Of a stretch of DNA of 64,000 nt, positions 1 through 64,000 are shown piece by piece. The first letter of the stretch is position 1, and each line of letters starts with the position of its first letter. A program made the position numbers and the translations under genes. The notes beneath the pieces are model-generated. The model was given only the letters and a program-made list of their open reading frames with translations, did not search any database and was not told the DNA's origin. Source of the DNA: Parapedobacter koreensis (lineage in GTDB: Bacteria > Bacteroidota > Bacteroidia > Sphingobacteriales > Sphingobacteriaceae); assembly GCF_900109365.1 (NCBI RefSeq), contig NZ_FNZR01000007.1, forward strand, positions 248,001-312,000, written 5' to 3'.

Positions 1-2
1 TT

Positions 3-173
3 GAAAATGCGTACATCGAACCTGACTTGCTGAATGCCGTTCCGGGCAAGGGCTACCAATTTATACGCAAGGGTTATTTTACGCTTGATACCAAGTCTAC
101 ACCCGAGAATCCGGTATTCAACCGTACAGTGACACTCCGCGATACGTGGGCGAAGGAATCACAGAAAGATTAG
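3..173 (+). CDS. glnS: Glutaminyl-tRNA synthetase, C-terminal fragment (5' part outside window)
   Basis: Only the last 56 codons are present; the frame is open to the left edge and ends at TAG 171-173. The residues include [20 protein letters not shown] and LRDTWAK, which match the anticodon-binding C-terminal end of bacterial GlnRS (the E. coli enzyme also ends with a PVFNRTV...LRDTWAK segment). The enzyme charges tRNA-Gln with glutamine in the cytoplasm. The gene is convergent with metF, and a shared hairpin lies between them. The call rests on a short but very characteristic segment. Confidence 0.88.
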
Positions 174-181
174 AAAAGAGC

Positions 182-220
182 AAATGTTTTTGAGGTTGTA
201 TGGACAGCCTCAAAACATTT
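182..220. terminator. Bidirectional intrinsic terminator between glnS and metF
   Basis: Inverted repeat AAATGTTTTTGAGG (182-195) with CCTCAAAACATTT (208-220); one bulged T and a 12-nt loop. The arms themselves carry A-runs and T-runs, so the structure can end transcripts from either side. It lies exactly between the convergent stop codons of glnS and metF. Confidence 0.6.
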
Positions 221-233
221 CCTTGGAAAGCCC

Positions 234-1190
234 TTAGAAAACAGCTTTGATAATCCGCTTGGTGGGTTTAGGATTGCCCATGGTATAAAAATGCAACACA
301 GGCACCCCCATCTCCTTCAATTCCTTGCATTGTTGGATCATCCATTCAACCCCCACTTCCCGTACTTCTTGCTCGGATTTACAGGCTTGTACCGCTTCGC
401 TAAGTTCCACCGGAATATCCAGGTGGAAGATCTTCGGCAGGCTAACTAATTGCTTGCTGCTGGTCAAAGGCTTCAATCCGGGAATGATGGGGATATGTAT
501 CCCGTTTTCCCGGCATTTATCCACAAATGCCTTGTATTTGGTATTGTCAAAAAACATTTGCGTCACGATGAAATCGGCCCCTAAGTCTACTTTCATTTTC
601 AGATACTTGAAATCCGTATCCAGGTTTGGCGCTTCAAAATGTTTTTCAGGATATCCTGCCACACCGATACAGAAATCGGTTTTCTCCGAATTTTCCATAT
701 CTTCATGCAGGTAGCGGCCACTATTCATATTGACCACGTGCTGCAGCAAATCAGAAGCGTAGGCATGTCCCCCCGGCGTTGGTATAAAGGAGCTGTCGCT
801 CTTGCGGGCATCACCACGCAGCACCAGCACATTATCTATCCCGAGAAATTGCAGGTCGATAAGCGCATTTTCCGTCTCCTCTTTGGTAAAGCCACCGCAA
901 ATAAGGTGGGGTACTGCATCTATCTTGTACTTGTTGATGATGGCTGCGCAGGTCGCTACCGTACTCGGTCGCTTCCGATAGGCCACCTTTTCCAGCAGGC
1001 CTGTAGGGTGCTGCTTATAAATATAATCTTCACGTAGGTAGGTCACATCGATGAAAGGCGGACTGAACTCCATCAGCGGATCTATCGCATCAAAGATAGA
1101 CTGGATGCTCTGCCCTTTGACAGGAGGTAATATTTCAAATGAATACAGGGTTTTCCCCTTTGCTTTCTTGATGTGTTCCGTTACTTTCAT
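234..1190 (-). CDS. metF: Methylenetetrahydrofolate reductase
   Basis: 318-aa MetF-family flavoprotein that reduces 5,10-methylene-THF to 5-methyl-THF for methionine synthesis. Visible family features are the N-terminal SFEILPPVKG segment holding the catalytic Glu, VTYLR, a LVLRGDA strand motif, GADFIVTQMFFDN, and IPIIPGLKP near the C-terminal third. The open frame extends 7 codons further to an ATG at 1211, but the ATG at 1190 (MKVTEHIKKAKG) fits the family's usual N-terminus and is chosen. It follows rimM on the same strand after about 97 nt. No SAM riboswitch could be recognised upstream, so it is probably co-transcribed with rimM or uses a promoter I cannot see. Confidence 0.93.
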   Translation of the reverse strand: MKVTEHIKKAKGKTLYSFEILPPVKGQSIQSIFDAIDPLMEFSPPFIDVTYLREDYIYKQHPTGLLEKVAYRKRPSTVATCAAIINKYKIDAVPHLICGGFTKEETENALIDLQFLGIDNVLVLRGDARKSDSSFIPTPGGHAYASDLLQHVVNMNSGRYLHEDMENSEKTDFCIGVAGYPEKHFEAPNLDTDFKYLKMKVDLGADFIVTQMFFDNTKYKAFVDKCRENGIHIPIIPGLKPLTSSKQLVSLPKIFHLDIPVELSEAVQACKSEQEVREVGVEWMIQQCKELKEMGVPVLHFYTMGNPKPTKRIIKAVF

Positions 1191-1287
1191 ATCGCCTATG
1201 GATCCTCCCAACGCAGAAGGCAGCCAAATATCTGAAATAGTTCATGGAATTACAACCCCTCGCCTCCAAACATTTCCGGAGGATCAT

Positions 1288-1809
1288 TTACAGGTAAACA
1301 TCCACTAAACCTTCTGGCAAATCCACTTCCAGCCGACCGCTTTCGGTGTCTATAGACACTATTAATTCATCATTCAGCGGGAACATCAACTCATTGCCCT
1401 TATAGCTTATCGTCGCTATGTACTGCTGGGGATACTCATGTATGTCAGCAATCTCACCCAACTCCCCATATGTCAAATCATGCACGACAAATCCTTTTAA
1501 ATCGGTGATGCGGAAATCATCAGGGCGCCGCTCAGGCCATTTACTATTAGGCAGGTATACTTTTTTGCGGACCAGGGATTGTGCCTTATCGATATGGTCG
1601 ACGTCTTCGAAAAATAAATACGCCGTGCGATTGGGTTGCAATTTAAGGCTTTCGACAAAGAAGGGTACCAGCTTCCGCTCCATTTCCAGAAACAACACAT
1701 CCAGTTCCAACATCCCATAATCTTCAAACTCAAAAAACAACTGTACTTCGCCTTTGAGGCCTCTTGTTTTGCTGATGTACCCAATATAGAAGCTATCTGC
1801 CAACTCCAT
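1288..1809 (-). CDS. rimM: Ribosome maturation factor RimM
   Basis: 173-aa protein with the RimM N-terminal beta-barrel (FYIGYISKTRGLKGEVQLFF, residues about 7-26) and a PRC-barrel C-terminal half (DLKGFVVHD...GELGEI, then PLNDELIVSID). RimM assists 30S head assembly and binds S19. The product lies downstream of rpsP, the classical rpsP-rimM order, but here an intrinsic terminator sits between them, so rimM probably receives read-through transcription. Length is normal for the family. Confidence 0.93.
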   Translation of the reverse strand: MELADSFYIGYISKTRGLKGEVQLFFEFEDYGMLELDVLFLEMERKLVPFFVESLKLQPNRTAYLFFEDVDHIDKAQSLVRKKVYLPNSKWPERRPDDFRITDLKGFVVHDLTYGELGEIADIHEYPQQYIATISYKGNELMFPLNDELIVSIDTESGRLEVDLPEGLVDVYL

Positions 1810-1846
1810 CGCTGTAAACTAATCTTATGATAAACTCTTCAAACAC

Positions 1847-1885
1847 AAAAAAACCGCTTCAAGTGAATACATCACGAAGCGGCTT
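1847..1885 (-). terminator. Intrinsic terminator after rpsP (attenuates rimM-metF)
   Basis: On the minus strand GCCGCTTC pairs with GAAGCGG (1876-1882 with 1854-1860; 15-nt loop) and is followed directly by seven T residues (1847-1853). It lies in the 103-bp gap between the rpsP stop and the rimM start, so most rpsP transcripts should end here. Confidence 0.8.
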
Positions 1886-1912
1886 CTTATTTTTTCTGAT
1901 TGAATAATATGC

Positions 1913-2434
1913 TTATTCGGCAGTCTCCGTCTCGTCGGATGCTGCAGCCTCTTCTGCTGGGGATTCTTCAGCAGGAGGTGTATTTTTAGCCTTGATAGCC
2001 TCGGCTATTTCCGCTTTCTTTTTTGCTTCAGCAGCCAATGCGGTTTTTTTAGCTTCTGTTTGGTTTTGCACTAAACCATCCTTTTTGCCCTGAATTTTGG
2101 CTTCTTTCCCTTTTAGCCAGTCTTCAAACTTAGCGTCGGCAGCAGCTTCATCAAAAGCTCCTTTTTTCACACCGCCCAATAGGTGTTTTTTATAGAGCAC
2201 GCCCTTGTACGACAAAATCGCCCGGGTAGTATCGGTTGGTTGTGCGCCCTTGCTCAACCAGTCCAATGCCTTATCGAAATTCAAATCGATAGTTGCTGGA
2301 TTGGTATTTGGATTGTAAGAGCCGATTCGCTCGATGAATTTACCGTCACGGGGAGCACGTGAATCGGCCACTACCACGTGGTAAAAAGGTTTTCCTTTTT
2401 TACCATGTCTTTGCAATCTGATTTTAACTGCCAT
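1913..2434 (-). CDS. rpsP: 30S ribosomal protein bS16
   Basis: The first ~85 residues are canonical S16 ([20 protein letters not shown], then [21 protein letters not shown]). The remaining ~85 residues form a low-complexity tail rich in Ala, Lys, Glu and Pro, ending [11 protein letters not shown]. coli S16 is 82 aa, so this is about twice the length; extended S16 tails are usual in Bacteroidota. The protein is a primary binder of 16S rRNA in the 30S body. It is the first gene of an rpsP-rimM-metF series with a recognisable -7 promoter element at 2493-2500. Confidence 0.96.
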
Positions 2435-2466
2435 TTTCTTTCTGTTAATTATGTATTCAACATAGT

Positions 2467-2489
2467 CCCCGGAGCTTTAGCCTGCGGGG
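2467..2489 (-). other. Hairpin in the rpsP leader
   Basis: CCCCG (2467-2471) pairs with CGGGG (2485-2489), enclosing a GC-TAAA-GC inner hairpin. It would lie in the 5' leader of the rpsP transcript between the predicted start site and the ATG. It could stabilise the leader or bind protein; no function is known to me. Confidence 0.35.
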
Positions 2490-2492
2490 CTG

Positions 2493-2500
2493 CAAAGATA
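2493..2500 (-). promoter_or_regulatory. Promoter -7 element for rpsP-rimM-metF
   Basis: On the minus strand TATCTTTG matches the Bacteroidota -7 consensus TAnnTTTG exactly. At the -33 spacing (2520-2522) the sequence is TTT rather than TTG. The element is about 60 nt upstream of the rpsP ATG. Confidence 0.6.
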
Positions 2501-2551
2501 ATCAATTATTTAATAAATAAAATGTCTCTTTAGTTATTTTTTTCAAGGCCA

Positions 2552-3430
2552 TCAGTGCTCATAACCAAACCTTTTGAGGTAATTGTCTTTCTTTCTCCAA
2601 TCAGGGATTACCTTAACAAAAAGTTCCAAAAACACCTTTTTTTGTAGGAACTCCTCAATGTCTTCGCGGGCATAAGTGCCCACTTTCTTTATCATGCTGC
2701 CGCCCTTCCCGATAATAATGTTCTTTTGTGAATCACGCTCTACAATAATTTCCGCGCTGATGCGGTTGATGTGTGCTTCTTCTTTAAAGGCAGTGATGAT
2801 TACTTCAGTGCTATAAGGGATTTCTTTTTCATAAAGCTTGAACACTTTTTCACGGATGATTTCCGACACGAAGAAACGTTCGTTTTTGTCCGTGAGCGCA
2901 TCCTTTTCATAGTAAGGCGGATGCTCGGGAAGGTGCCCCAAAATAAAGGGCATCACTGCCGCGATATTATGCTCATGCAGCGCCGATATGGCAAAGATGG
3001 CTTGCGGATGCAGGGTTTCTTCCCAATAGGCGATCTTACTTTTGACTTCCGCTTCCGTCGACTTATCTATCTTATTGATGAGCACAGCCACTGGAGAATC
3101 TGTTTTCCGCAATTTCTCGATGACATCGCTTTCGTCGTATTTCTCCTGGATATCCGTCACCAGCAAGATGACATCGGCATCAATGAGTGAGCCCTCCACA
3201 AAGTTCATCATCGATGCTTGAAGTGTATAGGCCGGCTTGATGACACCCGGGGTATCCGAAATTACAATCTGGTATTCCGGTTCGTTCACAATTCCGATAA
3301 TCCGGTGTCGGGTGGTTTGGGCTTTGGGGGTCACGATAGACATTTTCTCACCCACTAATGCGTTCATTAGCGTAGACTTACCTGCGTTTGGTTTTCCAAT
3401 AATGCTCACGAATCCGGCTTTATGCGACAT
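2552..3430 (-). CDS. era: GTPase Era
   Basis: 292-aa Era: G1 motif GKPNAGKST near residue 12, G3 DTPGV, G4 NKID, and a C-terminal KH domain (IIVERDSQKNIIIGKGGSMIKK, with the GxxG-type loop GKGG). Era binds the 3' end of 16S rRNA and couples 30S maturation to growth. The reading frame runs 50 codons further upstream, but that extension would read through the opposite-strand promoter region and into the tRNA-fMet gene. The start MSHKAGFVSIIG at 3430 is therefore chosen; it also matches the family N-terminus. Confidence 0.95.
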   Translation of the reverse strand: MSHKAGFVSIIGKPNAGKSTLMNALVGEKMSIVTPKAQTTRHRIIGIVNEPEYQIVISDTPGVIKPAYTLQASMMNFVEGSLIDADVILLVTDIQEKYDESDVIEKLRKTDSPVAVLINKIDKSTEAEVKSKIAYWEETLHPQAIFAISALHEHNIAAVMPFILGHLPEHPPYYEKDALTDKNERFFVSEIIREKVFKLYEKEIPYSTEVIITAFKEEAHINRISAEIIVERDSQKNIIIGKGGSMIKKVGTYAREDIEEFLQKKVFLELFVKVIPDWRKKDNYLKRFGYEH

Positions 3431-3445
3431 TTTTTGTAATTTGAT

Positions 3446-3476
3446 TTGTTTTGCAAAGAAACAAATTATATCTTTG
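3446..3476 (+). promoter_or_regulatory. Promoter of the initiator tRNA gene
   Basis: TTG (3446-3448), a 20-nt spacer, then TATCTTTG (3469-3476), a perfect TAnnTTTG element. Predicted transcription start is near 3483, giving a leader of about 60 nt before the tRNA. It faces away from era, whose start is at 3430. Confidence 0.65.
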
Positions 3477-3544
3477 CAGTCCAATTCGGAAAAGGAATTA
3501 AAAAAATCCGGCAGCGATTGCAGGATACCATATAGAAGACATAT

Positions 3545-3617
<73 letters not shown>

Positions 3618-3627
3618 CGCTGAAAAT

Positions 3628-3663
3628 GAGGCGATTAACGAAAGTTAGTCGCCTCTTTTCTTT
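3628..3663 (+). terminator. Intrinsic terminator of tRNA-fMet
   Basis: A 12-bp stem, GAGGCGATTAAC (3628-3639) with GTTAGTCGCCTC (3644-3655), closed by a GAAA tetraloop and followed by TTTTCTTT. It begins 11 nt after the mature tRNA end. Confidence 0.88.
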
Positions 3664-3687
3664 ACAGCTTAACGATAGTAAAACATC

Positions 3688-3717
3688 GCGGCCCGACGAC
3701 ATCGCCGGGCCGCTTTT
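3688..3717. terminator. GC-rich hairpin, probably bidirectional terminator
   Basis: GCGGCCCG (3688-3695) pairs with CGGGCCGC (3706-3713), followed by TTTT on the plus strand. On the minus strand it follows the phosphoesterase stop by about 16 nt and is trailed by GATGTTTTAC. It probably backs up the tRNA terminator and also ends the minus-strand uptake operon. Confidence 0.6.
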
Positions 3718-3729
3718 CACTGCCGGCAG

Positions 3730-5343
3730 TTATTTTACCTTTGGCAAGGGTTTTGGCTGTTCAATCTGTACGGCTTGTTCGCCTTGGAAGGTACGGCCAA
3801 ACATATCAGTAGCCCTTACGGAAACTGTGTAAGTGCCAACAGGTAATTCCGCGCTGATGGCACCTCGCCAAAGGTGCGCACAGGGCACGGGGTTGGAGGG
3901 GCGTCTGCCCGGCATCAACTCATCGGTTAAGTCCCAATTGCGAAACCCGGTCAGGTACGATGGGTCTACCTCAACGATATGCTGCATGGCTATCCATTCG
4001 CCATCGCCAACCCGATACTCCACTTGGCTATCTTCTGCCCCCATGAAAAAATTGACAAAAAAATCCGCTCGTGTATCGCGGCGGTGAGCCACAACAGACG
4101 GGGCAAAGATGTTCATTTGGTAAGCGGCATCCTTCCCGGCAACCTTATAATCGATTGTGTATGCATTGCCGTCTACATTTAGGAAGGCATAGCCCTTTTC
4201 CGTTCCGTCACGCATCGTCGCGTAAGGTACATTGTTTTCATCCAGCTCTCCCGAATACCAATCGCCAGAGGTGGTGCCTGCGTTGTATTCGTGCAGCGGC
4301 TTCGCCCGCCGCCAACCCATTGCTTCGGTATAAAAATTTTGCCGCTGCAGGTGGGTATGCCCGCACATCATCATCACATGCGGGTGGTTTTTGAGGTATT
4401 CAAACAATTTTTCGCGATCTGCTTCCCGGAAAGAACGTCCGGCCATCGGGATATGGTACGCCAGCACAATGAGTTTCGATGTGTCGGTTTGCGCCACGTC
4501 ATTTTCCACGAACTCCAGTTGGTCGTCACGTAACCCACCCCAATACCCACTGTTTTTCCGTGGATCGGGCGATAGGATATTATCCAATACGATAAAATGC
4601 GCATTGCCATATTCAAATGCATAGTTCGCAGGCCCGAAATGGCGCTCGAAACTTTCGTCGGTCAGTGAATCCACGCCCGTCTCCCAGTTCAGGTCATGAT
4701 TGCCGACCATGTTGTACCACGGGATGCCGAGTGCGGCCATCTCGCGTTTATAATCAGCAAAGAGCAGCAGGTTGTCGCCCACCAAATCGCCCAGGCTAAT
4801 TCCAAATGCTACGCGGTCTACCCCACTCACCTCTTCCAGGATTCCTTTGCGGAACCAGTCAATATCTTGCTGTGAATACACCTGCGGATCACCAAACACC
4901 AATGCCCGGAACTGCGAAGGTTCATGTTGGGGCACCAGGGCAAAATTAATCTCCTTGGGTAGTGATCCCGTCGGTGCCACGCCGGGATATTTCATCGTTT
5001 CAGGCGAACCCTCCGGCTTGTGGATGTAATAAAACCGGGGAAGCATCAGAGAGTCAACCGGCACACCATATCCCTGCGGTTTGATGACAAACACGATGTT
5101 GTCATTCCCTACTGGAAGCGTATAACGCCCGTTGGCATCGGTCTTTGCCACATCCCGTCCGTTGCTTACCGACACGTTTGACACGCCCGGCTCCCGCCGA
5201 TCACGCTTACCGTTGCCGTTTTCATCAACATAAACGTACCCTGTGGCCGTTTGTGCCATTGCCACGGTTCCGTTAATAAGGCAGAATGCCAGTACGCACG
5301 CCATATACCATTGGCTGCATCTTTTTAATTGTATTGTGTTCAT
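3730..5343 (-). CDS. Secreted calcineurin-like metallophosphoesterase
   Basis: 537-aa exported protein. A signal peptide ending in VAMAQT is followed by a beta-domain with a Ca-site-like start (GYVYVDENGNGKRDRREPG). Next comes the calcineurin-like core with the metal-binding blocks GDPQ, GDLVGD, GNHD, YHIP and GHTHLQ, then a C-terminal beta domain. The family cleaves phosphomonoesters or diesters with two metal ions; the substrate cannot be told from sequence. The start at 5343 gives a clean signal peptide; an upstream ATG at 5385 would add 14 non-hydrophobic residues. It is the last gene of the SusC/SusD/DUF3823 operon, so a periplasmic or surface phosphatase acting on an imported phosphorylated nutrient is inferred. 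Confidence 0.85.
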   Translation of the reverse strand: MNTIQLKRCSQWYMACVLAFCLINGTVAMAQTATGYVYVDENGNGKRDRREPGVSNVSVSNGRDVAKTDANGRYTLPVGNDNIVFVIKPQGYGVPVDSLMLPRFYYIHKPEGSPETMKYPGVAPTGSLPKEINFALVPQHEPSQFRALVFGDPQVYSQQDIDWFRKGILEEVSGVDRVAFGISLGDLVGDNLLLFADYKREMAALGIPWYNMVGNHDLNWETGVDSLTDESFERHFGPANYAFEYGNAHFIVLDNILSPDPRKNSGYWGGLRDDQLEFVENDVAQTDTSKLIVLAYHIPMAGRSFREADREKLFEYLKNHPHVMMMCGHTHLQRQNFYTEAMGWRRAKPLHEYNAGTTSGDWYSGELDENNVPYATMRDGTEKGYAFLNVDGNAYTIDYKVAGKDAAYQMNIFAPSVVAHRRDTRADFFVNFFMGAEDSQVEYRVGDGEWIAMQHIVEVDPSYLTGFRNWDLTDELMPGRRPSNPVPCAHLWRGAISAELPVGTYTVSVRATDMFGRTFQGEQAVQIEQPKPLPKVK

Positions 5344-5441
5344 ATACGTTGTTTTTGCATGCTGTGTTTGTATACTGATCTTCAACGATCACCCCGGCGG
5401 GACAAGAGCATGCCTGCCGGGGGTGATCGCGATTCAAGGTG

Positions 5442-6182
5442 TCAGGGCATTACCAGTTTTATCGCTTCGCTGAAGTTATACGCCTCAGGGACTTCCCCGT
5501 TCATCGCCCCTCTTACCCCTACGCGTACAAAATAGGTGTACCCGCTTTTGAGTGACACGTTGTTGGACGCGATGGAGGTGATCGATGCGTTGTTTGCCAG
5601 GAAATTGGCGGCATTGGTACCTGTCAAGACGGGGGTCAGCCGTGTGTCGTAGTTGTTGGAACCCACGTATTGGGTCGTGCTGATGAACAACACGGCTTGG
5701 CTCAAGTTAGCCTGATAGGCCGGATTGCTGGTACCCCTGGTGACGCGCACGTTGGCGGTCACCGTACCGTCTCCATTGGGCACCAATGCGGGTTCCCGCC
5801 ATTCCACGACGAAGAAAGGCTCCACAACGAAGTTTACTTCGGTGTTGCCGCTTATTTGAACGCCTTCCTGGCCAGCTACGGGCACAAACGGCCCTTGTGG
5901 TACCATCGTGTAGGTGCTGGCAAAAATTTTATTGTTCGCATAACTTCCATCCATCCCCACATTGAGGTAATATTCTGACGGATTGTCGCTAAACCCATAG
6001 TCCAGCATCTTAATCCGTACTGAACTTGCTCCGGCATTGGCATAGACCGGCCGGCCGTTGGCATCTACAATCTGTCCGTGTACGGTTTCTTGGGGGGCAC
6101 CGTAATTATCTACCTTTAGGCATGAGCTGAGACAGCACGCCAGTGCTACTGAAAAACCGTATATCAACTTTTTATATTTCAT
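5442..6182 (-). CDS. DUF3823-type SusD-associated lipoprotein
   Basis: 246-aa protein starting MKYKKLIYGFSVALACCLSSC, a signal peptide with a lipobox (LSSC; lipidated Cys). The mature part starts with a carboxypeptidase-regulatory-like beta domain (VHGQIVDANGRPVY) followed by a second beta domain ending YNFSEAIKLVMP. This resembles the DUF3823 proteins that follow SusD in Bacteroidota and are thought to be surface glycan-binding-type accessories. An ATG two codons earlier (6188) is possible. It lies 37 nt after the SusD stop. No catalytic motif is visible. Confidence 0.75.
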   Translation of the reverse strand: MKYKKLIYGFSVALACCLSSCLKVDNYGAPQETVHGQIVDANGRPVYANAGASSVRIKMLDYGFSDNPSEYYLNVGMDGSYANNKIFASTYTMVPQGPFVPVAGQEGVQISGNTEVNFVVEPFFVVEWREPALVPNGDGTVTANVRVTRGTSNPAYQANLSQAVLFISTTQYVGSNNYDTRLTPVLTGTNAANFLANNASITSIASNNVSLKSGYTYFVRVGVRGAMNGEVPEAYNFSEAIKLVMP

Positions 6183-6219
6183 AATCATCTCTTTTTATGT
6201 ACCATCTATTTACTTTCTA

Positions 6220-8124
6220 TCAATATCCTGGGTTTTGGATCAGCATCGGGTTTCTGCTGATCTGGTCTGCGGGAATATCCACATAATACCAGAGCTCCTG
6301 GAATACGCGGTCGGCATTGCCAAGCTCCACACCCTTCACATCGAAGAACCATTTGTCTTCCGATGGCACATAAAATGCCAGTGCGCCTTTGAGTCTCCGC
6401 ACCGGGTTATCGGGAAACATATCGCTGAACACACGCCAGCGCACCTGATCCCAATACGCCTTGCTTTCAAATGCAAGTTCTTTCCGGCGCTCACGGCGGA
6501 TCGTCTCCCGGTTCAGTTCAGCGGAACCCGCCATGAGGTTGGCCCCTGCCCTGCGACGGATGAGCTGAACCGCCTCAAATGCCTCTTCGATGTAATTTCC
6601 ACCATCCTGGCCCAGCTCATGGAGTTCATAGGCTGCCTCCGCACGCGTAAGCAGCACTTCGGCATACCGCATATCCACCCAATCGGATTCCGAACGGAAG
6701 TTATCCACCTCTGCCGGCGGGATCGTTGGATCCAACAGTTTCCGTAGGTGGAATCCCGTCCTCGAACCCCGGTTCTCACTGCTGAATGCCCCACTTAGAC
6801 CAGCCGCACGCATACGTTGCCCGTTGGGCAACGTATAGTATTGTTGTTCAATGTTGCTGATTGAGGTTAATAAGTTGGGATTTGAATTATATAAACTAAA
6901 ATTATCGTTGATATCATACAACTTGGTTAACCCATCTACGGGATACGTGCCGGTATAAATGCCACGATATACCTCAATGGGTGACCCTTTGTAACTATCT
7001 CCGGGTAAGATGACGGTCGCTCGCAAACGCGGTTCGGCATGTTCGAAAGGGCCCATCGTGTTGTCATACAAAATATACCGGTTGTTCTCATCCACGAAAT
7101 CGCCGATCCCGTCAAACTCACTTACCAAATCGTAAGAAGGGGTCAAACCTCCAGAGAGGCCGCCAATGGCATACTGCAACGGACCGTAGATCGCGTCCCA
7201 CGAATGGGGCAGTTCCGGATAGCGGAAGTACCGCACAAAAATCGACTCGGAATTGGGAACCCGCTGATAAAGGTTCATGAAGTTGTTATATTGCGCTTCG
7301 GCGTTGCCTTCCTGCCACTCATTCATATACAGGCTGTAGCCCCCTTCATCAACAATTTTGGTAGCTTCATATGCCTGCCGGTAATAGTCGGCAGCCCGCT
7401 CAGCGGGGATACCACAAACGAGTGCGCCGCCATTCCGGGTATCCGTATGGCGGATCGTGCTGAAATTGGCAATGGAAGCTGCATGCAGCATGGCGTGTGC
7501 TTTATACGCGGCAGCAGCATACCGGTTGAAACGACCGTCTTCCGAGTCGCCGCGCATGTGATCGACCGCATATTGGAAATCCTCCGAAATCTGATCCCAA
7601 ACCTCTTCTTCCGAATTGCGGGGCAGCAACGCGGCTGCGTAGTCATCAATGACCTCATTGACAATAGGCACTCCGCCGTAGCGTTTGGCCATGGTCATGT
7701 AGGCAAAACCGCGGATCATACGCGCCTCGGCGATCCAGTGCTCCACATTTTCAGGGTCGTGATAATTCGCATATTCCATCAGCGTACTGATGAATACGTT
7801 CACATCACGGATTAGTGCATAGCCTTCTTGAAACCAATGCGCCGCCGGACGCATCTGCGTATCGCGTCCCACAGCCTCACCAGTGATGCCACCTACGTTG
7901 TGCGTAACACGCTCGTTGTTCCACGCCCGATTGTGGGAGTAACGGTAATCCTCCAGTGGCAGGGATGAATACATCCGCGCGAAGTAGGCCGTGATGCCAT
8001 TTGTTGTGGTAAAAATATCTTCGTTTGTCACCAGGTTCACCGGCGGAATGTCCAACCGTGCACAGGAGACAAACACGATGGTGGTTACCATCACCATCAG
8101 TAATTTTCGACAATAATTTTTCAT
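6220..8124 (-). CDS. RagB/SusD family nutrient-uptake lipoprotein
   Basis: 634-aa SusD homologue. Signal peptide and lipobox (MVTTIVFVSCARLD) are followed by the TPR-like helical SusD fold: an N-terminal block around YARMYSSLPL, AEARMIRGFAYMTMAKRYGGVP, and C-terminal YAEVLLTRAEAAYE plus RRERRKELAFES. SusD proteins sit as a lid on the SusC barrel and bind substrate. The start MKNYCRK at 8124 is preferred to an ATG at 8163, which would overlap the intercistronic hairpin and precede the signal peptide by 13 residues. It pairs with the SusC gene just upstream. Confidence 0.92.
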   Translation of the reverse strand: MKNYCRKLLMVMVTTIVFVSCARLDIPPVNLVTNEDIFTTTNGITAYFARMYSSLPLEDYRYSHNRAWNNERVTHNVGGITGEAVGRDTQMRPAAHWFQEGYALIRDVNVFISTLMEYANYHDPENVEHWIAEARMIRGFAYMTMAKRYGGVPIVNEVIDDYAAALLPRNSEEEVWDQISEDFQYAVDHMRGDSEDGRFNRYAAAAYKAHAMLHAASIANFSTIRHTDTRNGGALVCGIPAERAADYYRQAYEATKIVDEGGYSLYMNEWQEGNAEAQYNNFMNLYQRVPNSESIFVRYFRYPELPHSWDAIYGPLQYAIGGLSGGLTPSYDLVSEFDGIGDFVDENNRYILYDNTMGPFEHAEPRLRATVILPGDSYKGSPIEVYRGIYTGTYPVDGLTKLYDINDNFSLYNSNPNLLTSISNIEQQYYTLPNGQRMRAAGLSGAFSSENRGSRTGFHLRKLLDPTIPPAEVDNFRSESDWVDMRYAEVLLTRAEAAYELHELGQDGGNYIEEAFEAVQLIRRRAGANLMAGSAELNRETIRRERRKELAFESKAYWDQVRWRVFSDMFPDNPVRRLKGALAFYVPSEDKWFFDVKGVELGNADRVFQELWYYVDIPADQISRNPMLIQNPGY

Positions 8125-8158
8125 TTGGATAATTTGTTTTTTTAATGGCAATGAAGCT

Positions 8159-8196
8159 TGCATAAATTGCTCATGTCCTTTTTGGCAATTTATGCA
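8159..8196 (-). other. Intercistronic hairpin between susC- and susD-like genes
   Basis: Perfect 12-bp inverted repeat TGCATAAATTGC (8159-8170) with GCAATTTATGCA (8185-8196), 14-nt loop, in the gap between the SusC stop (8209) and the SusD start (8124). There is no T-tract on the minus strand. This fits an mRNA-stabilising or processing hairpin better than a terminator. Confidence 0.5.
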
Positions 8197-8208
8197 GGTC
8201 TCATTTTC

Positions 8209-11200
8209 TTAAAATTTGCAGGAAAGACTAACATTATAAGTTCTATTCAACGGATACATGTATCCGCCCTGGTCCTGAGGATGTTCTGGGTCCACAAAAT
8301 CCACCGGCGAGAACGTTAGCAGGTTGTAGCCACCTACCGATACCCGTGCGCTGCGGATACCAACCCACCGGATGGCCGTCGCAGGCAAGGTATAGCCCAG
8401 TTCGGCATTCTTCAACCGGATATAGCGGTTGTTGTAGACGCTAAACTCCGATTCCGAACCCGGATACGGCGACCCGGGCATGGGATAACGGCCTTCAATG
8501 AATTCGGTTTGTTGATCATACGGATTGGCATGCGGATCCACCGGCCGCCAACGATCAAGAAAACGATCGTGTGTATTGTCGTAGCCCGACCAGAGCGGCT
8601 GCCGTAGGATCTCATTGTAATACACATTGGCCATTCCCGCACCTTGCCACAGCATAAAGAAGTCCAGTCCTTTATACGACAGGCTTCCGGTAATTCCATA
8701 GTTCAGTAACGGTTGTGGCCCAAAGCCCATCGGATGCCGGTCCATATCATCGATAATTCCATCACCGTTCCAGTCCTTATGGTAATAGTTGCCCGGCAGC
8801 TCATTCCTGCTGCTGTATACGGGGAATTCGGCTATTTCGGCAAAACTGCGATATTGTCCGCCTGCTTCCATCCCCCACCAGATGTTGGTGTACCTGTTCT
8901 GTGAATTATTCCGCCAATTGTGGTAGTGGCTGCGGTCAGCTGCCCGTACGACCGTCCGGTTACTTATCCGGGTCAGTGCCAGGTTGCCGCCGATCGTATA
9001 GCTGACGTTGCCGACCGTGCCACGGTGGTTCAATGCCAGTTCATACCCCTCCGACCGGTCGGAGTTGAGATTTTCCTGTGGAAGCAACGCCCCGATGATA
9101 CTCGATACGTCTCCGCGATACGCATACATCCCGCTACGGTTTCTTCTGAATACATCAAAAGTAACGCCCAGCATGCCATCCCACATTTCCATATCAAAGC
9201 CGGCATTGAACATATCTGATTCCATCCATGTGATGCCCAGATTTGGTATGCCCGTGCTGGCCGCTCCGTTGATAAAGTTACCGCCGAAAAATGTGGCCGT
9301 CGCTGGATACGAATAGCCACTGACGAATTGGTAATTCAGACCGGAGTCATCCCCCATCCGGCCATAAGAAGCACGTAGCTTCAGGTTGTTGATGATATCG
9401 AGGAAGGAATTCTTCCAAAAGCCTTCCTCCGAAATCCGGTACCCAAACGACGCCGACGGGAAAAATCCCCAACGGGCGTTAGACGGAAACCGAGAAGAGC
9501 CATCTGCTCGCAACGCCGCTTCCAACAGGTATTTCCCTTTGTAGTCGTAGTTTAGGCGCCCGATGTACGATTGGTAGGCGTACTCGTACCGTTGATTCGG
9601 ATCCATATACGCCAACTGGTTATCGGCGTCTCCGGCGAACAGCTCGTCCAAGTCCAGCCGCAGTTGCCGAGATGCGTAGAATCCGTCGCCTTCCTGCCTG
9701 CGCCCTTCATGCACAGCAACAGCATTGATGTGGTGACTGTTGTTGAACGTCCGTTCATAGCGAAGCGAAAACCGGTATATCGACAGCATCTGTTCGCCGA
9801 AATCCCTCCGGATGGAGCTCGGACTGCTCATCAAGTACGTACCGTATGTACCGGTTGATTCGTCGTAGCGGAACTGCTCGTATGCCTGCGAATAGTTTTT
9901 CTCTTGGTTGTTGTTATAATCGTAGCTGTAAAACACTTCGGCGCTCAGTCCTTCCAGAAACGGCGCTTGGTAGTTCAGGGATGCCGAAGATTGGAATGAT
10001 CGGTTTTGGTACCGGATGTACCCCACATAGTCCTGATCGATCCACGCCACCGGATTGTTTGCTTCAGAGATGGTGGTGTGGTAGTAATAAGGGGCGGTAT
10101 TGTTTGCGTAGATGGGGTCTATCGAAATCTGACGCCACGTGGCCCGGATGATGTCGTTGCTGCTGAACTGCGTCCTGTTCCGCTGGTCGGTGGTCGCATT
10201 GGTCTTTAGGTCGAACGTCAGGTCGTCGGTCAGCTTGGAGGTCAGGTTTGCCCGCAGGTTGAACTTATCGTAGTCAAAACCGCGGTCGCTGTTGAAGAAG
10301 CTCTCCTGAAACTGGTAGCCGAGGCTTGTGAAATACTGGGTCCTACTGTTGCCGCTGGAGATGCTCAGGTTGTGCTGCCCCTGCGGTGCGCTGTTCCGAA
10401 ACACCGCATCGTTCCAGTTGGTCGACTGCCGTTCGCCAGACAGGAACTCGTCGAGCAGCTCCTGGGAATACCGCCACGTACCGTCGCCATTCACACGATT
10501 CATGTCCAACTCGTTGGTCAGCCGGATATAATCGGCGGCACTGATGGTATGGGGCATTCCCGCCATCGTCTGCCAGATCATACTTCCACTGTAGTCCATA
10601 TTGAAGGTGTTGTCTGCGGCCCCCTTCTTGGTGGTCACCAATACTACGCCGTTCGCGGCCTGCACACCGTAGATCGCCGCCGACGCGTCTTTCAGCACCG
10701 ATATGCTTTCGATATCATTGGGGTCCAACCGTTGGATGTTATCGCGCGGCACCCCGTCGATAATGACCAGCGGGTTTCCCATGCCACGGATATCGATGGA
10801 GGTACCGAACACGCCGGGCTCACTGTTCTGCTGCCTGACACGCAATCCCGGGACTCTCCCGGTAAGGGTATTCAGTGGATTTTCGTTTTTAGTCTGAACG
10901 ATCTCAGCATGTTGTATGGACGCCACGGAGCCCGTAACCGTGGCCCGCTTTTGGGTGCCGTAACCAACGACAACCACCTCGTCCATGTTAATAACGTCGG
11001 GGAGCATGACCACATTAATACTCATTTGGCCCGATACGGCAATTTCCTGATACTTCATGCCGGAAAACGAAAACGTCACGGTAGCATCCGCCGGGACATC
11101 CTGCAACCGATAGTATCCGTCGATGTCCGTGCTGACGGCATACGACGTACCTTTAATGGAAACGGTAACGCCGGTGAGCGGGTCGCCCACCTCATCGGTC

Positions 11201-11361
11201 ACGCGGCCGGTCACCGACGAGGGTTGTTGATTTGAATCAGAAGCGCTGGCGTATGATCGTCCGGATGTGATGCTGCCCAGCGATAAAGCAAGCGTGGTGA
11301 CGATCAGCGAAAAAAGATAAAGGGTGTTGCATCGGAGTATCCGATATAAATTAAATCTCAT
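8209..11361 (-). CDS. SusC/RagA TonB-dependent outer-membrane transporter
   Basis: 1050 aa. Signal sequence, then a CarboxypepD-regulatory-like domain (SSVTGRVTDEVGDPLTGVTV, about residues 48-130), the SusC-type plug motif MDEVVVVGYGTQKRATVTG with VLKDASAAIYG and NGVVLVTTKKG, and a 22-strand-type barrel ending NVSLSCKF. No STN domain is present, so it is not itself a transducer to a FecR. It works with the downstream SusD and DUF3823 proteins for energy-dependent import across the outer membrane. Its start region carries a TACTTTTG box on the opposite strand and a downstream hairpin, a weak version of the antisense arrangement seen at three other susC genes here. Confidence 0.95.
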   Translation of the reverse strand: MRFNLYRILRCNTLYLFSLIVTTLALSLGSITSGRSYASASDSNQQPSSVTGRVTDEVGDPLTGVTVSIKGTSYAVSTDIDGYYRLQDVPADATVTFSFSGMKYQEIAVSGQMSINVVMLPDVINMDEVVVVGYGTQKRATVTGSVASIQHAEIVQTKNENPLNTLTGRVPGLRVRQQNSEPGVFGTSIDIRGMGNPLVIIDGVPRDNIQRLDPNDIESISVLKDASAAIYGVQAANGVVLVTTKKGAADNTFNMDYSGSMIWQTMAGMPHTISAADYIRLTNELDMNRVNGDGTWRYSQELLDEFLSGERQSTNWNDAVFRNSAPQGQHNLSISSGNSRTQYFTSLGYQFQESFFNSDRGFDYDKFNLRANLTSKLTDDLTFDLKTNATTDQRNRTQFSSNDIIRATWRQISIDPIYANNTAPYYYHTTISEANNPVAWIDQDYVGYIRYQNRSFQSSASLNYQAPFLEGLSAEVFYSYDYNNNQEKNYSQAYEQFRYDESTGTYGTYLMSSPSSIRRDFGEQMLSIYRFSLRYERTFNNSHHINAVAVHEGRRQEGDGFYASRQLRLDLDELFAGDADNQLAYMDPNQRYEYAYQSYIGRLNYDYKGKYLLEAALRADGSSRFPSNARWGFFPSASFGYRISEEGFWKNSFLDIINNLKLRASYGRMGDDSGLNYQFVSGYSYPATATFFGGNFINGAASTGIPNLGITWMESDMFNAGFDMEMWDGMLGVTFDVFRRNRSGMYAYRGDVSSIIGALLPQENLNSDRSEGYELALNHRGTVGNVSYTIGGNLALTRISNRTVVRAADRSHYHNWRNNSQNRYTNIWWGMEAGGQYRSFAEIAEFPVYSSRNELPGNYYHKDWNGDGIIDDMDRHPMGFGPQPLLNYGITGSLSYKGLDFFMLWQGAGMANVYYNEILRQPLWSGYDNTHDRFLDRWRPVDPHANPYDQQTEFIEGRYPMPGSPYPGSESEFSVYNNRYIRLKNAELGYTLPATAIRWVGIRSARVSVGGYNLLTFSPVDFVDPEHPQDQGGYMYPLNRTYNVSLSCKF

Positions 11362-11374
11362 ACTTTTGTAAATG

Positions 11375-11450
11375 TTTAATATTACTTAAGGCAAGTAGTG
11401 TTTAACGCTCTCGGATTGCTGCTGGCAGGCGGCAATCCGTATTTCCATTG
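11375..11450 (+). ncRNA. Possible antisense RNA over susC leader (weak fourth copy)
   Basis: On the plus strand a TACTTTTG box (11361-11368) begins at the last base of the susC start codon complement, exactly as in the three stronger copies. A hairpin CGGATTGC/GCAATCCG (11412-11419 with 11432-11439) then lies about 50 nt downstream and is followed by a poor T-tract (TATTTCCATTG). No TTG is found at the -33 position. The start and end given are estimates. Confidence 0.3.
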
Positions 11451-11526
11451 TTACGGATGTTCAATTAGGGTATTTTGTCTTTCAGCATAGTCAGTTTAAT
11501 TTTAAGTTATTGATTGGTGATATCCA

Positions 11527-13059
11527 TTACCACCCTTGATTCTGTTCCAATTGATTATTTGCGTCCATTTCTGTTTGTGGAAACGGCCACAACAGGTACT
11601 TTTCGGTCATCGTTGCCCCGCTTTCATTGGTAAAACCCACGGCATCCACAAAGCGGTTGGCATGCAGGCTGTACGCCTTGCGCGTGCGTTTTATGTCAAA
11701 GTATGCTTTGTTTTCGAAGCACAGCTCATGGTACCGCTCCTTCCATACCAGGTCGCGGAAACTGGCTTGCGTCAGTTGGCCCGCTTCGGGCGTGACCAGC
11801 GTTGCTCGGTCCCGGACACGTTTTACCAGGCCCACAGCCGCTTCAGTTGGCCCTGCTACCTCGTTGGCAGCCTCCGCATAAATCAGCAAGACCTCGGGAA
11901 GCCGCATCAATGTCCAGTTCAGGTCTGAATTGCCGTCGCCCCGAATACCGCCGGCTTCCTCCAGCCAGTATTTGTACAAGGCAAATTCACCGAAGTTTAC
12001 TTCACCGGACCCGTCCCGGGCTTGATGGCTCGTAAAGAAAAACTGCTTTTCCAAGGCTCGTTTATCACCAGGTTCATACGATTCCACAAATTCGCGGCGG
12101 GCGACAATTCCTCCCTGCTCCTCGATGCGTGTTATCCCCGCCCCCTGAGGCACCACCAGCGAAACCATGCGGTTGGTGATAATACCAGCGGCATACTGGA
12201 CCTGCAAGATAAACTCCCCTTGGTTTTTGTGCATGCGATCGTGCAAATAAGCATAATCATCAAACAAACTGTACGCCCCAGTGGCAATCACCTCACCGGC
12301 CGTTACCATGGCCAGCTGGTAATACGCCGTGCCCCGGTTCAACGGATAGCCGGCCATGGTGAGGTATACATCGGCCAACACGGCTTTCACGGCTCCACGT
12401 GATATCCTGCCTGTGCCGTCACGGTCGGGCAACCCACCTGCTTCTGCCTCCTTCAGATCATGCACAATCACCTCGTAGATCGCGTCGATGGGTGATTGTT
12501 TGGGATACAGCAACGGGCTGCTGGCCAACACTGGGGTTGTAATCAATGGCACCTCCCCGTACAAGCGCACCAGGTAATAATAAAAGTACGCGCGGAAAAA
12601 ATAAGCTTGGGCAAGCAAAGACGCCTTCCGTGCCGGATCCATCCCGACATCCGGAATCCGCTGGATACACAAGTTTGCGTTGGCGATGCCGGCATAAAGG
12701 TTCACATACATCGACCGGAAGACAGGGTCGCTGGTTGCCGCATTATGCCGGATCATGTTGTTGTTGTTTATACTCGACCCAAGTGTGGATGAGTGGCCCA
12801 CAATAAGTTCCAGCGATATCCACGGTGCCTCCCCATAGCCGTCCCTGCTTTGGAATACACTACGAAGGAATGTGTACAGGGCATCCACTGCCGAGACAGC
12901 CTGCTGTTCATTCTTAAAATAACGATCGACTGTCATCGTCGTCGCACTATCTTCCTGGAGGAAATCACTGCATGCCGCAACACCCAAGGTCAGGCAGGTG
13001 GCGAATATGCCCACCAACATTCCATTTCCTACTTTGTTACTTACCATCGCTACCATCAT
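11527..13059 (-). CDS. RagB/SusD family nutrient-uptake lipoprotein
   Basis: 510-aa SusD homologue with signal peptide and lipobox (LTLGVAACSD). Helical SusD blocks are visible: YFKNEQQAVSAVDALYTFLR, AQAYFFRAYFYYYLVRLYGEVPL, LMRLPEVLLIYAEAANE and WKERYHELCFENKAYFDIKR. It ends NQLEQNQGW. The ATG follows the TAA stop of the upstream SusC gene without a gap, so the two are translationally linked. A GTG/ATG choice within the first six codons cannot be settled. Substrate unknown. Confidence 0.92.
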   Translation of the reverse strand: MMVAMVSNKVGNGMLVGIFATCLTLGVAACSDFLQEDSATTMTVDRYFKNEQQAVSAVDALYTFLRSVFQSRDGYGEAPWISLELIVGHSSTLGSSINNNNMIRHNAATSDPVFRSMYVNLYAGIANANLCIQRIPDVGMDPARKASLLAQAYFFRAYFYYYLVRLYGEVPLITTPVLASSPLLYPKQSPIDAIYEVIVHDLKEAEAGGLPDRDGTGRISRGAVKAVLADVYLTMAGYPLNRGTAYYQLAMVTAGEVIATGAYSLFDDYAYLHDRMHKNQGEFILQVQYAAGIITNRMVSLVVPQGAGITRIEEQGGIVARREFVESYEPGDKRALEKQFFFTSHQARDGSGEVNFGEFALYKYWLEEAGGIRGDGNSDLNWTLMRLPEVLLIYAEAANEVAGPTEAAVGLVKRVRDRATLVTPEAGQLTQASFRDLVWKERYHELCFENKAYFDIKRTRKAYSLHANRFVDAVGFTNESGATMTEKYLLWPFPQTEMDANNQLEQNQGW

Positions 13060-16000
13060 TTAAAGTTCCAGCCGCATGCCGAGCATAAGTGTGCGGGCTT
13101 TCGGATAATCATGAAACAAAATTCCCTGTGAAAAAGCATCGTCAAACGTGCTCACTTCCGGATCATAGCCGTCGTATTTCGTGATCAGAAAAACATTCTG
13201 TGCCGACAAAAACAAGCGCAGGTTCCGCAACCCGCCCCGCGCTACGATGGATGCCGGCAACGCGTAGCTCAGCATCACATTCTTACCCCGTATGAACGAG
13301 CCTTCGTACAGGTGGTTGGTGGCCACGCGTGAATCATAACCCGCAGCATTCGGGCGCCATTGTGCATAGGGTGTATGCTGGTTTTCCGGTGTCCATGCCT
13401 GCAATATCGTTGCAAAGCTATTTGCCGTGCCGACCCGATCTTGTGCGGTCTGTGCCGAAAGTTTAAACACATCGTTGCCATATGAATACTGAAGTTCAAC
13501 CATCAGTTCAAGGTTTCGGTAGCGGAAGGTATTGACTAATGAACCATAGTAGTCGGGTATGCCCTTACCAAGCACCTTCCGGTCGTCGTTATTGATCTGC
13601 CCGTCGCCATTCAAATCCACATAACGCAGGTCACCGGGCTTCTTACCGTACCGTGCGGCCTCCGCCGCATCGGCCGTGCCCCAGGTACCCTTGGCCACAA
13701 AACCATAAAAAGAACTGATCGATTCGCCTACACGTAGGATGACGGCACCCAGCGGATCCATCACGATATCTTCGTTGTTCACCCCCAACGCGTTGATCTC
13801 GTTCTTGAGGTATGCACCAATGAAGCGCGTATGCCAGGAGAAGCTGCCCCGAGCCGTGTTTACAGAACTGACTGTGAGTTCGATACCCGAGTTCTTCAGG
13901 CTTCCAATGTTTCTGGTCATGGATACAAACCCGCTTGAAGCCGGGATAGGGGCCTCCAACAGCAGGTCGCTGGTATGCTTCACGTAAAAATCAGCCTCAA
14001 CAGCCAGCCGACCATTGAATAGTCCCAAGTCGGCACCTATATTTAGTTGGGATGTCTTCTCCCACTTCAAGTCCGGGTTGGCAAATGTAGCCATCAAGGT
14101 GCCCGTGCTCCGTGTCCCATTAAATATGTAAGACGCTGTACCTAAATTGGCCAATGAGCGGTACTCGCCTATTTCCGAATTGCCGGTGAATCCATAGCTC
14201 GCCCGCAATTTCAGGTTATGGATGGATGCCACATCGGTCAGAAACGGTTCTTCGCTGACTCGCCACGCCAGCGCGGCAGACGGGAAAAACGCATACTTAT
14301 TTGCCGACCCAAAGCGTGATGAACCGTCGTAGCGCCCGGTTAGCGTGAGCAGGTAGCGATTATCATACCCGTAGTTTATCCGCGAAAAATAAGAGGCCAT
14401 CTGCCAAGCCGTCGTTCCCGAGCTTGGCGACTGCGGTGTAGCCCCAGCGCCAAGGTTGTTCCACCAGTAGAAATCATCCGGCATGTCCTGCGTGGTTGCC
14501 GCCCATCGTAAACTGTTAAAGCGCTGGTATTCCACACCAAGCATTGCATTCAATTGATGGGTTTCATCAAGTTTAGGTTGGTACATCAGGCGATTTGTCC
14601 ATTGCCAAAAAAGATCTTCCGATGCAGCAATCTGTGCATAGTTTCTGCCCAACCCACTCGCATACAGGTCTGATTGGGTGCTGTTGAAGTGTGGCACATG
14701 CTGATTACGGATGTTCGTGCCGAATGTCGTATTGATGGCCAGCGCTGGCAATACCTCCATAGTTGCATATACATTGCCGTTCAACGCATTAAACTTATAA
14801 CGCCTCACGTTTTCATGAAGCTGCGCAAGCGGGTTATCTCCACGTTCCAGCCCCTCATAGTCCGTGCGGTACCCATAGGTGCCATCCGTATAGCGGTACG
14901 GGATAAATGGCACCATTTCAATCATTTGCCTGGTCACGTTATTGGCACCCTGCAATTCGTCGGCGCGCTGCTCGGTGTTGCGCGAGTAAGCCATCGTCGC
15001 ACCAATCTTCAGTCCTTTTTTCAGTTGTTTATCCAGCACCCCACGGAAGCTGAACTGCTCCTTGCTTGTTTCGCGGATAATCCCGTTCTCCCGCGTATAG
15101 CCGCCAAACATGCCGTAGTTTGCCTGATCATCTCCCCCGCTCCATGCCAAGTTATGCTGTTGGCTAATCGCATTCCGGGTAACGGCATCTTGCCAGTCGA
15201 CATCGTAAAGCGGCCGAGGTATCCCTGCATCATCCAAAAAAAACAGTTCCGGCCGACCGGCGGTGTTTCCTACCAGGTATTGTTTTCGTTTTTCAAGCGG
15301 ATTGCGGTATTTTCCCTCAGCAAATCCCAAGGAATCAAACTTAGCCGCGTTGCGGTACGACTCGTCTTCTACCATTAGCCATTCCGCTGCGTTCAGCACC
15401 CGCTGCTTGCGCACCATCCGCCCCACGCTTACGTAACTATCGTAGTTGAGCCCTCCTCCTGCTCCGCCACGTTTGGTGGTGATGAGGATGACCCCGTTGG
15501 TTCCTCGGGTGCCGTAAATGGCCGTGGCGGAGGCATCTTTCAGCACCTCGACGGAAGCCACATCGTTGAAATTGACGGTTTCGATGCCCGCCGTAAGGAT
15601 GACTCCATCTACCACATAGAGCGGGTCGCTGGAGGCATTGATGGAACCATAGCCACGTATCCGCACACGCGTGCGCCCGCCGGGTCTGCCGCTGTTGGTA
15701 TATACATCCACACCGGCCAGCCTACCCGCGAGCCCTTGCTCTACACTGATTGCCTGCCGTTGGCCCAGCGTTTCGGCCGTGACACGACCTACCGCACCGG
15801 TGAGATCCGCTTTCCGCTGCGTACCGTAGCCTACCACCACCACCTCATTGAGGTTACCCGGATCGGCGGTCAGCGAAATATTCGCGGACACCTCCCTCGC
15901 CTGCTTTACGACAACGCCAATACGCTGTGTTTTGAATGCGACATGCGAAACCTCAAGCACATGGCTGCCTTCCGGTAAAGCGATTGAATACTTCCCCTCG

Positions 16001-16434
16001 GCGTCTGCCTTCACTTCCCTGCCCATACCCAGGGCAGCCACGGAAGCACCCGCCAGCGGCACCCCCTGTTCGTCGGTTACGCAGCCTGCCACCTGTCCCT
16101 CGGTTCGTTTTTGTTCACGGGTCGTCAGGGCCACCAAGCTTTTTATCTGCCGCATGTTCAGTTGCTGTGCCTTCATGATGCGGGTAAGTGCGTCAAACAA
16201 GCTAATCTGTTCCGTAATGGATGCGGTAATCACCCGACGGCCAATCTCATCGTCATAGTAAAAGCTGATAGTGGATTGCTTCTCAAAGTCGGCAAGCAGC
16301 GCTCCCAACGAAGACGTCCCCGATCTCCAGATTACTTGGATGTCACGCAGGTTTTGGCACTTTGCCTCCAAGGCCAGAAAGGTGCCCAGCCCCGCCATCG
16401 CCGTAGTCATTATCCGCAACATCAGCTTTGACAT
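13060..16434 (-). CDS. SusC/RagA TonB-dependent transporter with STN signalling domain
   Basis: 1124 aa. After a signal peptide comes an STN (secretin/TonB N-terminal) domain (about residues 28-105), then a CarboxypepD-regulatory-like domain (GCVTDEQGVPLAGASVAALG), the plug (LNEVVVVGYGTQRKADLTG, VLKDASATAIYGTRGTNGV), and the barrel ending TLMLGMRLEL. An STN domain allows a transporter to signal substrate occupancy to a FecR-type anti-sigma factor. FecR lies 31 nt upstream and an ECF sigma gene upstream of that, a complete trans-envelope signalling set. The short FecR-susC gap holds no antisense element of the type found at the other susC genes. Confidence 0.95.
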   Translation of the reverse strand: MSKLMLRIMTTAMAGLGTFLALEAKCQNLRDIQVIWRSGTSSLGALLADFEKQSTISFYYDDEIGRRVITASITEQISLFDALTRIMKAQQLNMRQIKSLVALTTREQKRTEGQVAGCVTDEQGVPLAGASVAALGMGREVKADAEGKYSIALPEGSHVLEVSHVAFKTQRIGVVVKQAREVSANISLTADPGNLNEVVVVGYGTQRKADLTGAVGRVTAETLGQRQAISVEQGLAGRLAGVDVYTNSGRPGGRTRVRIRGYGSINASSDPLYVVDGVILTAGIETVNFNDVASVEVLKDASATAIYGTRGTNGVILITTKRGGAGGGLNYDSYVSVGRMVRKQRVLNAAEWLMVEDESYRNAAKFDSLGFAEGKYRNPLEKRKQYLVGNTAGRPELFFLDDAGIPRPLYDVDWQDAVTRNAISQQHNLAWSGGDDQANYGMFGGYTRENGIIRETSKEQFSFRGVLDKQLKKGLKIGATMAYSRNTEQRADELQGANNVTRQMIEMVPFIPYRYTDGTYGYRTDYEGLERGDNPLAQLHENVRRYKFNALNGNVYATMEVLPALAINTTFGTNIRNQHVPHFNSTQSDLYASGLGRNYAQIAASEDLFWQWTNRLMYQPKLDETHQLNAMLGVEYQRFNSLRWAATTQDMPDDFYWWNNLGAGATPQSPSSGTTAWQMASYFSRINYGYDNRYLLTLTGRYDGSSRFGSANKYAFFPSAALAWRVSEEPFLTDVASIHNLKLRASYGFTGNSEIGEYRSLANLGTASYIFNGTRSTGTLMATFANPDLKWEKTSQLNIGADLGLFNGRLAVEADFYVKHTSDLLLEAPIPASSGFVSMTRNIGSLKNSGIELTVSSVNTARGSFSWHTRFIGAYLKNEINALGVNNEDIVMDPLGAVILRVGESISSFYGFVAKGTWGTADAAEAARYGKKPGDLRYVDLNGDGQINNDDRKVLGKGIPDYYGSLVNTFRYRNLELMVELQYSYGNDVFKLSAQTAQDRVGTANSFATILQAWTPENQHTPYAQWRPNAAGYDSRVATNHLYEGSFIRGKNVMLSYALPASIVARGGLRNLRLFLSAQNVFLITKYDGYDPEVSTFDDAFSQGILFHDYPKARTLMLGMRLEL

Positions 16435-16465
16435 TTTCCTTTAATTTGATTATCGTTATTCCAGA

Positions 16466-17434
16466 TCAATACAACGTTACTTGCTCGCCGGATATGCTGA
16501 ACTCGAAACCTCCAGCCACAGCCAGTACTGTCAGCACCTCGTGTAGGCTTTCATTGCGCACCCGCAGCGAGAGCCGTTTGTTTTTCAACCCGGGTGTATC
16601 AATCCGAAACGAAACCGCGTACCAACGTTCCAGTTGCTTCACAATTTCGGGCAACGGCTGTTCGCGGATCACCAATATGCCTTCCTTCCAGGTCAGTACC
16701 GATTCATCCAGCTGATCCATCACTTGAATACTTCCGGTTTTTGCAGCTACGCTTACCTGCTGCCTTTTGCTGATTTCAATACGGTCGACGGGCGTGCGCA
16801 CGGATACGCGCCCTTCGGCCACCGTAATCATCCGGTGTTCATCATCCCGGTAGTTGCGCACATCAAAGGACGTACCCAACACCTGCACGGTGCAATCGTC
16901 CATATGAACTACAAAAGGGCGTTGCGGGTCAGGACTGACCGCAAAAAAAGCCTGTCCTTCCACATCCACTTCCCGCTGCGGTCCACGGAAGTCCTGCCGG
17001 TAACGCAACCTGCTGGCCGAACCCAGCCAAACTTCAGATCCATCGGCCAGCCTGATCAGCTTCCGTTGCCCCGGCGCGGTTACGTGTTCCGCAACCGTTC
17101 CAGCGCGGCCGGGTTGCCGTAGTTGGTTATCCAGCCGGCCTTCCAGCACCCACCAGCCGCATAACCCAACCAGCAGGGTCGCGGCTGCGCCCAGCCATAT
17201 ACGCCAACGCCCGGTCCGTGCGGGCCGATTTCTGGTACTGGTTATTGCGATCAACCGTTCTTCAAACCGTTTGACGTCCTCGTCATCGTTGAGCCATGCC
17301 GGTGTGTCTGCTTGCTGTTGGTCAAACCACGCATACCACCGCTCTACGATGAACCGTTCGCCCCGCGTAGCCTGCCTACGCTGGTAGCGTTGAATTAACG
17401 CTTTTAGAAATGCAGAGTTAACGTGCTTCGCCAT
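16466..17434 (-). CDS. FecR-family anti-sigma factor
   Basis: 322 aa. An N-terminal cytoplasmic segment binding the sigma factor (about residues 1-80), one transmembrane helix (WLGAAATLLVGLCGWWVL), then the periplasmic FecR domain (RKLIRLADGSEVWLGSASRL, VDVEGQAFFAV, PFVVHMDDCTVQVLGTSFDV). The C-terminal DUF4974-type domain (PEIVKQLERWYAVSFRI) contacts the STN domain of the partner SusC. It lies between the sigma gene (59-nt gap) and the STN-SusC gene, the standard order. Confidence 0.93.
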   Translation of the reverse strand: MAKHVNSAFLKALIQRYQRRQATRGERFIVERWYAWFDQQQADTPAWLNDDEDVKRFEERLIAITSTRNRPARTGRWRIWLGAAATLLVGLCGWWVLEGRLDNQLRQPGRAGTVAEHVTAPGQRKLIRLADGSEVWLGSASRLRYRQDFRGPQREVDVEGQAFFAVSPDPQRPFVVHMDDCTVQVLGTSFDVRNYRDDEHRMITVAEGRVSVRTPVDRIEISKRQQVSVAAKTGSIQVMDQLDESVLTWKEGILVIREQPLPEIVKQLERWYAVSFRIDTPGLKNKRLSLRVRNESLHEVLTVLAVAGGFEFSISGEQVTLY

Positions 17435-17493
17435 TTACGCCAACAGGACAGTCAGCAAGGCAATTGGTATATTTCGAAAGCAAAAAATAATTG

Positions 17494-18147
17494 TTAATTT
17501 TCTGTAATCATCCGCAGGATGGCGAGTAAAACGAGTGGATGGATTTCAGGGTGGCTCATTGAAATAGCCTCCCGGATCCGCCGGCTGGCTTCCGTGCGGT
17601 AGCTCTTCACGGTTTGGTAAGCGAGCCCCAGCGCCTCGGCAACCTCTTTCAACGAGTAGTCCTCCTGTTCGAGTACAAATACTCGTCGCATATTTTCCGG
17701 TAACCGATCCACCGCCGAGGCGATGGTACCCGCAAGTTCCTTTGCCGCCAAAACCTCGAAGACAGACTCCTGCAGCTGCTCGAAGCGGGTAGTCAGGTAA
17801 TCTTCCGATTGCCGCTTCAACTTAGACCGGAGGAACGCATTGAAAATTCGGTTTCGTAAAGCAACATCCAAGTACGTCCGGATTTCCCCAGTAATATGCA
17901 GTGTTTCTCGTTTTGTCCAAATTTCAGTAAACAGCTCTTGCACGATATCCTCGGCGTCTTCGCGCACCTGCAGCCTGCGAAACGCGAGTTGCCTCAATCG
18001 GCTGGCATGCGCACGCACGAGAGCATTGAAAGCTGTTACGTCGCCATTACGCAGCCCCTCTTTCAACGTATTGTCAGTTGTTTCGATGAGCACGGAATTA
18101 ACCTTTATCTTAGTCGCTGTCAAAATTGACATAATCTGCTGCAACAT
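17494..18147 (-). CDS. ECF RNA polymerase sigma factor (Bacteroidota PUL-type)
   Basis: 217 aa. Region 2 (FNALVRAHASRLRQLAFRRL, then EDAEDIVQELFTEIW) and region 4 (LPENMRRVFVLEQEDYSLKE, then GLAYQTVKSYRTEASRRIRE helix-turn-helix) are clear. The hydrophobic tail (HPLVLLAILRMI) is usual for sigma factors paired with FecR in this phylum. Start is uncertain: ATG at 18147 or 18132. It should direct transcription of the downstream FecR/SusC/SusD genes once released from FecR. It is divergent from the tricorn-like gene across a 413-bp gap. Confidence 0.92.
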   Translation of the reverse strand: MLQQIMSILTATKIKVNSVLIETTDNTLKEGLRNGDVTAFNALVRAHASRLRQLAFRRLQVREDAEDIVQELFTEIWTKRETLHITGEIRTYLDVALRNRIFNAFLRSKLKRQSEDYLTTRFEQLQESVFEVLAAKELAGTIASAVDRLPENMRRVFVLEQEDYSLKEVAEALGLAYQTVKSYRTEASRRIREAISMSHPEIHPLVLLAILRMITEN

Positions 18148-18406
18148 GCAAGCAGCCTTTATTATGAAAATATTAAATTATCCAGAGCTCACCGATTTAT
18201 GAGCATGGATTATCAATCCCTCTTGTATTTTATAAGTCATAATCTATCCCTTCAACATACGAATCAACTCATTATTGATGTAAAACAGTTTTCAACCCTC
18301 ATTCATGGGCGTAAGTACCCCAGTATCGCCCAAATTCCGAAATATTATTGAACACAATCTACCGTCAAGCAGGACAGTACAGTAAAGCCTATTCAATTAA
18401 CCTCAG
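18148..18406. other. Intergenic region between divergent sigma and tricorn-like genes (5' part)
   Basis: No convincing gene on either strand. No TAnnTTTG element was found in the orientation of the sigma gene. The remainder of the gap holds an orphan promoter element and terminator, listed separately. Confidence 0.5.
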
Positions 18407-18488
18407 TATATTTGTCACATCATAATTTAGGTTTATAATTGGTTAGTAAAGGTTTCCATTCTCCCCGTTTGGAAACCTTTTGTTTTTA
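18407..18488 (+). ncRNA. Candidate short RNA or leader attenuator with strong terminator
   Basis: TATATTTG (18407-18414) is a perfect TAnnTTTG box, without a TTG at -33. About 30 nt further is a terminator: AAAGGTTTCC (18448-18457) with GGAAACCTTT (18471-18480), 13-nt loop, then TGTTTTT. No plus-strand gene precedes it within the intergenic region, so the terminator must serve either an independent RNA of about 65 nt or an attenuated leader of the tricorn-like gene at 18561. Terminator confidence is high; the RNA itself is inferred. Confidence 0.45.
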
Positions 18489-18560
18489 ATGTATGGATAT
18501 CAAGAGAAAAATGCCGCATTTTTTTCTATCTTGTCCCGACGATACAACTAAATACGCACA

Positions 18561-21500
18561 ATGAATACATTCGGTTCCTGCCTCCTTGCAGCGGCGATAG
18601 GATTTAGTGCTCCGATTTCAGCACAGCCTATCGCCACATTCCTTTCGCATCCTTCCTTGAGTCCAGACGGCAAAACATTGGTTTTCAGTTATGAGGGCGA
18701 CCTTTGGAAAGCGGCCACCGAGGGTGGCCAGGCACTTCGGCTTACCGCAATGCCTGGTGACGAAATAGCTCCGCGCATTTCACCCGATGGCAAATGGCTT
18801 GCCTTTTCTTCTAATCAATTCGGCAATTTTGATGTTTACGTGATGCCGCTCGAAGGCGGGGATATCCGGCAGCTCACCTTCCACGATGCCGCCGATGAGG
18901 TGGATAGCTGGAGCTGGGACAGCCAGACCATCTACTTCACGTCTGGCCGCTACAACCGATTCACTAGCTATACTGTCAATGTACATGGCGGCACGGCCAA
19001 ACGTCTGTTTCCACATTACTTCAACACCATACACGGCGTGGTCGAAGCGCCATCGGGAGAGCTGCTCTTCAACAACACGTGGGAAAGCTATTCCGCTGCC
19101 AACCGCAAGCGGTATAAGGGAGCTTATAACCCTGATATCCTATCATACCATCCGAGTACCCGTGCGTTTAAGCAATATACGGACTACGAAGGCAAGGACT
19201 TTTGGGCGACCGTGGATAAACAGGGCAATATCTACTTCGCTTCTGACGAAGCCAATGGCGAGTACAACCTGTATACGTTTATCAACGGCCAGAAAACAGC
19301 ACTCACGCGTTTCAACACCTCCATCAAGCGACCATCGGTTGCCGCCAACGGCGAAAAGGTAGCTTTTGAGCGCGATTATCAGTTGTATATATACGACGTG
19401 GCAGGCAAAAAGACCGTGCAGCCTGCTATCTCCCTAAATCGCAATCTGGTACTGGGCAAGCAACAAGAATTTGATGCTAAAGACAACATCAGCTACTTCG
19501 ATGTGTCGCCCGACGGCAAAAAACTGGCATTCATCTCTCGGGGCGAGCTGTTTGTGAGCGATATTGATGGCAAATTCATTCGTCAGATGCCATCATCCGG
19601 TGAGCGCGCCATGGAGGTCAAATGGCTTGCCGACAATAAAACACTGCTATTCAACCAAACCGCTGAGGGTTACCTCAATTGGTTTACCATCGCCGCTGAC
19701 GGCAAGGGCGCAGCCAAGCAGCTTACTACCGACCTGTTCAACAACCGTGACGTCACCTTCAATAATGACCGGACAAAGGGAGTCTACCTCAGTGGGCGGG
19801 ACGAAGTGCGTATCTTGGATCTCAAGAGCCTGCAAAGCACCACCGTGGTAAAAGATGAAATCTGGGCCTTCCAAAATTCCAAGCCTTCTTTCTCGCCCGA
19901 TGGCGAATATGTACTGTTTACCGCTTACCGCAATTTCGAACAGGATATCTTCGTATACCACCTCGCAAGGAAGCAGACCATCAACCTTACCAACACGGGT
20001 GTCTCTGAAGCGTCGCCAGTATGGTCGCCGGACGGCAAGTCTATCTATTTTGCCAGCAATCGTACCAAACCATCCTATCCAATGGGCATGCGCGATGCCA
20101 GCATTTACCGCATGGCGCTGGACAATTTTGACGAACCGTACCGCATGGACAAATTCGATGCGCTTTTTGAGGAAAAAAAGGAGGACAAAAAAGACTCCAC
20201 CAAGACCGCCGATAAAAAGCCTCTTGGTCCGATTGTCATCAATACACAGGGCTTGCTTGATCGAATTACGCTTATCAGTCCTGCTTTTGGCACGCAAACC
20301 GGCACATCCATTTTCAAGAAAGGCGAAAAGACCTATATCTTCTATTATTCCAACCATGAAGGCGGTCGTGGCGCACTCTTCCGTACCATCATCCAACCGT
20401 TTGAGGAAAACAAAACCGAAAAGGTAATCGATGGCGGCGCAGGTAACTTGGTTGAAGCAGACGGCAAATTTTTCGCGCTTTCACGGGGAACCATACAAAA
20501 ATACAACATCGATGGAAATAAACTGGAAAAGGTAGACATCGCATTCAAATTCCAACGCAACCTCGAAAAGGAATTCATGCAAATGTTCTATGAGACCTGG
20601 GCTGGCATTGAGGAAAATTTCTATGACGGCAATTTCCATGGTGTGGATTGGACGGGCATCAAAAAACGCTATGCCACCTATCTACCATACTTGAATAGCC
20701 GGGCCGACCTTCGTATTCTGCTCAACGATATGCTTGGCGAGCTCAATTCGTCGCACCTTGGCTTTAGTTCGGGTGGTCCCGAAGAGCGTAAAAACTTGAC
20801 CTATTCGACCAACGAAACGGGTATCATCTTCGATAAGGACGATCCCTACCGGGTACATCACATCGTAGCCAATAGTCACGCTTCACGGACGGATGTGGAT
20901 ATCCAGCCCGGCGATGTGTTGGTAGCGGTAGATGGACAGCGTGTAGATAACGAGACCGATCGGGATTATTACTTCACCCGCCCGTCGCTGGCCAATGAGA
21001 TGGTACTAACGCTCAGCCGTGGCGGTCAGGAGATCACCACCAAGGTGCGTCCGCAAAGCAGTGCCGCGCTACGTGACCAGTTGTATAACGAATGGATTAA
21101 GGACAATCGCCGCAAGGTGGACTCTTTGAGCGGCAACCGCATTGCCTACTCCTATATGAAAAACATGAGTGGCGAAGAACTGGAACGGTTCCTGTTGGAC
21201 ATGGTTGAACAGGAAAACAACAGGGAAGCGATCATCCTTGATCTCCGCTACAATACGGGTGGCAATGTGCACGATGAGGTGCTGCGCTTCCTGTCCCAGC
21301 GTCCTTACCTCCAATGGCAATATCGTGGAGGTCAACGTTCGCCGCAAAGCAACTTCGCACCATCGGGCAAACCTATCGTCTTGCTCATCAATGAGCAATC
21401 GCTAAGTGATGCCGAAATGACCGCCGCAGGGTTCAAAGCGCTGAAACTCGGCACCATCATCGGCACAGAAACCTATAGATGGATCATTTTCACTTCTGCC

Positions 21501-21695
21501 AAAGGCCTTGTGGACGGGTCGATGTACCGTGTACCCGCGTGGGGCTGCTATACATTGGACGGCGATGATTTGGAATTGACAGGTGTATCACCCGATATCC
21601 ACGTAGAAAACACATTTATGGACAGGCAGGAAGGCCATGACCCCCAATTGGAGCGGGCTGTACAGGAAGTGAAGGAAGCTATAAAGAAACCCTGA
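18561..21695 (+). CDS. Tricorn-like S41 serine protease (beta-propeller + PDZ + S41)
   Basis: 1044 aa, exported (signal peptide ending PISAQP). Residues about 25-550 are WD40/TolB-like propeller repeats with many SPDGK motifs (LSPDGKTLVFS, ISPDGKWLAFS, WSPDGKSIYFAS). Then come a helical C1-like region, a PDZ domain (VDIQPGDVLVAVDGQRVDNE) and the S41 catalytic domain. By alignment with archaeal tricorn, Ser731-His732 (LNSSHLGF), nucleophile Ser949 and Asp950 (QSLSDAEM), and Glu1005 (LELTGVSPDI) are all present, so it should be active. Tricorn-type enzymes trim oligopeptides; a periplasmic role is inferred here because of the signal peptide. It is transcribed away from the sigma gene. Confidence 0.93.
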   Translation: MNTFGSCLLAAAIGFSAPISAQPIATFLSHPSLSPDGKTLVFSYEGDLWKAATEGGQALRLTAMPGDEIAPRISPDGKWLAFSSNQFGNFDVYVMPLEGGDIRQLTFHDAADEVDSWSWDSQTIYFTSGRYNRFTSYTVNVHGGTAKRLFPHYFNTIHGVVEAPSGELLFNNTWESYSAANRKRYKGAYNPDILSYHPSTRAFKQYTDYEGKDFWATVDKQGNIYFASDEANGEYNLYTFINGQKTALTRFNTSIKRPSVAANGEKVAFERDYQLYIYDVAGKKTVQPAISLNRNLVLGKQQEFDAKDNISYFDVSPDGKKLAFISRGELFVSDIDGKFIRQMPSSGERAMEVKWLADNKTLLFNQTAEGYLNWFTIAADGKGAAKQLTTDLFNNRDVTFNNDRTKGVYLSGRDEVRILDLKSLQSTTVVKDEIWAFQNSKPSFSPDGEYVLFTAYRNFEQDIFVYHLARKQTINLTNTGVSEASPVWSPDGKSIYFASNRTKPSYPMGMRDASIYRMALDNFDEPYRMDKFDALFEEKKEDKKDSTKTADKKPLGPIVINTQGLLDRITLISPAFGTQTGTSIFKKGEKTYIFYYSNHEGGRGALFRTIIQPFEENKTEKVIDGGAGNLVEADGKFFALSRGTIQKYNIDGNKLEKVDIAFKFQRNLEKEFMQMFYETWAGIEENFYDGNFHGVDWTGIKKRYATYLPYLNSRADLRILLNDMLGELNSSHLGFSSGGPEERKNLTYSTNETGIIFDKDDPYRVHHIVANSHASRTDVDIQPGDVLVAVDGQRVDNETDRDYYFTRPSLANEMVLTLSRGGQEITTKVRPQSSAALRDQLYNEWIKDNRRKVDSLSGNRIAYSYMKNMSGEELERFLLDMVEQENNREAIILDLRYNTGGNVHDEVLRFLSQRPYLQWQYRGGQRSPQSNFAPSGKPIVLLINEQSLSDAEMTAAGFKALKLGTIIGTETYRWIIFTSAKGLVDGSMYRVPAWGCYTLDGDDLELTGVSPDIHVENTFMDRQEGHDPQLERAVQEVKEAIKKP

Positions 21696-21768
21696 CATGA
21701 CGATGTGACAAGAATCCTTTCGTTCGATTCGCTTTTTTTACTAACTTGCACGCCTAAGATTTACAGCT

Positions 21769-22839
21769 ATGAACGAGGCAGAAACAACAGCAATCCGCGT
21801 AGAGCAAGCCCAACAGTCAAGGCTCTCGCAAGTCGATTTCAACAACCTGAAATTTGGTCAAACGTTTTCCGACCACATGCTGGTGGCCGAATACGTGAAT
21901 GGACATTGGGCAGACGTGAGCATTGTGCCTTATGGCAATCTATCATTGAGCCCCGCTACTTCTGCCCTACACTATGGCCAGGCAATCTTTGAAGGTATGA
22001 AAGCCTATAAATTTGCCGATGGCAAGGTGAGCCTATTCCGACCGGATAAAAACCTTGAGCGGTTCAATAAGTCGGCACGGCGGCTGGAAATGCCGGAAGT
22101 GCCAGAAGAAATTTTTATCGGCGGACTCAAGGCGTTGGTCGACCTTGATCGCGATTGGGTTCCCAATACAGAAGGCGCATCGCTATATATCCGTCCCTTC
22201 ATGTTTGGCACCGAAGCCGCGTTAGGTGTGCATCCCGCTGACTCCTATAAATTTATTGTCATTACGGGTCCTGTGGGTGCCTATTATAATAAACCGTTGC
22301 GGCTTAAAGTGGAGACCCACTTTACCCGTGCTGCGGAAGGTGGCGTGGGCTTCTCTAAAAATGCCGGCAACTATGCGTTGTCGCTTCACCCGACACGGAT
22401 CGCCCAACAGGAAGGTTTTGACCAACTGATGTGGACCGATGCCAAAGAGCATAAGTACGTGGAGGAAGCAGGTACGGCTAACCTGTTGTTCCGCGTAGGC
22501 GACACCATTATCACCCCATCATCAGATACGATTTTGCATGGTATTACCCGCCGGACCATCATTGAAATAGCTCGCCATTGGGGCTACCAAGCGGAGGAAC
22601 GCCATGTGTCCGTGAAAGAATTGATTGACGGTATTGAAGATGGTAGCGTTACCGAGGCATTTGCCGCAGGCACAGCAGCTACCCTCACACCCATCACAGA
22701 AATCGGTTATGAGGGACAAGTCTATACCTTGCCTGACCTCGCCAATCGGGAGTTTTCGAATAAAGTCTTGCAATACTTAAATGATTTACGTTATGGCCGC
22801 ATTGAAGATGAATTCGGTTGGAATTTCATTGTGGATTAA
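21769..22839 (+). CDS. ilvE: Branched-chain amino acid aminotransferase
   Basis: 356-aa class IV PLP aminotransferase of the type II (long) BCAT kind. Motifs are LHYGQAIFEGMKAYK, RPDKNLERFNKSARRL, YIRPFMFGTE, the PLP lysine K197 in GFSKNAGNYALSL, YVEEAGTANLLFR and the C-terminal EAFAAGTAATLTPI. It interconverts leucine, isoleucine and valine with their 2-oxo acids. It lies 73 nt after the tricorn-like gene on the same strand and ends at a large hairpin shared with miaA. Confidence 0.95.
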   Translation: MNEAETTAIRVEQAQQSRLSQVDFNNLKFGQTFSDHMLVAEYVNGHWADVSIVPYGNLSLSPATSALHYGQAIFEGMKAYKFADGKVSLFRPDKNLERFNKSARRLEMPEVPEEIFIGGLKALVDLDRDWVPNTEGASLYIRPFMFGTEAALGVHPADSYKFIVITGPVGAYYNKPLRLKVETHFTRAAEGGVGFSKNAGNYALSLHPTRIAQQEGFDQLMWTDAKEHKYVEEAGTANLLFRVGDTIITPSSDTILHGITRRTIIEIARHWGYQAEERHVSVKELIDGIEDGSVTEAFAAGTAATLTPITEIGYEGQVYTLPDLANREFSNKVLQYLNDLRYGRIEDEFGWNFIVD

Positions 22840-22851
22840 ATAATTGCTGAT

Positions 22852-22902
22852 TATCCCTCATCGCTTATTCGGCATGGCCAACATGCGGTGCGATGAGGGA
22901 TA
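22852..22902. terminator. Convergent hairpin after ilvE, overlapping the 3' end of miaA
   Basis: A 13-bp inverted repeat, TATCCCTCATCGC (22852-22864) with GCGATGAGGGATA (22890-22902). A second inner stem GCATG/CATGC lies in the loop. One arm and the loop lie inside the last codons and stop of miaA (stop at 22865). Followed by TCATTTC on the plus strand, so the T-tract is only moderate. It is the only candidate terminator between the convergent genes. Confidence 0.55.
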
Positions 22903-23776
22903 TCATTTCATCAACCGCCTCCGGCCGGAACCAAACTGTTGCTGGGTCTTTCCTGAACCATGTCAATTGCCGTTTAGCGTATTTACGTGTATTTTGCTTG
23001 ATTTTATCTACCGCTTCCTGCCAAGTATACCGACCATCCAAGTAGTCAAACAATTCGGCATAGCCTACAGTCTGCAAAGACGACTTATGCCGGAAGGGCA
23101 GCAATGACTTCACCTCATCCAACAAACCGGCCGCTATCATCGCATCTACTCGGTTGTTGATACGTTCATACAGATAAGTCCTATCGGTATCCAGGCCGAT
23201 TCTAAGTATCTTGAAGGGGCGTGTGCCAGCCGCCTGTTGCCGGAAATGGGAAAAGGGCAGACCTGTGCTTTCATACACCTCAAGTGCACGGATCACCCGT
23301 TGTGGATTCTGAATATCCACCTGCTCATAATATGTAGGATCGACCCCCTTCAGCCGCTCTTGGAGGGGTTCTAGTCCCTGTTCCTTGTACAGGTTATTCA
23401 ACCGGTCACGCACGCCCGGCAACGCCTTGGGTAGGTCGTCAAGTCCGCGGCATACCGCATCCACAAATAATCCCGAGCCACCTACCAATAGCACTACGTC
23501 AAGCCGTGAAAACAACTCCTCCAAGCATTGCAAGGCATCGCGCTCAAAATCGCCGGCCGAATAGTCGTCCATGACACTGTGGGAATCGATAAAGTAATGC
23601 GGTACGGAAGCCAATTCATTATCGGTAGGCTTGGCTGTCCCGATGGATAGTTCGCGGTAAAACTGCCGGGAATCGGCCGATAGGATAACGGTATGGAAAT
23701 GCTGGGCCAATTGGATACCTACCGCTGTCTTGCCAATCGCAGTAGGCCCCACAATGCACACCAGTGTTTTTGCCAC
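22865..23776 (-). CDS. miaA: tRNA dimethylallyltransferase
   Basis: 303 aa. P-loop GPTAIGKTAVG near the N-terminus, substrate-binding ADSRQFYRELSIGTAKPT, YFIDSH, LLVGGSGLFVDAV, QNPQRVIRALEVYESTG and the C-terminal KQNTRKYAKRQLTWFRKD. It puts the isopentenyl group on A37 of tRNAs reading UNN codons. It lies 8 nt downstream of a pRiA4b ORF-3-like gene and probably shares its transcript with cca. Its last codons form part of a hairpin shared with ilvE. Confidence 0.96.
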   Translation of the reverse strand: MAKTLVCIVGPTAIGKTAVGIQLAQHFHTVILSADSRQFYRELSIGTAKPTDNELASVPHYFIDSHSVMDDYSAGDFERDALQCLEELFSRLDVVLLVGGSGLFVDAVCRGLDDLPKALPGVRDRLNNLYKEQGLEPLQERLKGVDPTYYEQVDIQNPQRVIRALEVYESTGLPFSHFRQQAAGTRPFKILRIGLDTDRTYLYERINNRVDAMIAAGLLDEVKSLLPFRHKSSLQTVGYAELFDYLDGRYTWQEAVDKIKQNTRKYAKRQLTWFRKDPATVWFRPEAVDEMISLIAPHVGHAE

Positions 23777-23784
23777 GTGACTAA

Positions 23785-24378
23785 TTAATAATCGTCCTCA
23801 TACCCGCCGCCGTTCTCTTCTTTGTTTTCCTCTTCTTGTTCTTCTTCATCCAGCATATCGAAATCCTCTTCCTCGTTGATGCCATATTCCGTTTCCTGGA
23901 GGAAATCATACTCCTCTCCGGCCTTTTTATTGGAAGATGAATCGGCAGACACCGGAATAATCGCCGCACCGGGCAATTTAGGTACTTGCCCGACGCTTTT
24001 GAACAATGCAGGATATACTTTGTCTACTTCTTCCTTCAAAATTTTGATTAACTGTACATGGAAATCAAGCGGATGTTCAAAATTATATACATAATAGAAT
24101 TTTTGATGCGGATCATCGATAAATTTGTTCAGCTTTGATTCCTCCATCAATATCACACCCCGCTCTTTTTTTCGTTTATCGGGCAAGTAAGCAATTTCAT
24201 CTCCTTTCTTCCAATGGTCATTACTTACATAAAACGATGAGGATAATTCCGGATTATAGCCCGTAGCCGCATGAATAGCTTTGTGCAGATCCAAGAACGT
24301 CTGCTTGGGCAACACATCAATCTCACGAATCACATCATCATAATCTTCGAATGAAATCCTAAAACGGTAGATAGCCAT
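23785..24378 (-). CDS. Plasmid pRiA4b ORF-3-like family protein
   Basis: 197 aa. The N-terminal ~110 residues (YRFRISFEDYDDVIREIDV, TFLDLHKAIHAATGY, SSFYVSNDHWKKGDEI, FYYVYNFEHPLDFHVQL) match the pRiA4b ORF-3 / IS1096 passenger-protein fold. The family name is historical; no transposase motif is present. The C-terminal ~40 residues are a very acidic tail of mainly Glu and Asp. Molecular function is unknown. It sits between cca and miaA on the same strand, so a link to tRNA maturation is possible but is inference from position only. Confidence 0.8.
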   Translation of the reverse strand: MAIYRFRISFEDYDDVIREIDVLPKQTFLDLHKAIHAATGYNPELSSSFYVSNDHWKKGDEIAYLPDKRKKERGVILMEESKLNKFIDDPHQKFYYVYNFEHPLDFHVQLIKILKEEVDKVYPALFKSVGQVPKLPGAAIIPVSADSSSNKKAGEEYDFLQETEYGINEEEDFDMLDEEEQEEENKEENGGGYEDDY

Positions 24379-24482
24379 GACGCACCTTTTTGTATAGTTA
24401 GTTTAACGTGAATTTTATGCGAATATCTGAAAATAAGTCAAAAGTCGAAAGCTCGAAAATTGGAAAGTCCGAAAATGTGCTG

Positions 24483-25880
24483 CTATTTCAACCCCAGCTC
24501 TTTTCCTTTTTCGAGCATAAACCGGTAGGCTTTCTCCCGGCTGTTGGGGATATCGCCTTCCAATATCGCTTCGCGAATCGCATTTTTGATGACCCCCACT
24601 TCCCTGCCCGGTTTCAATCCAAATGCCGACATGATATCTTCGCCAGACACTGGCGGTTGCCAATTCCGGATTTGGTCGCGCTCCTCCACGTCCTTAAGCT
24701 TTTGCTTGACCAGCTCGAAATTTTGTCGGTATTTTTTCTTTTTATATTCATTTTTTGTCGTTACATCAGCATGGCAAAGCATCATCAGGCTATCAATGTC
24801 GTCGCCCGCCTCAAACAACAGCCGCCTTACTGCCGAATCGGTGACAATGTCCTGCGCCAATACTATCGGCCTTAAGTGTAGCAGAACCAGCTTTTGCACA
24901 AACTTCATCCTATCATTGAGTGGCAACCGAAGATCGGCAAACAACTTGGGCACCATCCTTGCTCCTTTGTCTTCATGGCCATGGAATGTCCAGCCATGCC
25001 GCTTATCAAACCGCTTAGTAGCAGGCTTGGCAATATCATGCAGGATAGCCGCCCAGCGCAGCCATAGGTCATCACTCTGTTCGGCCACGTTGTCCAGCAC
25101 TTCCAGCGTATGGTAAAAATTATCTTTATGCCCCTTGCCTTCGATGATCTCCACACCATGGAGGTTGGCCATCGCTGGAAAGATGCAATGCAGCAATCCT
25201 GTATCAAACAAGTACTTGAAGCCAATGGATGGTTTGTTCGCCAAAATGATTTTATTCAGCTCGTCGATGATACGCTCCTTGGAGATAATTGCTATCCGCC
25301 CTGTATTGTTGCTTATCGCATGGATAGCCGGAGTATCTATTTTGAAATTCAGCTGGCTGGCAAACCGTATCGCTCGCATCATGCGCAATGGATCATCCGA
25401 AAACGTTTCCTCGGGATTTAGCGGTGTCCGGATGATACGTTGCTCAATATCGATAAGTCCATTAAATGGGTCGAGCAATTGGCCAAAATCATGCTTATTA
25501 AGCGACAATGCCATGGCATTGATGGTGAAATCACGTCGATTTTGATCCTCCTGCAAGTTACCATTTTCAACAATGGGTTTGCGTGAATCCGCCCGGTATG
25601 ATTCTTTCCGTGCGCCTACAAACTCGATTTGAAGCGACCCGTGGTTCAACATCGCCGTGCCGAAATTTTTATACACATTCACTTTCGTGCCCAATCGATT
25701 CCCTACCTGTTTAGCAAAATCAATACCGCTCCCTATTACTACAATGTCGATATCATTTTTGAAATCGCGGCCCATGATCTTATCCCGTACATAACCGCCG
25801 ACGACATAGCATTCCATGTGAGTTGCCTCAGCGATGTCACTCAATACGGAAAATATGGGGTATTGTAAAAATTCTTTCAT
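24483..25880 (-). CDS. cca: CCA tRNA nucleotidyltransferase (HD-domain type)
   Basis: 465 aa. Class II nucleotidyltransferase head (VVGGYVRDKIMGRDFKNDID, with the catalytic DxD), RRDFTINAMALSL, the DPLRMMRAIRFASQL neck, and a C-terminal HD domain (WAAILHDIAKPATKRF, FHGHEDKGA). It adds or repairs the 3' CCA of tRNAs. The ATG at 25880 (MKEFLQYPIF) is chosen; the frame runs 25 codons further up, but that stretch is not conserved-looking. It is the first gene of a cca-ORF3-miaA series. The initiator tRNA in this window lacks an encoded CCA and would need it. Confidence 0.95.
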   Translation of the reverse strand: MKEFLQYPIFSVLSDIAEATHMECYVVGGYVRDKIMGRDFKNDIDIVVIGSGIDFAKQVGNRLGTKVNVYKNFGTAMLNHGSLQIEFVGARKESYRADSRKPIVENGNLQEDQNRRDFTINAMALSLNKHDFGQLLDPFNGLIDIEQRIIRTPLNPEETFSDDPLRMMRAIRFASQLNFKIDTPAIHAISNNTGRIAIISKERIIDELNKIILANKPSIGFKYLFDTGLLHCIFPAMANLHGVEIIEGKGHKDNFYHTLEVLDNVAEQSDDLWLRWAAILHDIAKPATKRFDKRHGWTFHGHEDKGARMVPKLFADLRLPLNDRMKFVQKLVLLHLRPIVLAQDIVTDSAVRRLLFEAGDDIDSLMMLCHADVTTKNEYKKKKYRQNFELVKQKLKDVEERDQIRNWQPPVSGEDIMSAFGLKPGREVGVIKNAIREAILEGDIPNSREKAYRFMLEKGKELGLK

Positions 25881-25961
25881 GGCTGTACTCGGCATCACCA
25901 AATCGTATACAGCGGCAAAAATACACATTCGATTGGGTAATCGCCCAAAGGTCAATCCGGA

Positions 25962-27017
25962 TTAATCCCTATCACGGGACAAACGCCTGGTCACCAGTGG
26001 ATTTGACGACAGTAATTCTTGTTCGCGCCTATGCTCTACAATATGGATAGCCGCAAAGATCGCTTCGCGGAAAGACACCTCGGATGCGATGTTTTTCCCT
26101 GCGATGTCATAGCCTGTACCATGGTCGGGAGAGGTCCGTACCACTGGCAGACCCGCCGTATAGTTCACACCGCTCCGTGAAGCGATATGTTTGAAAGGAA
26201 TAAGTCCTTGATCATGATACATGGCAAGTACCGCGTCAAATTTCGTATAGGCATCCGAGGCAAAGAAGCCATCGGCTGCATATGGGCCAAAGCAAAAAAC
26301 ACCTGCTGCCTTAGCTTGTTCGATAGCTGGAGTGACAATTTGTTCGTCTTCCACACCGATGAGCCCATTATCCCCAGCATGCGGATTCAAGCCCAATACA
26401 GCAATTTTAGGTTTCTGAATCCAAAAGTCTTTTTTAAGGCTGGCGTCCATCAATGCCAACTTGGAAACGATGGCATCTACAGAAAGGGCAGACGCAATAG
26501 CTTTCACCGGAATGTGTCCCGTCGCCACACCCACACGTAGATTATCACTAATCATAAACATCAGCACATCTCCGCTGACCGTTCTTGACTGCAAGTACTC
26601 AGTATGTCCCGGAAATTCAAATTCTTCCCGTTGGATATTATGTTTATTAATGGGAGCGGTCACCAACGCATCAATATGGCCTGCCACCAGATCGTCCACC
26701 GCGTGTTTCAGCGAAAGGAACGCATATTTGCCCCCGATCTCGTTTTCCTCGCCTAGACTGACTTTGACATCCTCCTGCCAGCAATTGATCATGTTTGGAC
26801 GCCTGCTATGCGCTTGCTCAGCCGTATTGATGACGTTGAAACTAAAATCATGAATGCCCAGGGCTTTGCGGTGGAATGAGGCAACCTTGGTGTTCCCATA
26901 AACAATTGGCGTAAAATATTCCAGTATCCGACTGTCCAGCAACGTTTTAATAATCACTTCTAAACCTATACCATTTACATCGCCGATGGAAATCCCTATT
27001 TTCAGTTTGTCACTCAT
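25962..27017 (-). CDS. pdxA: 4-hydroxythreonine-4-phosphate dehydrogenase
   Basis: 351 aa. PdxA motifs: LKIGISIGDVNGIGLEVI at the start, ALVTAPINKHNIQ, FPGHTEYL, GVATGHIPVKA, GLNPHAGDNGLIG, AMYHDQGLIPFKH and the C-terminal VRTSPDHGTGYDIAGK. The two conserved His and Asp metal ligands are in these blocks. It works in pyridoxal 5'-phosphate synthesis. The start at 27017 (MSDKLKIG) best fits the family; ATG at 27029 is a close alternative. The DUF2905 gene upstream overlaps the longer possible frame. Confidence 0.95.
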   Translation of the reverse strand: MSDKLKIGISIGDVNGIGLEVIIKTLLDSRILEYFTPIVYGNTKVASFHRKALGIHDFSFNVINTAEQAHSRRPNMINCWQEDVKVSLGEENEIGGKYAFLSLKHAVDDLVAGHIDALVTAPINKHNIQREEFEFPGHTEYLQSRTVSGDVLMFMISDNLRVGVATGHIPVKAIASALSVDAIVSKLALMDASLKKDFWIQKPKIAVLGLNPHAGDNGLIGVEDEQIVTPAIEQAKAAGVFCFGPYAADGFFASDAYTKFDAVLAMYHDQGLIPFKHIASRSGVNYTAGLPVVRTSPDHGTGYDIAGKNIASEVSFREAIFAAIHIVEHRREQELLSSNPLVTRRLSRDRD

Positions 27018-27070
27018 ATTCGCATTCATTTTGCTTTGGCTACCAAAAGTATGAATTTTAACGGATGCAC

Positions 27071-27292
27071 TCAAAACAATTTGCGTACCAGCCAAACCAC
27101 CGCACTGAACACTACACTTAAAAGCACCATACTGGTGATGGGCATGTAAAAACTAAAACCCGGCCTTTCCACCCGGATATCTCCCGGAAGGTTGCCAAAC
27201 CACTTTAATTTATCGCCAAGAAAATAGACTATGAGTCCCGTAATAAGGAGCAATCCACCACCGAAAATGAGTATTTTGGCTATTTCTTTCAT
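27071..27292 (-). CDS. DUF2905 family small membrane protein
   Basis: 73 aa with two hydrophobic helices (about residues 6-24 and 49-69). Between them is the hydrophilic KLKWFGNLPGDIRVERPGFS segment that defines DUF2905. The N- and C-termini probably face the same side. No function is established. It lies 53 nt upstream of pdxA on the same strand and is divergent from rsmA. Confidence 0.85.
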   Translation of the reverse strand: MKEIAKILIFGGGLLLITGLIVYFLGDKLKWFGNLPGDIRVERPGFSFYMPITSMVLLSVVFSAVVWLVRKLF

Positions 27293-27357
27293 GACGCTAA
27301 TTGCTATAAGCCATAAACCTACTACCTATTCTTGTAAAAACAAAACAACAAAAAAAC

Positions 27358-27365
27358 TATCTTTG
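27358..27365 (+). promoter_or_regulatory. Promoter -7 element for rsmA
   Basis: TATCTTTG, a perfect TAnnTTTG match, 20 nt before the rsmA ATG. The nearest TTG (27332-27334) is 23 nt upstream, longer than the usual 19-20 spacing, so the -33 contact is weak. The predicted leader is only about 14 nt. Confidence 0.55.
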
Positions 27366-27385
27366 CCCCAAAATCCATTTCATCA

Positions 27386-28165
27386 ATGAGCAGTGTCCGT
27401 GCCAAGAAGCACCTTGGCCAGCATTTTCTTACCGATAAACATACCGCCGCAAGGATTGTCGGTGCACTACGACCACAGCTGGGTTATGAAGCCGTGTTAG
27501 AGGTAGGGCCGGGCATGGGCATATTATCAGATATCCTTTTACAGGCAGACCACTACCAAACATGGCTCATTGACGTGGATGACGAATCCATCCAGTTCTT
27601 GCAAACCAAATACCCACGGCTGGGTAATAAACTTATCCATGGCGATTTCCTGCGGTTGGATTTTTCCGCGCACTTCACCGGTAAGCTGGCCGTTATCGGC
27701 AATTTCCCGTATAACATCTCCTCCCAAATTCTTTTTAAAATATTGGAGGAACGCCAGTGCGTGGTGGAAGTGGTTGGTATGTTCCAGAAAGAAGTAGCAG
27801 AGCGCTGTGTCGCCCAGCCGGGCGGCAAAACATATGGGATATTGAGTGTATTCATCCAAGCTTATTACAATGTCGAATACCTATTTACCGTAAAAGCTGG
27901 TGCATTCAACCCGCCCCCCAAAGTACTTTCCGGCGTCATCCGGCTTACCCGCAATGCCGTACAGGTACTCGATTGTGACGAGACGCTATTTTGGCGCCTG
28001 GTGAAAGCCGCCTTCAACCAGCGGCGCAAAACCTTACGCAATGCGTTGTCTGCCGTTATTCCCAAAGATAAAATGGGCGAAAACGTCCTTTATGACCTCC
28101 GAGCGGAACGATTAGCGGTAGCCGACTTTATTCTATTGACAAATGATATTGCCCAAAAGCTATGA
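27386..28165 (+). CDS. rsmA: 16S rRNA (adenine(1518)-N6/adenine(1519)-N6)-dimethyltransferase
   Basis: 259 aa. Motifs of RsmA/KsgA: KKHLGQHFLTD, SAM-binding VLEVGPGMGILSD, the catalytic NFPYNISSQILFKIL (NL/FPY block) and FNPPPKVLSGVIRL. It dimethylates two adjacent adenines in helix 45 of 16S rRNA. Its stop overlaps the start of the next gene by 4 nt (ATGA at 28162-28165), indicating coupled translation. Confidence 0.96.
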   Translation: MSSVRAKKHLGQHFLTDKHTAARIVGALRPQLGYEAVLEVGPGMGILSDILLQADHYQTWLIDVDDESIQFLQTKYPRLGNKLIHGDFLRLDFSAHFTGKLAVIGNFPYNISSQILFKILEERQCVVEVVGMFQKEVAERCVAQPGGKTYGILSVFIQAYYNVEYLFTVKAGAFNPPPKVLSGVIRLTRNAVQVLDCDETLFWRLVKAAFNQRRKTLRNALSAVIPKDKMGENVLYDLRAERLAVADFILLTNDIAQKL

Positions 28166-29103
28166 CAAATCCCCTCACCAGACTCCTTATCGTGGATGAC
28201 ATCCATCCCATTTTTTTGGCAAAACTACAAGCCTCCAACATCGCATTTGATTATCAACCAACATTTGGCAGGGAAGAAACCCTGCAAATCATAGCCCAAT
28301 ATACCGGATTGGTCATCCGCTCCAAATTTAAAGTAGACATCACATTTATTGATGCCGCCCCGCAGTTGAAGCTTATCGCCCGTGGTGGAGCGGGTATGGA
28401 CAATATTGACGATGGCTATGCCCAGGAAAAAGGAATAACCCTGCTCAACGCTCCCGAAGGCAATCGTGATGCAGTAGGCGAACACATGGTAGGTATGCTG
28501 CTGGGCTTGATGAACAACCTCAATCGTGCCAACCATGAAGTAAAAAATGGATTGTGGCGACGCGAGGAAAACCGCGGGCTGGAGTTGGGCGGCCGTACGG
28601 TGGCACTTATCGGCTACGGCAATAACGGACAGGCGATGGCACGCAAGTTATCCGGCTTTGGTGTCAAAGTCATCGCCTATGACAAATATAAAACAGGCTT
28701 CAGCGATGCGTATGCAACGGAGGTCAGTATGGAAGAAGTGGTCAAACAGGCCGATGTATTGAGTCTCCACATTCCCCTCACGAGCGAGACGCACAGTATG
28801 GTAGATGATGAATATTTGTTCCATTTCCGCAAGCCGATTTTTTTCCTCAACGGCGCCCGTGGCGAAATTGTGAGTATTCCCTCCATTCTGAAAGCGCTGG
28901 ATGAAGGACGGATACTGGGCGCGGCGTTTGACGTATTGCCCGTGGAAAAGTTCCCAAACTTGGCCAAGCAACCCTGGTTTATTTCCTTGATTAAACACGA
29001 ACGGGTAGCACTAAGCCCGCATGTGGCCGGATGGAGCGTGGAGAGCTATTTCAAGATAGCGGATGTACTGGCCAACAAGGTCATCGGATTTCTGCATGGC
29101 TAA
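28162..29103 (+). CDS. D-isomer-specific 2-hydroxyacid dehydrogenase (phosphoglycerate dehydrogenase-like)
   Basis: 313 aa. The N-terminal substrate domain has LKLIARGGAGMDNID. The NAD-binding Rossmann fold has GRTVALIGYGNNGQAMARKL. Catalytic residues are Arg in LNGARGEIV, an acidic residue near GRILGAAFDVLPVE and His in LSPHVAGWS. There is no C-terminal ACT domain, so if it is a 3-phosphoglycerate dehydrogenase it is the short, unregulated type. The exact 2-hydroxyacid is not determinable. It overlaps rsmA by 4 nt. Confidence 0.88.
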   Translation: MTNPLTRLLIVDDIHPIFLAKLQASNIAFDYQPTFGREETLQIIAQYTGLVIRSKFKVDITFIDAAPQLKLIARGGAGMDNIDDGYAQEKGITLLNAPEGNRDAVGEHMVGMLLGLMNNLNRANHEVKNGLWRREENRGLELGGRTVALIGYGNNGQAMARKLSGFGVKVIAYDKYKTGFSDAYATEVSMEEVVKQADVLSLHIPLTSETHSMVDDEYLFHFRKPIFFLNGARGEIVSIPSILKALDEGRILGAAFDVLPVEKFPNLAKQPWFISLIKHERVALSPHVAGWSVESYFKIADVLANKVIGFLHG

Positions 29104-29115
29104 GCACTGGCTTTT

Positions 29116-29985
29116 TCAACTAACTGTCCACACTGCCAAAAACTGGACTATCATCATACCATCCAGCAGCAGGAAATAGTAATATTCATTTTTCTTCAGC
29201 GGTGGAAACGAAATAACAAGCAGGCACAGCAATGAAACTGCTGACAGCGCAATGCGCACGTTCCATGCATGGTCGCTCACCCATACCCAACCGGCATGCG
29301 ACACCAGCAAGGTTACAGACAAGGCAAGCGCCTTGCGTTCACCCACCAGCACGGGAATGGTTTTTAGTCCATAATACCTATCCTGATAAAGATCACGGAT
29401 ATCGAATGGAATCGTAATAGCCACCACAAACAGGAATACCCATGCTGTCAATTGTCCTGCCTGCGGCCACGGGATGGGCAATCCATCGTGATAGGCTTCT
29501 GCCACCGGCAGTAGGACACAACTCATCGCCCATACGGCACCGATGTAAAATAATTTAAGGCCCGTAAGCTGCCGAAGACCTACCCATCGCCTTGCACCTT
29601 TTATGCGGATAAGCGGCACGTTGTAAGCCAGGCCCATCGCCCCTACCGCGCCCAGTAATGCGAATGACGGTAGATGAAGTTGCAACCCTAATACAAAAGA
29701 TACCATCAACGCCACGCCGGTCCACATCCAAAGCGAATGCTCATGCCGGAATATCCAGCGTACCCTCCGATAGGGCGAAGCTTCAGGATACTGGGGTTTC
29801 GCCAATATCATGCTGAAATTGTACATGGCCAGCGTGGCACAACCGAGGATGGCCAAAACCGGATAATTCATCGGCAGCGACAGCAGCAGGTACGACAGGC
29901 CCCCTTGGGCCACAGCACAGCAAGCGATAAACACATTGCTGAATAGCAAGAGCTCCAATACTTTTATCGCGTAATTGCGCATCAT
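29116..29985 (-). CDS. UbiA-like membrane prenyltransferase family protein
   Basis: 289-aa polytopic membrane protein with about eight hydrophobic helices. The segment FDIRDLYQDRYYGLKTIPVL matches the second Asp-rich motif (DxxxD followed by K-T-P) of UbiA-type prenyltransferases. The expected first motif NDxxD is not recognisable; the corresponding place reads MYNFSMI. It may therefore be a divergent member or one without the usual activity. It is convergent with the dehydrogenase gene (12-nt gap) and divergent from acs. Confidence 0.65.
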   Translation of the reverse strand: MMRNYAIKVLELLLFSNVFIACCAVAQGGLSYLLLSLPMNYPVLAILGCATLAMYNFSMILAKPQYPEASPYRRVRWIFRHEHSLWMWTGVALMVSFVLGLQLHLPSFALLGAVGAMGLAYNVPLIRIKGARRWVGLRQLTGLKLFYIGAVWAMSCVLLPVAEAYHDGLPIPWPQAGQLTAWVFLFVVAITIPFDIRDLYQDRYYGLKTIPVLVGERKALALSVTLLVSHAGWVWVSDHAWNVRIALSAVSLLCLLVISFPPLKKNEYYYFLLLDGMMIVQFLAVWTVS

Positions 29986-30098
29986 TTGGCAGAAAATTCT
30001 CTTTTTTCCAAAAAGTATGTAAATTAGCCACCTTTAAAAACCAAATGTAGGCCAACGTGTTGTCCGAGCAAAATAACACATAAAAACATAAACTAACC

Positions 30099-32018
30099 AT
30101 GGATTTACAGATCAAATCATTTGAGGAATACAACGAAGTATACCAGTACAGCGTAGAAAAGCCTGAGGAATTTTGGGCGGGTATCGCTGAAAATTTTTAT
30201 TGGCGGCGTAAGTGGTTTAATGTGTTGGACTGGAACTTCAAGGAACCCAAAATTAAATGGTTTGAAGGCGCGCGGCTCAATATCACGGAGAATTGCCTGG
30301 ATCGCCACATTTATAAGCTGGGTGATAAGCCCGCCATTATCTGGGAACCCAATGATCCCAGCGAGGCATACCGCATACTCACTTATAAGCAATTGCTTGA
30401 TAAAGTTGAACAATTTGCCCACGTTTTGAAAAACAACGGCGTCCAAAAAGGCGATCGGGTATGCATATACCTTCCCATGGTTCCCGAGCTGGTTATAGCC
30501 GTACTGGCGTGCGCACGCATTGGGGCGATACACTCCGTGGTCTTCGGCGGATTCTCCGCGCAGTCCATCGCCGATCGGATCAACGATGCTGATTGCCGGC
30601 TGGTCATCACTGCTGATGGTGGGTACCGGGGCACCAAGATCATCGAACTGAAAAGTATCGTAGATGACGCACTGGTACAATGTAAATCCGTTGAGCGGGT
30701 CATCGTGCTCACCCGCACCCGTACTGCGGTATCAATGATCAAAGGAAGGGATGTCTGGTGGGAAGACGAAATCAAGAAGGTAGAAACTCAGGGCAATATC
30801 CCATGCCCTGCAGAAGAAATGAACGCTGAAGACATGTTATTCATCCTCTACACTTCGGGTTCTACTGGCAAGCCGAAAGGCGTCGTGCATACCTGCGGGG
30901 GGTATATGGTGTATACGGGATATACATTCGCCAACGCTTTTCAATACCAACCCGGCGAAGTGTATTTCTGTACAGCAGATATCGGTTGGATCACGGGGCA
31001 CTCTTATATCATATACGGCCCCTTGTCCCAAGGGGCCACGTCATTGATGTTCGAAGGCGTACCCACATGGCCCGATGCAGGCCGGCTCTGGGATATCGTA
31101 GAAAAACACAAGGTCAATATCGTATACACCGCCCCAACGGCCATCCGTTCATTGATGGCGGCAGGAGACGAATTTGTCGAAGGCAAAGATCTAAGCAGCA
31201 TTACCAAACTGGGCACCGTGGGCGAGCCTATCAATGAAGAGGCCTGGCACTGGTACGATCAGAAAATAGGCCACGGCAATGCACCTATTGTAGATACCTG
31301 GTGGCAGACCGAAACCGGTGGCTTTCTAATTTCGCCCATCGCCGGTGTCACACCGACGGTGCCGGGTTACGCCATGTTGCCACTTCCCGGCATACAGCCC
31401 GTTCTGGTAGATGAAAACGGCAATGAAATCGAAGGAAACAACGTGAGCGGAAACCTTTGCATTAAATTCCCTTGGCCAGGAATGATACGTACTACGTATG
31501 GCGACCATGAGCGCTGCCGCCAAACTTACTTCTCCGCCTATGAAAACCGCTATTTCACCGGCGACGGTTGCCTAAGGGATGAAAACGGCTATTACCGCAT
31601 TACCGGACGGGTGGATGATGTATTGAATGTTTCGGGTCACCGTATCGGTACAGCCGAGGTGGAAAATGCTATCAATATGCACAGTGACGTCGTTGAATCG
31701 GCCGTGGTGGGTTATCCACACGCGGTGAAAGGTCAGGGGATTTATGCGTTTGTCATCGCCAGCCAGCATCATTTGGATGAAGATCTTACCCGGCAAGACA
31801 TCCATAAAACCGTAAGTCGCATCATTGGTGCCATTGCCAAGCCGGATAAGATTCAGTTTGTGACCGGTCTGCCCAAAACCCGATCGGGCAAAATTATGCG
31901 GCGCATCCTCCGCAAAATTGCCGAAGGAGACACGTCCAACCTGGGCGATACCACCACATTGCTTGATCCCGGCATTGTCGATGAGATTAAAGCCGGAGCC
32001 GAAAAATTGAGGGCTTAG
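30099..32018 (+). CDS. acs: Acetyl-CoA synthetase (AMP-forming)
   Basis: 639 aa, near the family's ~650. N-terminal ACAS domain (EEFWAGIAENFYW). Adenylate-forming core with the P-loop-like YTSGSTGKPKG, the substrate-site block VDTWWQTETGG, and RYFTGDGCLRDENGYYRITG. The C-terminal lid has VLNVSGHRIGTAEVENA and the acetyl-regulated lysine in PKTRSGKIMRRILRK. It makes acetyl-CoA from acetate, ATP and CoA. Free-standing, with its own upstream region. Confidence 0.95.
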   Translation: MDLQIKSFEEYNEVYQYSVEKPEEFWAGIAENFYWRRKWFNVLDWNFKEPKIKWFEGARLNITENCLDRHIYKLGDKPAIIWEPNDPSEAYRILTYKQLLDKVEQFAHVLKNNGVQKGDRVCIYLPMVPELVIAVLACARIGAIHSVVFGGFSAQSIADRINDADCRLVITADGGYRGTKIIELKSIVDDALVQCKSVERVIVLTRTRTAVSMIKGRDVWWEDEIKKVETQGNIPCPAEEMNAEDMLFILYTSGSTGKPKGVVHTCGGYMVYTGYTFANAFQYQPGEVYFCTADIGWITGHSYIIYGPLSQGATSLMFEGVPTWPDAGRLWDIVEKHKVNIVYTAPTAIRSLMAAGDEFVEGKDLSSITKLGTVGEPINEEAWHWYDQKIGHGNAPIVDTWWQTETGGFLISPIAGVTPTVPGYAMLPLPGIQPVLVDENGNEIEGNNVSGNLCIKFPWPGMIRTTYGDHERCRQTYFSAYENRYFTGDGCLRDENGYYRITGRVDDVLNVSGHRIGTAEVENAINMHSDVVESAVVGYPHAVKGQGIYAFVIASQHHLDEDLTRQDIHKTVSRIIGAIAKPDKIQFVTGLPKTRSGKIMRRILRKIAEGDTSNLGDTTTLLDPGIVDEIKAGAEKLRA

Positions 32019-32028
32019 CACTTTTCCT

Positions 32029-32080
32029 AAAAACCCACAGGCTGGCGTCCGTAATTTAATACGGACACCGACCTGTGGGA
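32029..32080. terminator. Nested hairpin between acs and the metzincin gene; terminator chiefly for the minus strand
   Basis: Outer stem CCCACAGG (32034-32041) with CCTGTGGG (32072-32079), inner stem GTCCGTA (32047-32053) with TACGGAC (32060-32066). Read on the minus strand it is followed by TTTTTAGG, so it best terminates the metalloprotease operon. It may also stop acs transcripts, but there is no T-run on that side. Confidence 0.65.
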
Positions 32081-32110
32081 ATTAAAAGACACTCCGCTTA
32101 AATCGACTTT

Positions 32111-34621
32111 TTACCAGTCTTGGAAATGGCCGCAATTCTCCGTGTGTGTATGTCGTAGAAAATCCATACCCGGCATGATGGGCGCCCCCGGGGGCATGGT
32201 GAATACATTGCCCGGTTGGAACTCATCCGGGTCTTTTTCAAATTTCGCTATCTGCGAAACGGCGAAAAACGCCTGAGCCTTTTGTTCATCGCTACCGGAG
32301 CTGAGCGCCGCCTGCAGCTGCGTTTTCAACCCATTGATTTTCAGCAATGCCTGTCCTCGAACAATATCAGAAGCATCGTTGTCAGCAGCTAGCATCAGCA
32401 AATGTGTCAGTACGATGTTGTTTACTGTAGACTGCATAGCCCCTGCATAGCCCCCGACAAGCGGCGTGCCCCACGTCCCAGCAAGCAATCGATCCACCAC
32501 GGCCATAAAGCCGGGTTGCTTACTGTCACGCGCCTTATACTCCACAAGGCGTGCAGCCCGTTCGGCGTTCAGCAGTGAAGCTATCGTCTCCGTAGCAGCA
32601 GCAGCCGCCGCGGCTAGCGGATCAAACGTAGGCCCCGTTTGTCCAGAAAAGAGTTCGATGGTACCGGGATAACCTGTCGGGCGGGGCGGTATCTTTTGAA
32701 TCAAGGCTTCCGGCAAAGCCAAGGCTTCCGGCGTGATCGTCGCCATCAATGCATCAAACGCCTGCCATTGCTTATCGGGATCCACCAAACGGGTCGGTTC
32801 TTGCCCGTCGCCTTTAACCGCATGTGTAAAATACAAGCCCCCCACGCTTTTTGCCACGGCTTCAATCTGATAGCGATGCAATAGATAGGCTGGTACCAGC
32901 ACTTCTTGGATCGTCGTCATCGGTTCGCCATCTCGGATAGCTTTCTCTGAAAATCGATCAAGCACCAGTCGGCGCACCTTCAAGAGATGCTGTAACTGGG
33001 CAATGGGATCCACGCCATCATCCCATTGGTGCGACACTGGATGCGTATACCCTCCAATATCGGGAATATACTGGTGCCCTTGAGCCAATGTTTCCTGCAT
33101 GATTTTTTCAAGCTCGGCATCCTCATTCGTGCCCGGTGGAAACTCCGCGTATCCCCAGATAACGGCCCGGATATCCCAGCTGCCGATACCCACCCCGTAA
33201 GCGCTGTCCAGGTTGATATTCCCGTCATTATCGAGTTCAATACGCGGGAACGGATAATCCATGACCGACGCCCGGCCTTTTGGACTGGCCGCAAAATTGT
33301 GCATAAAACCCAGGGTATGTCCGATTTCATGGGCAGAAAGCTGCCTAATCCGTGCCAATGCCATTTCCTGCATTTTTTTTGGCACAGGTTTACCGGTTTC
33401 ATAGGGTTGCAATAAGCCTTCGGCAATCAGGTAATCTTGCCGGTGCCTGTCGGCCCCCAAGGTGACCACTCCTTTGATGATCTCGCCGGTACGCGGGTCG
33501 GTATACGAAGAACCGTAAGAAAAAGCCCTCGGGCTACCGCTCCGATTGATCCAGTTGACCACATTGTAACGGATATCCATCGGATCGGCATCAGCCGGCA
33601 GTTCTTTGACGATGAACGCATTTTTGAAACCCGCTGCCTCAAATGCTTCATTCCACCAGGCACCGCCTTCGATAAGCGCCTGTTTAATCAGCTCAGGGGC
33701 TCCCCGATCGACATAATAGACGATAGGTTCAATGGCCTCACTCACCGCTGCCTGCGCATCCTTCTTTTGAAGGCGGTGCCGCCTGATAAAGCGCTTGGTC
33801 AGCGGCTCGTCCATCGGCGCTGCAAAATCCATATACGTAAACGCATTGAATGCTGAACGAGAATCAAACCTACGCATCTTGAACCCCGGCTCCGGGAGCT
33901 CCACAAAAGACTGGTGCAGATGGAGTGTTACCGCGGTTGGATCCGGCGCAAGGCTGCTGCCGCGGCCAAAACCGCCGCCGCCCCCTGAAGCGCCGCCGAC
34001 AAACGTTACCATCGCTTCAAATTCCGAATTTTTCGGGAAATTCTTAGTATTTTCCATGAAAATGGCCGATCGGCCGTCATCTACCCGGTAAGCGCTGCCG
34101 GCACTGCCACGGCCACCGCCAGCCAAGCTTCCTGCGATACCTTGGCTATCACGGATGAGGAAAGGCGTCAAATCTACCAATACACGTTCACCTTCGGTAG
34201 CGACTGGGGTAAACGCCCAGATGATTGATTTGGCAAAGGCCGTTTCCACCGATTTCACCTCATCCTGATTGTCGGTTACAGCGCGATAGTTGTATTCCGG
34301 CCGCAATAGGAAAACTTTAGAGCCTACTTTGACAAATTTGGCAATATAAGAAGTGGCTCGGCCCTTTTCCGCTGCACTGCCAGCACCTGCGGCAATCGCA
34401 CTGAAATACAGGAACTCCTCATCAAACTTGTCGATTTCCAGCAAGATTTTACCACTGCTGTCATAATAAAAATCGAAAAAGCCTTCAAACTTTTGATGGT
34501 TTGCCGTGGCAGCTGTGATGCTTGCCGCAGGTTTGGCATTGCCCGCCTCCTGTCGGCCTTGTCCTAAAGCCGATCCAGTACAAACGAACAACCACAAGCC
34601 TACATAAATAGCATGTTTCAT
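32111..34621 (-). CDS. Zinc-dependent metzincin-type metalloprotease (DUF5117/DUF4953-like)
   Basis: 836 aa, exported (signal peptide ending GSALGQ). The N-terminal half resembles DUF5118/DUF5117 regions (FEGFFDFYYDSSGKILLEID, SYIAKFVKVGSKVFLLRPEY). The zinc site HEIGHTLGFMH (first His is residue 431) fits the metzincin pattern HExxHxxGxxH, and all three His and the Glu are present. C-terminal to it is a DUF4953-like helical region. These large proteases are common in Bacteroidota; substrates are not known. It is the last gene of a SusC/SusD operon, 46 nt after the SusD stop. The start at 34621 gives a clean signal peptide; the frame extends 18 codons upstream. Confidence 0.88.
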   Translation of the reverse strand: MKHAIYVGLWLFVCTGSALGQGRQEAGNAKPAASITAATANHQKFEGFFDFYYDSSGKILLEIDKFDEEFLYFSAIAAGAGSAAEKGRATSYIAKFVKVGSKVFLLRPEYNYRAVTDNQDEVKSVETAFAKSIIWAFTPVATEGERVLVDLTPFLIRDSQGIAGSLAGGGRGSAGSAYRVDDGRSAIFMENTKNFPKNSEFEAMVTFVGGASGGGGGFGRGSSLAPDPTAVTLHLHQSFVELPEPGFKMRRFDSRSAFNAFTYMDFAAPMDEPLTKRFIRRHRLQKKDAQAAVSEAIEPIVYYVDRGAPELIKQALIEGGAWWNEAFEAAGFKNAFIVKELPADADPMDIRYNVVNWINRSGSPRAFSYGSSYTDPRTGEIIKGVVTLGADRHRQDYLIAEGLLQPYETGKPVPKKMQEMALARIRQLSAHEIGHTLGFMHNFAASPKGRASVMDYPFPRIELDNDGNINLDSAYGVGIGSWDIRAVIWGYAEFPPGTNEDAELEKIMQETLAQGHQYIPDIGGYTHPVSHQWDDGVDPIAQLQHLLKVRRLVLDRFSEKAIRDGEPMTTIQEVLVPAYLLHRYQIEAVAKSVGGLYFTHAVKGDGQEPTRLVDPDKQWQAFDALMATITPEALALPEALIQKIPPRPTGYPGTIELFSGQTGPTFDPLAAAAAAATETIASLLNAERAARLVEYKARDSKQPGFMAVVDRLLAGTWGTPLVGGYAGAMQSTVNNIVLTHLLMLAADNDASDIVRGQALLKINGLKTQLQAALSSGSDEQKAQAFFAVSQIAKFEKDPDEFQPGNVFTMPPGAPIMPGMDFLRHTHTENCGHFQDW

Positions 34622-34667
34622 ACAATTATGGTATTTGGTTAAAAACGGCTTGAATATACATGCTAAA

Positions 34668-36134
34668 TCAGTCAAAAATTAAATTATTTGTCAAAATTTC
34701 ATCATTCGACATGGGCCAAATGTAATTAGCTGCCGATGGAGCCACTGCCGAAGCCGAGAAGGCAGGACCTACCTTTTCCGGAATGGTATATAAACGGCGC
34801 AACAGGTCGTTCGATCGAAAGCCCTCGCCCAATAACTCGATTCTCCGCTCGGTTTCTATACTCGTAATCAATGCCGCACTAGTAGCAGTAGCCGATGCAG
34901 GAAACACGTAGTCTGGGTCAGACCGATGATGAACAGCCTCCAGCAATTCCGTGGCCAATGCGAGATTGCCTGTCTCCGCCGCTGCTTCGGCATAATTCAA
35001 TAATACTTCTGCGTACCGAATCACCGGTATATATCGCAAGAAAGGTGCTGCTTGTCCATATTTACCCAGGTAATAACGCCCATTGGTTCCATTAAAACGC
35101 AGCAATTCCCGTCGTGCATCGCCTTCTGCCCACTGGCTGCTGCCTAATATGCCCGCCGGATTCATGAAATACTCCGAGTTGCCATTGTAAAGATAACCTA
35201 AAGCTGACTGACCACCTAAATTGTCCAAGTTCGTAAACGGCATGGAAAAAATGGATTCGGCAGTAGTAAAATTACTGGCCAGTGCTTCGACAATATCACC
35301 GTGAAGCGTGTTTTCTACCCCAGCGGTTGCCGAGAACGGGGCTGACGTTTGCGGGACAATCTTGCTAGCCTCCGCAATGACTGCGTTCCAGTTGCCCTGA
35401 TTGAGATAAACCCTTGTTTTCAAAGCAATGGCCGTGTTTCTGTGAGCACGCGTTGTATTCAACAATGCTGTTGAATACGCCTCAGGAAGATCTGCCTCCG
35501 CCTCATCCAAATCCTGCAATACCTGAGTGTAAACCTGGGCTACCGTGCTACGAGCCAACCCGTTGTTTTCAGGCGTAAGTTCCGCTATCAAGCGCAAAGG
35601 CAGACCAGGCGAGGCACCGTTGTCTTCCGTATAAGGGCGGGCAAAGATAGTTACCAGCGTATAATATGACAGCGCACGCAGAAATTTGGCTTCCGCTATA
35701 TACCCTGTTGCCGTCGTTTCATCCACCACACCCGGATTTGCCGTCAACCCTTCAATGAGTACGTTCGCCCGATTAATCGTCGTATAGCCCGTGGACCACA
35801 CGTTGAGGATGTCGGCTGAAGCAGAGTTATACGAATGTGCCCAAGCATCATATCCCGTGAATGAATTTGCAGTCGTATTGATAAAATCTTCACCCCGTAC
35901 ATCGAGAAACAACAAAAGCCTTCCGCCGTAGAAATTAGCACCTTTAAGTGACGAATAGATGCCATTTACCAAACCCTCAATACGTGCTGGGGTGCTGAAA
36001 ATATCGGAGTCACTAAGCTGAGTAGGAGGCACCTGTTGCAAATATTCCTCCTCACTGCACGAAGAGATGCTTACCAAGAAGGCAACACCAAGTGCGGCTC
36101 CAAACTTCCTTGTCGATTTATATGTGATATTCAT
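34668..36134 (-). CDS. RagB/SusD family nutrient-uptake lipoprotein
   Basis: 488 aa with signal peptide and lipobox (VAFLVSISSCSEEE). SusD blocks include AKFLRALSYYTLVTIFARPY, PVIRYAEVLLNYAEAAAE and TERRIELLGEGFRSNDLLRRL. It ends MSNDEILTNNLIFD. The start MNITYKSTRK at 36134 is preferred over ATG at 36173, which would overlap the SusC stop and precede the signal peptide. It pairs with the upstream SusC and the downstream metzincin protease, which suggests a peptide or protein substrate. Confidence 0.92.
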   Translation of the reverse strand: MNITYKSTRKFGAALGVAFLVSISSCSEEEYLQQVPPTQLSDSDIFSTPARIEGLVNGIYSSLKGANFYGGRLLLFLDVRGEDFINTTANSFTGYDAWAHSYNSASADILNVWSTGYTTINRANVLIEGLTANPGVVDETTATGYIAEAKFLRALSYYTLVTIFARPYTEDNGASPGLPLRLIAELTPENNGLARSTVAQVYTQVLQDLDEAEADLPEAYSTALLNTTRAHRNTAIALKTRVYLNQGNWNAVIAEASKIVPQTSAPFSATAGVENTLHGDIVEALASNFTTAESIFSMPFTNLDNLGGQSALGYLYNGNSEYFMNPAGILGSSQWAEGDARRELLRFNGTNGRYYLGKYGQAAPFLRYIPVIRYAEVLLNYAEAAAETGNLALATELLEAVHHRSDPDYVFPASATATSAALITSIETERRIELLGEGFRSNDLLRRLYTIPEKVGPAFSASAVAPSAANYIWPMSNDEILTNNLIFD

Positions 36135-36169
36135 AACTGTTCTAATTTTAATCATGCTTACTTCGTTTC

Positions 36170-39100
36170 TCAAATGCCGATGTTCACACCAAATGTAAAG
36201 GTCCTGCCGTTACCCAGGGAATTGTACTCGATACCGGGAGACCGCGGGTTATTTCCGTTGATGGATGACTCCGGTTCAACGCCTGTATAATTCGTAAACA
36301 AGTACACGTTGGTCGCCTGTGCATAGATTCGAAGCGAACTGACTCCCACTTTTGCCAACAATTGACTAGGCAGCCGGTAGCCTATCAGTACGTTTTGCAA
36401 GCGCAGTAAATCGCCTTTTTCGACATAATCGGAGATGTTGGGGATATTGGCACTTGCGAAATTATCATTGAATACCAAGCGAGGTACGTCCGTTACATCA
36501 CCGGGCTGTTGCCAGCGGTTCAATACCTTGACCGAGTTATTGAAATAACGTTGGTCCAACCAGGTGCCGGTATTTCCGTTGAACACATAATTGCCGCCAG
36601 AAAAGGAAAAGTTAATCCCTGCATCGAAATTTCCATACCTAAACGTGTTATTAAATCCACCGTACCACTTGGGCAGGGCATTTCCCATCGGTTGGTAATC
36701 GGCGGCCGTGATGGCCGGCGCCGGGCTACCGTCCAGGTACGTCCATGCAGAGCCCCCGGAAGGAAAAGCGGCCGAGTACTGCACCTGTTCGCCAGCTGCG
36801 TTGATGTAGATACGCTGCCCGGTTTCCGGATTGATGCCATTCGTGATGGCACCATACAACGTGCCTACGGAATATCCAGCCTCTGTCATGTTGAATGGAT
36901 TGCCCGAAGAACTGCTTACCATACGGGAATTTTCGCCTTCAAGGGCGGTAACCTCGTTCTTTATGCTCGTGAAGTTGAACGAAGCATTCCAAGAAAATTT
37001 CCCTTTCCGGATCACGTCACCGCTGATTCCCAGTTCGATACCTCGGTTGTACAGCGAGCCGACGTTCCCTAGAATCGAATTCCCGGGAATGCCCTTTGAG
37101 GGGGACTGTGGTACGTCTAAAATCAACCCATTTACATCATTATTGAACCAACTGAAATCCACCAATATCCTATCGTTCCAAAAACCCAAATCTGCCCCGA
37201 TATTGGTTTGTTCGCTGGTTTCCCAGCCCAAGTTCGGATTGCCCGCTTGGTTGAGCTGCCAGGTAGAAGCTCCGCCATATAATGAAGATGAAAACAGGAC
37301 AAGTGAACCATAACGGGAGTTCAGCTCACCGTTGCCTACCCTGCCCCAACCCCCACGCAGTTTCACACTGCTCATTACGGCACTTAAGCCAGAGCCTTGA
37401 TAAAAATCTTCCTCAGACAGCGTCCATCCGGCAGAGGCCCCACCAAAGTTACCCCATTTAGTAGACGCGCCAAGCGCAGAGTTGCCGTCTCTTCTGAAAT
37501 TGAATTTAATGAAATAACGGCTCTTATAATCATAATTCAGGCTTGCAAAATAAGATAAGAAGGCCCAGTTGACTAATAGATTGCCTGACTGCGACACCTG
37601 CCCCCAGTTGCCCTGGATATCCGTAAAAAACGGATCGGAAGCCTGTTGTACGTTGACACCCCATCGATTTCTCGAGAAATCCTGTACATCCATACCGCCC
37701 ACTACCGAAATATGGTGATCGGCAAACCGGGCATCATAATTCAACGTATTGGTAAAGTTCCAGTTGTTGAACAATGACGTAACGTTGGTGACACTGCCAT
37801 TAGTCGTAGAACCCGAACCATGCACAGGGCTGGTCGACCCGACGTTGAGAGTGGTCAACCGGTCAAGGGAATAGCTGGTTGTGAAATTCAGGCCTTTCAG
37901 CAGGTTTATTGTTGCTCCCACATTAGCTAATATACGGTCATTTGTAGAGCTGTTCTTCACCAATTCAAATAGGGCTACCGGATTGTAATAGACGCTCACG
38001 ATTTGATTGGCTCCATTGCCAATTGGTCCTCCCGGCGTCTCGGCAAGATGTGGGGTACCGTCCGGATTGTACGCAGGCACATTGGGATTGAGCGTATAAG
38101 CCATCCGCGCTGCACCTACAATCAACTGCGCGTTGCCTTCCATGGATCCCGAGTTGGGTGCCCGGTTTTCAGACTTGGTATAGCTGATGCTGCCTCTCAG
38201 CTTGAGCCAGGAGTTTGCGTCATGATCTAAGTTAAAACGGAGGCCGGTGCGGTCAAATTCGTTTGTTTGCAGGAATCCATCCTGCTCGGTGAGGTTTGCC
38301 GAAAAAAAGTATCGGGTCTTCGGGCTGCCCCCGCTCACCGAGACGGCATGGCTGTGTTGAACACCTGTTTGAAACATATAGTCATACCAGTTGGTATTTA
38401 CCATAGAGCCATCCGCATTATAGCTTGGGAAAAATAGGGCTGAAGCCACGTCGTCGTTATCGGCCTGTCCACTCAGTATCTTCCGGTTTAGCTGTGCCTC
38501 ATTTTTAATCATCATGAAGTCCTCAGCTTCCAGCAATTCCGGCAGTCGCACCGGATCAGTAAAGCCCACCCATCCGTCATACGTTACCCGAGCACTTCCT
38601 TCCTTACCCCTTTTGGTGGTCACCAACACTACGCCGTTGGCCGCCCTAGATCCATAAATAGCCGTTGACGCGGCATCCTTCAACACATCAATTGACTCAA
38701 TATCAGACGGATTAATGTCGGCCAGCGGATTGTTGGCCACCGTGGTATTTGAAGACACATCGCCACTTGTGACCGGGATACCGTCAATGACAATCAATGG
38801 ATAAGAGCTTAACGATATGGAGTTGGTTCCTCTGATGCGTATCACCGGAGCATTATTCAACACCCCGTTGGGCAAGTTAATTTTGACCCCCGAGGCCCTG
38901 CCGATAAGGGCCTGATCAAAACTCTGCACCGGTATTTCCTTGACCTGATCAGCCACAATGCGACTTGCAGCGCCCGTGAATTCTTTTTTTGACTGTGTGC
39001 TATATCCGACGACAAGCACTTCCTCCAATTCAGAAGCATCCGGCTGCAAATTAATGGTATACGGCCCCTGATTCCGCACGGCGATCTCCGCCGTGCTGTA

Positions 39101-39475
39101 GCCCAAAAATGTGACCTGTATGGTCGATCCCACCGGTACGCGGAATGAAAACTGTCCATCGCCATTTGTCTTGGTGACCAAACCGGGGTTGCCCTTCACT
39201 TGTACAGTTGCCTCAGGCAATGGAGCCCCGCTCTCATCACGCACTGTCCCCGTGATTGTTACCTGTTCTTGAAAAGACGCGTTCAATGCCAGCAATGTGA
39301 TGTTTTTATTCGAGGTTGATGCCGTATGATATGCAATGCCGACACCATGGACATCCGTGTTGCTCGACAGCACAATTACACACATAATGTAGAAGACGGA
39401 GGTTGCTTTAGGCGTTGAATGGCTATGCTTGCGCACGCCACTTGGCGTATTTTTGCCAAATAAAAAGTATTTCAT
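36170..39475 (-). CDS. SusC/RagA TonB-dependent outer-membrane transporter
   Basis: 1101 aa. The N-terminus MKYFLFGKN is shared with other SusC proteins here and is encoded by an antisense promoter. Next are a long signal region, a CarboxypepD-regulatory-like domain (VTITGTVRDESGAPLPEATV), the plug (EEVLVVGYSTQSKKEFTG, VLKDAASTAIYGSRAANGV) and the barrel ending GRTFTFGVNIGI. There is no STN domain and no FecR/sigma pair upstream, so control is probably by its own promoter and the predicted antisense RNA. The plug motif has YST instead of the common YGT. Confidence 0.94.
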   Translation of the reverse strand: MKYFLFGKNTPSGVRKHSHSTPKATSVFYIMCVIVLSSNTDVHGVGIAYHTASTSNKNITLLALNASFQEQVTITGTVRDESGAPLPEATVQVKGNPGLVTKTNGDGQFSFRVPVGSTIQVTFLGYSTAEIAVRNQGPYTINLQPDASELEEVLVVGYSTQSKKEFTGAASRIVADQVKEIPVQSFDQALIGRASGVKINLPNGVLNNAPVIRIRGTNSISLSSYPLIVIDGIPVTSGDVSSNTTVANNPLADINPSDIESIDVLKDAASTAIYGSRAANGVVLVTTKRGKEGSARVTYDGWVGFTDPVRLPELLEAEDFMMIKNEAQLNRKILSGQADNDDVASALFFPSYNADGSMVNTNWYDYMFQTGVQHSHAVSVSGGSPKTRYFFSANLTEQDGFLQTNEFDRTGLRFNLDHDANSWLKLRGSISYTKSENRAPNSGSMEGNAQLIVGAARMAYTLNPNVPAYNPDGTPHLAETPGGPIGNGANQIVSVYYNPVALFELVKNSSTNDRILANVGATINLLKGLNFTTSYSLDRLTTLNVGSTSPVHGSGSTTNGSVTNVTSLFNNWNFTNTLNYDARFADHHISVVGGMDVQDFSRNRWGVNVQQASDPFFTDIQGNWGQVSQSGNLLVNWAFLSYFASLNYDYKSRYFIKFNFRRDGNSALGASTKWGNFGGASAGWTLSEEDFYQGSGLSAVMSSVKLRGGWGRVGNGELNSRYGSLVLFSSSLYGGASTWQLNQAGNPNLGWETSEQTNIGADLGFWNDRILVDFSWFNNDVNGLILDVPQSPSKGIPGNSILGNVGSLYNRGIELGISGDVIRKGKFSWNASFNFTSIKNEVTALEGENSRMVSSSSGNPFNMTEAGYSVGTLYGAITNGINPETGQRIYINAAGEQVQYSAAFPSGGSAWTYLDGSPAPAITAADYQPMGNALPKWYGGFNNTFRYGNFDAGINFSFSGGNYVFNGNTGTWLDQRYFNNSVKVLNRWQQPGDVTDVPRLVFNDNFASANIPNISDYVEKGDLLRLQNVLIGYRLPSQLLAKVGVSSLRIYAQATNVYLFTNYTGVEPESSINGNNPRSPGIEYNSLGNGRTFTFGVNIGI

Positions 39476-39482
39476 ACTTTTA
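39453..39482 (+). promoter_or_regulatory. Antisense promoter over the susC start codon (copy 1)
   Basis: TTG (39453-39455), a 19-nt spacer, TACTTTTA (39475-39482). The first T of the -7 box is also part of the susC start codon complement (CAT 39473-39475). Same spacing and same position as in copies 2 and 3. Confidence 0.6.
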
Positions 39483-39488
39483 CCAAAT

Positions 39489-39578
39489 TAAGGTTAGCTA
39501 TTAGATGATTAATGACGTAATTTTTAGTAGTATACCTTATCCAAGCGGGAGTGCTGCGAACACTCCTGCTTTTCTTTT
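39489..39578 (+). ncRNA. Predicted cis-antisense RNA over susC leader (copy 1)
   Basis: Begins about 7 nt after the -7 box and ends at an intrinsic terminator: GCGGGAGTG (39545-39553) with CACTCCTGC (39561-39569), 7-nt loop CTGCGAA, then TTTTCTTTT. The RNA of about 90 nt would be fully complementary to the leader of the susC mRNA. No plus-strand coding gene lies nearby to explain the terminator. The 5' end is estimated. Confidence 0.6.
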
Positions 39579-39579
39579 G

Positions 39580-40200
39580 TATTCCGTCAATGGTTTATGG
39601 AGGGTAATAATGCTTCATAAAAAAGGGTTAAGCTTGTTAATACCTACTTTAGCACACGCCGATAATGCGGCTTAAAGACCTTTATCCTGCGAAAACAAAA
39701 ACCGTATGTGTTTAGTAGCCATTATGCCAAGCTACTACGGTCATCTTTGTTATGTTGAAGAGGGCAAATTATAATAATCCACCTCTGGTAAAGCCAATTT
39801 TTATCAACAACGAATCACCTAACCAATTATTTTCAAGGCAGTAAGTGATAATATCAAAAATCAAATCACTTAGAACACAATATGGAAACGAGAAAAATAA
39901 AAAATATTTAGTTTGTTTAATTATAAAAACAAACATAACTAAAATCTTATATAATTCACAAAAAAAGTATAATAATATTTTGTTTTTAATCAAAAACATC
40001 ATTAATGAATGAAAAAAACACAAATAATAGAAAGATTTTTATACGTAAATTGAATATTAACCGTTATTTTAAAGCAAAAAACCAAATAACACATCGCAAC
40101 AAGCAGCAAAACACCTGCACATCATTCTATTTTATTGGTAATTATTAGGCTTATACACGGTTAATCAGCCAGAATGGCCGCCTTCATCTCGAAAAGGGAC
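39580..40200. other. AT-rich intergenic region upstream of the susC operon
   Basis: No credible gene. From about 39830 to 40150 the sequence is markedly AT-rich compared with its surroundings. It contains one promoter-like element (listed) and an 84-codon open frame at 39769-40023 that looks like random AT-rich translation. The high AT content may simply be promoter DNA, or may mark an insertion or deletion site. Confidence 0.5.
39930..39961 (-). promoter_or_regulatory. Candidate promoter of the susC-susD-metzincin operon
   Basis: On the minus strand TTG (39959-39961), a 21-nt spacer and TATGTTTG (39930-39937), a perfect TAnnTTTG. It would give a long leader of about 450 nt that includes the region covered by the antisense RNA. 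Confidence 0.4.
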
Positions 40201-40215
40201 ACTATTTTTCATCCC

Positions 40216-40258
40216 ATAAGCGGGTATGCTGCCCCTCAATACAGCATACCCATCTTAT
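40216..40258. terminator. Long hairpin downstream of the amidohydrolase gene
   Basis: GGGTATGCTG (40222-40231) pairs perfectly with CAGCATACCC (40242-40251); the stem extends with ATAAG/CTTAT on the outside. It lies 28 nt after the minus-strand stop at 40286. No strong T-tract follows on either strand, so a terminator role is likely by position but not proven. A smaller CAGCTT/AAGCTG hairpin lies at 40268-40283. Confidence 0.45.
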
Positions 40259-40285
40259 CGGCGTAATACAGCTTACGAAAGCTGC

Positions 40286-41902
40286 CTATTTAAACATGGA
40301 GTGATGGTAAATACCGGGCTGCAGGATTTCGTACTTTTCCTTGGCCTTTTCTTCCTGTACCATCGCTTTTACATCTTCCAATAATTTTTTTGCGTCGTAG
40401 ACGATCCCGTCCTTTACAGTGTACTTCACCCCACCCACGCGCACGACGTCATTATCCTCCGTCACTCGGATTGCGCCGGTGCCATACAACACTTGAAGAT
40501 TTTCAAGCGGGTTTTGATCAACGATCACGAAATCCGCAAGTTTGCCGATTTCCACGCTGCCAATTTCGTCTGCCATGCCCAGTGATTCCGCGCCGTTTAG
40601 CGTTGCCGCTTTGATGACTTCCAGCGGATGGAAGCCCGCCTCACGCAGGAGTTCCATTTCCCTGGGATAAGCAAATCCATACAACGCGTAGATAAAGCCG
40701 GCATCGGTACCCACCGTCACCCGGCCACCGCGATTCTTATATTCATTGACAAATTTCATCCACAGTTGGTAGTTGCGCTTCCACTGCAGTTCCTGTTCCG
40801 TCCCCCAATTAAACCAGTACGAGCCATGAGAAACCCGGTTGGGTTTATAAAATTCCCATAGGGACGGCAACGTATACTCTTCATGCCATTCCGATCGCCT
40901 TGCACGCATCAAATCCCTACTGGCCTCATAGATCACCAAAGTGGGCGAAAGCGTAAAATCCAATGTTATCAATTCATCCATCACCTTGTTCCAACGTTCG
41001 GAGTACGGTTCGGCGGCCTGTTCCCACAGTTGCCCTGCTTCGCCAAAGCGATCCTGTTCATCCTGGTAGTTATACGACAAGGAATAATCCTGTATTGTAC
41101 GATCGGTAAAGAGTGCCTCAGGCAGGCCATACCAGTGTTCCAGCGAAGTAAGTCCGGCCCTGGCACTATGCAACGCATTCCATCGTCCTACATACACCTG
41201 CGCATGATGTGTCTTTGAGCGCAATCCGAGGCGTTTATTTTCCTTGATGGCGGCATCCATGATACGCGGTTCGGCCCCAAAAAATTTAATACCATCCGCT
41301 CCTCTTTCCTTGTTGCTCCGCACCCACGAGACAGCCTGCTCTTCGGTACTGATAGGACCGTCTGACCCTTGGCCAAACCGAGCGTAAGCCTTGATTCTGG
41401 GAGCCGTAATTGTGTTGGCTGCACTTTGCTGTCTTTGCTCCAATACCCACTCCAAGCCATTACCGCATCCCGGATCCGCGATGGTGGTGACGCCATGCGC
41501 CATCCATAGTTTAAACACGTATTCTGCGGATGCCGCCTGTGAGCCGCCGATATGGGCATGCGTATCCACAAATCCCGGCAGCAGGTACATTCCCGTCGCA
41601 TCCAGTTCTTTCCCTCCTTCCACAAGCTTCGGCCGGCGTGCCTCGTTGATGGGCACCCCTGGAGCGCCCACGGTCGCCACATTGACAATCCGATTGCCCT
41701 CCACTACAATATCCACCGGGCCCATGGGCGGCGAAAGCGTGCTGTTTATCAACGTCACCCCACGGATAATCAACTGTTTCCATGGCCCCTCCCCTTCTTC
41801 TCTTTCAGGTGCCCCGGCTACCCTGCCTTGGGCATGCAGCCTGCTGTTTATCCCAAAAAAAGACAAGCAGCAGGCGGTCATCATTATCAGTACATTCTTC
41901 AT
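40286..41902 (-). CDS. Secreted amidohydrolase family protein
   Basis: 538 aa with signal peptide (ending SRLHAQ). Amidohydrolase fold with all expected metal and catalytic positions: HxH at 115/117 (FVDTHAHIGG), Lys206 (GADGIKFFGA), His232/233 (THHAQ), His256 (LEHWYG) and Asp400 (VGTDAGF). A C-terminal composite beta domain follows (EIGKLADFVIVDQNPLENL). Relatives include imidazolonepropionase-like and Xaa-Pro/cyclic dipeptidase-type enzymes; the substrate is not determinable. It is the last gene after three S10 peptidases, so a late peptide-cleaving step is inferred. Confidence 0.87.
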   Translation of the reverse strand: MKNVLIMMTACCLSFFGINSRLHAQGRVAGAPEREEGEGPWKQLIIRGVTLINSTLSPPMGPVDIVVEGNRIVNVATVGAPGVPINEARRPKLVEGGKELDATGMYLLPGFVDTHAHIGGSQAASAEYVFKLWMAHGVTTIADPGCGNGLEWVLEQRQQSAANTITAPRIKAYARFGQGSDGPISTEEQAVSWVRSNKERGADGIKFFGAEPRIMDAAIKENKRLGLRSKTHHAQVYVGRWNALHSARAGLTSLEHWYGLPEALFTDRTIQDYSLSYNYQDEQDRFGEAGQLWEQAAEPYSERWNKVMDELITLDFTLSPTLVIYEASRDLMRARRSEWHEEYTLPSLWEFYKPNRVSHGSYWFNWGTEQELQWKRNYQLWMKFVNEYKNRGGRVTVGTDAGFIYALYGFAYPREMELLREAGFHPLEVIKAATLNGAESLGMADEIGSVEIGKLADFVIVDQNPLENLQVLYGTGAIRVTEDNDVVRVGGVKYTVKDGIVYDAKKLLEDVKAMVQEEKAKEKYEILQPGIYHHSMFK

Positions 41903-41919
41903 ACGGACAGCTTATTGAG

Positions 41920-43401
41920 TTAGTCAACATTATACTTTGCAGGCACACCTTCACCTGGCAATGTTTTTGAAATAAATGCACGGAGGTCGTCATTGGCAGT
42001 TTTCAGATCATCTTTCCTCAGATACATCATATGGCCGCTGCGATAACCCTTCCAATCCATCCGCGCCTTTAATTTTCCGCTCGGATCCATTTGCCAGAGG
42101 TTATATTGCGCATTGAAATAATCCGTGGCCCCATCATAGTACCCCGATTGGACAAGCACATGCAGAAAGGGATTCATAGCCATGGCTTGCCGCAAGCTTT
42201 CACCGGTCTTGTTTTCCAGCGCAAAACGGTTCCAAGAAGCATGCCCAGCCACGTAATATTCCAAATCTGTATGGTAGTTGAGGTAATTTTTGACATAATA
42301 GTTATTTGCCGGCGTAAAGGTATGCTGCCATGACGTGTTTTCCGCGGCATAGTCGGGCCCGTCTCCTGCGACAGTCCGATCGATACCCAGGTACCTGGAA
42401 TCCAGCCTGCCGATGGAATACCCCTCTGCGCGGAGCAGTTCTTTCCAGAAAAAAGCCATGGGCACCACCAGATTATGCTGCAAAATGGCAGTTTCCGAAA
42501 TGCCCATATACCTGGACATTTTGCGGGCGATGGCCTGCTTCTTGCCTGCATCCAGGTAGCCGCCCCTTACCAACGCAGGTATCAGCGAGTCCACTGTATA
42601 GGCTTCTACTTCGGGAAGCACCTCCTCCAAATCCCGCTGCTGCAAATCCGCTGGCAGTTTTTTATGGTACCAAGCAGTAGCCGCATAGTAAGGCAGTAGG
42701 TTTGCATCGCCCACCGGCCCATACCGCCAGAATCCCAGCGTTCCCGGAGATACCAATACTACGCCATTGACATACATCCAATGCCTGTTTTGCAGCTCCA
42801 ATGCCAGACCGGATACGCGGTACGTCCCGTAACTTTCACCGATCAGGTATTTTGGTGATGTCCACCGATTATGACGGCTCACAAATGTAGACAACCAGTT
42901 GCCCAAGTACCTTAGGTCATTGTTGATGCCCAAGAATTGGGAAAGCGGCGCATCACCGACAGGGCGGGAGTATCCGGTATTGACCGGTTCTACGTATACC
43001 AGATCCGTCACATCCAGCAACGAATGGGGATTTTCTTCGATGCCATAAGGCTGGATCGGATAGCCTTCGTCATCGATACGTACGCGGTGAGGTCCGGTAT
43101 AGCCAAGCCTCATCCACAAAGCGCCGGCACCAGGTCCGCCATTGAAGGAAATTGCAAGGGGCCGGGTAGCCTGGTTGGTTACATCCGTGCGGTAATAATA
43201 CGTATAAAAGACCCCTGCTATCACCTTCCCGGCTTCGTCCCACACGGGCTGCATGCCGGTGACTGCATTGAATTTGACTGTTTGTCCATTGATGGTAACC
43301 TGATGTGAGGTCGTCACAGCCGAATCCGGGTTGAATGACCGATCTTGTGCTTGGCAGATATGGGCAGCAAAAAGCGCCAGGATGAAAACAAGTTTTTTCA
43401 T
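41920..43401 (-). CDS. S10-family serine carboxypeptidase-like protein (subtype A)
   Basis: 493 aa, exported (signal ending ICQAQ). Oxyanion-region motif FNGGPGAGALWMRLGYTGPH (about residues 87-105), nucleophile Ser190 in GESYGTYRVSG, Asp423 (or 427) in GYYDGATDYFN and His457 in RSGHMMYLR. The triad is complete, so an active serine carboxypeptidase is expected. The nucleophile elbow is GESYGTYR, where its three paralogues have GESYGTTR. It is the third of three tandem S10 genes, 19 nt after the previous one. Confidence 0.9.
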   Translation of the reverse strand: MKKLVFILALFAAHICQAQDRSFNPDSAVTTSHQVTINGQTVKFNAVTGMQPVWDEAGKVIAGVFYTYYYRTDVTNQATRPLAISFNGGPGAGALWMRLGYTGPHRVRIDDEGYPIQPYGIEENPHSLLDVTDLVYVEPVNTGYSRPVGDAPLSQFLGINNDLRYLGNWLSTFVSRHNRWTSPKYLIGESYGTYRVSGLALELQNRHWMYVNGVVLVSPGTLGFWRYGPVGDANLLPYYAATAWYHKKLPADLQQRDLEEVLPEVEAYTVDSLIPALVRGGYLDAGKKQAIARKMSRYMGISETAILQHNLVVPMAFFWKELLRAEGYSIGRLDSRYLGIDRTVAGDGPDYAAENTSWQHTFTPANNYYVKNYLNYHTDLEYYVAGHASWNRFALENKTGESLRQAMAMNPFLHVLVQSGYYDGATDYFNAQYNLWQMDPSGKLKARMDWKGYRSGHMMYLRKDDLKTANDDLRAFISKTLPGEGVPAKYNVD

Positions 43402-43420
43402 AGCTATATAGTTACTTTAT

Positions 43421-44911
43421 TCAATCAACAGCATATTTCGCAGGGACACCTTCAGCAGGTGTCGTTTGCTTGATAAACACACGGAGATCTTCGTTCGCCG
43501 TTTCCAAATCTTGTTTCCTCAAGTACATCATGTGGCCGCTTCGGTATCCCTTGAAAGACGTCCGGTCCAGCAGCCTGCCCGACGGATCCATGTGCCACAA
43601 GTTATACTTGGCATTGAAGTAATCGCAAGCACCATCATAATATCCGGATTGCACCAAGACGTGCAAATATGGATTTTGTGCCATCGCTTGCCGAAGATTC
43701 AAGCCGGTATTATTCCCGCTGTTGTCCCACCGCCCTACGGGACCAAATAAATTGTACTTGACATCCGTTTTATAATTCAATTGATTCTTATAATAGTAGT
43801 TGATTGCCGGAGTAAACGAGTGCAACCAAGAGGTCAGCTCGGCGGCATAGTCCGGCCTTTCGCCTCCGTCTTTAAAATCAATCCCCAAGTAGCGTGAGTC
43901 CAGTCGGCCAACGGTGTAGCCACGGTCTCTTAACAGCTCTTTCCAAAAAAACGACGTGCTGATATCCAAATTATTCTGCAGGATAACGCCTGCTGAAATC
44001 CCCGAATAATGTGCCATCTTCGCTGCAATAGCCTGTTTTTCCTCAGGGCTCAAACTACCGCCTTTCGCAATAGCAGGTAACAGTTCATTCATAGTAAAAG
44101 CTTCAACCTCCGGCAGCATATCCGTCAAGTCCTTTTGCTGTAATTCAGCGGGCAATGCCTTATGGAACCATGCCGTTGCAGCAAAATACGGCCATCGCAG
44201 GGCTTTTGCTACCGGCCCGCCCCTTTCGATGCCAAGGCCTGTAGGAGATACCAATACCACGCCATTGAGGTACATCCACTGGGCATTTTGCAGTTCCAGC
44301 GCCAGCCCCGAAACCCGTGTTGTCCCATAGCTTTCACCGATGAGGTATTTTGGCGAAGGCCAGCGGTTTTCTCGGGTGACGAAAGTATTCAACCATTCTG
44401 CAAGGTATTTGATATCCGCATTGACGCCAAAGAATTGTGACTTATCGGCTTTCGGATCCAAAATACGGGAATAGCCGGTATTGACCGGGTCGACATAGAC
44501 GATATCCGCAACATCAAGAAGCGAGTATGGGTTTTCCTTCACGCCGTAAGGCTGAATGGGATATCCCTCATCGTCAATCGTAAGTAGCCGTGGCCCGGTA
44601 TAGGCGATATGCATCCATACCGAGCCCGAGCCCGGCCCTCCATTGAATGAGATCACCAGCGGCCTTCGTTCCCTGTCTTTTACGTCGGTTCGCTCATAGT
44701 AGACATAATGTACGGTCGCAATCGCGTCACCCGCCTCATTCCACACGGGTTGTGTACCTGTTTTTGCCGTGTAGCCAAATCGTACGCCTTTTACAGTCAC
44801 CTCATGCTGGGTCACTACTGCGGTATCCGCCCATTGCTTACGCTGGCTGTAGCCCTGGATAATCGAACATACAAGGATTACTATCCCGATTATTTTTCGT
44901 CTATTTTTCAT
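43421..44911 (-). CDS. S10-family serine carboxypeptidase-like protein (subtype B)
   Basis: 496 aa, exported. Motif FNGGPGSGSVWMHIAYTGPR, nucleophile Ser194 (GESYGTTRVSG), Asp in GYYDGACDYFN and His460 (RSGHMMYLR). This member is much closer to the S10 protein of the next operon (55825-57303) than to its tandem neighbours: the last ~90 residues are nearly identical. That suggests a recent duplication between the two loci. The middle gene of three; gaps of 19 and 11 nt. Confidence 0.9.
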   Translation of the reverse strand: MKNRRKIIGIVILVCSIIQGYSQRKQWADTAVVTQHEVTVKGVRFGYTAKTGTQPVWNEAGDAIATVHYVYYERTDVKDRERRPLVISFNGGPGSGSVWMHIAYTGPRLLTIDDEGYPIQPYGVKENPYSLLDVADIVYVDPVNTGYSRILDPKADKSQFFGVNADIKYLAEWLNTFVTRENRWPSPKYLIGESYGTTRVSGLALELQNAQWMYLNGVVLVSPTGLGIERGGPVAKALRWPYFAATAWFHKALPAELQQKDLTDMLPEVEAFTMNELLPAIAKGGSLSPEEKQAIAAKMAHYSGISAGVILQNNLDISTSFFWKELLRDRGYTVGRLDSRYLGIDFKDGGERPDYAAELTSWLHSFTPAINYYYKNQLNYKTDVKYNLFGPVGRWDNSGNNTGLNLRQAMAQNPYLHVLVQSGYYDGACDYFNAKYNLWHMDPSGRLLDRTSFKGYRSGHMMYLRKQDLETANEDLRVFIKQTTPAEGVPAKYAVD

Positions 44912-44922
44912 TTCAGCGTTTA

Positions 44923-46443
44923 TTACGGTGCAACGGTGTATTGAGCCGGAACACCCTCCTTAGGTATGCTCAATTTAATAAACTCCCGCAGGTCTTCATT
45001 CGAAGTGGCCAAATCTTCATACCGTAAGTACATCATGTGGCCGCTCCGATAGCCTTTCCAATGCATCCGATCTTTTAATTTGCCGCTGGGATCAAGATTC
45101 CACATGTTGTATTGTGCATTGAAGTAATCACAAGCTCCATCATAATATCCCGATTGCACCAATAGATGCATGAATGGGTTCATCGCCATGGCTTGCCTTA
45201 AGTCTTCACCTGCCGTTTCAGTTTGCGCCCCATCACGTGGCCAAGGCCGGGTATGTCCAGCTACATAATATTCCAAATCCGTATGGTATTTCAAATAATT
45301 GGTATAATAGTAGTTGTTCGCGGGCGTAAAGATGTGTTGCCAGGTCGTGTTCTCGGGTGAGTAATCCGGTTGTCCGCCCGCCGCCATCCGGTCGATACCC
45401 AAGTAGCGCGAGTCAAGACGGCCTACCGTATATCCCTCCTTGCGCAGCAGCTCCTTCCAGAAAAACTGCGTCGGCACGGCCAAGTTGTGGTCCAGGATGG
45501 ACTGAGCAGAAATACCCAGGTATCGGGCCATGCGATCGGCGATGGATTTTCGCTCGCTTGCATCGATAAACCCACCTTTTGATATGGCAGGAATCAGCTC
45601 GTTGATGGTAAACGACTCCACCTCAGGAAGCACATCCGTTAGGTCCTTTTGTTGCAAATCTGCTGGCAACTTTTTATGATACCAAGCCACTGCCGCATAG
45701 TAAGGTACCATATTGGCATGAGCCACCGGGCCATCCCGCCGGATCCCCAATCCAGTCGGCGATACCAGCACCACACCATTGATATACATCCAGTGCCTAT
45801 TTTGCAATTCCAAGGATAATCCCGATACCCGCGTGGTTCCATAGCTTTCACCCACCAAATATTTGGGCGAAATCCACCGGTTATTACGCGTTACAAACGT
45901 CGTTATCCACCTGGCCAGGTATGCCACATCGTTTTTTACGCCGAAGAACTCTTCCTCCGAAATTCCTTCCAGGGGCCTTGAGTATCCGGTATTTACCGGC
46001 TCGATGTATACAATATCGGCGACGTCCAGCAGCGAATGCGGGTTATCTTCGATACCATAAGGCTGGATGGGGTACCCTTCTTTATCGATCTTTATCCGGT
46101 GCGGGCCGGTATAGCCCAATCGCATCCATAGCGCCCCTGCCCCGGGGCCGCCATTGAATGAAAAAACCAACGGCCTTGTTTCACGATTGGGTACGTCCGT
46201 GCGGGTGTAGTAGGTATAGAAGACGGCCGCCCGCGCCTTCCCCTTTTCGTCCCACACAGGTTGCATGCCCGTTGTTGCACTGAATTTAACGGATGCTCCT
46301 TTGATGACGACCTCGTGTTGCGTGGTTACTGACGAATCCGGATTGAAGCGGATATCCTGCGCCGCTGCTTCCAGGGGCACCAGCAACACACAGATGAATA
46401 ATGCACGAATGAATGACAATGAATAATTGGTTATTCTTTCCAT
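44923..46443 (-). CDS. S10-family serine carboxypeptidase-like protein (subtype A)
   Basis: 506 aa, exported (signal ending LEAAAQ). FNGGPGAGALWMRLGYTGPH motif, Ser200 (GESYGTTRVSG), Asp in GYYDGACDYFN and His469 (RSGHMMYLR); complete triad. It groups with 41920-43401 by the GAGALWMRLGY motif. It is the first of the three tandem S10 genes, 27 nt after the SusD stop, so it belongs to the SusC/SusD transcript. Confidence 0.9.
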   Translation of the reverse strand: MERITNYSLSFIRALFICVLLVPLEAAAQDIRFNPDSSVTTQHEVVIKGASVKFSATTGMQPVWDEKGKARAAVFYTYYTRTDVPNRETRPLVFSFNGGPGAGALWMRLGYTGPHRIKIDKEGYPIQPYGIEDNPHSLLDVADIVYIEPVNTGYSRPLEGISEEEFFGVKNDVAYLARWITTFVTRNNRWISPKYLVGESYGTTRVSGLSLELQNRHWMYINGVVLVSPTGLGIRRDGPVAHANMVPYYAAVAWYHKKLPADLQQKDLTDVLPEVESFTINELIPAISKGGFIDASERKSIADRMARYLGISAQSILDHNLAVPTQFFWKELLRKEGYTVGRLDSRYLGIDRMAAGGQPDYSPENTTWQHIFTPANNYYYTNYLKYHTDLEYYVAGHTRPWPRDGAQTETAGEDLRQAMAMNPFMHLLVQSGYYDGACDYFNAQYNMWNLDPSGKLKDRMHWKGYRSGHMMYLRYEDLATSNEDLREFIKLSIPKEGVPAQYTVAP

Positions 46444-46470
46444 AATGAAAAATATATATTAAAAAATGAA

Positions 46471-47859
46471 CTACTGATAAGCTTCGTTTTGGGCAATGTT
46501 CGGATTTGCGGTTCGCTCTACAGACGGAATAGGCAATACTTGCCTTCCCGGATCGGTCAATGAATAGCTGGGCTGGCTCCCTGTTGTCCGGACAATATTG
46601 GTAAAGACACTCAGCCCCAGCCCCCTCCTGATCACATCGAACCAGCGTTGCCCCTCTCCGACAAATTCAAGCCTGCGTTCATCGAGGATTGCGGCCAATA
46701 CCGCTTCTTGTCCTCCACCCCCGATAGATTCCACGCCAGCCCGCGTCCGCACGGCATTCAAATCAGCCAAGGCTCCCTCCAGGTCATTTTGCTCCGCCCT
46801 CGCTTCTGCCCTTATCAAGTACTGCTCCGCCAGCCTCAGCAATTGGAAGTTGCTTCCGTTTTGCGGATCGCTCCACTTCGTCACGTAATAGGTCTGGTTC
46901 ACCGGATGCTGTGCAAGAAATTGGGATCTTACATCATCCTCATCCGCGATGACAATTTGGTAAGTAGCGCTATGGAGGGAAGTACCACCGCGGCCGCCAA
47001 GCGAAGACGGGAAATACCACCCGCGCAATCCCATCCCATCCGTATTGTTAAATTGCAGTTCAAACAGGCTCTCTTCAGAATTCTCCGTTGTAAATATGCT
47101 GGCAAAAGGAACATCCAGCGGCCTTCCCGCAATCGCGTCCGAGGCATACTGTTCGGCCAAATCCCATTGCTGGTTATACAGGTAATACCTGGCCAACAAT
47201 GCCCGGGCAGCAGGTTTGGTCGCTTTGGCCTTGGATAGTACATTGGACGATCTGCTCTCCGGCAGCAGTTGCAATGCCTGCAGCAAATCCGCCTCGGCCT
47301 GAGCATAGGTTTCGCTTAAGGTGCTCCGCGGCCTAAGGTCTTCATCCGTCACACCGGATGAAGGCGTGAGCACAATCACTGCCCCCAACTGGCCGTATAC
47401 ATTCGGGTACCCCCCAAAAAGACGGGCAAGGTCAAAATAAGCCAGCCCCCTTACCCAGTACGCTTGTCCGATCATGTCATCTTTTGTCGCCTGGCTAATA
47501 TCCATGCTGGGGACATTAGCAATGATGTTGTTGGCAACGTCTATACAGCGGTAAAACGACGTATATAAATCTTCCACCTCAGAATTGTCCACGCTCCAGT
47601 TGAATTGGTCAGCCGCGATTAGCGCATCCCACGAATCCGTCTGCTGTGACATGTCCGAAGCCACATCGCTAATGACCTGCACACGCCACATATAGGGTGT
47701 CTGCAAATTGTTATACATCCCGTTAATAACGCCCTCGGCACTATTAAGGCTTGAAAAGGCCTGATTGCTGGATATTTGCGAAACCGGCTCCAAATCCAGC
47801 AAGCTGTCGCATCCAGACAAGGTGAATAGCCCCACACATATAATTACTAAATTTCTCAT
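46471..47859 (-). CDS. RagB/SusD family nutrient-uptake lipoprotein
   Basis: 462 aa starting MRNLVIICVGLFTLSGC, signal peptide with lipobox LSGC. SusD blocks include AYWVRGLAYFDLARLFGGYP, RLAEQYLIRAEARAEQ and LDERRLEFVGEGQRWFDVIR. A longer frame would need a TTG start at 47868; the ATG at 47859 is better. It lies 12 nt after the SusC stop and is followed by three S10 peptidases. A peptide substrate is inferred from these neighbours. Confidence 0.92.
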   Translation of the reverse strand: MRNLVIICVGLFTLSGCDSLLDLEPVSQISSNQAFSSLNSAEGVINGMYNNLQTPYMWRVQVISDVASDMSQQTDSWDALIAADQFNWSVDNSEVEDLYTSFYRCIDVANNIIANVPSMDISQATKDDMIGQAYWVRGLAYFDLARLFGGYPNVYGQLGAVIVLTPSSGVTDEDLRPRSTLSETYAQAEADLLQALQLLPESRSSNVLSKAKATKPAARALLARYYLYNQQWDLAEQYASDAIAGRPLDVPFASIFTTENSEESLFELQFNNTDGMGLRGWYFPSSLGGRGGTSLHSATYQIVIADEDDVRSQFLAQHPVNQTYYVTKWSDPQNGSNFQLLRLAEQYLIRAEARAEQNDLEGALADLNAVRTRAGVESIGGGGQEAVLAAILDERRLEFVGEGQRWFDVIRRGLGLSVFTNIVRTTGSQPSYSLTDPGRQVLPIPSVERTANPNIAQNEAYQ

Positions 47860-47871
47860 GTTCAGCAAGTT

Positions 47872-50800
47872 TTAGAATGTTAAATTAAGTCCGCCCATCC
47901 ACAAACGGGGTTGCGGCATCACACCCTGGTCGATGCCTATCGTAAGCGCCGAACCACCAACGGAAACTTCCGGATCCAGCCCACTGTACCTGGTAAACGT
48001 CAGCAGATTCTGCCCGGAAATGTAAAACCGCACCTGGCTTGCACCTATCTTTCTTGAAAGGTTTGCAGGCAATGCATACCCCAAACTGACATTTTTGAGC
48101 CGCAAGTAGGACGCATCCTCAACGTGCCGCGAAGGCCGGTAATTGGTGTTGTAATTCACGCTGGCCATCCTCGGGATATCTGTAATGTCCCCCGGGTTTT
48201 GCCACCTGTCCAGTTGTTGTGCCATGAAACCATACGTCTGCTCGCCACCATGCTCCATAAAATACCGGTTGTAGTTAAACACATAATTACCATAACTAAA
48301 CTGCAAGAAGGTCGTCAGGTCAAAGTTCTTGTACCTGAAATTATTGGAAAGCCCACCCTGAAAATCCGGCCAGGCATTCCTGCTGGAAATAAAGCGATCC
48401 CGATTGACATTGAATGTGCTCTCACCATCTCGGGTACGCCAGATGACATTTCCGGTTTGCGGGTCCACGCCCAACTGCTCGTGCACATAAAACGAATAAA
48501 GGGGATAACCTTCTTCAATCCGGACGTAATCTCTCGTAAACTGATTGAAGGGAGAGGCCAGCCGCTTGACGAGGTTTCTATTCCGTGAGATATTCAAGCC
48601 GATATCCCAGCCAAAATCCTCTTTTGCAAAGACTGCCGCATTGATACCAAATTCGATACCCTTGTTTTCGATTTCACCATAGTTTTGCATCATCGAGCTG
48701 TATCCGGTAGAACGGGGAATGGGCACTTCCAACAAAAGATCCTCCGTTTGTTTGTCATAATAATCAACTGACACATTGAGCTTCCCTTTGAAGAAGGCGA
48801 GGTCGACACCAATGTCCAATTGCGTGGTCGTCTCCCATTTCAGGTCGGGATTAGCCAATTGAACGGGGCTAAGCCCTGCATAATCGCCATATGATGCAGC
48901 ACCTCCAGATCCGGGCGTTGCTCCACCACCACCCCGGTAGCCACCTTGCTGCCCACCCCACAATCCCAGCGATGCATAGTTGTCGATACCGCTCTGGTTT
49001 CCAGTGACACCGTAGCTCACGCGCCATTTCCATAGCGAAATCACAGAGAGGGGCTCCATAAACGCCTCGTCAGACATGATCCAGCCCACCGATGCCGACG
49101 GGAAAAGCCCCCATCGGTTGTTGGCACCAAAGCGTGAAGAGCCGTCATACCTTAAGTTGGCACTGAGCAAGTATTTTTGGTTGTAATCATAATTTACACG
49201 GCCAAAAACCGAAGCGATGGCCCATTCATTCTCATCCCCACTTGAGTTGCGGGTTGCTGCAGAAGACACTTTCCGGAAGCTATCGCTGGGGAAACCCTGC
49301 CCGGTAGCTGACGTAAACGCATTACGGTTTTTTTGGAAAGTCGTTCCTGCCAAGACATCAAGGTTATGCGCATTCTGCAGGGAGATTTTATACGTAAGTA
49401 AATTCTCATTGATCCAGTTAAAGTCATTCACCGCGCTGCTACTAGCCGATCCGCCCACCCCTGCACCGGCGACCATCTTGGTATTTGAGTAGTTATCTTC
49501 ATTGACATAACTGTTGTCCAGGCTCCAGGTTGTTCTAAATACCAAGCCTTTGATAATCGTCCAGTCGGCAAAGAAGTTCCCGATAATCCGGGTGTTGTCC
49601 ATGAGGTAGTCCGTTTCGTTTACGATAGCAAGCGGGCTCTCCCACAACGGTTTGTTATACGAACCATCTTCGTTATAAGCCGGTAGATTTGTCGGGTAAA
49701 AAAATGCATTTGCCAAAGCTGAGCTCGTGCTGTTACCGTTTTGGATCCGGTTTCTACGGCTATTGGAATAGAATATACTTGTCCCAAACTTTAAGTTGTC
49801 AGACGCCGAGAAATCCAGGTTTGTTCTAAACGATCGCCGTTTGAAGTTGACAAGCTTCATGATGCCATCCTGATCAAAGTTATTGGCCGATACCATATAC
49901 CGGATACGATCATTGCCCCCGGCAATCGATGCGTCGATATTATATACCGACCCACGCTGCATGATGTAATCGATCCAATTGGTATTTACGGCGTTGGCGG
50001 GGTTAGCATACGGCGGTGCAAAGGCATTGCCGGATCCATCCAATGCATCAATGCTACCATAACGGTCTATCCAGTTATTGCCGGCTGCCTCATTTTTCAA
50101 TAATTCATAGGTAGGTCCGTCCACGCGCAATTCATTCGGATCTCGCCATGCTTTCGACGTGCCAACATACGTAGAAATTGACACCGTTGGTTTTCCAGCA
50201 GCCCCTCTTTTTGTGGTTATCAAGACCACCCCATTGGCGGCCCTTGCCCCATAAATCGCGGTAGCTGCCGCATCCTTCAGCACCTCCATTGATTCAATAT
50301 CTGCGGGGTTGATATCAGCCAGTGGGTTGGTAGGTTGCCCAAAACTGCTCCTTGCCAAGTTCTCGGACACGATAGGCACACCATCAATGACGTATAAAGG
50401 TTCTGAACTTGCATTGATAGACGTGCTCCCCCTTACCCGTACGATAATACCGCCGCCCGGCTCGCCCGAATTGGCGGTCACCTGCACGCCGGGCGCCCTG
50501 CCCTGGAGCATTTGATCCGGGCTTGGCATCGGCAAATCTTTTAGCGTTTCCCCGTCTACACGGGTGATAGCACCCGTAACTGTCCGTTTGCTTTGCTCGC
50601 CGTAGCCTACGACGATCACTTCGTCCAATTGAGACGCATCCTCCTGTAGCTGGATGTCATACGGTCCCTCATTCGTGGTCGTTACCTCTTTTGACAGGTA
50701 GCCGATGTACGATATTTGAATGACGGCGTTTTTGGGTACCCTCAGCGCAAAGTTTCCAGAGCCATCTGTTTTCGTGCCGATATTGGGCTGGTTCTTGACC

Positions 50801-51279
50801 GTGACGGTAGCGCCAGTAAGGCCAGCCCCCGTAGCGTCTTTGACCGTGCCCGAAATGGCCACCTCTTCCTGCTTGCTAACCTCCTTTTTAAGGTTCGCAA
50901 ATTGCATTTTAGGAGGTGTCACGATGATCGTTTCCGAAATAATTTTGTAAGCCATGCCTTGTTTATGGATTACATGGTCAAGCACATGCTGTATTTCCGC
51001 GTTCTTTACATAAATACTCACCAAATCCGACAGTTGGATGACCTCATCGCTGTACAAAAAGCGATAGTCCGTTTGTTTAGTTATTTCGCGAAAAACTTGT
51101 TCGAGGTTTGCATTCTTCAAGGAGAGTGTCACTTTTTGTGCTCTCCCTTCAGCATACGCTCCCGTTACAAATGCAATTAGCAAATAAAACGTGATCTTCA
51201 CGGCGAGTAGGAATTTAGTGGGCGCAACATGCCAACATTTGCTGGTAGGCATATCATTGCCAATTAAAAAGTATTTCAT
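47872..51279 (-). CDS. SusC/RagA TonB-dependent transporter with STN domain
   Basis: 1135 aa. N-terminus MKYFLIGND over the antisense promoter; signal helix; STN domain (KVTLSLKNANLEQVFREITK through ISETIIVTPP, about 50-125); CarboxypepD-regulatory-like domain (ISGTVKDATGAGLTGATVTV); plug (LDEVIVVGYGEQSKRTVTG, VLKDAAATAIYGARAANGV); barrel ending RLWMGGLNLTF. The STN domain should signal to the FecR encoded upstream (51428). In this locus the sigma gene is missing apart from a short remnant, so signalling would need a sigma factor from elsewhere. Confidence 0.95.
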   Translation of the reverse strand: MKYFLIGNDMPTSKCWHVAPTKFLLAVKITFYLLIAFVTGAYAEGRAQKVTLSLKNANLEQVFREITKQTDYRFLYSDEVIQLSDLVSIYVKNAEIQHVLDHVIHKQGMAYKIISETIIVTPPKMQFANLKKEVSKQEEVAISGTVKDATGAGLTGATVTVKNQPNIGTKTDGSGNFALRVPKNAVIQISYIGYLSKEVTTTNEGPYDIQLQEDASQLDEVIVVGYGEQSKRTVTGAITRVDGETLKDLPMPSPDQMLQGRAPGVQVTANSGEPGGGIIVRVRGSTSINASSEPLYVIDGVPIVSENLARSSFGQPTNPLADINPADIESMEVLKDAAATAIYGARAANGVVLITTKRGAAGKPTVSISTYVGTSKAWRDPNELRVDGPTYELLKNEAAGNNWIDRYGSIDALDGSGNAFAPPYANPANAVNTNWIDYIMQRGSVYNIDASIAGGNDRIRYMVSANNFDQDGIMKLVNFKRRSFRTNLDFSASDNLKFGTSIFYSNSRRNRIQNGNSTSSALANAFFYPTNLPAYNEDGSYNKPLWESPLAIVNETDYLMDNTRIIGNFFADWTIIKGLVFRTTWSLDNSYVNEDNYSNTKMVAGAGVGGSASSSAVNDFNWINENLLTYKISLQNAHNLDVLAGTTFQKNRNAFTSATGQGFPSDSFRKVSSAATRNSSGDENEWAIASVFGRVNYDYNQKYLLSANLRYDGSSRFGANNRWGLFPSASVGWIMSDEAFMEPLSVISLWKWRVSYGVTGNQSGIDNYASLGLWGGQQGGYRGGGGATPGSGGAASYGDYAGLSPVQLANPDLKWETTTQLDIGVDLAFFKGKLNVSVDYYDKQTEDLLLEVPIPRSTGYSSMMQNYGEIENKGIEFGINAAVFAKEDFGWDIGLNISRNRNLVKRLASPFNQFTRDYVRIEEGYPLYSFYVHEQLGVDPQTGNVIWRTRDGESTFNVNRDRFISSRNAWPDFQGGLSNNFRYKNFDLTTFLQFSYGNYVFNYNRYFMEHGGEQTYGFMAQQLDRWQNPGDITDIPRMASVNYNTNYRPSRHVEDASYLRLKNVSLGYALPANLSRKIGASQVRFYISGQNLLTFTRYSGLDPEVSVGGSALTIGIDQGVMPQPRLWMGGLNLTF

Positions 51280-51286
51280 ACTTTTG
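51257..51286 (+). promoter_or_regulatory. Antisense promoter over the susC start codon (copy 2)
   Basis: TTG (51257-51259), a 19-nt spacer, TACTTTTG (51279-51286). This is the best match of the three: both boxes fit the Bacteroidota consensus. The -7 box begins at the last base of the start codon complement (CAT 51277-51279). Confidence 0.65.
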
Positions 51287-51292
51287 CCTAAT

Positions 51293-51379
51293 TAAGGGGT
51301 TAAATGATAGATTAATTTGACACAGTTTAGCGTTTAGCCTTCGCCGGGAGTGCTGCCAACACTCCCGCTTTTTCTTTTT
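51293..51379 (+). ncRNA. Predicted cis-antisense RNA over susC leader (copy 2)
   Basis: Terminator CGGGAGTG (51345-51352) with CACTCCCG (51360-51367), loop CTGCCAA, then C and TTTTTCTTTTT. The RNA of about 87 nt starts within the susC leader close to the ATG and runs toward FecR. Just inside it shares AATTAAGG with copy 1, and TTTAGCCTT before the terminator with copy 3. Confidence 0.65.
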
Positions 51380-51427
51380 ACGAGGCTCTTTAGTTCGACG
51401 TTGGTGTTGTTTTCATCTTGTTGGTTT

Positions 51428-52603
51428 TTACGTTATCAATGGATTAGTTAAAAATCGTACGGAGACCTGCTGGCCACTCACTTCAAAGGTAGCACCGCTT
51501 GCATAAGACAGCATATCAAGCACTTCCGATAAATTGGACGAACGTTGGATATTTCCGTTGAACCTTTCTGTCGGTGGTTCGTCTTCAAAGTTTACCGAAA
51601 TGTCATACCACCTGGACAATTGCGCCATGATCTCCTTGATGTCATCGCTTTTAAAGTAAAAATCACCGTTTTTCCAGGCGATGGCTTTCTCAATGTTAGC
51701 CGGCTGCAGTGTGATGTCATGCCCTACCTGCGCCTCCTCTCCCGGTTTCAGCGATTGCACCTTCCCTTTGTTGGATATCGTGATAGCTCCTTCCAATAAC
51801 GTGGCAGCTACCTGTGCGTATGCGTTGATGTTAAAATGCGTCCCCAATACGTGCACCTGTGCGCCACCTACCTCTACCAAGAATGGCTTGGTGGCATCAG
51901 GGGCAACTTCAAAATACGCCTCGCCTTTCAATTGTACAGTCCGCTCCTTATGGCCGAAATGCACGGGAAATGTCAATTCCGACATGGCATTCAACCATAC
52001 TTTAGTGCCGTCAGACAAGGTAAGGTGATAAGTACCTGCCTTCGGAATCAACAAGGTATTGTAAATCAGATCCCCATTGTCCATGGCCTTGGCCGCATAA
52101 GTCAACGAACCCTCGCTTCCGACAATTTCGGTACCATCTTGTTCTTGCAGCTTATCCGCATACGCCCGTAGATCCACGGTCCGGCCATCGGATAAAATCA
52201 ATTGCGCTTTATTACCTCCCGGCTTCACGTCATTGTAAAAGATATTGCCCACTTCAGTCCGGTTCGGTTTGGCGACCGTATCCTGCGGCCGTGAAAACCA
52301 TATCCACAAGACGATCGTGATGGTCGCTGCATACCCGACGTAGCGCATGGCGTGCATTATGCGTTTCCATCTCAGCCCATGGCTTTGCCTACGCATTTTG
52401 GACCACGCAACCTCCGCGTCTATTCCCCTGATGAAATCAATATCCTGTTGTACTTGCTCCATATTCCGGAATGACTCCAGCAGCCGCCGGTTGTCTTCAT
52501 GCTCCTCCAACCAGTGTTGTAATATTACCTGGCCCTCTTCCGAAAGTTGATTCCGTAGGTATTTGCTGATCAATTCGGCGATATGGTATTGATTTGGCCT
52601 CAT
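51428..52603 (-). CDS. FecR-family anti-sigma factor (no sigma gene adjacent)
   Basis: 391 aa. Cytoplasmic N-terminus (about 1-84), one transmembrane helix (YVGYAATITIVLWIWF), a periplasmic FecR domain (AQLILSDGRTVDLRAYADKL, YHLTLSDGTKVWLNAMSELT, VQLKGEAYFEVAPDATKPFL, VHVLGTHFNINAY) and a C-terminal DUF4974-type domain (IKEIMAQLSRWYDISVNFED). It should bind the STN domain of the SusC downstream. Unlike the other two FecR genes in the window it has no intact sigma gene upstream, only a 16-codon remnant. Confidence 0.93.
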   Translation of the reverse strand: MRPNQYHIAELISKYLRNQLSEEGQVILQHWLEEHEDNRRLLESFRNMEQVQQDIDFIRGIDAEVAWSKMRRQSHGLRWKRIMHAMRYVGYAATITIVLWIWFSRPQDTVAKPNRTEVGNIFYNDVKPGGNKAQLILSDGRTVDLRAYADKLQEQDGTEIVGSEGSLTYAAKAMDNGDLIYNTLLIPKAGTYHLTLSDGTKVWLNAMSELTFPVHFGHKERTVQLKGEAYFEVAPDATKPFLVEVGGAQVHVLGTHFNINAYAQVAATLLEGAITISNKGKVQSLKPGEEAQVGHDITLQPANIEKAIAWKNGDFYFKSDDIKEIMAQLSRWYDISVNFEDEPPTERFNGNIQRSSNLSEVLDMLSYASGATFEVSGQQVSVRFLTNPLIT

Positions 52604-52710
52604 TCCTTTCCTGTGGTATCTTTAGGTAAGCTGTCTGTCACGACATTAATACCAGTTAGTTACTATAAAGAAACGAAACGCACGAATTGGGGTGACAAGA
52701 AAGCTATTTT

Positions 52711-52761
52711 TTATTCACAAGAAAAAAAAATAGCAACCAACGCAAAAAATCCGGGGTTTAA
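52711..52761 (-). pseudogene. Remnant of an ECF sigma factor C-terminus
   Basis: On the minus strand the codons read LNPGFFALVAIFFSCE and a TAA stop. The intact sigma gene at the right edge of the window ends FNPELLGLILLFFDK. Both tails have NP, a hydrophobic run and FF. The DNA between each stop and its FecR gene also matches, with AAGAAAC...GAAA and TGACAAGAAA in both. Immediately upstream in frame is a TGA, so the rest of the sigma gene is gone. The remnant is 107 nt before the FecR start. Confidence 0.5.
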
Positions 52762-52875
52762 TCAACGTTTTCCCAGCTCGAATTTGATATTGGCTTTAAT
52801 TGGGTAGCCAAATATTGGAATAGTAATTGTATTTTCCAAATTATAGAAAGATACATTCCAAATAAATGCCCTCAT
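52762..52875 (-). CDS. Short frame resembling the C-terminal strand of an outer-membrane barrel
   Basis: 37 codons from ATG 52875 (or open from a TAG further up) to TGA 52762. The translation ends with alternating residues such as FGYPIKANIKFELGKR, which looks like the last beta-strands of an outer-membrane protein, but it is far too short to be one. It lies directly next to the sigma remnant and may be the other side of a deletion junction. Function as a gene is unlikely. Confidence 0.2.
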   Translation of the reverse strand: MRAFIWNVSFYNLENTITIPIFGYPIKANIKFELGKR

Positions 52876-52923
52876 GCAGCCAAAGCCGGTCTGCTGCTAC
52901 CGTGCTTTGGCCGACATGGAGCA

Positions 52924-55815
52924 TTATTTTTTTGCCACGAGCGCTTTTAGGCCTTCGAAAGTCTCTTCTAAGCGGTCGATTTTTGCATCATCACCCTGGT
53001 ACAAGTTTTTCAACAAATAATAAGCCTGTACTTGGTAGCGGTTGTCCTGAATAGCCTGCTCGAATAAGGAAGTAGCCTGTTTGAGGTCACCCCTCTGCGC
53101 AGCCAATAGTGCTGCGGACAATGCATGCGAAGACCGGTAAAAGCGGTCTCCATCTTGGGGAAGTTTATGGAACAATTCTTCCGCCTCCTGCCCCTTACCT
53201 CCTTTAGTCAGCAGGCGCACCAAGCGTTGATTATGTAATTCATCCAATCGGTCGGGATCTATCCCATTCGCCAGCAATTTTCCGATATACATTTGCAAGG
53301 AATCGGCTTTATCAGCTTGCATCGCGTAAGCTTCTGCTACCCGCAAGTCAAAATCCGGACGACCGCTTGCAGATGCCTCAAGAATCCGTTGCGCCTCCAA
53401 TAATGTCGCCACGGCTTCGCCATACCGCCCATTCGCCATCAATGCATCCGCATAATCTCCCCTCAAATTATAATTCTGCGGCCTTTTAGCGACCAACGAC
53501 GCCAATTCCGCCAACGGGCCCGAAATCCCCAGCCGGGCGCGTTCCGTCGCGGCATATGCCCGCGCATCGTCCTTACGATCCCTCAAATACGTAGAGACCT
53601 CCGCACCGATGACGACATAATGGTCCGCTGCCTGGATAGCCTCTGCAATTAATCCATTCCGATGATAAAATGTGCGCAGTTGGATGGCATTCTGCGCTTT
53701 TATCTGGAAGTCATCCTCCATATCCACCGCTTGGCCATAAAGCGTAGCCTGTTCGCGTATTGCGGCGTCACTATCGCCCATTTCCTCGCCCACAATTTCG
53801 GCTTTCACCACATAAGCGGGCGCATATTTACTGTCCAGTTCCACGACCTTCTGCACATAGTTTTTAGCACCAGCAAAGTCATCTGCCGACAATTTCAGGC
53901 GCGCATAAGCAAGCAGCGCAGGCAAGTAGTGGTTGTCATACGTCAGCGCGGTATCCAGGTAGCGCTGGGCCAAAGCCGCATCCGCCCGCTGGGCCCGGTT
54001 GCTCAGGTTCAAATACACCTGTGCCCAGTTCGATGCCATGGCACTTTTGTCGCCTTTGAGGTACGCCGTTTCTTTTGATGTGAGTTCCTCAAGAAAACGA
54101 TACATTTCCGGATCTTTCGTGATAAGATCATGGTGCGTATTCATGGACTTGAAATCCAGTGGGTGCACCTTCACGTGTTCGAAGTAGGCCGGGTACGTCT
54201 GGGCCAGGTATTCCGATTCATTATTCTGCGAATAGTAATCCAGTGTCAATCCCTTCGCCATCGCATTGAAATATAAGGCCCGGATCCGCCGATTCTGCTC
54301 ATCAGTGAGCACGCGGCCATGGAACAAGTGAACATATTCATGCAATATCACATTCCGTTCGCCGTATGCTCCCCGTTCTACATATCCGATGTCTGCGGCT
54401 CCGCTGCCTACACCGCGGATATCCATCCATTGCCTATTGTCAAAAGTCGTATTGAACCTGAAATGCGGCGATTTCATCGCAATCGCCAGATCGATATGCA
54501 AAGGCGGGATCACAAAGGCATTGTTTTGTTTCGTTAGAAACGGAAAGTAGACCACTGAACTGTACAACTGGTTCCAGGCCATGCCTTTGGCTATCTCACC
54601 CGGGTAATACGTCACATCGGGAAATACTTTCGCAAAATTATCCCAGTCGTTGATGGCTGTATTTTTTAGCTGCGTGGTGATGGAATCATACGAAGCCAAG
54701 TACGGAATCCGCTTTGATTTGATCACCGCGGAGAGCCCATTGTGAGCCGGGCCATAATGCCTTTTTTTGGCCAATATTTCCAAAAATAATGCCTGCGCAG
54801 TATCCAGCCGGGTCTTCCTATCCGGATGGTCGAAATCACTGTAATAGATAGAAGCCCGGTGCATGGCAGGCAGTACCGAGCTTTTATATTCCTTTTCTAC
54901 CTCCCGGGTCACCGCCAACGCCTGTTCGATTTTGCCTTCCCGCACCAATTGATCGGCCGCTTCCAGTCGCGATCGTATCGCTTTCTCATCCTTATCCACA
55001 TAGTCGGCAAAGGTCAGGTTCGTATGGCCATTCCCCCAGTGCCAGTGCGTCTGGAAATGCAACGGATTGATGGCCAAGGCTACTTCCCATTGGCCCGCCA
55101 TATCATCCAGTTGCGTAGCGTCTATCCTCCGCCATATGGCATAGCCGTAGCTAAATCGGGCATTTGCCTCCAGCGGATTAAGCTCCAGACATTTGATGAT
55201 TGGCGCTTCAGCGAGTGCCGGTCGTTGGTCCCAGAAATACACATCGCCCTCCAGCAAATAAGCAGCGGCCGAATGGGGATTCAGCCGTTGCATTTCCTTT
55301 GCCAGCGCAAGTGCTTCCTCGTATTTCTTTTGCAATAGCAACGATCTGCCTAGCACCGCCTTGAGCCGTTCATCTCCGGGATGGAAGGATAGTACTTTCT
55401 TGCACAGCGCTTCAGCTTCCGGCAACCTCCACGCCTCGATAAGCAACGTCGCAGCCATACGCGCCACCAAGGGCGATTGTTGCACCGCAGCCTTCAACGG
55501 TTCCAATTCGGCCGCAGCCTTATCGAATTCATTATTCAGCCACCAATATTCAGCGCGCAAAACCGCTTTCCCGGCTTCATCAACTTCACTGCTAGCTTGA
55601 ATATGGGACAGTACCTCATCCCATAGTCCCACTTGGAGCATTTCATCCAAGATGTCATAGGAATCACGCATTCCCTGCTTAAGCTGCGACCTGAGTTCGT
55701 CGCGATGCGCTTCCAGGTACTTCAAAGCAGCATCGGTATCATTGACCAAGTCCTGGCAAACACCGCGTGAAAGGGCCGCACATACCAAAAAGCAGCATAT
55801 CAATATTTTTCTCAT
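52924..55815 (-). CDS. TPR protein with embedded HEXXH zincin-like peptidase domain
   Basis: 963 aa, exported (signal ending RGVCQ). TPR-type helical repeats occupy about residues 90-260 (AEALCKKVLSFHPGDERLKA, YEEALALAKEMQRLNPHSAA) and again after about 590 (AQRYLDTALTYDNHYLPALL, AKNYVQKVVELDSKYAPAYV). Between them is a domain with HEYVHLFHG: His492, Glu493, His496, with Glu533/Glu535 in NNESEYLAQTYPAYF 37-39 residues later. This is the gluzincin pattern HEXXH...E. The peptidase activity is inferred. It is the last gene of the operon led by the SusC at 58954, 9 nt after an S10 gene. Confidence 0.7.
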   Translation of the reverse strand: MRKILICCFLVCAALSRGVCQDLVNDTDAALKYLEAHRDELRSQLKQGMRDSYDILDEMLQVGLWDEVLSHIQASSEVDEAGKAVLRAEYWWLNNEFDKAAAELEPLKAAVQQSPLVARMAATLLIEAWRLPEAEALCKKVLSFHPGDERLKAVLGRSLLLQKKYEEALALAKEMQRLNPHSAAAYLLEGDVYFWDQRPALAEAPIIKCLELNPLEANARFSYGYAIWRRIDATQLDDMAGQWEVALAINPLHFQTHWHWGNGHTNLTFADYVDKDEKAIRSRLEAADQLVREGKIEQALAVTREVEKEYKSSVLPAMHRASIYYSDFDHPDRKTRLDTAQALFLEILAKKRHYGPAHNGLSAVIKSKRIPYLASYDSITTQLKNTAINDWDNFAKVFPDVTYYPGEIAKGMAWNQLYSSVVYFPFLTKQNNAFVIPPLHIDLAIAMKSPHFRFNTTFDNRQWMDIRGVGSGAADIGYVERGAYGERNVILHEYVHLFHGRVLTDEQNRRIRALYFNAMAKGLTLDYYSQNNESEYLAQTYPAYFEHVKVHPLDFKSMNTHHDLITKDPEMYRFLEELTSKETAYLKGDKSAMASNWAQVYLNLSNRAQRADAALAQRYLDTALTYDNHYLPALLAYARLKLSADDFAGAKNYVQKVVELDSKYAPAYVVKAEIVGEEMGDSDAAIREQATLYGQAVDMEDDFQIKAQNAIQLRTFYHRNGLIAEAIQAADHYVVIGAEVSTYLRDRKDDARAYAATERARLGISGPLAELASLVAKRPQNYNLRGDYADALMANGRYGEAVATLLEAQRILEASASGRPDFDLRVAEAYAMQADKADSLQMYIGKLLANGIDPDRLDELHNQRLVRLLTKGGKGQEAEELFHKLPQDGDRFYRSSHALSAALLAAQRGDLKQATSLFEQAIQDNRYQVQAYYLLKNLYQGDDAKIDRLEETFEGLKALVAKK

Positions 55816-55824
55816 AGCATATTG

Positions 55825-57303
55825 CTAATACTTGGCAGGCTGACCTTTAGCCGGCGTTGAGTTCTTGATAAATACCCGGAGATCTTCATTAGCCGTTTCC
55901 AAATCCTGTTTCCGCAAGTACATCATGTGGCCACTGCGGTATCCTTTGAAGCTCGTCCTGTCCAGCAATCGTCCAGAAGGATCCATCTGCCACAGGTTAT
56001 ATTTGGCATTGAAGTAATCACATGCACCATCATAATATCCCGATTGCACCATCACGTGCAGGTATGGATTTTGTGCCATGGCCTGGCGCAAGTTTAATCC
56101 CGTGTTGTCATTGCTTCTATCCCATGGATGCACCGGGCCAAACATGTTGTATTTGACGTCCGTATTGTATTTCAGGTGATTCTTGTAGTAATAATTGATG
56201 GCCGGTGTGAATGAGTGCAACCAAGAAGTCAATTCGGCAGCATAGTCCGGGCGTTCGCCACCTTCTTTAAAGTCGATACCCAAATACCGCGAATCCAGCC
56301 GCCCAACATTGTACCCCCGACCCCGCAATAATTCCTTCCAGAAGAATGAGGTCGTGATATCAAAATTATGCTGTAGAATCACGGTCTTGGCTATACCGGA
56401 ATAGCGGGACATTTTTTCCGCAATTTGTTCGCGTTCCTGCTGGGGCAAGCTTCCACCTTTGGCGATTGCCGGAATCAGCTCATTCATTGTAAATTGCTCC
56501 ACCTCGGGCAGCACGTCAGTCAAGTCCTTTTGTTGCAGGTCTGCCGGTAATGCTTTATGGAACCATGCCGCCGCGGCATAATAAGGCCAACGAAGGGCTT
56601 TCTCCAACGCTGCACCCCTATCGATGCCCAAGTCGGTCGGCGAAACGAGCACTACACCATTCAGGTACATCCACTGCGAATTTTGCAGTTCCAATGCCAA
56701 GCCGGATACCCGCGTTGTCCCATAGCTTTCGCCAATAAGGTACTTGGGCGATGGCCATCTGTTCTTTCTTGTGACAAACGTATTCAGCCATTCTGCCAAG
56801 TACTTAATATCCGCATTCGTGCCAAAAAACTGCTTCCGATCAGCGTCTTTATCCAAGATGCGGGAATATCCGGTATTGACCGGATCCACGAAGACGATGT
56901 CTGCCACATCCAGTATGGAATATGGGTTTTCTTTAATACCATAAGGCTGCACGGGATAGCCTTCGTCATCGATGTTTAGCAGCCGGGGGCCGGTATACGC
57001 AATATGCATCCATACAGAACCCGATCCCGGTCCGCCATTGAAGGAAATAACCAATGGCCGCGTATCCCTGTCCTTTACGTCGCTCCGTTCGTAGTAGGTG
57101 TAATGCACTGCGGCGATAGGTTTACCCTCGGCATCCCACACAGGCTGGGTTCCGGTTGTTGCCGTATAGCCAAAGCGCTGCCCCTTGATCGTCACTTCGT
57201 GCGTAGTCACCACCGTTGAGTCAGCCAACGGAATCCGCTGAGCTTTTAGATCTACGGCATGCAGCACCGACAGCAATAACATCATTAACATTGTCCTTCT
57301 CAT
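55825..57303 (-). CDS. S10-family serine carboxypeptidase-like protein (subtype B)
   Basis: 492 aa, exported (signal ending VDLKAQ). FNGGPGSGSVWMHIAYTGPR, Ser193 (GESYGTTRVSG), Asp in GYYDGACDYFN and His459 (RSGHMMYLR); complete triad. Nearly identical to 43421-44911 in the C-terminal ~90 residues. It lies after SusD with a terminator-like hairpin in the gap, so it may be expressed at a lower level than SusC/SusD. Confidence 0.9.
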   Translation of the reverse strand: MRRTMLMMLLLSVLHAVDLKAQRIPLADSTVVTTHEVTIKGQRFGYTATTGTQPVWDAEGKPIAAVHYTYYERSDVKDRDTRPLVISFNGGPGSGSVWMHIAYTGPRLLNIDDEGYPVQPYGIKENPYSILDVADIVFVDPVNTGYSRILDKDADRKQFFGTNADIKYLAEWLNTFVTRKNRWPSPKYLIGESYGTTRVSGLALELQNSQWMYLNGVVLVSPTDLGIDRGAALEKALRWPYYAAAAWFHKALPADLQQKDLTDVLPEVEQFTMNELIPAIAKGGSLPQQEREQIAEKMSRYSGIAKTVILQHNFDITTSFFWKELLRGRGYNVGRLDSRYLGIDFKEGGERPDYAAELTSWLHSFTPAINYYYKNHLKYNTDVKYNMFGPVHPWDRSNDNTGLNLRQAMAQNPYLHVMVQSGYYDGACDYFNAKYNLWQMDPSGRLLDRTSFKGYRSGHMMYLRKQDLETANEDLRVFIKNSTPAKGQPAKY

Positions 57304-57334
57304 AATAGTCTATTGATTTAAAAAGCGATTAGCA

Positions 57335-57372
57335 AAATAAAAATTATCGCATCCCTGCGATGCAGGGATGCG
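57335..57372 (-). terminator. Terminator-like hairpin between susD-like and S10 genes
   Basis: Perfect 11-bp stem CGCATCCCTGC (57348-57358) with GCAGGGATGCG (57362-57372), 3-nt loop, followed on the minus strand by ATAATTTTTATTTT. It lies within the operon, between the SusD stop (57397) and the S10 start (57303). It should attenuate downstream expression or form a stable 3' end for a susC-susD mRNA. Confidence 0.7.
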
Positions 57373-57396
57373 TTTGAATGTATTAGCAATCCTTAA

Positions 57397-58923
57397 TTAT
57401 TGCCTCGTATCCCAAAATGCCCGCTCAAGCAACGACGAACGTTGCGTCATGTGCGGGTTATTGTTGATTTCGGATTGTGCATAAGGCAATAGCCGCGGCA
57501 CTTCATCATAGATTGCCGCCGGTTGTTGGTGTGGCACCAAGCTCGGGTATCCCGTCCTGCGGTAATCCGTCCATGGTTCTACCAACACCGCATAGTTTGC
57601 CACATACTTTTCGTTGATGATTTGCTCCAACCGTTGCTCATTGGTACCGCTGAGCGTACCATGGGCAGCCAAATAGCCGTCGATTTCTGCCTGCTCCATC
57701 CCGGCTTCCAGCATGGATGCCCGGACACCCTCCGCAAAAAACGCATTGGCATCACCAGGTGCACTATATAACAGCGCAGCCTCGGCTCGAATGAAGTTAT
57801 ATTCAGCATACGTCAGCAGCCGGGCAGGGCCATCCCCACCATACGTGATTGCACCATCCTGCAAACTGCCATTGGGGTTTATCCGCGCCGGATCAACCGG
57901 CGAAGCGTTTCCGTAAACGTACGAATGGATGCGTGAATAGGCCGAAGACGGCTCGTTGTCCAAGAAACTGGCTCCCCGATAGGTAGCTGGGCTTGAATTA
58001 TACGGGAATGGCACGAAATACGCGCGCCTACGCGGATCATCGTTGCTGTTCATCAAATCCACCAGGAACCTATTCGGATAAAATTGGTTCCTGAACTGGC
58101 CATTTTCCATGCTGTACAACGGGTTTTGGCGCTGTGATTCTGCCAGAAAAGGCATTTTGAAACTGTCATCATTGCTTTCCATGAATTGCGCACCGCTGTT
58201 GACCAACGCGGAAATCTGCTGGGAAGCAAATGCAGCATCCTTCGCGCTGTAATGCAAAAATATCCGCAGTTTTAAGGTATTGCCGAATTTCTCCCATTTT
58301 TCCTGGGCCGAAGGCCAGTCATTGCTCGCATAGATGGTCGAGTATTGATTGGGCGACAAGGTGGAAGTAGGGGCATTGATGTTGGCAATACCGTCATCAA
58401 TCAACCGGATCAGGTCGGCATATATCGCTTCATCGTCGTCCACTTCAGGATACAAATTCTCTGAATGTTTCGCGGCATTGAAATAAGGGACATCTCCCCA
58501 GGAATCCACCACAATTTGATAGATATACGCTTTCAGCAACTTAGCTACGCCGGCATAATGTGGGTTACCGGACTCCTCAGCCTTGTCAATCAGCAATTGC
58601 GCATCGCTCAATGCCGTCCCGAATATCCGTACCCACTGGCCGTTTACATCGGAGTCATTGATGTTATACCGTTCGTATTCCCGGAAGGTACCGAAGCCGG
58701 TATTCGGACCATGGCCGCTGAATTGTTGGGCCAAAAGTGACGCATAACGGAATAAATCACTTGCGCCCATATAACCCACATTGACGGTCACCGAAGGCAA
58801 CAACTGGGTGATCTGCACATCGGTCACATTATTGGGGTCATCATTTACATCAAGAAACTTCTCGCATGACCCGAAAAGCACAACACTTGTCGTCAGTAAA
58901 ATATAAAATAGCTTCTTTTTCAT
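57397..58923 (-). CDS. SusD/RagB family lipoprotein (SusD-like_2 type)
   Basis: 508 aa, start MKKKLFYILLTTSVVLFGSC with lipobox FGSC. The mature N-terminus EKFLDVNDDPNNVTDVQITQ and QQFSGHG, together with a C-terminal QIINEKYVANYAVLVEPWTD and YRRTGYP block, are typical of the SusD-like_2 subgroup rather than classical RagB/SusD. It pairs with the SusC upstream (30-nt gap). Confidence 0.9.
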   Translation of the reverse strand: MKKKLFYILLTTSVVLFGSCEKFLDVNDDPNNVTDVQITQLLPSVTVNVGYMGASDLFRYASLLAQQFSGHGPNTGFGTFREYERYNINDSDVNGQWVRIFGTALSDAQLLIDKAEESGNPHYAGVAKLLKAYIYQIVVDSWGDVPYFNAAKHSENLYPEVDDDEAIYADLIRLIDDGIANINAPTSTLSPNQYSTIYASNDWPSAQEKWEKFGNTLKLRIFLHYSAKDAAFASQQISALVNSGAQFMESNDDSFKMPFLAESQRQNPLYSMENGQFRNQFYPNRFLVDLMNSNDDPRRRAYFVPFPYNSSPATYRGASFLDNEPSSAYSRIHSYVYGNASPVDPARINPNGSLQDGAITYGGDGPARLLTYAEYNFIRAEAALLYSAPGDANAFFAEGVRASMLEAGMEQAEIDGYLAAHGTLSGTNEQRLEQIINEKYVANYAVLVEPWTDYRRTGYPSLVPHQQPAAIYDEVPRLLPYAQSEINNNPHMTQRSSLLERAFWDTRQ

Positions 58924-58953
58924 CTCTTTTAACTTTAATCTTTGGTCTCCAAT

Positions 58954-61900
58954 TTAGAGCGTTAAACGAATACTACCACCGATGGTACGAGCTGTGGGTT
59001 GGATACCAAACTCCAATCCCCGTGCATTGCTAATCCCCAGCAGGTTTTGCTCAGGATCAAGGTGCGGATAATTCGGTGCATACATGAATAAGTTGCGCCC
59101 ATAAACCGACAGGTTAACCGCTTTGATGACCTTTTGGTTGCCCAAGAGCCGTACCGGCAATCGGTAAGACAGGTTGGCCTCACGAAGCTTCACGAATGTA
59201 GCATCCAATACGTAGCCTTCCCAAGCCACGTATTTGCCCTGCAAGCCATAGTATTGTTGCGCCGTGACGGGGATATTATTCGGTGTACCGTCTTCCAGCA
59301 CGCCTTCAAAGATATACGGGGTACTGGGTGTGCCATCGGCATTAAACCTCGGGTGTTCAGCAGTTTCCGCTGCAACGCCATTGATCTGCAAATCGCCAAT
59401 CGTCCGCGACAGTTGGTCGCCCTTATATTTGAAGTCAAACAAGAAGGAGAAGGTAAAGTCTTTAAACGTAAGCGTGTTGTTCCAGCCCAGCACGAATTTC
59501 GGATTGGGGTTTCCTACCCGTTGCACCGCCGATGTTGGCCGGGGCAATCCATTGGCGCCGATGATCATTTGCCCGTCATTGTTCCGTTGATAGGCATTAG
59601 ACCAGATTTGGCCGTATTCCTCCCCGGAAACTAAGCGAATATTCGGTGACGTAAATCCACCGAGGGAAATGTTATCTACGCCGGGAGCCAGCTCTTCGAC
59701 GATGGATTTGAAGGTGGTAAAGTTAAATGAGGCATCCCAGTTGAAATTTTCCTTTTTAATTGGCACCACCCTTAGCAGCAGTTCAAGACCCTTTGTGGAC
59801 AATTTACCCGCATTGGTCGTTACGCTGGTGAAACCCGATGAAGAAGGAACCGGTACGGAAAAAATCAGATTCCGGGTATCACGCCTATACACAGACCCAT
59901 CCAAAAACACCCGCCCGCTGAACAGGGAAACTTCCGTTCCCAATTCAATTTCACGGGTAAACTCCGGTTGCAACTGCGGGTTGCCCGCACCATTATTTAG
60001 CGTATAGCCCGCTAAGCCATTAAACGGGAAATTGACAGCGGTAGATCCCAAGCCATCGCCTGCACTAGCCCTGCCGTAATAGGTGTTGGTATCATAAGGT
60101 CCCGTACCTTTACCCACTTCACCGATGTTTGCCCGGATTTTGAGTGACGACAACACATCCGATTTCAGTGAAGGAAATGCTTCGGTAGGCACCCAGCTTA
60201 TCGCCAGCGCGGGATAAAAAATTGACCGATTGCCGGGCGCTAATGTCGAGGAAAAATCATTCCGCGCCTTGACGTTTACCGAAAGGAAGTTTTTGTAGTC
60301 TACTACCAGATCCGCAAAGACGCCAACAGCACGTTGTTCCGTAATGGATCCGGATGGATTGAAAGTCAAAAAGTTTCGTTGGTTAGCAAAACCAGGTAAT
60401 ACAATCCCCAATCCTACAGCCGATACACTGCTACTGTAATTGGCGATGATCTCATTTCCCACTGTGGCCAAAACGTTAATGTCTTCGCCGATTTTCCGAT
60501 TGCCGGTCACCGTAAAGTATGAATTGATATTTCTAACAGTGCTCGATTGATCGGACAAACCTCCAGCTCCGGCTGAGTTGGTATTCGCATTGCTTCGCAC
60601 GCCCATGTCGTCGAAACCCTTTGACGCACTATTGAACACATCCGCGCCCACTTTCAAGTCAGCTTGCAACCAATCCAAGATGTCATACTTCAGATTTACG
60701 TTGCCATAGAACCGATTGACCTCTCTCCGATTCGTGATGTGATTTATGGACCAATAGGGATGATCTTCTGCGGCATACCACAATTGGTTGCCTTCTTCAT
60801 CCTCATAGGGTAGGTTCGTTAAATCGTAGCTCCGTGGGGCATAGATGCCCCGCCATAGCGGATTAGCGCCTTGGTTACCGGATTGTGTCCGGTCTGATGA
60901 GTTATTTGTATACGAAAATGAGGTGCCGATTTTTAGTTTGTCCGAAACCTGCGTACCTACATTAACGGACAAGTTATTCCGTGTCAGCTCGTTATTGGGC
61001 ACCAAGCCAGTCTCTTTGGTATAGCCATACGAAATGCGATAATCGTATCTATCGGTCGCCCCTGAAAAACTGAGGTCGTTTTGGGACGAGATCGAATTTT
61101 GCAGGATGTCCCGAATATTATCGGGATACGCACGCAGCACTTCGTCTTCACCAAACCAGTTCCGGACGGTTTGTCCTTCTATCCTTGGCCCCCACGATCC
61201 GGCCACGTTGTTGATGTAGTTGCCGTTACTGCCCTGCGCATACTCGTTTTGGAAATCGGGGAAACGGCTCACCGTACCCACCGCCGTGTTTGTTCCCACA
61301 TTCACTTGGTTGCGTGTACCCTGCTTTCCTTTTTTCGTCGTAATCAGAATGACCCCCGAAGCGGCCCGTGAGCCATACAGCACCGTTGCTGCTGCACCCT
61401 TAAGCACGCTGATGTTTTCGATATCCTGCGGATTGATATCCGATATCCGGCTGGAGTTAACAACGCCCGTGTTCACCGAATTGCCTCCGCCTGAATTATC
61501 CAAAGGTATACCATCCACCACATATAGCGGTTGGTTGCTTCCTGTAAATGTGGAAAAACCACGAATCGTTACGTTAGAGCCTGCGAAGCCACCACCAGCG
61601 CCACTGACCTGTACACCAGCGACTTTTCCAGACAAGGCATTGGTGACGTCGGTCGTTGGCGATTTAGCCAATTCTTCGCTCTTCATCTCACTGACTCCGT
61701 AGCCCAGTGTCTTCCTATCGCGTTGGATACCGAATGACGTAACCACCACTTCTTCAAGCTCTGAAAACGATTCATCCAACACCACCGTAATCGACCGGTT
61801 ATTCGTGACGGTCACTTCTTTCGCTTCATAACCGATAAACGACACGACCAGCACCGAGTTTACGGGTACGGTCAAGGTAAAACGGCCTGCCGCATCGGTA

Positions 61901-62415
61901 TTAGTACCCCGGCCGGCAACGCCCTTTACGTTTACAGATGCTTGCGTCAGCACGTTGCCCTGTTTATCCATCACCACTCCACTGACGGTCACGTCATCCT
62001 GCACCGGTTCCGTCGTTGCTTCAGCAGGGACGTTCTTCCTTATTGCTTTCTTATTTTCGGCCACCATGATGGTACCCGACATCATTTTGTATTGAAGCAG
62101 CCATTGGTCGGAAATCTTGTCCAATGCATCATTCAAGGTTGCATCCTTGACATCAATGTCCATGGAAGCGGATTTATCGATTGTATCGTCGCTATACAAA
62201 AATCGATAATTGGTTTGCTTCGCTATTTCAGCAAAAACACGATCCACTTTGACATTTTTCATGGAGAGCGTGATTTTTTGGGCCCTGCCTTCGGCGTGGA
62301 CACCAATCACCATTACCAGCATCATAAAAAAGATCATTTTCATGATTAGCAGTGTTTTTTTTAAGATTGAACCAGCGGATGTACCTGATTTTTTGTAAAA
62401 TAAAAAGTAATGCAT
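58954..62415 (-). CDS. SusC/RagA TonB-dependent transporter with STN domain
   Basis: 1153 aa from the ATG at 62415 (MHYFLFYKKSG), which aligns with the starts of the other SusC proteins; an ATG four codons earlier (62427) is also open. An STN domain (ITLSMKNVKVDRVFAEIAKQ onward, about 48-125) is followed by a CarboxypepD-regulatory-like domain, the plug (LEEVVVTSFGIQRDRKTLGYG, VLKGAAATVLYGSRAASGV) and a barrel ending IGGSIRLTL. The plug motif VVTSFGIQRDRKTLGYGV differs from the usual VVVGYGTQ and is typical of the SusC subgroup that pairs with SusD-like_2 lipoproteins. Confidence 0.94.
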   Translation of the reverse strand: MHYFLFYKKSGTSAGSILKKTLLIMKMIFFMMLVMVIGVHAEGRAQKITLSMKNVKVDRVFAEIAKQTNYRFLYSDDTIDKSASMDIDVKDATLNDALDKISDQWLLQYKMMSGTIMVAENKKAIRKNVPAEATTEPVQDDVTVSGVVMDKQGNVLTQASVNVKGVAGRGTNTDAAGRFTLTVPVNSVLVVSFIGYEAKEVTVTNNRSITVVLDESFSELEEVVVTSFGIQRDRKTLGYGVSEMKSEELAKSPTTDVTNALSGKVAGVQVSGAGGGFAGSNVTIRGFSTFTGSNQPLYVVDGIPLDNSGGGNSVNTGVVNSSRISDINPQDIENISVLKGAAATVLYGSRAASGVILITTKKGKQGTRNQVNVGTNTAVGTVSRFPDFQNEYAQGSNGNYINNVAGSWGPRIEGQTVRNWFGEDEVLRAYPDNIRDILQNSISSQNDLSFSGATDRYDYRISYGYTKETGLVPNNELTRNNLSVNVGTQVSDKLKIGTSFSYTNNSSDRTQSGNQGANPLWRGIYAPRSYDLTNLPYEDEEGNQLWYAAEDHPYWSINHITNRREVNRFYGNVNLKYDILDWLQADLKVGADVFNSASKGFDDMGVRSNANTNSAGAGGLSDQSSTVRNINSYFTVTGNRKIGEDINVLATVGNEIIANYSSSVSAVGLGIVLPGFANQRNFLTFNPSGSITEQRAVGVFADLVVDYKNFLSVNVKARNDFSSTLAPGNRSIFYPALAISWVPTEAFPSLKSDVLSSLKIRANIGEVGKGTGPYDTNTYYGRASAGDGLGSTAVNFPFNGLAGYTLNNGAGNPQLQPEFTREIELGTEVSLFSGRVFLDGSVYRRDTRNLIFSVPVPSSSGFTSVTTNAGKLSTKGLELLLRVVPIKKENFNWDASFNFTTFKSIVEELAPGVDNISLGGFTSPNIRLVSGEEYGQIWSNAYQRNNDGQMIIGANGLPRPTSAVQRVGNPNPKFVLGWNNTLTFKDFTFSFLFDFKYKGDQLSRTIGDLQINGVAAETAEHPRFNADGTPSTPYIFEGVLEDGTPNNIPVTAQQYYGLQGKYVAWEGYVLDATFVKLREANLSYRLPVRLLGNQKVIKAVNLSVYGRNLFMYAPNYPHLDPEQNLLGISNARGLEFGIQPTARTIGGSIRLTL

Positions 62416-62422
62416 ACTTTTA
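62393..62422 (+). promoter_or_regulatory. Antisense promoter over the susC start codon (copy 3)
   Basis: TTG (62393-62395), a 19-nt spacer, TACTTTTA (62415-62422), with the -7 box again beginning at the last base of the start codon complement (CAT 62413-62415). This coincidence supports the start chosen at 62415. Confidence 0.6.
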
Positions 62423-62428
62423 TGCAAT

Positions 62429-62510
62429 TGAGGTTAATTGAATAAGTTAGTTAAACACCTTTAAGATTTAGCCTTATCAGGGAGTGCGCCAACACTCCCG
62501 ACTTTTTCTT
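62429..62510 (+). ncRNA. Predicted cis-antisense RNA over susC leader (copy 3)
   Basis: Terminator GGGAGTG (62480-62486) with CACTCCC (62493-62499), loop CGCCAA, then GAC and TTTTTCTT. Predicted RNA about 82 nt. Internal AATTGAGGTTAA near the 5' end and TTTAGCCTTATCA before the terminator resemble the other copies. Confidence 0.6.
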
Positions 62511-62578
62511 AATCAAGTCAAGTTGGATGGTAATTGCTGTCTTTCATTATTCAGTTAGTTTGGTTTTATAATCTGTAA

Positions 62579-63727
62579 TTATTCAAATGCGATAGTCACG
62601 GTATTCCCTTCAATCGTAAAAACCGCCCCGCTCACATAGCTCAGCATCTCCAATACCTGCGAGATATTCACATCCCGCCGGATAGCGCCGCTATATCCTT
62701 TGTTAGCAGGGTAAGCGCTTTCATATTTCACTTCCACATCATACCATCGCGATAGCTGGCCCATGATTTCATCAATATTATCACGTTTAAAATAAAAATC
62801 ACCCTGCTTCCACGCGATGGCCTTGTCAATGTTTGCGGGCTGTACCGTAATCTGCTCGCCTACCTTCGCCTCCTGCCCCGGTGCCAGCACCCGTTCTCCT
62901 GTCGGATTCGATACCCGCACAGATCCTTCCACCAACGTGGCAGACATCACATCCCGGTACGCATTGATGTTGAAATGGGTGCCCAGCACCTCCACTTTAT
63001 TGCCATTCACATTCACATGAAAAGGCTTTTTAGCATCGTGAGCCACTTCAAAATAGGCTTCCCCCTGTAGAAAAACCTCCCGGCTGCCTTGTCCGAAATG
63101 CACCGGAAAACGCAACTCCGACATTGCGTTTAACCAGACTTTCGTTCCGTCCGATAACGTAATCTGGAATGTTCCTGCCTTAGGCACCACCAAGGTATTA
63201 TAGATCAGTTCTCCCGTAGCTGTTGTTCCCTTCGCATACGTTACCTGCCCACCACTGTTGATAATCTGTGTACCATCCCGCTCTTCCAATCCGCTACGAT
63301 AGGCCTCCAAATCCACTAGACGACCATCGGAAAGCCGCAATAGCGCCCTATCTCCTCCCGGTGCCACATCATTGATATACCGATTATTCGAAGCGGTTTC
63401 CAGTTCGGGGGTTGTTTTCGTTGAAAACCTAGCCCACGAAAAAGCAACCACTGCAATTGCTGCCGCAATGCCGGTAACCTTGGCTATCCGCTTCCACCGA
63501 TTCTTTCTATTCCGCATTGTCAAACGTTCCCAACCGGCGGCAACATCGATGCTGTTCAAAAATTCCATATCCGAAACGGATTGTCGCCCACGGAATGAAG
63601 CCAGCACTTCTTCGTTTTTCGGTGACTCTTCCAGCCATTGCTGAAGGGCCGCCATCTCGTCCTCCGAAAGGTTATTCTGTAGGTATTTACTGACCAATTG
63701 TGCTACTTGGTACGTTTTCGAATCCAT
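62579..63727 (-). CDS. FecR-family anti-sigma factor
   Basis: 382 aa. Cytoplasmic N-terminus, one transmembrane helix (VTGIAAAIAVVAFSWARF), FecR domain (ALLRLSDGRLVDLEAYRSGL, FQITLSDGTKVWLNAMSELR, VFLQGEAYFEVAHDAKKPFH, VEVLGTHFNINAY) and DUF4974-type C-terminus (IDEIMGQLSRWYDVEVKYES). Closely similar to the FecR at 51428, consistent with duplication of the two loci. It lies between the sigma gene at the right edge and the STN-SusC gene, 140 nt and 151 nt away respectively. Confidence 0.94.
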   Translation of the reverse strand: MDSKTYQVAQLVSKYLQNNLSEDEMAALQQWLEESPKNEEVLASFRGRQSVSDMEFLNSIDVAAGWERLTMRNRKNRWKRIAKVTGIAAAIAVVAFSWARFSTKTTPELETASNNRYINDVAPGGDRALLRLSDGRLVDLEAYRSGLEERDGTQIINSGGQVTYAKGTTATGELIYNTLVVPKAGTFQITLSDGTKVWLNAMSELRFPVHFGQGSREVFLQGEAYFEVAHDAKKPFHVNVNGNKVEVLGTHFNINAYRDVMSATLVEGSVRVSNPTGERVLAPGQEAKVGEQITVQPANIDKAIAWKQGDFYFKRDNIDEIMGQLSRWYDVEVKYESAYPANKGYSGAIRRDVNISQVLEMLSYVSGAVFTIEGNTVTIAFE

Positions 63728-63802
63728 TTATGTCTTTATTGTGCAATTGCGCATAAGAGACTATGCATCATGCTGTGGAAGCTGTAAGATTTAATGATTT
63801 TT

Positions 63803-63846
63803 GCCCGCTGGCTTCCGTTTTATTTATTAAGAAACCGAAAGCGGGC
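63803..63846. other. Imperfect long hairpin between sigma and fecR
   Basis: GCCCGCT (63803-63809) pairs with AGCGGGC (63840-63846), with further partial pairing TTCCGTTT/AAACCGAA inside. No T-tract on either strand, so it is not an obvious terminator. It lies between the sigma stop and the FecR start and may help set sigma:FecR ratios. Confidence 0.3.
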
Positions 63847-63867
63847 TATCGGATGACAAGAAAACAA

Positions 63868-64000
63868 TTATTTATCAAAAAAAAGCAAAATCAGCCCAAG
63901 AAGTTCCGGATTAAATTTGCTTTTGATGATTTTTATTCCCCGTTGTTTTTGGGTCTTTACGGTATTGATGCTAATATTCAATTTTTCTGCAATCTTGAAA
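63868..64000 (-). CDS. ECF sigma factor, C-terminal fragment (5' part outside window)
   Basis: 43 codons and TAA. FKIAEKLNISINTVKTQKQR is the region 4.2 helix-turn-helix of a Bacteroidota ECF sigma factor, followed by the hydrophobic tail NPELLGLILLFFDK. The gene continues beyond the right edge. It is the expected partner of the FecR at 62579 and of the STN-SusC at 58954. Confidence 0.85.
   Translation of the reverse strand, partial: FKIAEKLNISINTVKTQKQRGIKIIKSKFNPELLGLILLFFDK

Follow-up and report, generated by a model that had tools for sequence, protein, structure and literature searches.

Within the 64,000-nucleotide stretch of Parapedobacter koreensis DNA analyzed here (the window), three susC genes lie on the minus strand, at 36170..39475, 47872..51279 and 58954..62415. 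The first encodes a TonB-dependent SusC-like receptor with no STN match in Pfam, and the gene next upstream on its strand is not fecR but an amidohydrolase-like ORF. The second and third have an STN domain (Pfam), and upstream of each, also on the minus strand, is a gene for the anti-sigma factor FecR, at 51428..52603 (Pfam FecR and FecR_C) and 62579..63727 (Pfam). We take the ATG at 62415 as the start of the third susC; the ORF list begins it further upstream, with a TTG at 62427. The clusters contain four S10 carboxypeptidase-like proteins, one amidohydrolase and one Met-zincin, which makes the peptide-directed cargo proposed in the initial annotation plausible.

The initial annotation had also read a promoter-like pattern, TTG-N19-TACTTTT(A/G), on the plus strand over the three susC start codons, and a sequence check reproduced its coordinates exactly. 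The TTGs at 39453, 51257 and 62393 open predicted antisense promoters spanning 39453..39482 (TTG-N19-TACTTTTA), 51257..51286 (TTG-N19-TACTTTTG) and 62393..62422 (TTG-N19-TACTTTTA), all on the plus strand. Their -7 boxes (39475-39482, 51279-51286 and 62415-62422) fall on the start codon in an identical register at 39475, 51279 and 62415, the first T pairing with the A of the susC ATG. Only the box at 51279 is a full TAnnTTTG match; those at 39475 and 62415 end in A, not G. The promoters overlap the start codons as claimed, but the predicted RNAs begin some 12 nt upstream of the ATG, which would leave the start codon covered by the promoter and not by the RNA.

Three related cis-antisense RNAs of about 93, 89 and 84 nt can indeed be predicted on the plus strand, at 39487..39579, 51291..51379 and 62427..62510. 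The first (fold -32.5 kcal/mol) has a two-stem topology, a 5'-closing stem and a terminator at 39543-39571 (-16.9 kcal/mol) with its T-run; the second folds at -26.8 kcal/mol, with a terminator core at 51346-51366 (-13.2) and a T-run, and the third at -20.9 kcal/mol, with a terminator stem at 62480-62499. Folding bore out the downstream terminators proposed at all three loci: 39543-39553 pairs with 39561-39571, a core of 51346-51352 with 51360-51366, and 62480-62486 with 62493-62499, and a T-rich run follows each stem on the plus strand, after a GAC spacer at the third (T-run 62503-62510). Because of this spacer, the third locus is missed by our automatic terminator rule (score -4.6) and is entered as a miss in the counts below. 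At the gathering threshold, the sole Rfam match in the window was a tRNA.

The count of three stood for the loci it named but not for the family, which is far larger and has a fourth copy in the window. A -7 box at 11361..11368 (TACTTTTG, plus strand) is predicted over the ATG of a susC gene at 8209-11361, without a TTG at N19. The RNA predicted from it (about 74 nt, 11373..11446, plus strand; fold -29.9 kcal/mol) has a 5' stem and a terminator stem, CGGATTGC/GCAATCCG (-20.0 to -20.5 kcal/mol), whose sequence is unlike those of the other three loci. Judged by their sequences, those three are tandem paralogues, not independent matches, and are weak evidence alone, so we tested susC leaders genome-wide and across genera.

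We defined the FecR-linked class by an N-terminal extension of the susC frame of at least 330 nt and took the first ATG as the start; in all groups, the box search also covered in-frame ATGs within the next 30 nt. The resulting 98 FecR-linked-type leaders comprise 21 from the window's own genome, 54 from the same genus (of at least 63 candidates, with at most 10 per genome plus 10 other loci), 1 from Olivibacter and 22 further ones, hand-picked among the matches listed by N-terminal extension with the leader unseen at selection. Ninety-seven of the 98 are from Sphingobacteriaceae; of the 22 further leaders, 21 represent four other genera of the family and one belongs to a different family. Bacteroides-like controls came from one genome, G526 (16 FecR-type and 20 other leaders, of at least 56). 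With upstream ORFs trimmed to 260 aa for Pfam, FecR was matched in 105 of 111 scanned, Bacteroides-like ones included; an upstream ORF was missing for two leaders, and we checked the third window locus separately.

Antisense terminators, called at -10 kcal/mol or below, are present in 76 of the 98 FecR-linked-type leaders among the matches listed; the sense strand has them in 3 of 98, and dinucleotide shuffles predict about 4.1. The excess recurs by group (own genome 16/21, same genus 41/54, Olivibacter 1/1 and further 18/22, among the matches listed), with sense-strand counts of 1, 2, 0 and 0 and shuffle expectations of 0.6, 3.0, 0.1 and 0.4, respectively. Twenty-two of the 98 have no called terminator, and the single leader from another family has neither terminator nor box. 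A short exact pattern of box plus GGAGTG stem matched only 3 of 151 genomes because stems differ between loci.

The box follows the same distribution. TAnnTTTG overlaps or adjoins the start codon in 62 of the 98 FecR-linked-type leaders (own genome 10/21, same genus 35/54, Olivibacter 1/1, further 16/22; all among the matches listed) and the strict box is absent in 36. It occurs in 4 of the 16 FecR-type leaders of the Bacteroides-like genome, again among the matches listed, and in the other susC leaders at 1/36 in the own genome and 0/20 in the Bacteroides-like one. A start-codon promoter is not special to the window loci but general to the FecR-linked group, some Bacteroides-like leaders included. 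The 51 boxes counted fall in three registers only (-2, +2 and +3 relative to the start codon), of which +2, that of the box at 39475-39482, is the commonest. Boxes and terminators tend to be found together (43/31/8/66 over 148 leaders, p = 1.3e-9, although the leaders are related by descent and p values overstate independence). The -33 TTG, present at N19 at the three window loci as described, is no family feature (4/51 leaders at N19) and is not conserved. As a qualification, initiation regions of Flavobacterium johnsoniae are reported to favor upstream adenines (PMC9976891), with which the sense-side adenines of the box partly coincide; the box may partly share that signal.

Conservation at related susC genes, which the initial annotation had named as a test of its proposal, was thus found in the same genus, in four other genera of Sphingobacteriaceae and in one Bacteroides-like genome. 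That the match among the three window loci reflects mere shared ancestry of functionless tandem paralogues is scarcely credible: their homology is clear, at 77% mean column identity, but the same layout recurs with other stem sequences at the fourth window locus, in five genera of the family and in the Bacteroides-like genome.

Across 64 leaders, the predicted RNA has a median length of 98 nt (range 71-146) and a topology of 5'-closing stem plus terminator. The 5'-closing stem is predicted in 55 of 64 antisense sequences, versus 25.6 in shuffles and 29 of 64 on the sense strand, and the 5' domain has a median z against shuffles of -2.0 antisense and -0.7 sense (n = 64, paired p = 5e-11, to be read with the same caution). 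Only folds of single sequences show the 5' stem; the consensus computed for the six nearest window-type relatives contains just the terminator stem, with 8 pairs, one of them changed on both sides. Because folding favors the antisense strand of the leader over the sense strand, the functional molecule is probably the antisense RNA.

We favor the reading, at a probability of about three in four, that the loci each specify a short antisense RNA, acting in cis in the manner of DonS. On the strand opposite susC, a TAnnTTTG-type promoter straddling the start codon would fire away from the gene through the leader, and transcription would end some 90-110 nt upstream of the ATG, at an intrinsic terminator. 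Folded into a 5'-closing stem and a terminator hairpin, the RNA would have a 5' arm whose sequence complements the region where susC translation starts. In the absence of the inducing sigma/FecR/STN-SusC signal, this RNA, together with RNA polymerase on the promoter, would limit leaky susC expression by pairing with the leader, so that initiation is hindered or the mRNA is exposed to decay; sense-strand induction would override it. Sequence statistics support the promoter box, the terminator, the strand-specific fold and the association with FecR-linked susC, while we infer transcription, pairing, the sign of the effect and that it depends on the signal.

The strongest competitor, which we consider unlikely, makes the RNA a by-product: the antisense promoter would act by occupancy or head-on collision at the susC start, the terminator shielding the upstream gene and a mini-ORF described below. 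Such a role would suit a box locked to the start codon, a terminator that keeps transcription inside the leader, and a hairpin-to-start stretch that shows little position-wise conservation beyond its start-proximal 20 nt, but occupancy alone would not select for a 5' domain whose fold is strand-specific beyond composition. Much less probable is that no antisense RNA exists, the hairpin being a stabilizer or attenuator of susC mRNA and the -7 box a translation-initiation signal. The hairpin could form in the mRNA too, and the upstream adenines of F. johnsoniae would read TTT on the opposite strand (PMC9976891). Against this, the run at the hairpin is A-rich on its sense 5' side and the terminators point away from susC (76 antisense versus 3 sense of 98, among the matches listed); the near absence of the box from other susC leaders and the better antisense fold also speak for an antisense RNA. 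A search for sense-strand promoters in 79 leaders found no motif anchored at the hairpin besides the adjoining A-tract.

The sense strand of the leader carries a further feature. Candidate mini-ORFs lie on the minus strand at 39595..39618 (MKHYYPP, 23 nt before the hairpin), 51390..51416 (MKTTPTSN), 62518..62547 (MKDSNYHPT) and, upstream of the fourth hairpin, 11465..11488 (MLKDKIP), each followed by a stop. Minimal ORFs of 1-11 codons led by a Shine-Dalgarno site occur in 37 of the 98 leaders on the sense strand versus 1 of 98 on the reverse strand (among the matches listed), in 0 of 36 other susC leaders of the own genome and in 0 of the 16 FecR-type leaders of G526 among the matches listed; the three window loci themselves have no strong site at normal distance. 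AGG codons stand at 42/85 in FecR tails versus 132/1050 in FecR bodies. The mini-ORFs end roughly 24 nt before the hairpin (median 24.5, biased by choosing the stop nearest 22 nt); the distance is 23.5 (median, quartiles 18-30) in 38 single-stop leaders, 19 with the nearest stop in all 76 leaders and 28 for Shine-Dalgarno-led ones. Genome-wide, AAGGAGG-N3-12-ATG-NNN-TRA is not rare (4 matches versus 5 for the reversed pattern), so the evidence for the Shine-Dalgarno site comes from strand asymmetry, codon bias and position. One exact 16S 3'-end pattern, used to look for the anti-Shine-Dalgarno of the own genome, gave 0 matches.

A conserved arrest peptide was rejected: of 395 genomes, 2 contain an MKxYYPP-like pattern, one of them the window's own, and the peptide sequence is not conserved. 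We likewise set aside a leader-peptide attenuator on the sense strand, where only 3 of 98 leaders have a terminator. More speculatively, and in our view improbably, the leader might be a two-strand device, an antisense repressor made from the start-codon promoter combined with a mini-ORF, driven in many leaders of the family by a Shine-Dalgarno site to which normal ribosomes of the phylum do not respond, that parks or terminates a ribosome about 24 nt before the hairpin, senses ribosome state (e.g., bS21-free) and gates sense expression past the antisense RNA; this would couple nutrient-importer expression to the translation apparatus. In titles and abstract openings from a collection with little subscription literature, we found no published account of the mini-ORF or of such antisense RNAs in Sphingobacteriaceae.

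Bacteroidota ribosomes mostly disregard Shine-Dalgarno sites, and the strong sites on record are chiefly those of ribosomal protein genes (PMC9976891); translation of the mini-ORF, should it occur, would give these sites a second role in the phylum. The mini-ORF resembles the Shine-Dalgarno-dependent rpsU autoregulation by bS21-lacking ribosomes in its strong Shine-Dalgarno site (PMC9976891). In the same source, nearly all Sphingobacteriales and no Bacteroidales satisfy the rpsU criteria, a distribution paralleled by Shine-Dalgarno-led mini-ORFs, found in the window's family and not in the 16 FecR-type leaders of G526. The site here differs in preceding a minimal ORF upstream of susC, not a ribosomal protein gene. 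The FopS sRNAs of Bacteroides thetaiotaomicron also bind susC mRNAs close to the start codon, blocking translation initiation, but they are paralogous sRNAs reaching several targets via a seed region (PMC11697453), whereas the RNAs predicted here would each be fully complementary to one leader.

The likeness to DonS is one of layout and length. DonS and the PUL-associated cis-antisense RNAs of Bacteroides were reportedly described by Cao et al. in 2016. The comparison drawn in the initial annotation is apt according to PMC7366714, PMC10994844 and PMC11697453: 32 such RNAs are annotated in B. thetaiotaomicron, some of them visible on northern blots, and DonS represses in B. fragilis. Speaking against the favored reading, some antisense/susC pairs of B. 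thetaiotaomicron correlate positively. The mechanism of DonS is given as unknown (PMC11697453). RNAs of this type are short (reported as 78-128 nt; median here 98 nt) and divergent to susC homologues. The predicted window RNAs likewise oppose the 5' end of susC, with the box on the start codon and the terminator in the leader; at 93, 89 and 84 nt three lie within that range and the fourth, at 74 nt, is slightly short; and by sequence each has its own TAnnTTTG-type promoter, ending in A at two window loci, and an intrinsic terminator. G526 shows the same layout, with a terminator in 9 of 16 FecR-type leaders among the matches listed, including all four with a strict box. What differs is the Sphingobacteriaceae host, the peptidase-rich cargo of the window and the Shine-Dalgarno-led mini-ORFs beside many of the RNAs. 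The layout would thus be common to another Bacteroidota family, beyond gut Bacteroides, and tied to FecR-linked (sigma/anti-sigma) susC, extending a poorly understood type of gut-bacterial repressor to relatives from other families; with a fixed geometry in which the -7 box and the start codon have bases in common, such RNAs should be predictable in other genomes and clean promoter mutations can be planned.

Re-examination bore out the pattern reported by the initial annotation at the minus-strand susC start codons 39475, 51279 and 62415: TTG-N19-TACTTTT(A/G) lies on the plus strand over each of them, a hairpin and T-rich run follow downstream of this promoter pattern at all three loci, and the coordinates proved exact. 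The three stretches share 77% mean column identity on alignment and are, by their sequence, paralogues, so their agreement counts as one observation, not three. A further predicted antisense locus, the fourth, lies at 11361-11446 and differs in the sequence of its terminator stem; its susC (8209-11361) is preceded by another susC and a 510-aa ORF (11527-13059) that is not fecR. Each of the four predicted RNAs folds into a 5' stem plus terminator, and tRNA was the sole Rfam match across the whole window at gathering thresholds. The start codons of the three paralogous loci also sit within a perfect inverted repeat, AAAAGTA-N5-TACTTTT (39463-39481, 51267-51285 and 62403-62421), found nowhere else in the window and with 0 expected in shuffles, which is possibly an operator or just the box plus conserved first codons.

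To survey the genome, we used TIGR04056, which gave 56 susC-like genes among 56 scored of 165 candidates; the third window susC fell outside those scored and was added by hand, and the leaders of all 57 were extracted. Leaders were assigned to the STN/FecR-linked type when the N-terminal extension reached 330 nt or more, and intrinsic terminators were called at -10 kcal/mol or better. A terminator reading away from susC was present in 16 of 21 STN/FecR-linked leaders (sense strand, 1/21) and in 6 of the 36 others (sense, 3/36). These six include window loci 39475 and 11361; their susC genes are without an STN match in Pfam, but both loci show the layout. The third window locus escaped the automatic rule, since its stem and T-run lie three bases apart. 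Position and T-run recur, while stem sequences vary by locus (for example CGGATTGC/GCAATCCG at 11361). GRAGYG/GWAGYG is frequent in leader hairpin stems (22/69, versus 2/20 other window terminators).

The layout is conserved at related susC genes, as the initial annotation had required. Among the matches listed, antisense terminators occur in 41/54 same-genus leaders from eight genomes (sense, 2/54) and in 18/22 further leaders (sense, 0/22), 21 of the latter representing four more genera of the family and one a different family; dinucleotide shuffles gave 0.6 (own), 3.0 (genus) and 0.4 (further). Olivibacter sitiensis DSM 17696 (Sphingobacteriaceae), with a SusC 74% identical, has the same leader layout. 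In one comparison genome, inferred to be Bacteroides-like from 84% identity to PDB chain 5t3r_D (B. thetaiotaomicron), the terminator is present in 9/16 FecR-type leaders versus 1/20 others. Upstream ORFs matched FecR in Pfam in 105 of the 111 scanned.

The predicted promoter follows the same division. The sigma-A box of Flavobacterium psychrophilum is TAnnTTTG at -12 to -5, as given in the available text of PMC9723704. This strict box lies across or directly against the start codon in FecR-type leaders of the own genome (10/21), the genus (35/54) and the further set (16/22), the last two among the matches listed, and in Olivibacter (1/1) and the Bacteroides-like genome (4/16). Other susC leaders have it in 1/36 own and 0/20 Bacteroides-like cases, the single positive being window locus 11361, where the terminator is also present. 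The 51 boxes whose register was counted occupy only three registers (-2, +2 and +3), so the majority share bases with the ATG. The TTG at -33 does not hold up as a family feature, lying at N19 in only 4/51 leaders. With the spacing borrowed from F. psychrophilum, RNA starts are predicted at 39487, 51291 and 62427, which would place the start codon under the promoter and confine the RNA to the leader.

We folded both strands from predicted start to terminator in the 64 leaders where a terminator accompanies a box ending in G or A. Relative to same-strand shuffles, median z was -2.0 for antisense and -0.7 for sense (paired Wilcoxon p=5e-11), with 34 versus 10 below -2, and in 55/64 predicted antisense RNAs the 5' end paired with more distal bases to form a closing stem (shuffles 25.6; sense 29). 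Such an asymmetry would not arise from structure selected in mRNA. Consensus folding of six close relatives recovered the terminator alone, with no 5' stem, so the 5' stem is supported by many-locus statistics, not covariation.

The sense strand carries a candidate mini-ORF: a closed ORF of few codons lies between the upstream gene's stop and the hairpin in 41 of the 45 leaders that offer 35 nt or more of space (first-order Markov sequences, 23.0 +- 2.7, largest 32 in 500 runs), and in 76/87 leaders with a terminator under a looser rule admitting ATGs in the FecR tail. In the 38 leaders where only one stop is possible, it precedes the hairpin by a median of 23.5 nt (quartiles 18-30). The window candidates read MKHYYPP, MKTTPTSN, MKDSNYHPT and MLKDKIP; the peptide sequence is not conserved, the YYPP pattern occurring in 2/395 genomes. 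Proline accounts for 29/288 residues after the first Met and is C-terminal in 11/75; it could slow termination.

Mini-ORF starts at the window loci are A-rich and without a Shine-Dalgarno site. Among the 98 FecR-type leaders of the own, genus, Olivibacter and further sets, a Shine-Dalgarno-preceded start occurs in 37 on the sense and 1 on the reverse strand, its site often within the last fecR codons; the counts are 0/36 in other own susC leaders, and 0/16 FecR-type and 2/20 other leaders in the Bacteroides-like genome. AGGAGG occurs 43 times on the sense strand of the leader set versus 0 on the other, and AAGGAG 38 versus 2. GGAGG density is highest in the last 30 nt of fecR (13.2 per kb; 0 to 3.4 in other bins), and, across 68 cluster representatives, AGG makes up 42/85 arginine codons in the FecR tail versus 132/1050 in the body (p=8e-15). 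The 29 FecRs with such tails have a median pairwise identity of 35%, which makes common descent an unlikely sole explanation of the bias. At fecR 3' ends, for instance those in leaders L045, L131, L135, L187, L198 and L209, AAGGAGG or a near variant stands about 9-10 nt ahead of an ATG-X-stop that shares the reading frame of the FecR tail (GRRxxVMx*), with strong AGG codon bias. According to the portion of PMC9976891 available, the anti-Shine-Dalgarno sequence is hidden in Bacteroidota ribosomes, and exceptionally strong sites at rpsU occur in nearly all Sphingobacteriales and no Bacteroidales, the same split as for the Shine-Dalgarno-led mini-ORFs here.

Four S10 carboxypeptidase-like proteins, an amidohydrolase and a Met-zincin are encoded near the window loci, a cargo that agrees with the peptide use that had been proposed for them. 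Most likely, the antisense RNA would pair with the susC leader and so hinder initiation, and polymerase occupancy over the start codon would assist. In the available text of PMC7366714, PMC10994844 and PMC11697453, PUL-associated antisense RNAs are 78-128 nt long and divergent to susC; 32 are annotated in B. thetaiotaomicron, some visible on northern blots, with some anti-correlated with susC and others correlated, and the B. fragilis representative DonS represses by a mechanism stated there to be unknown. The RNAs predicted here from sequence match the DonS type in their divergence to susC and, on this likeness of layout, may be described as working like DonS.
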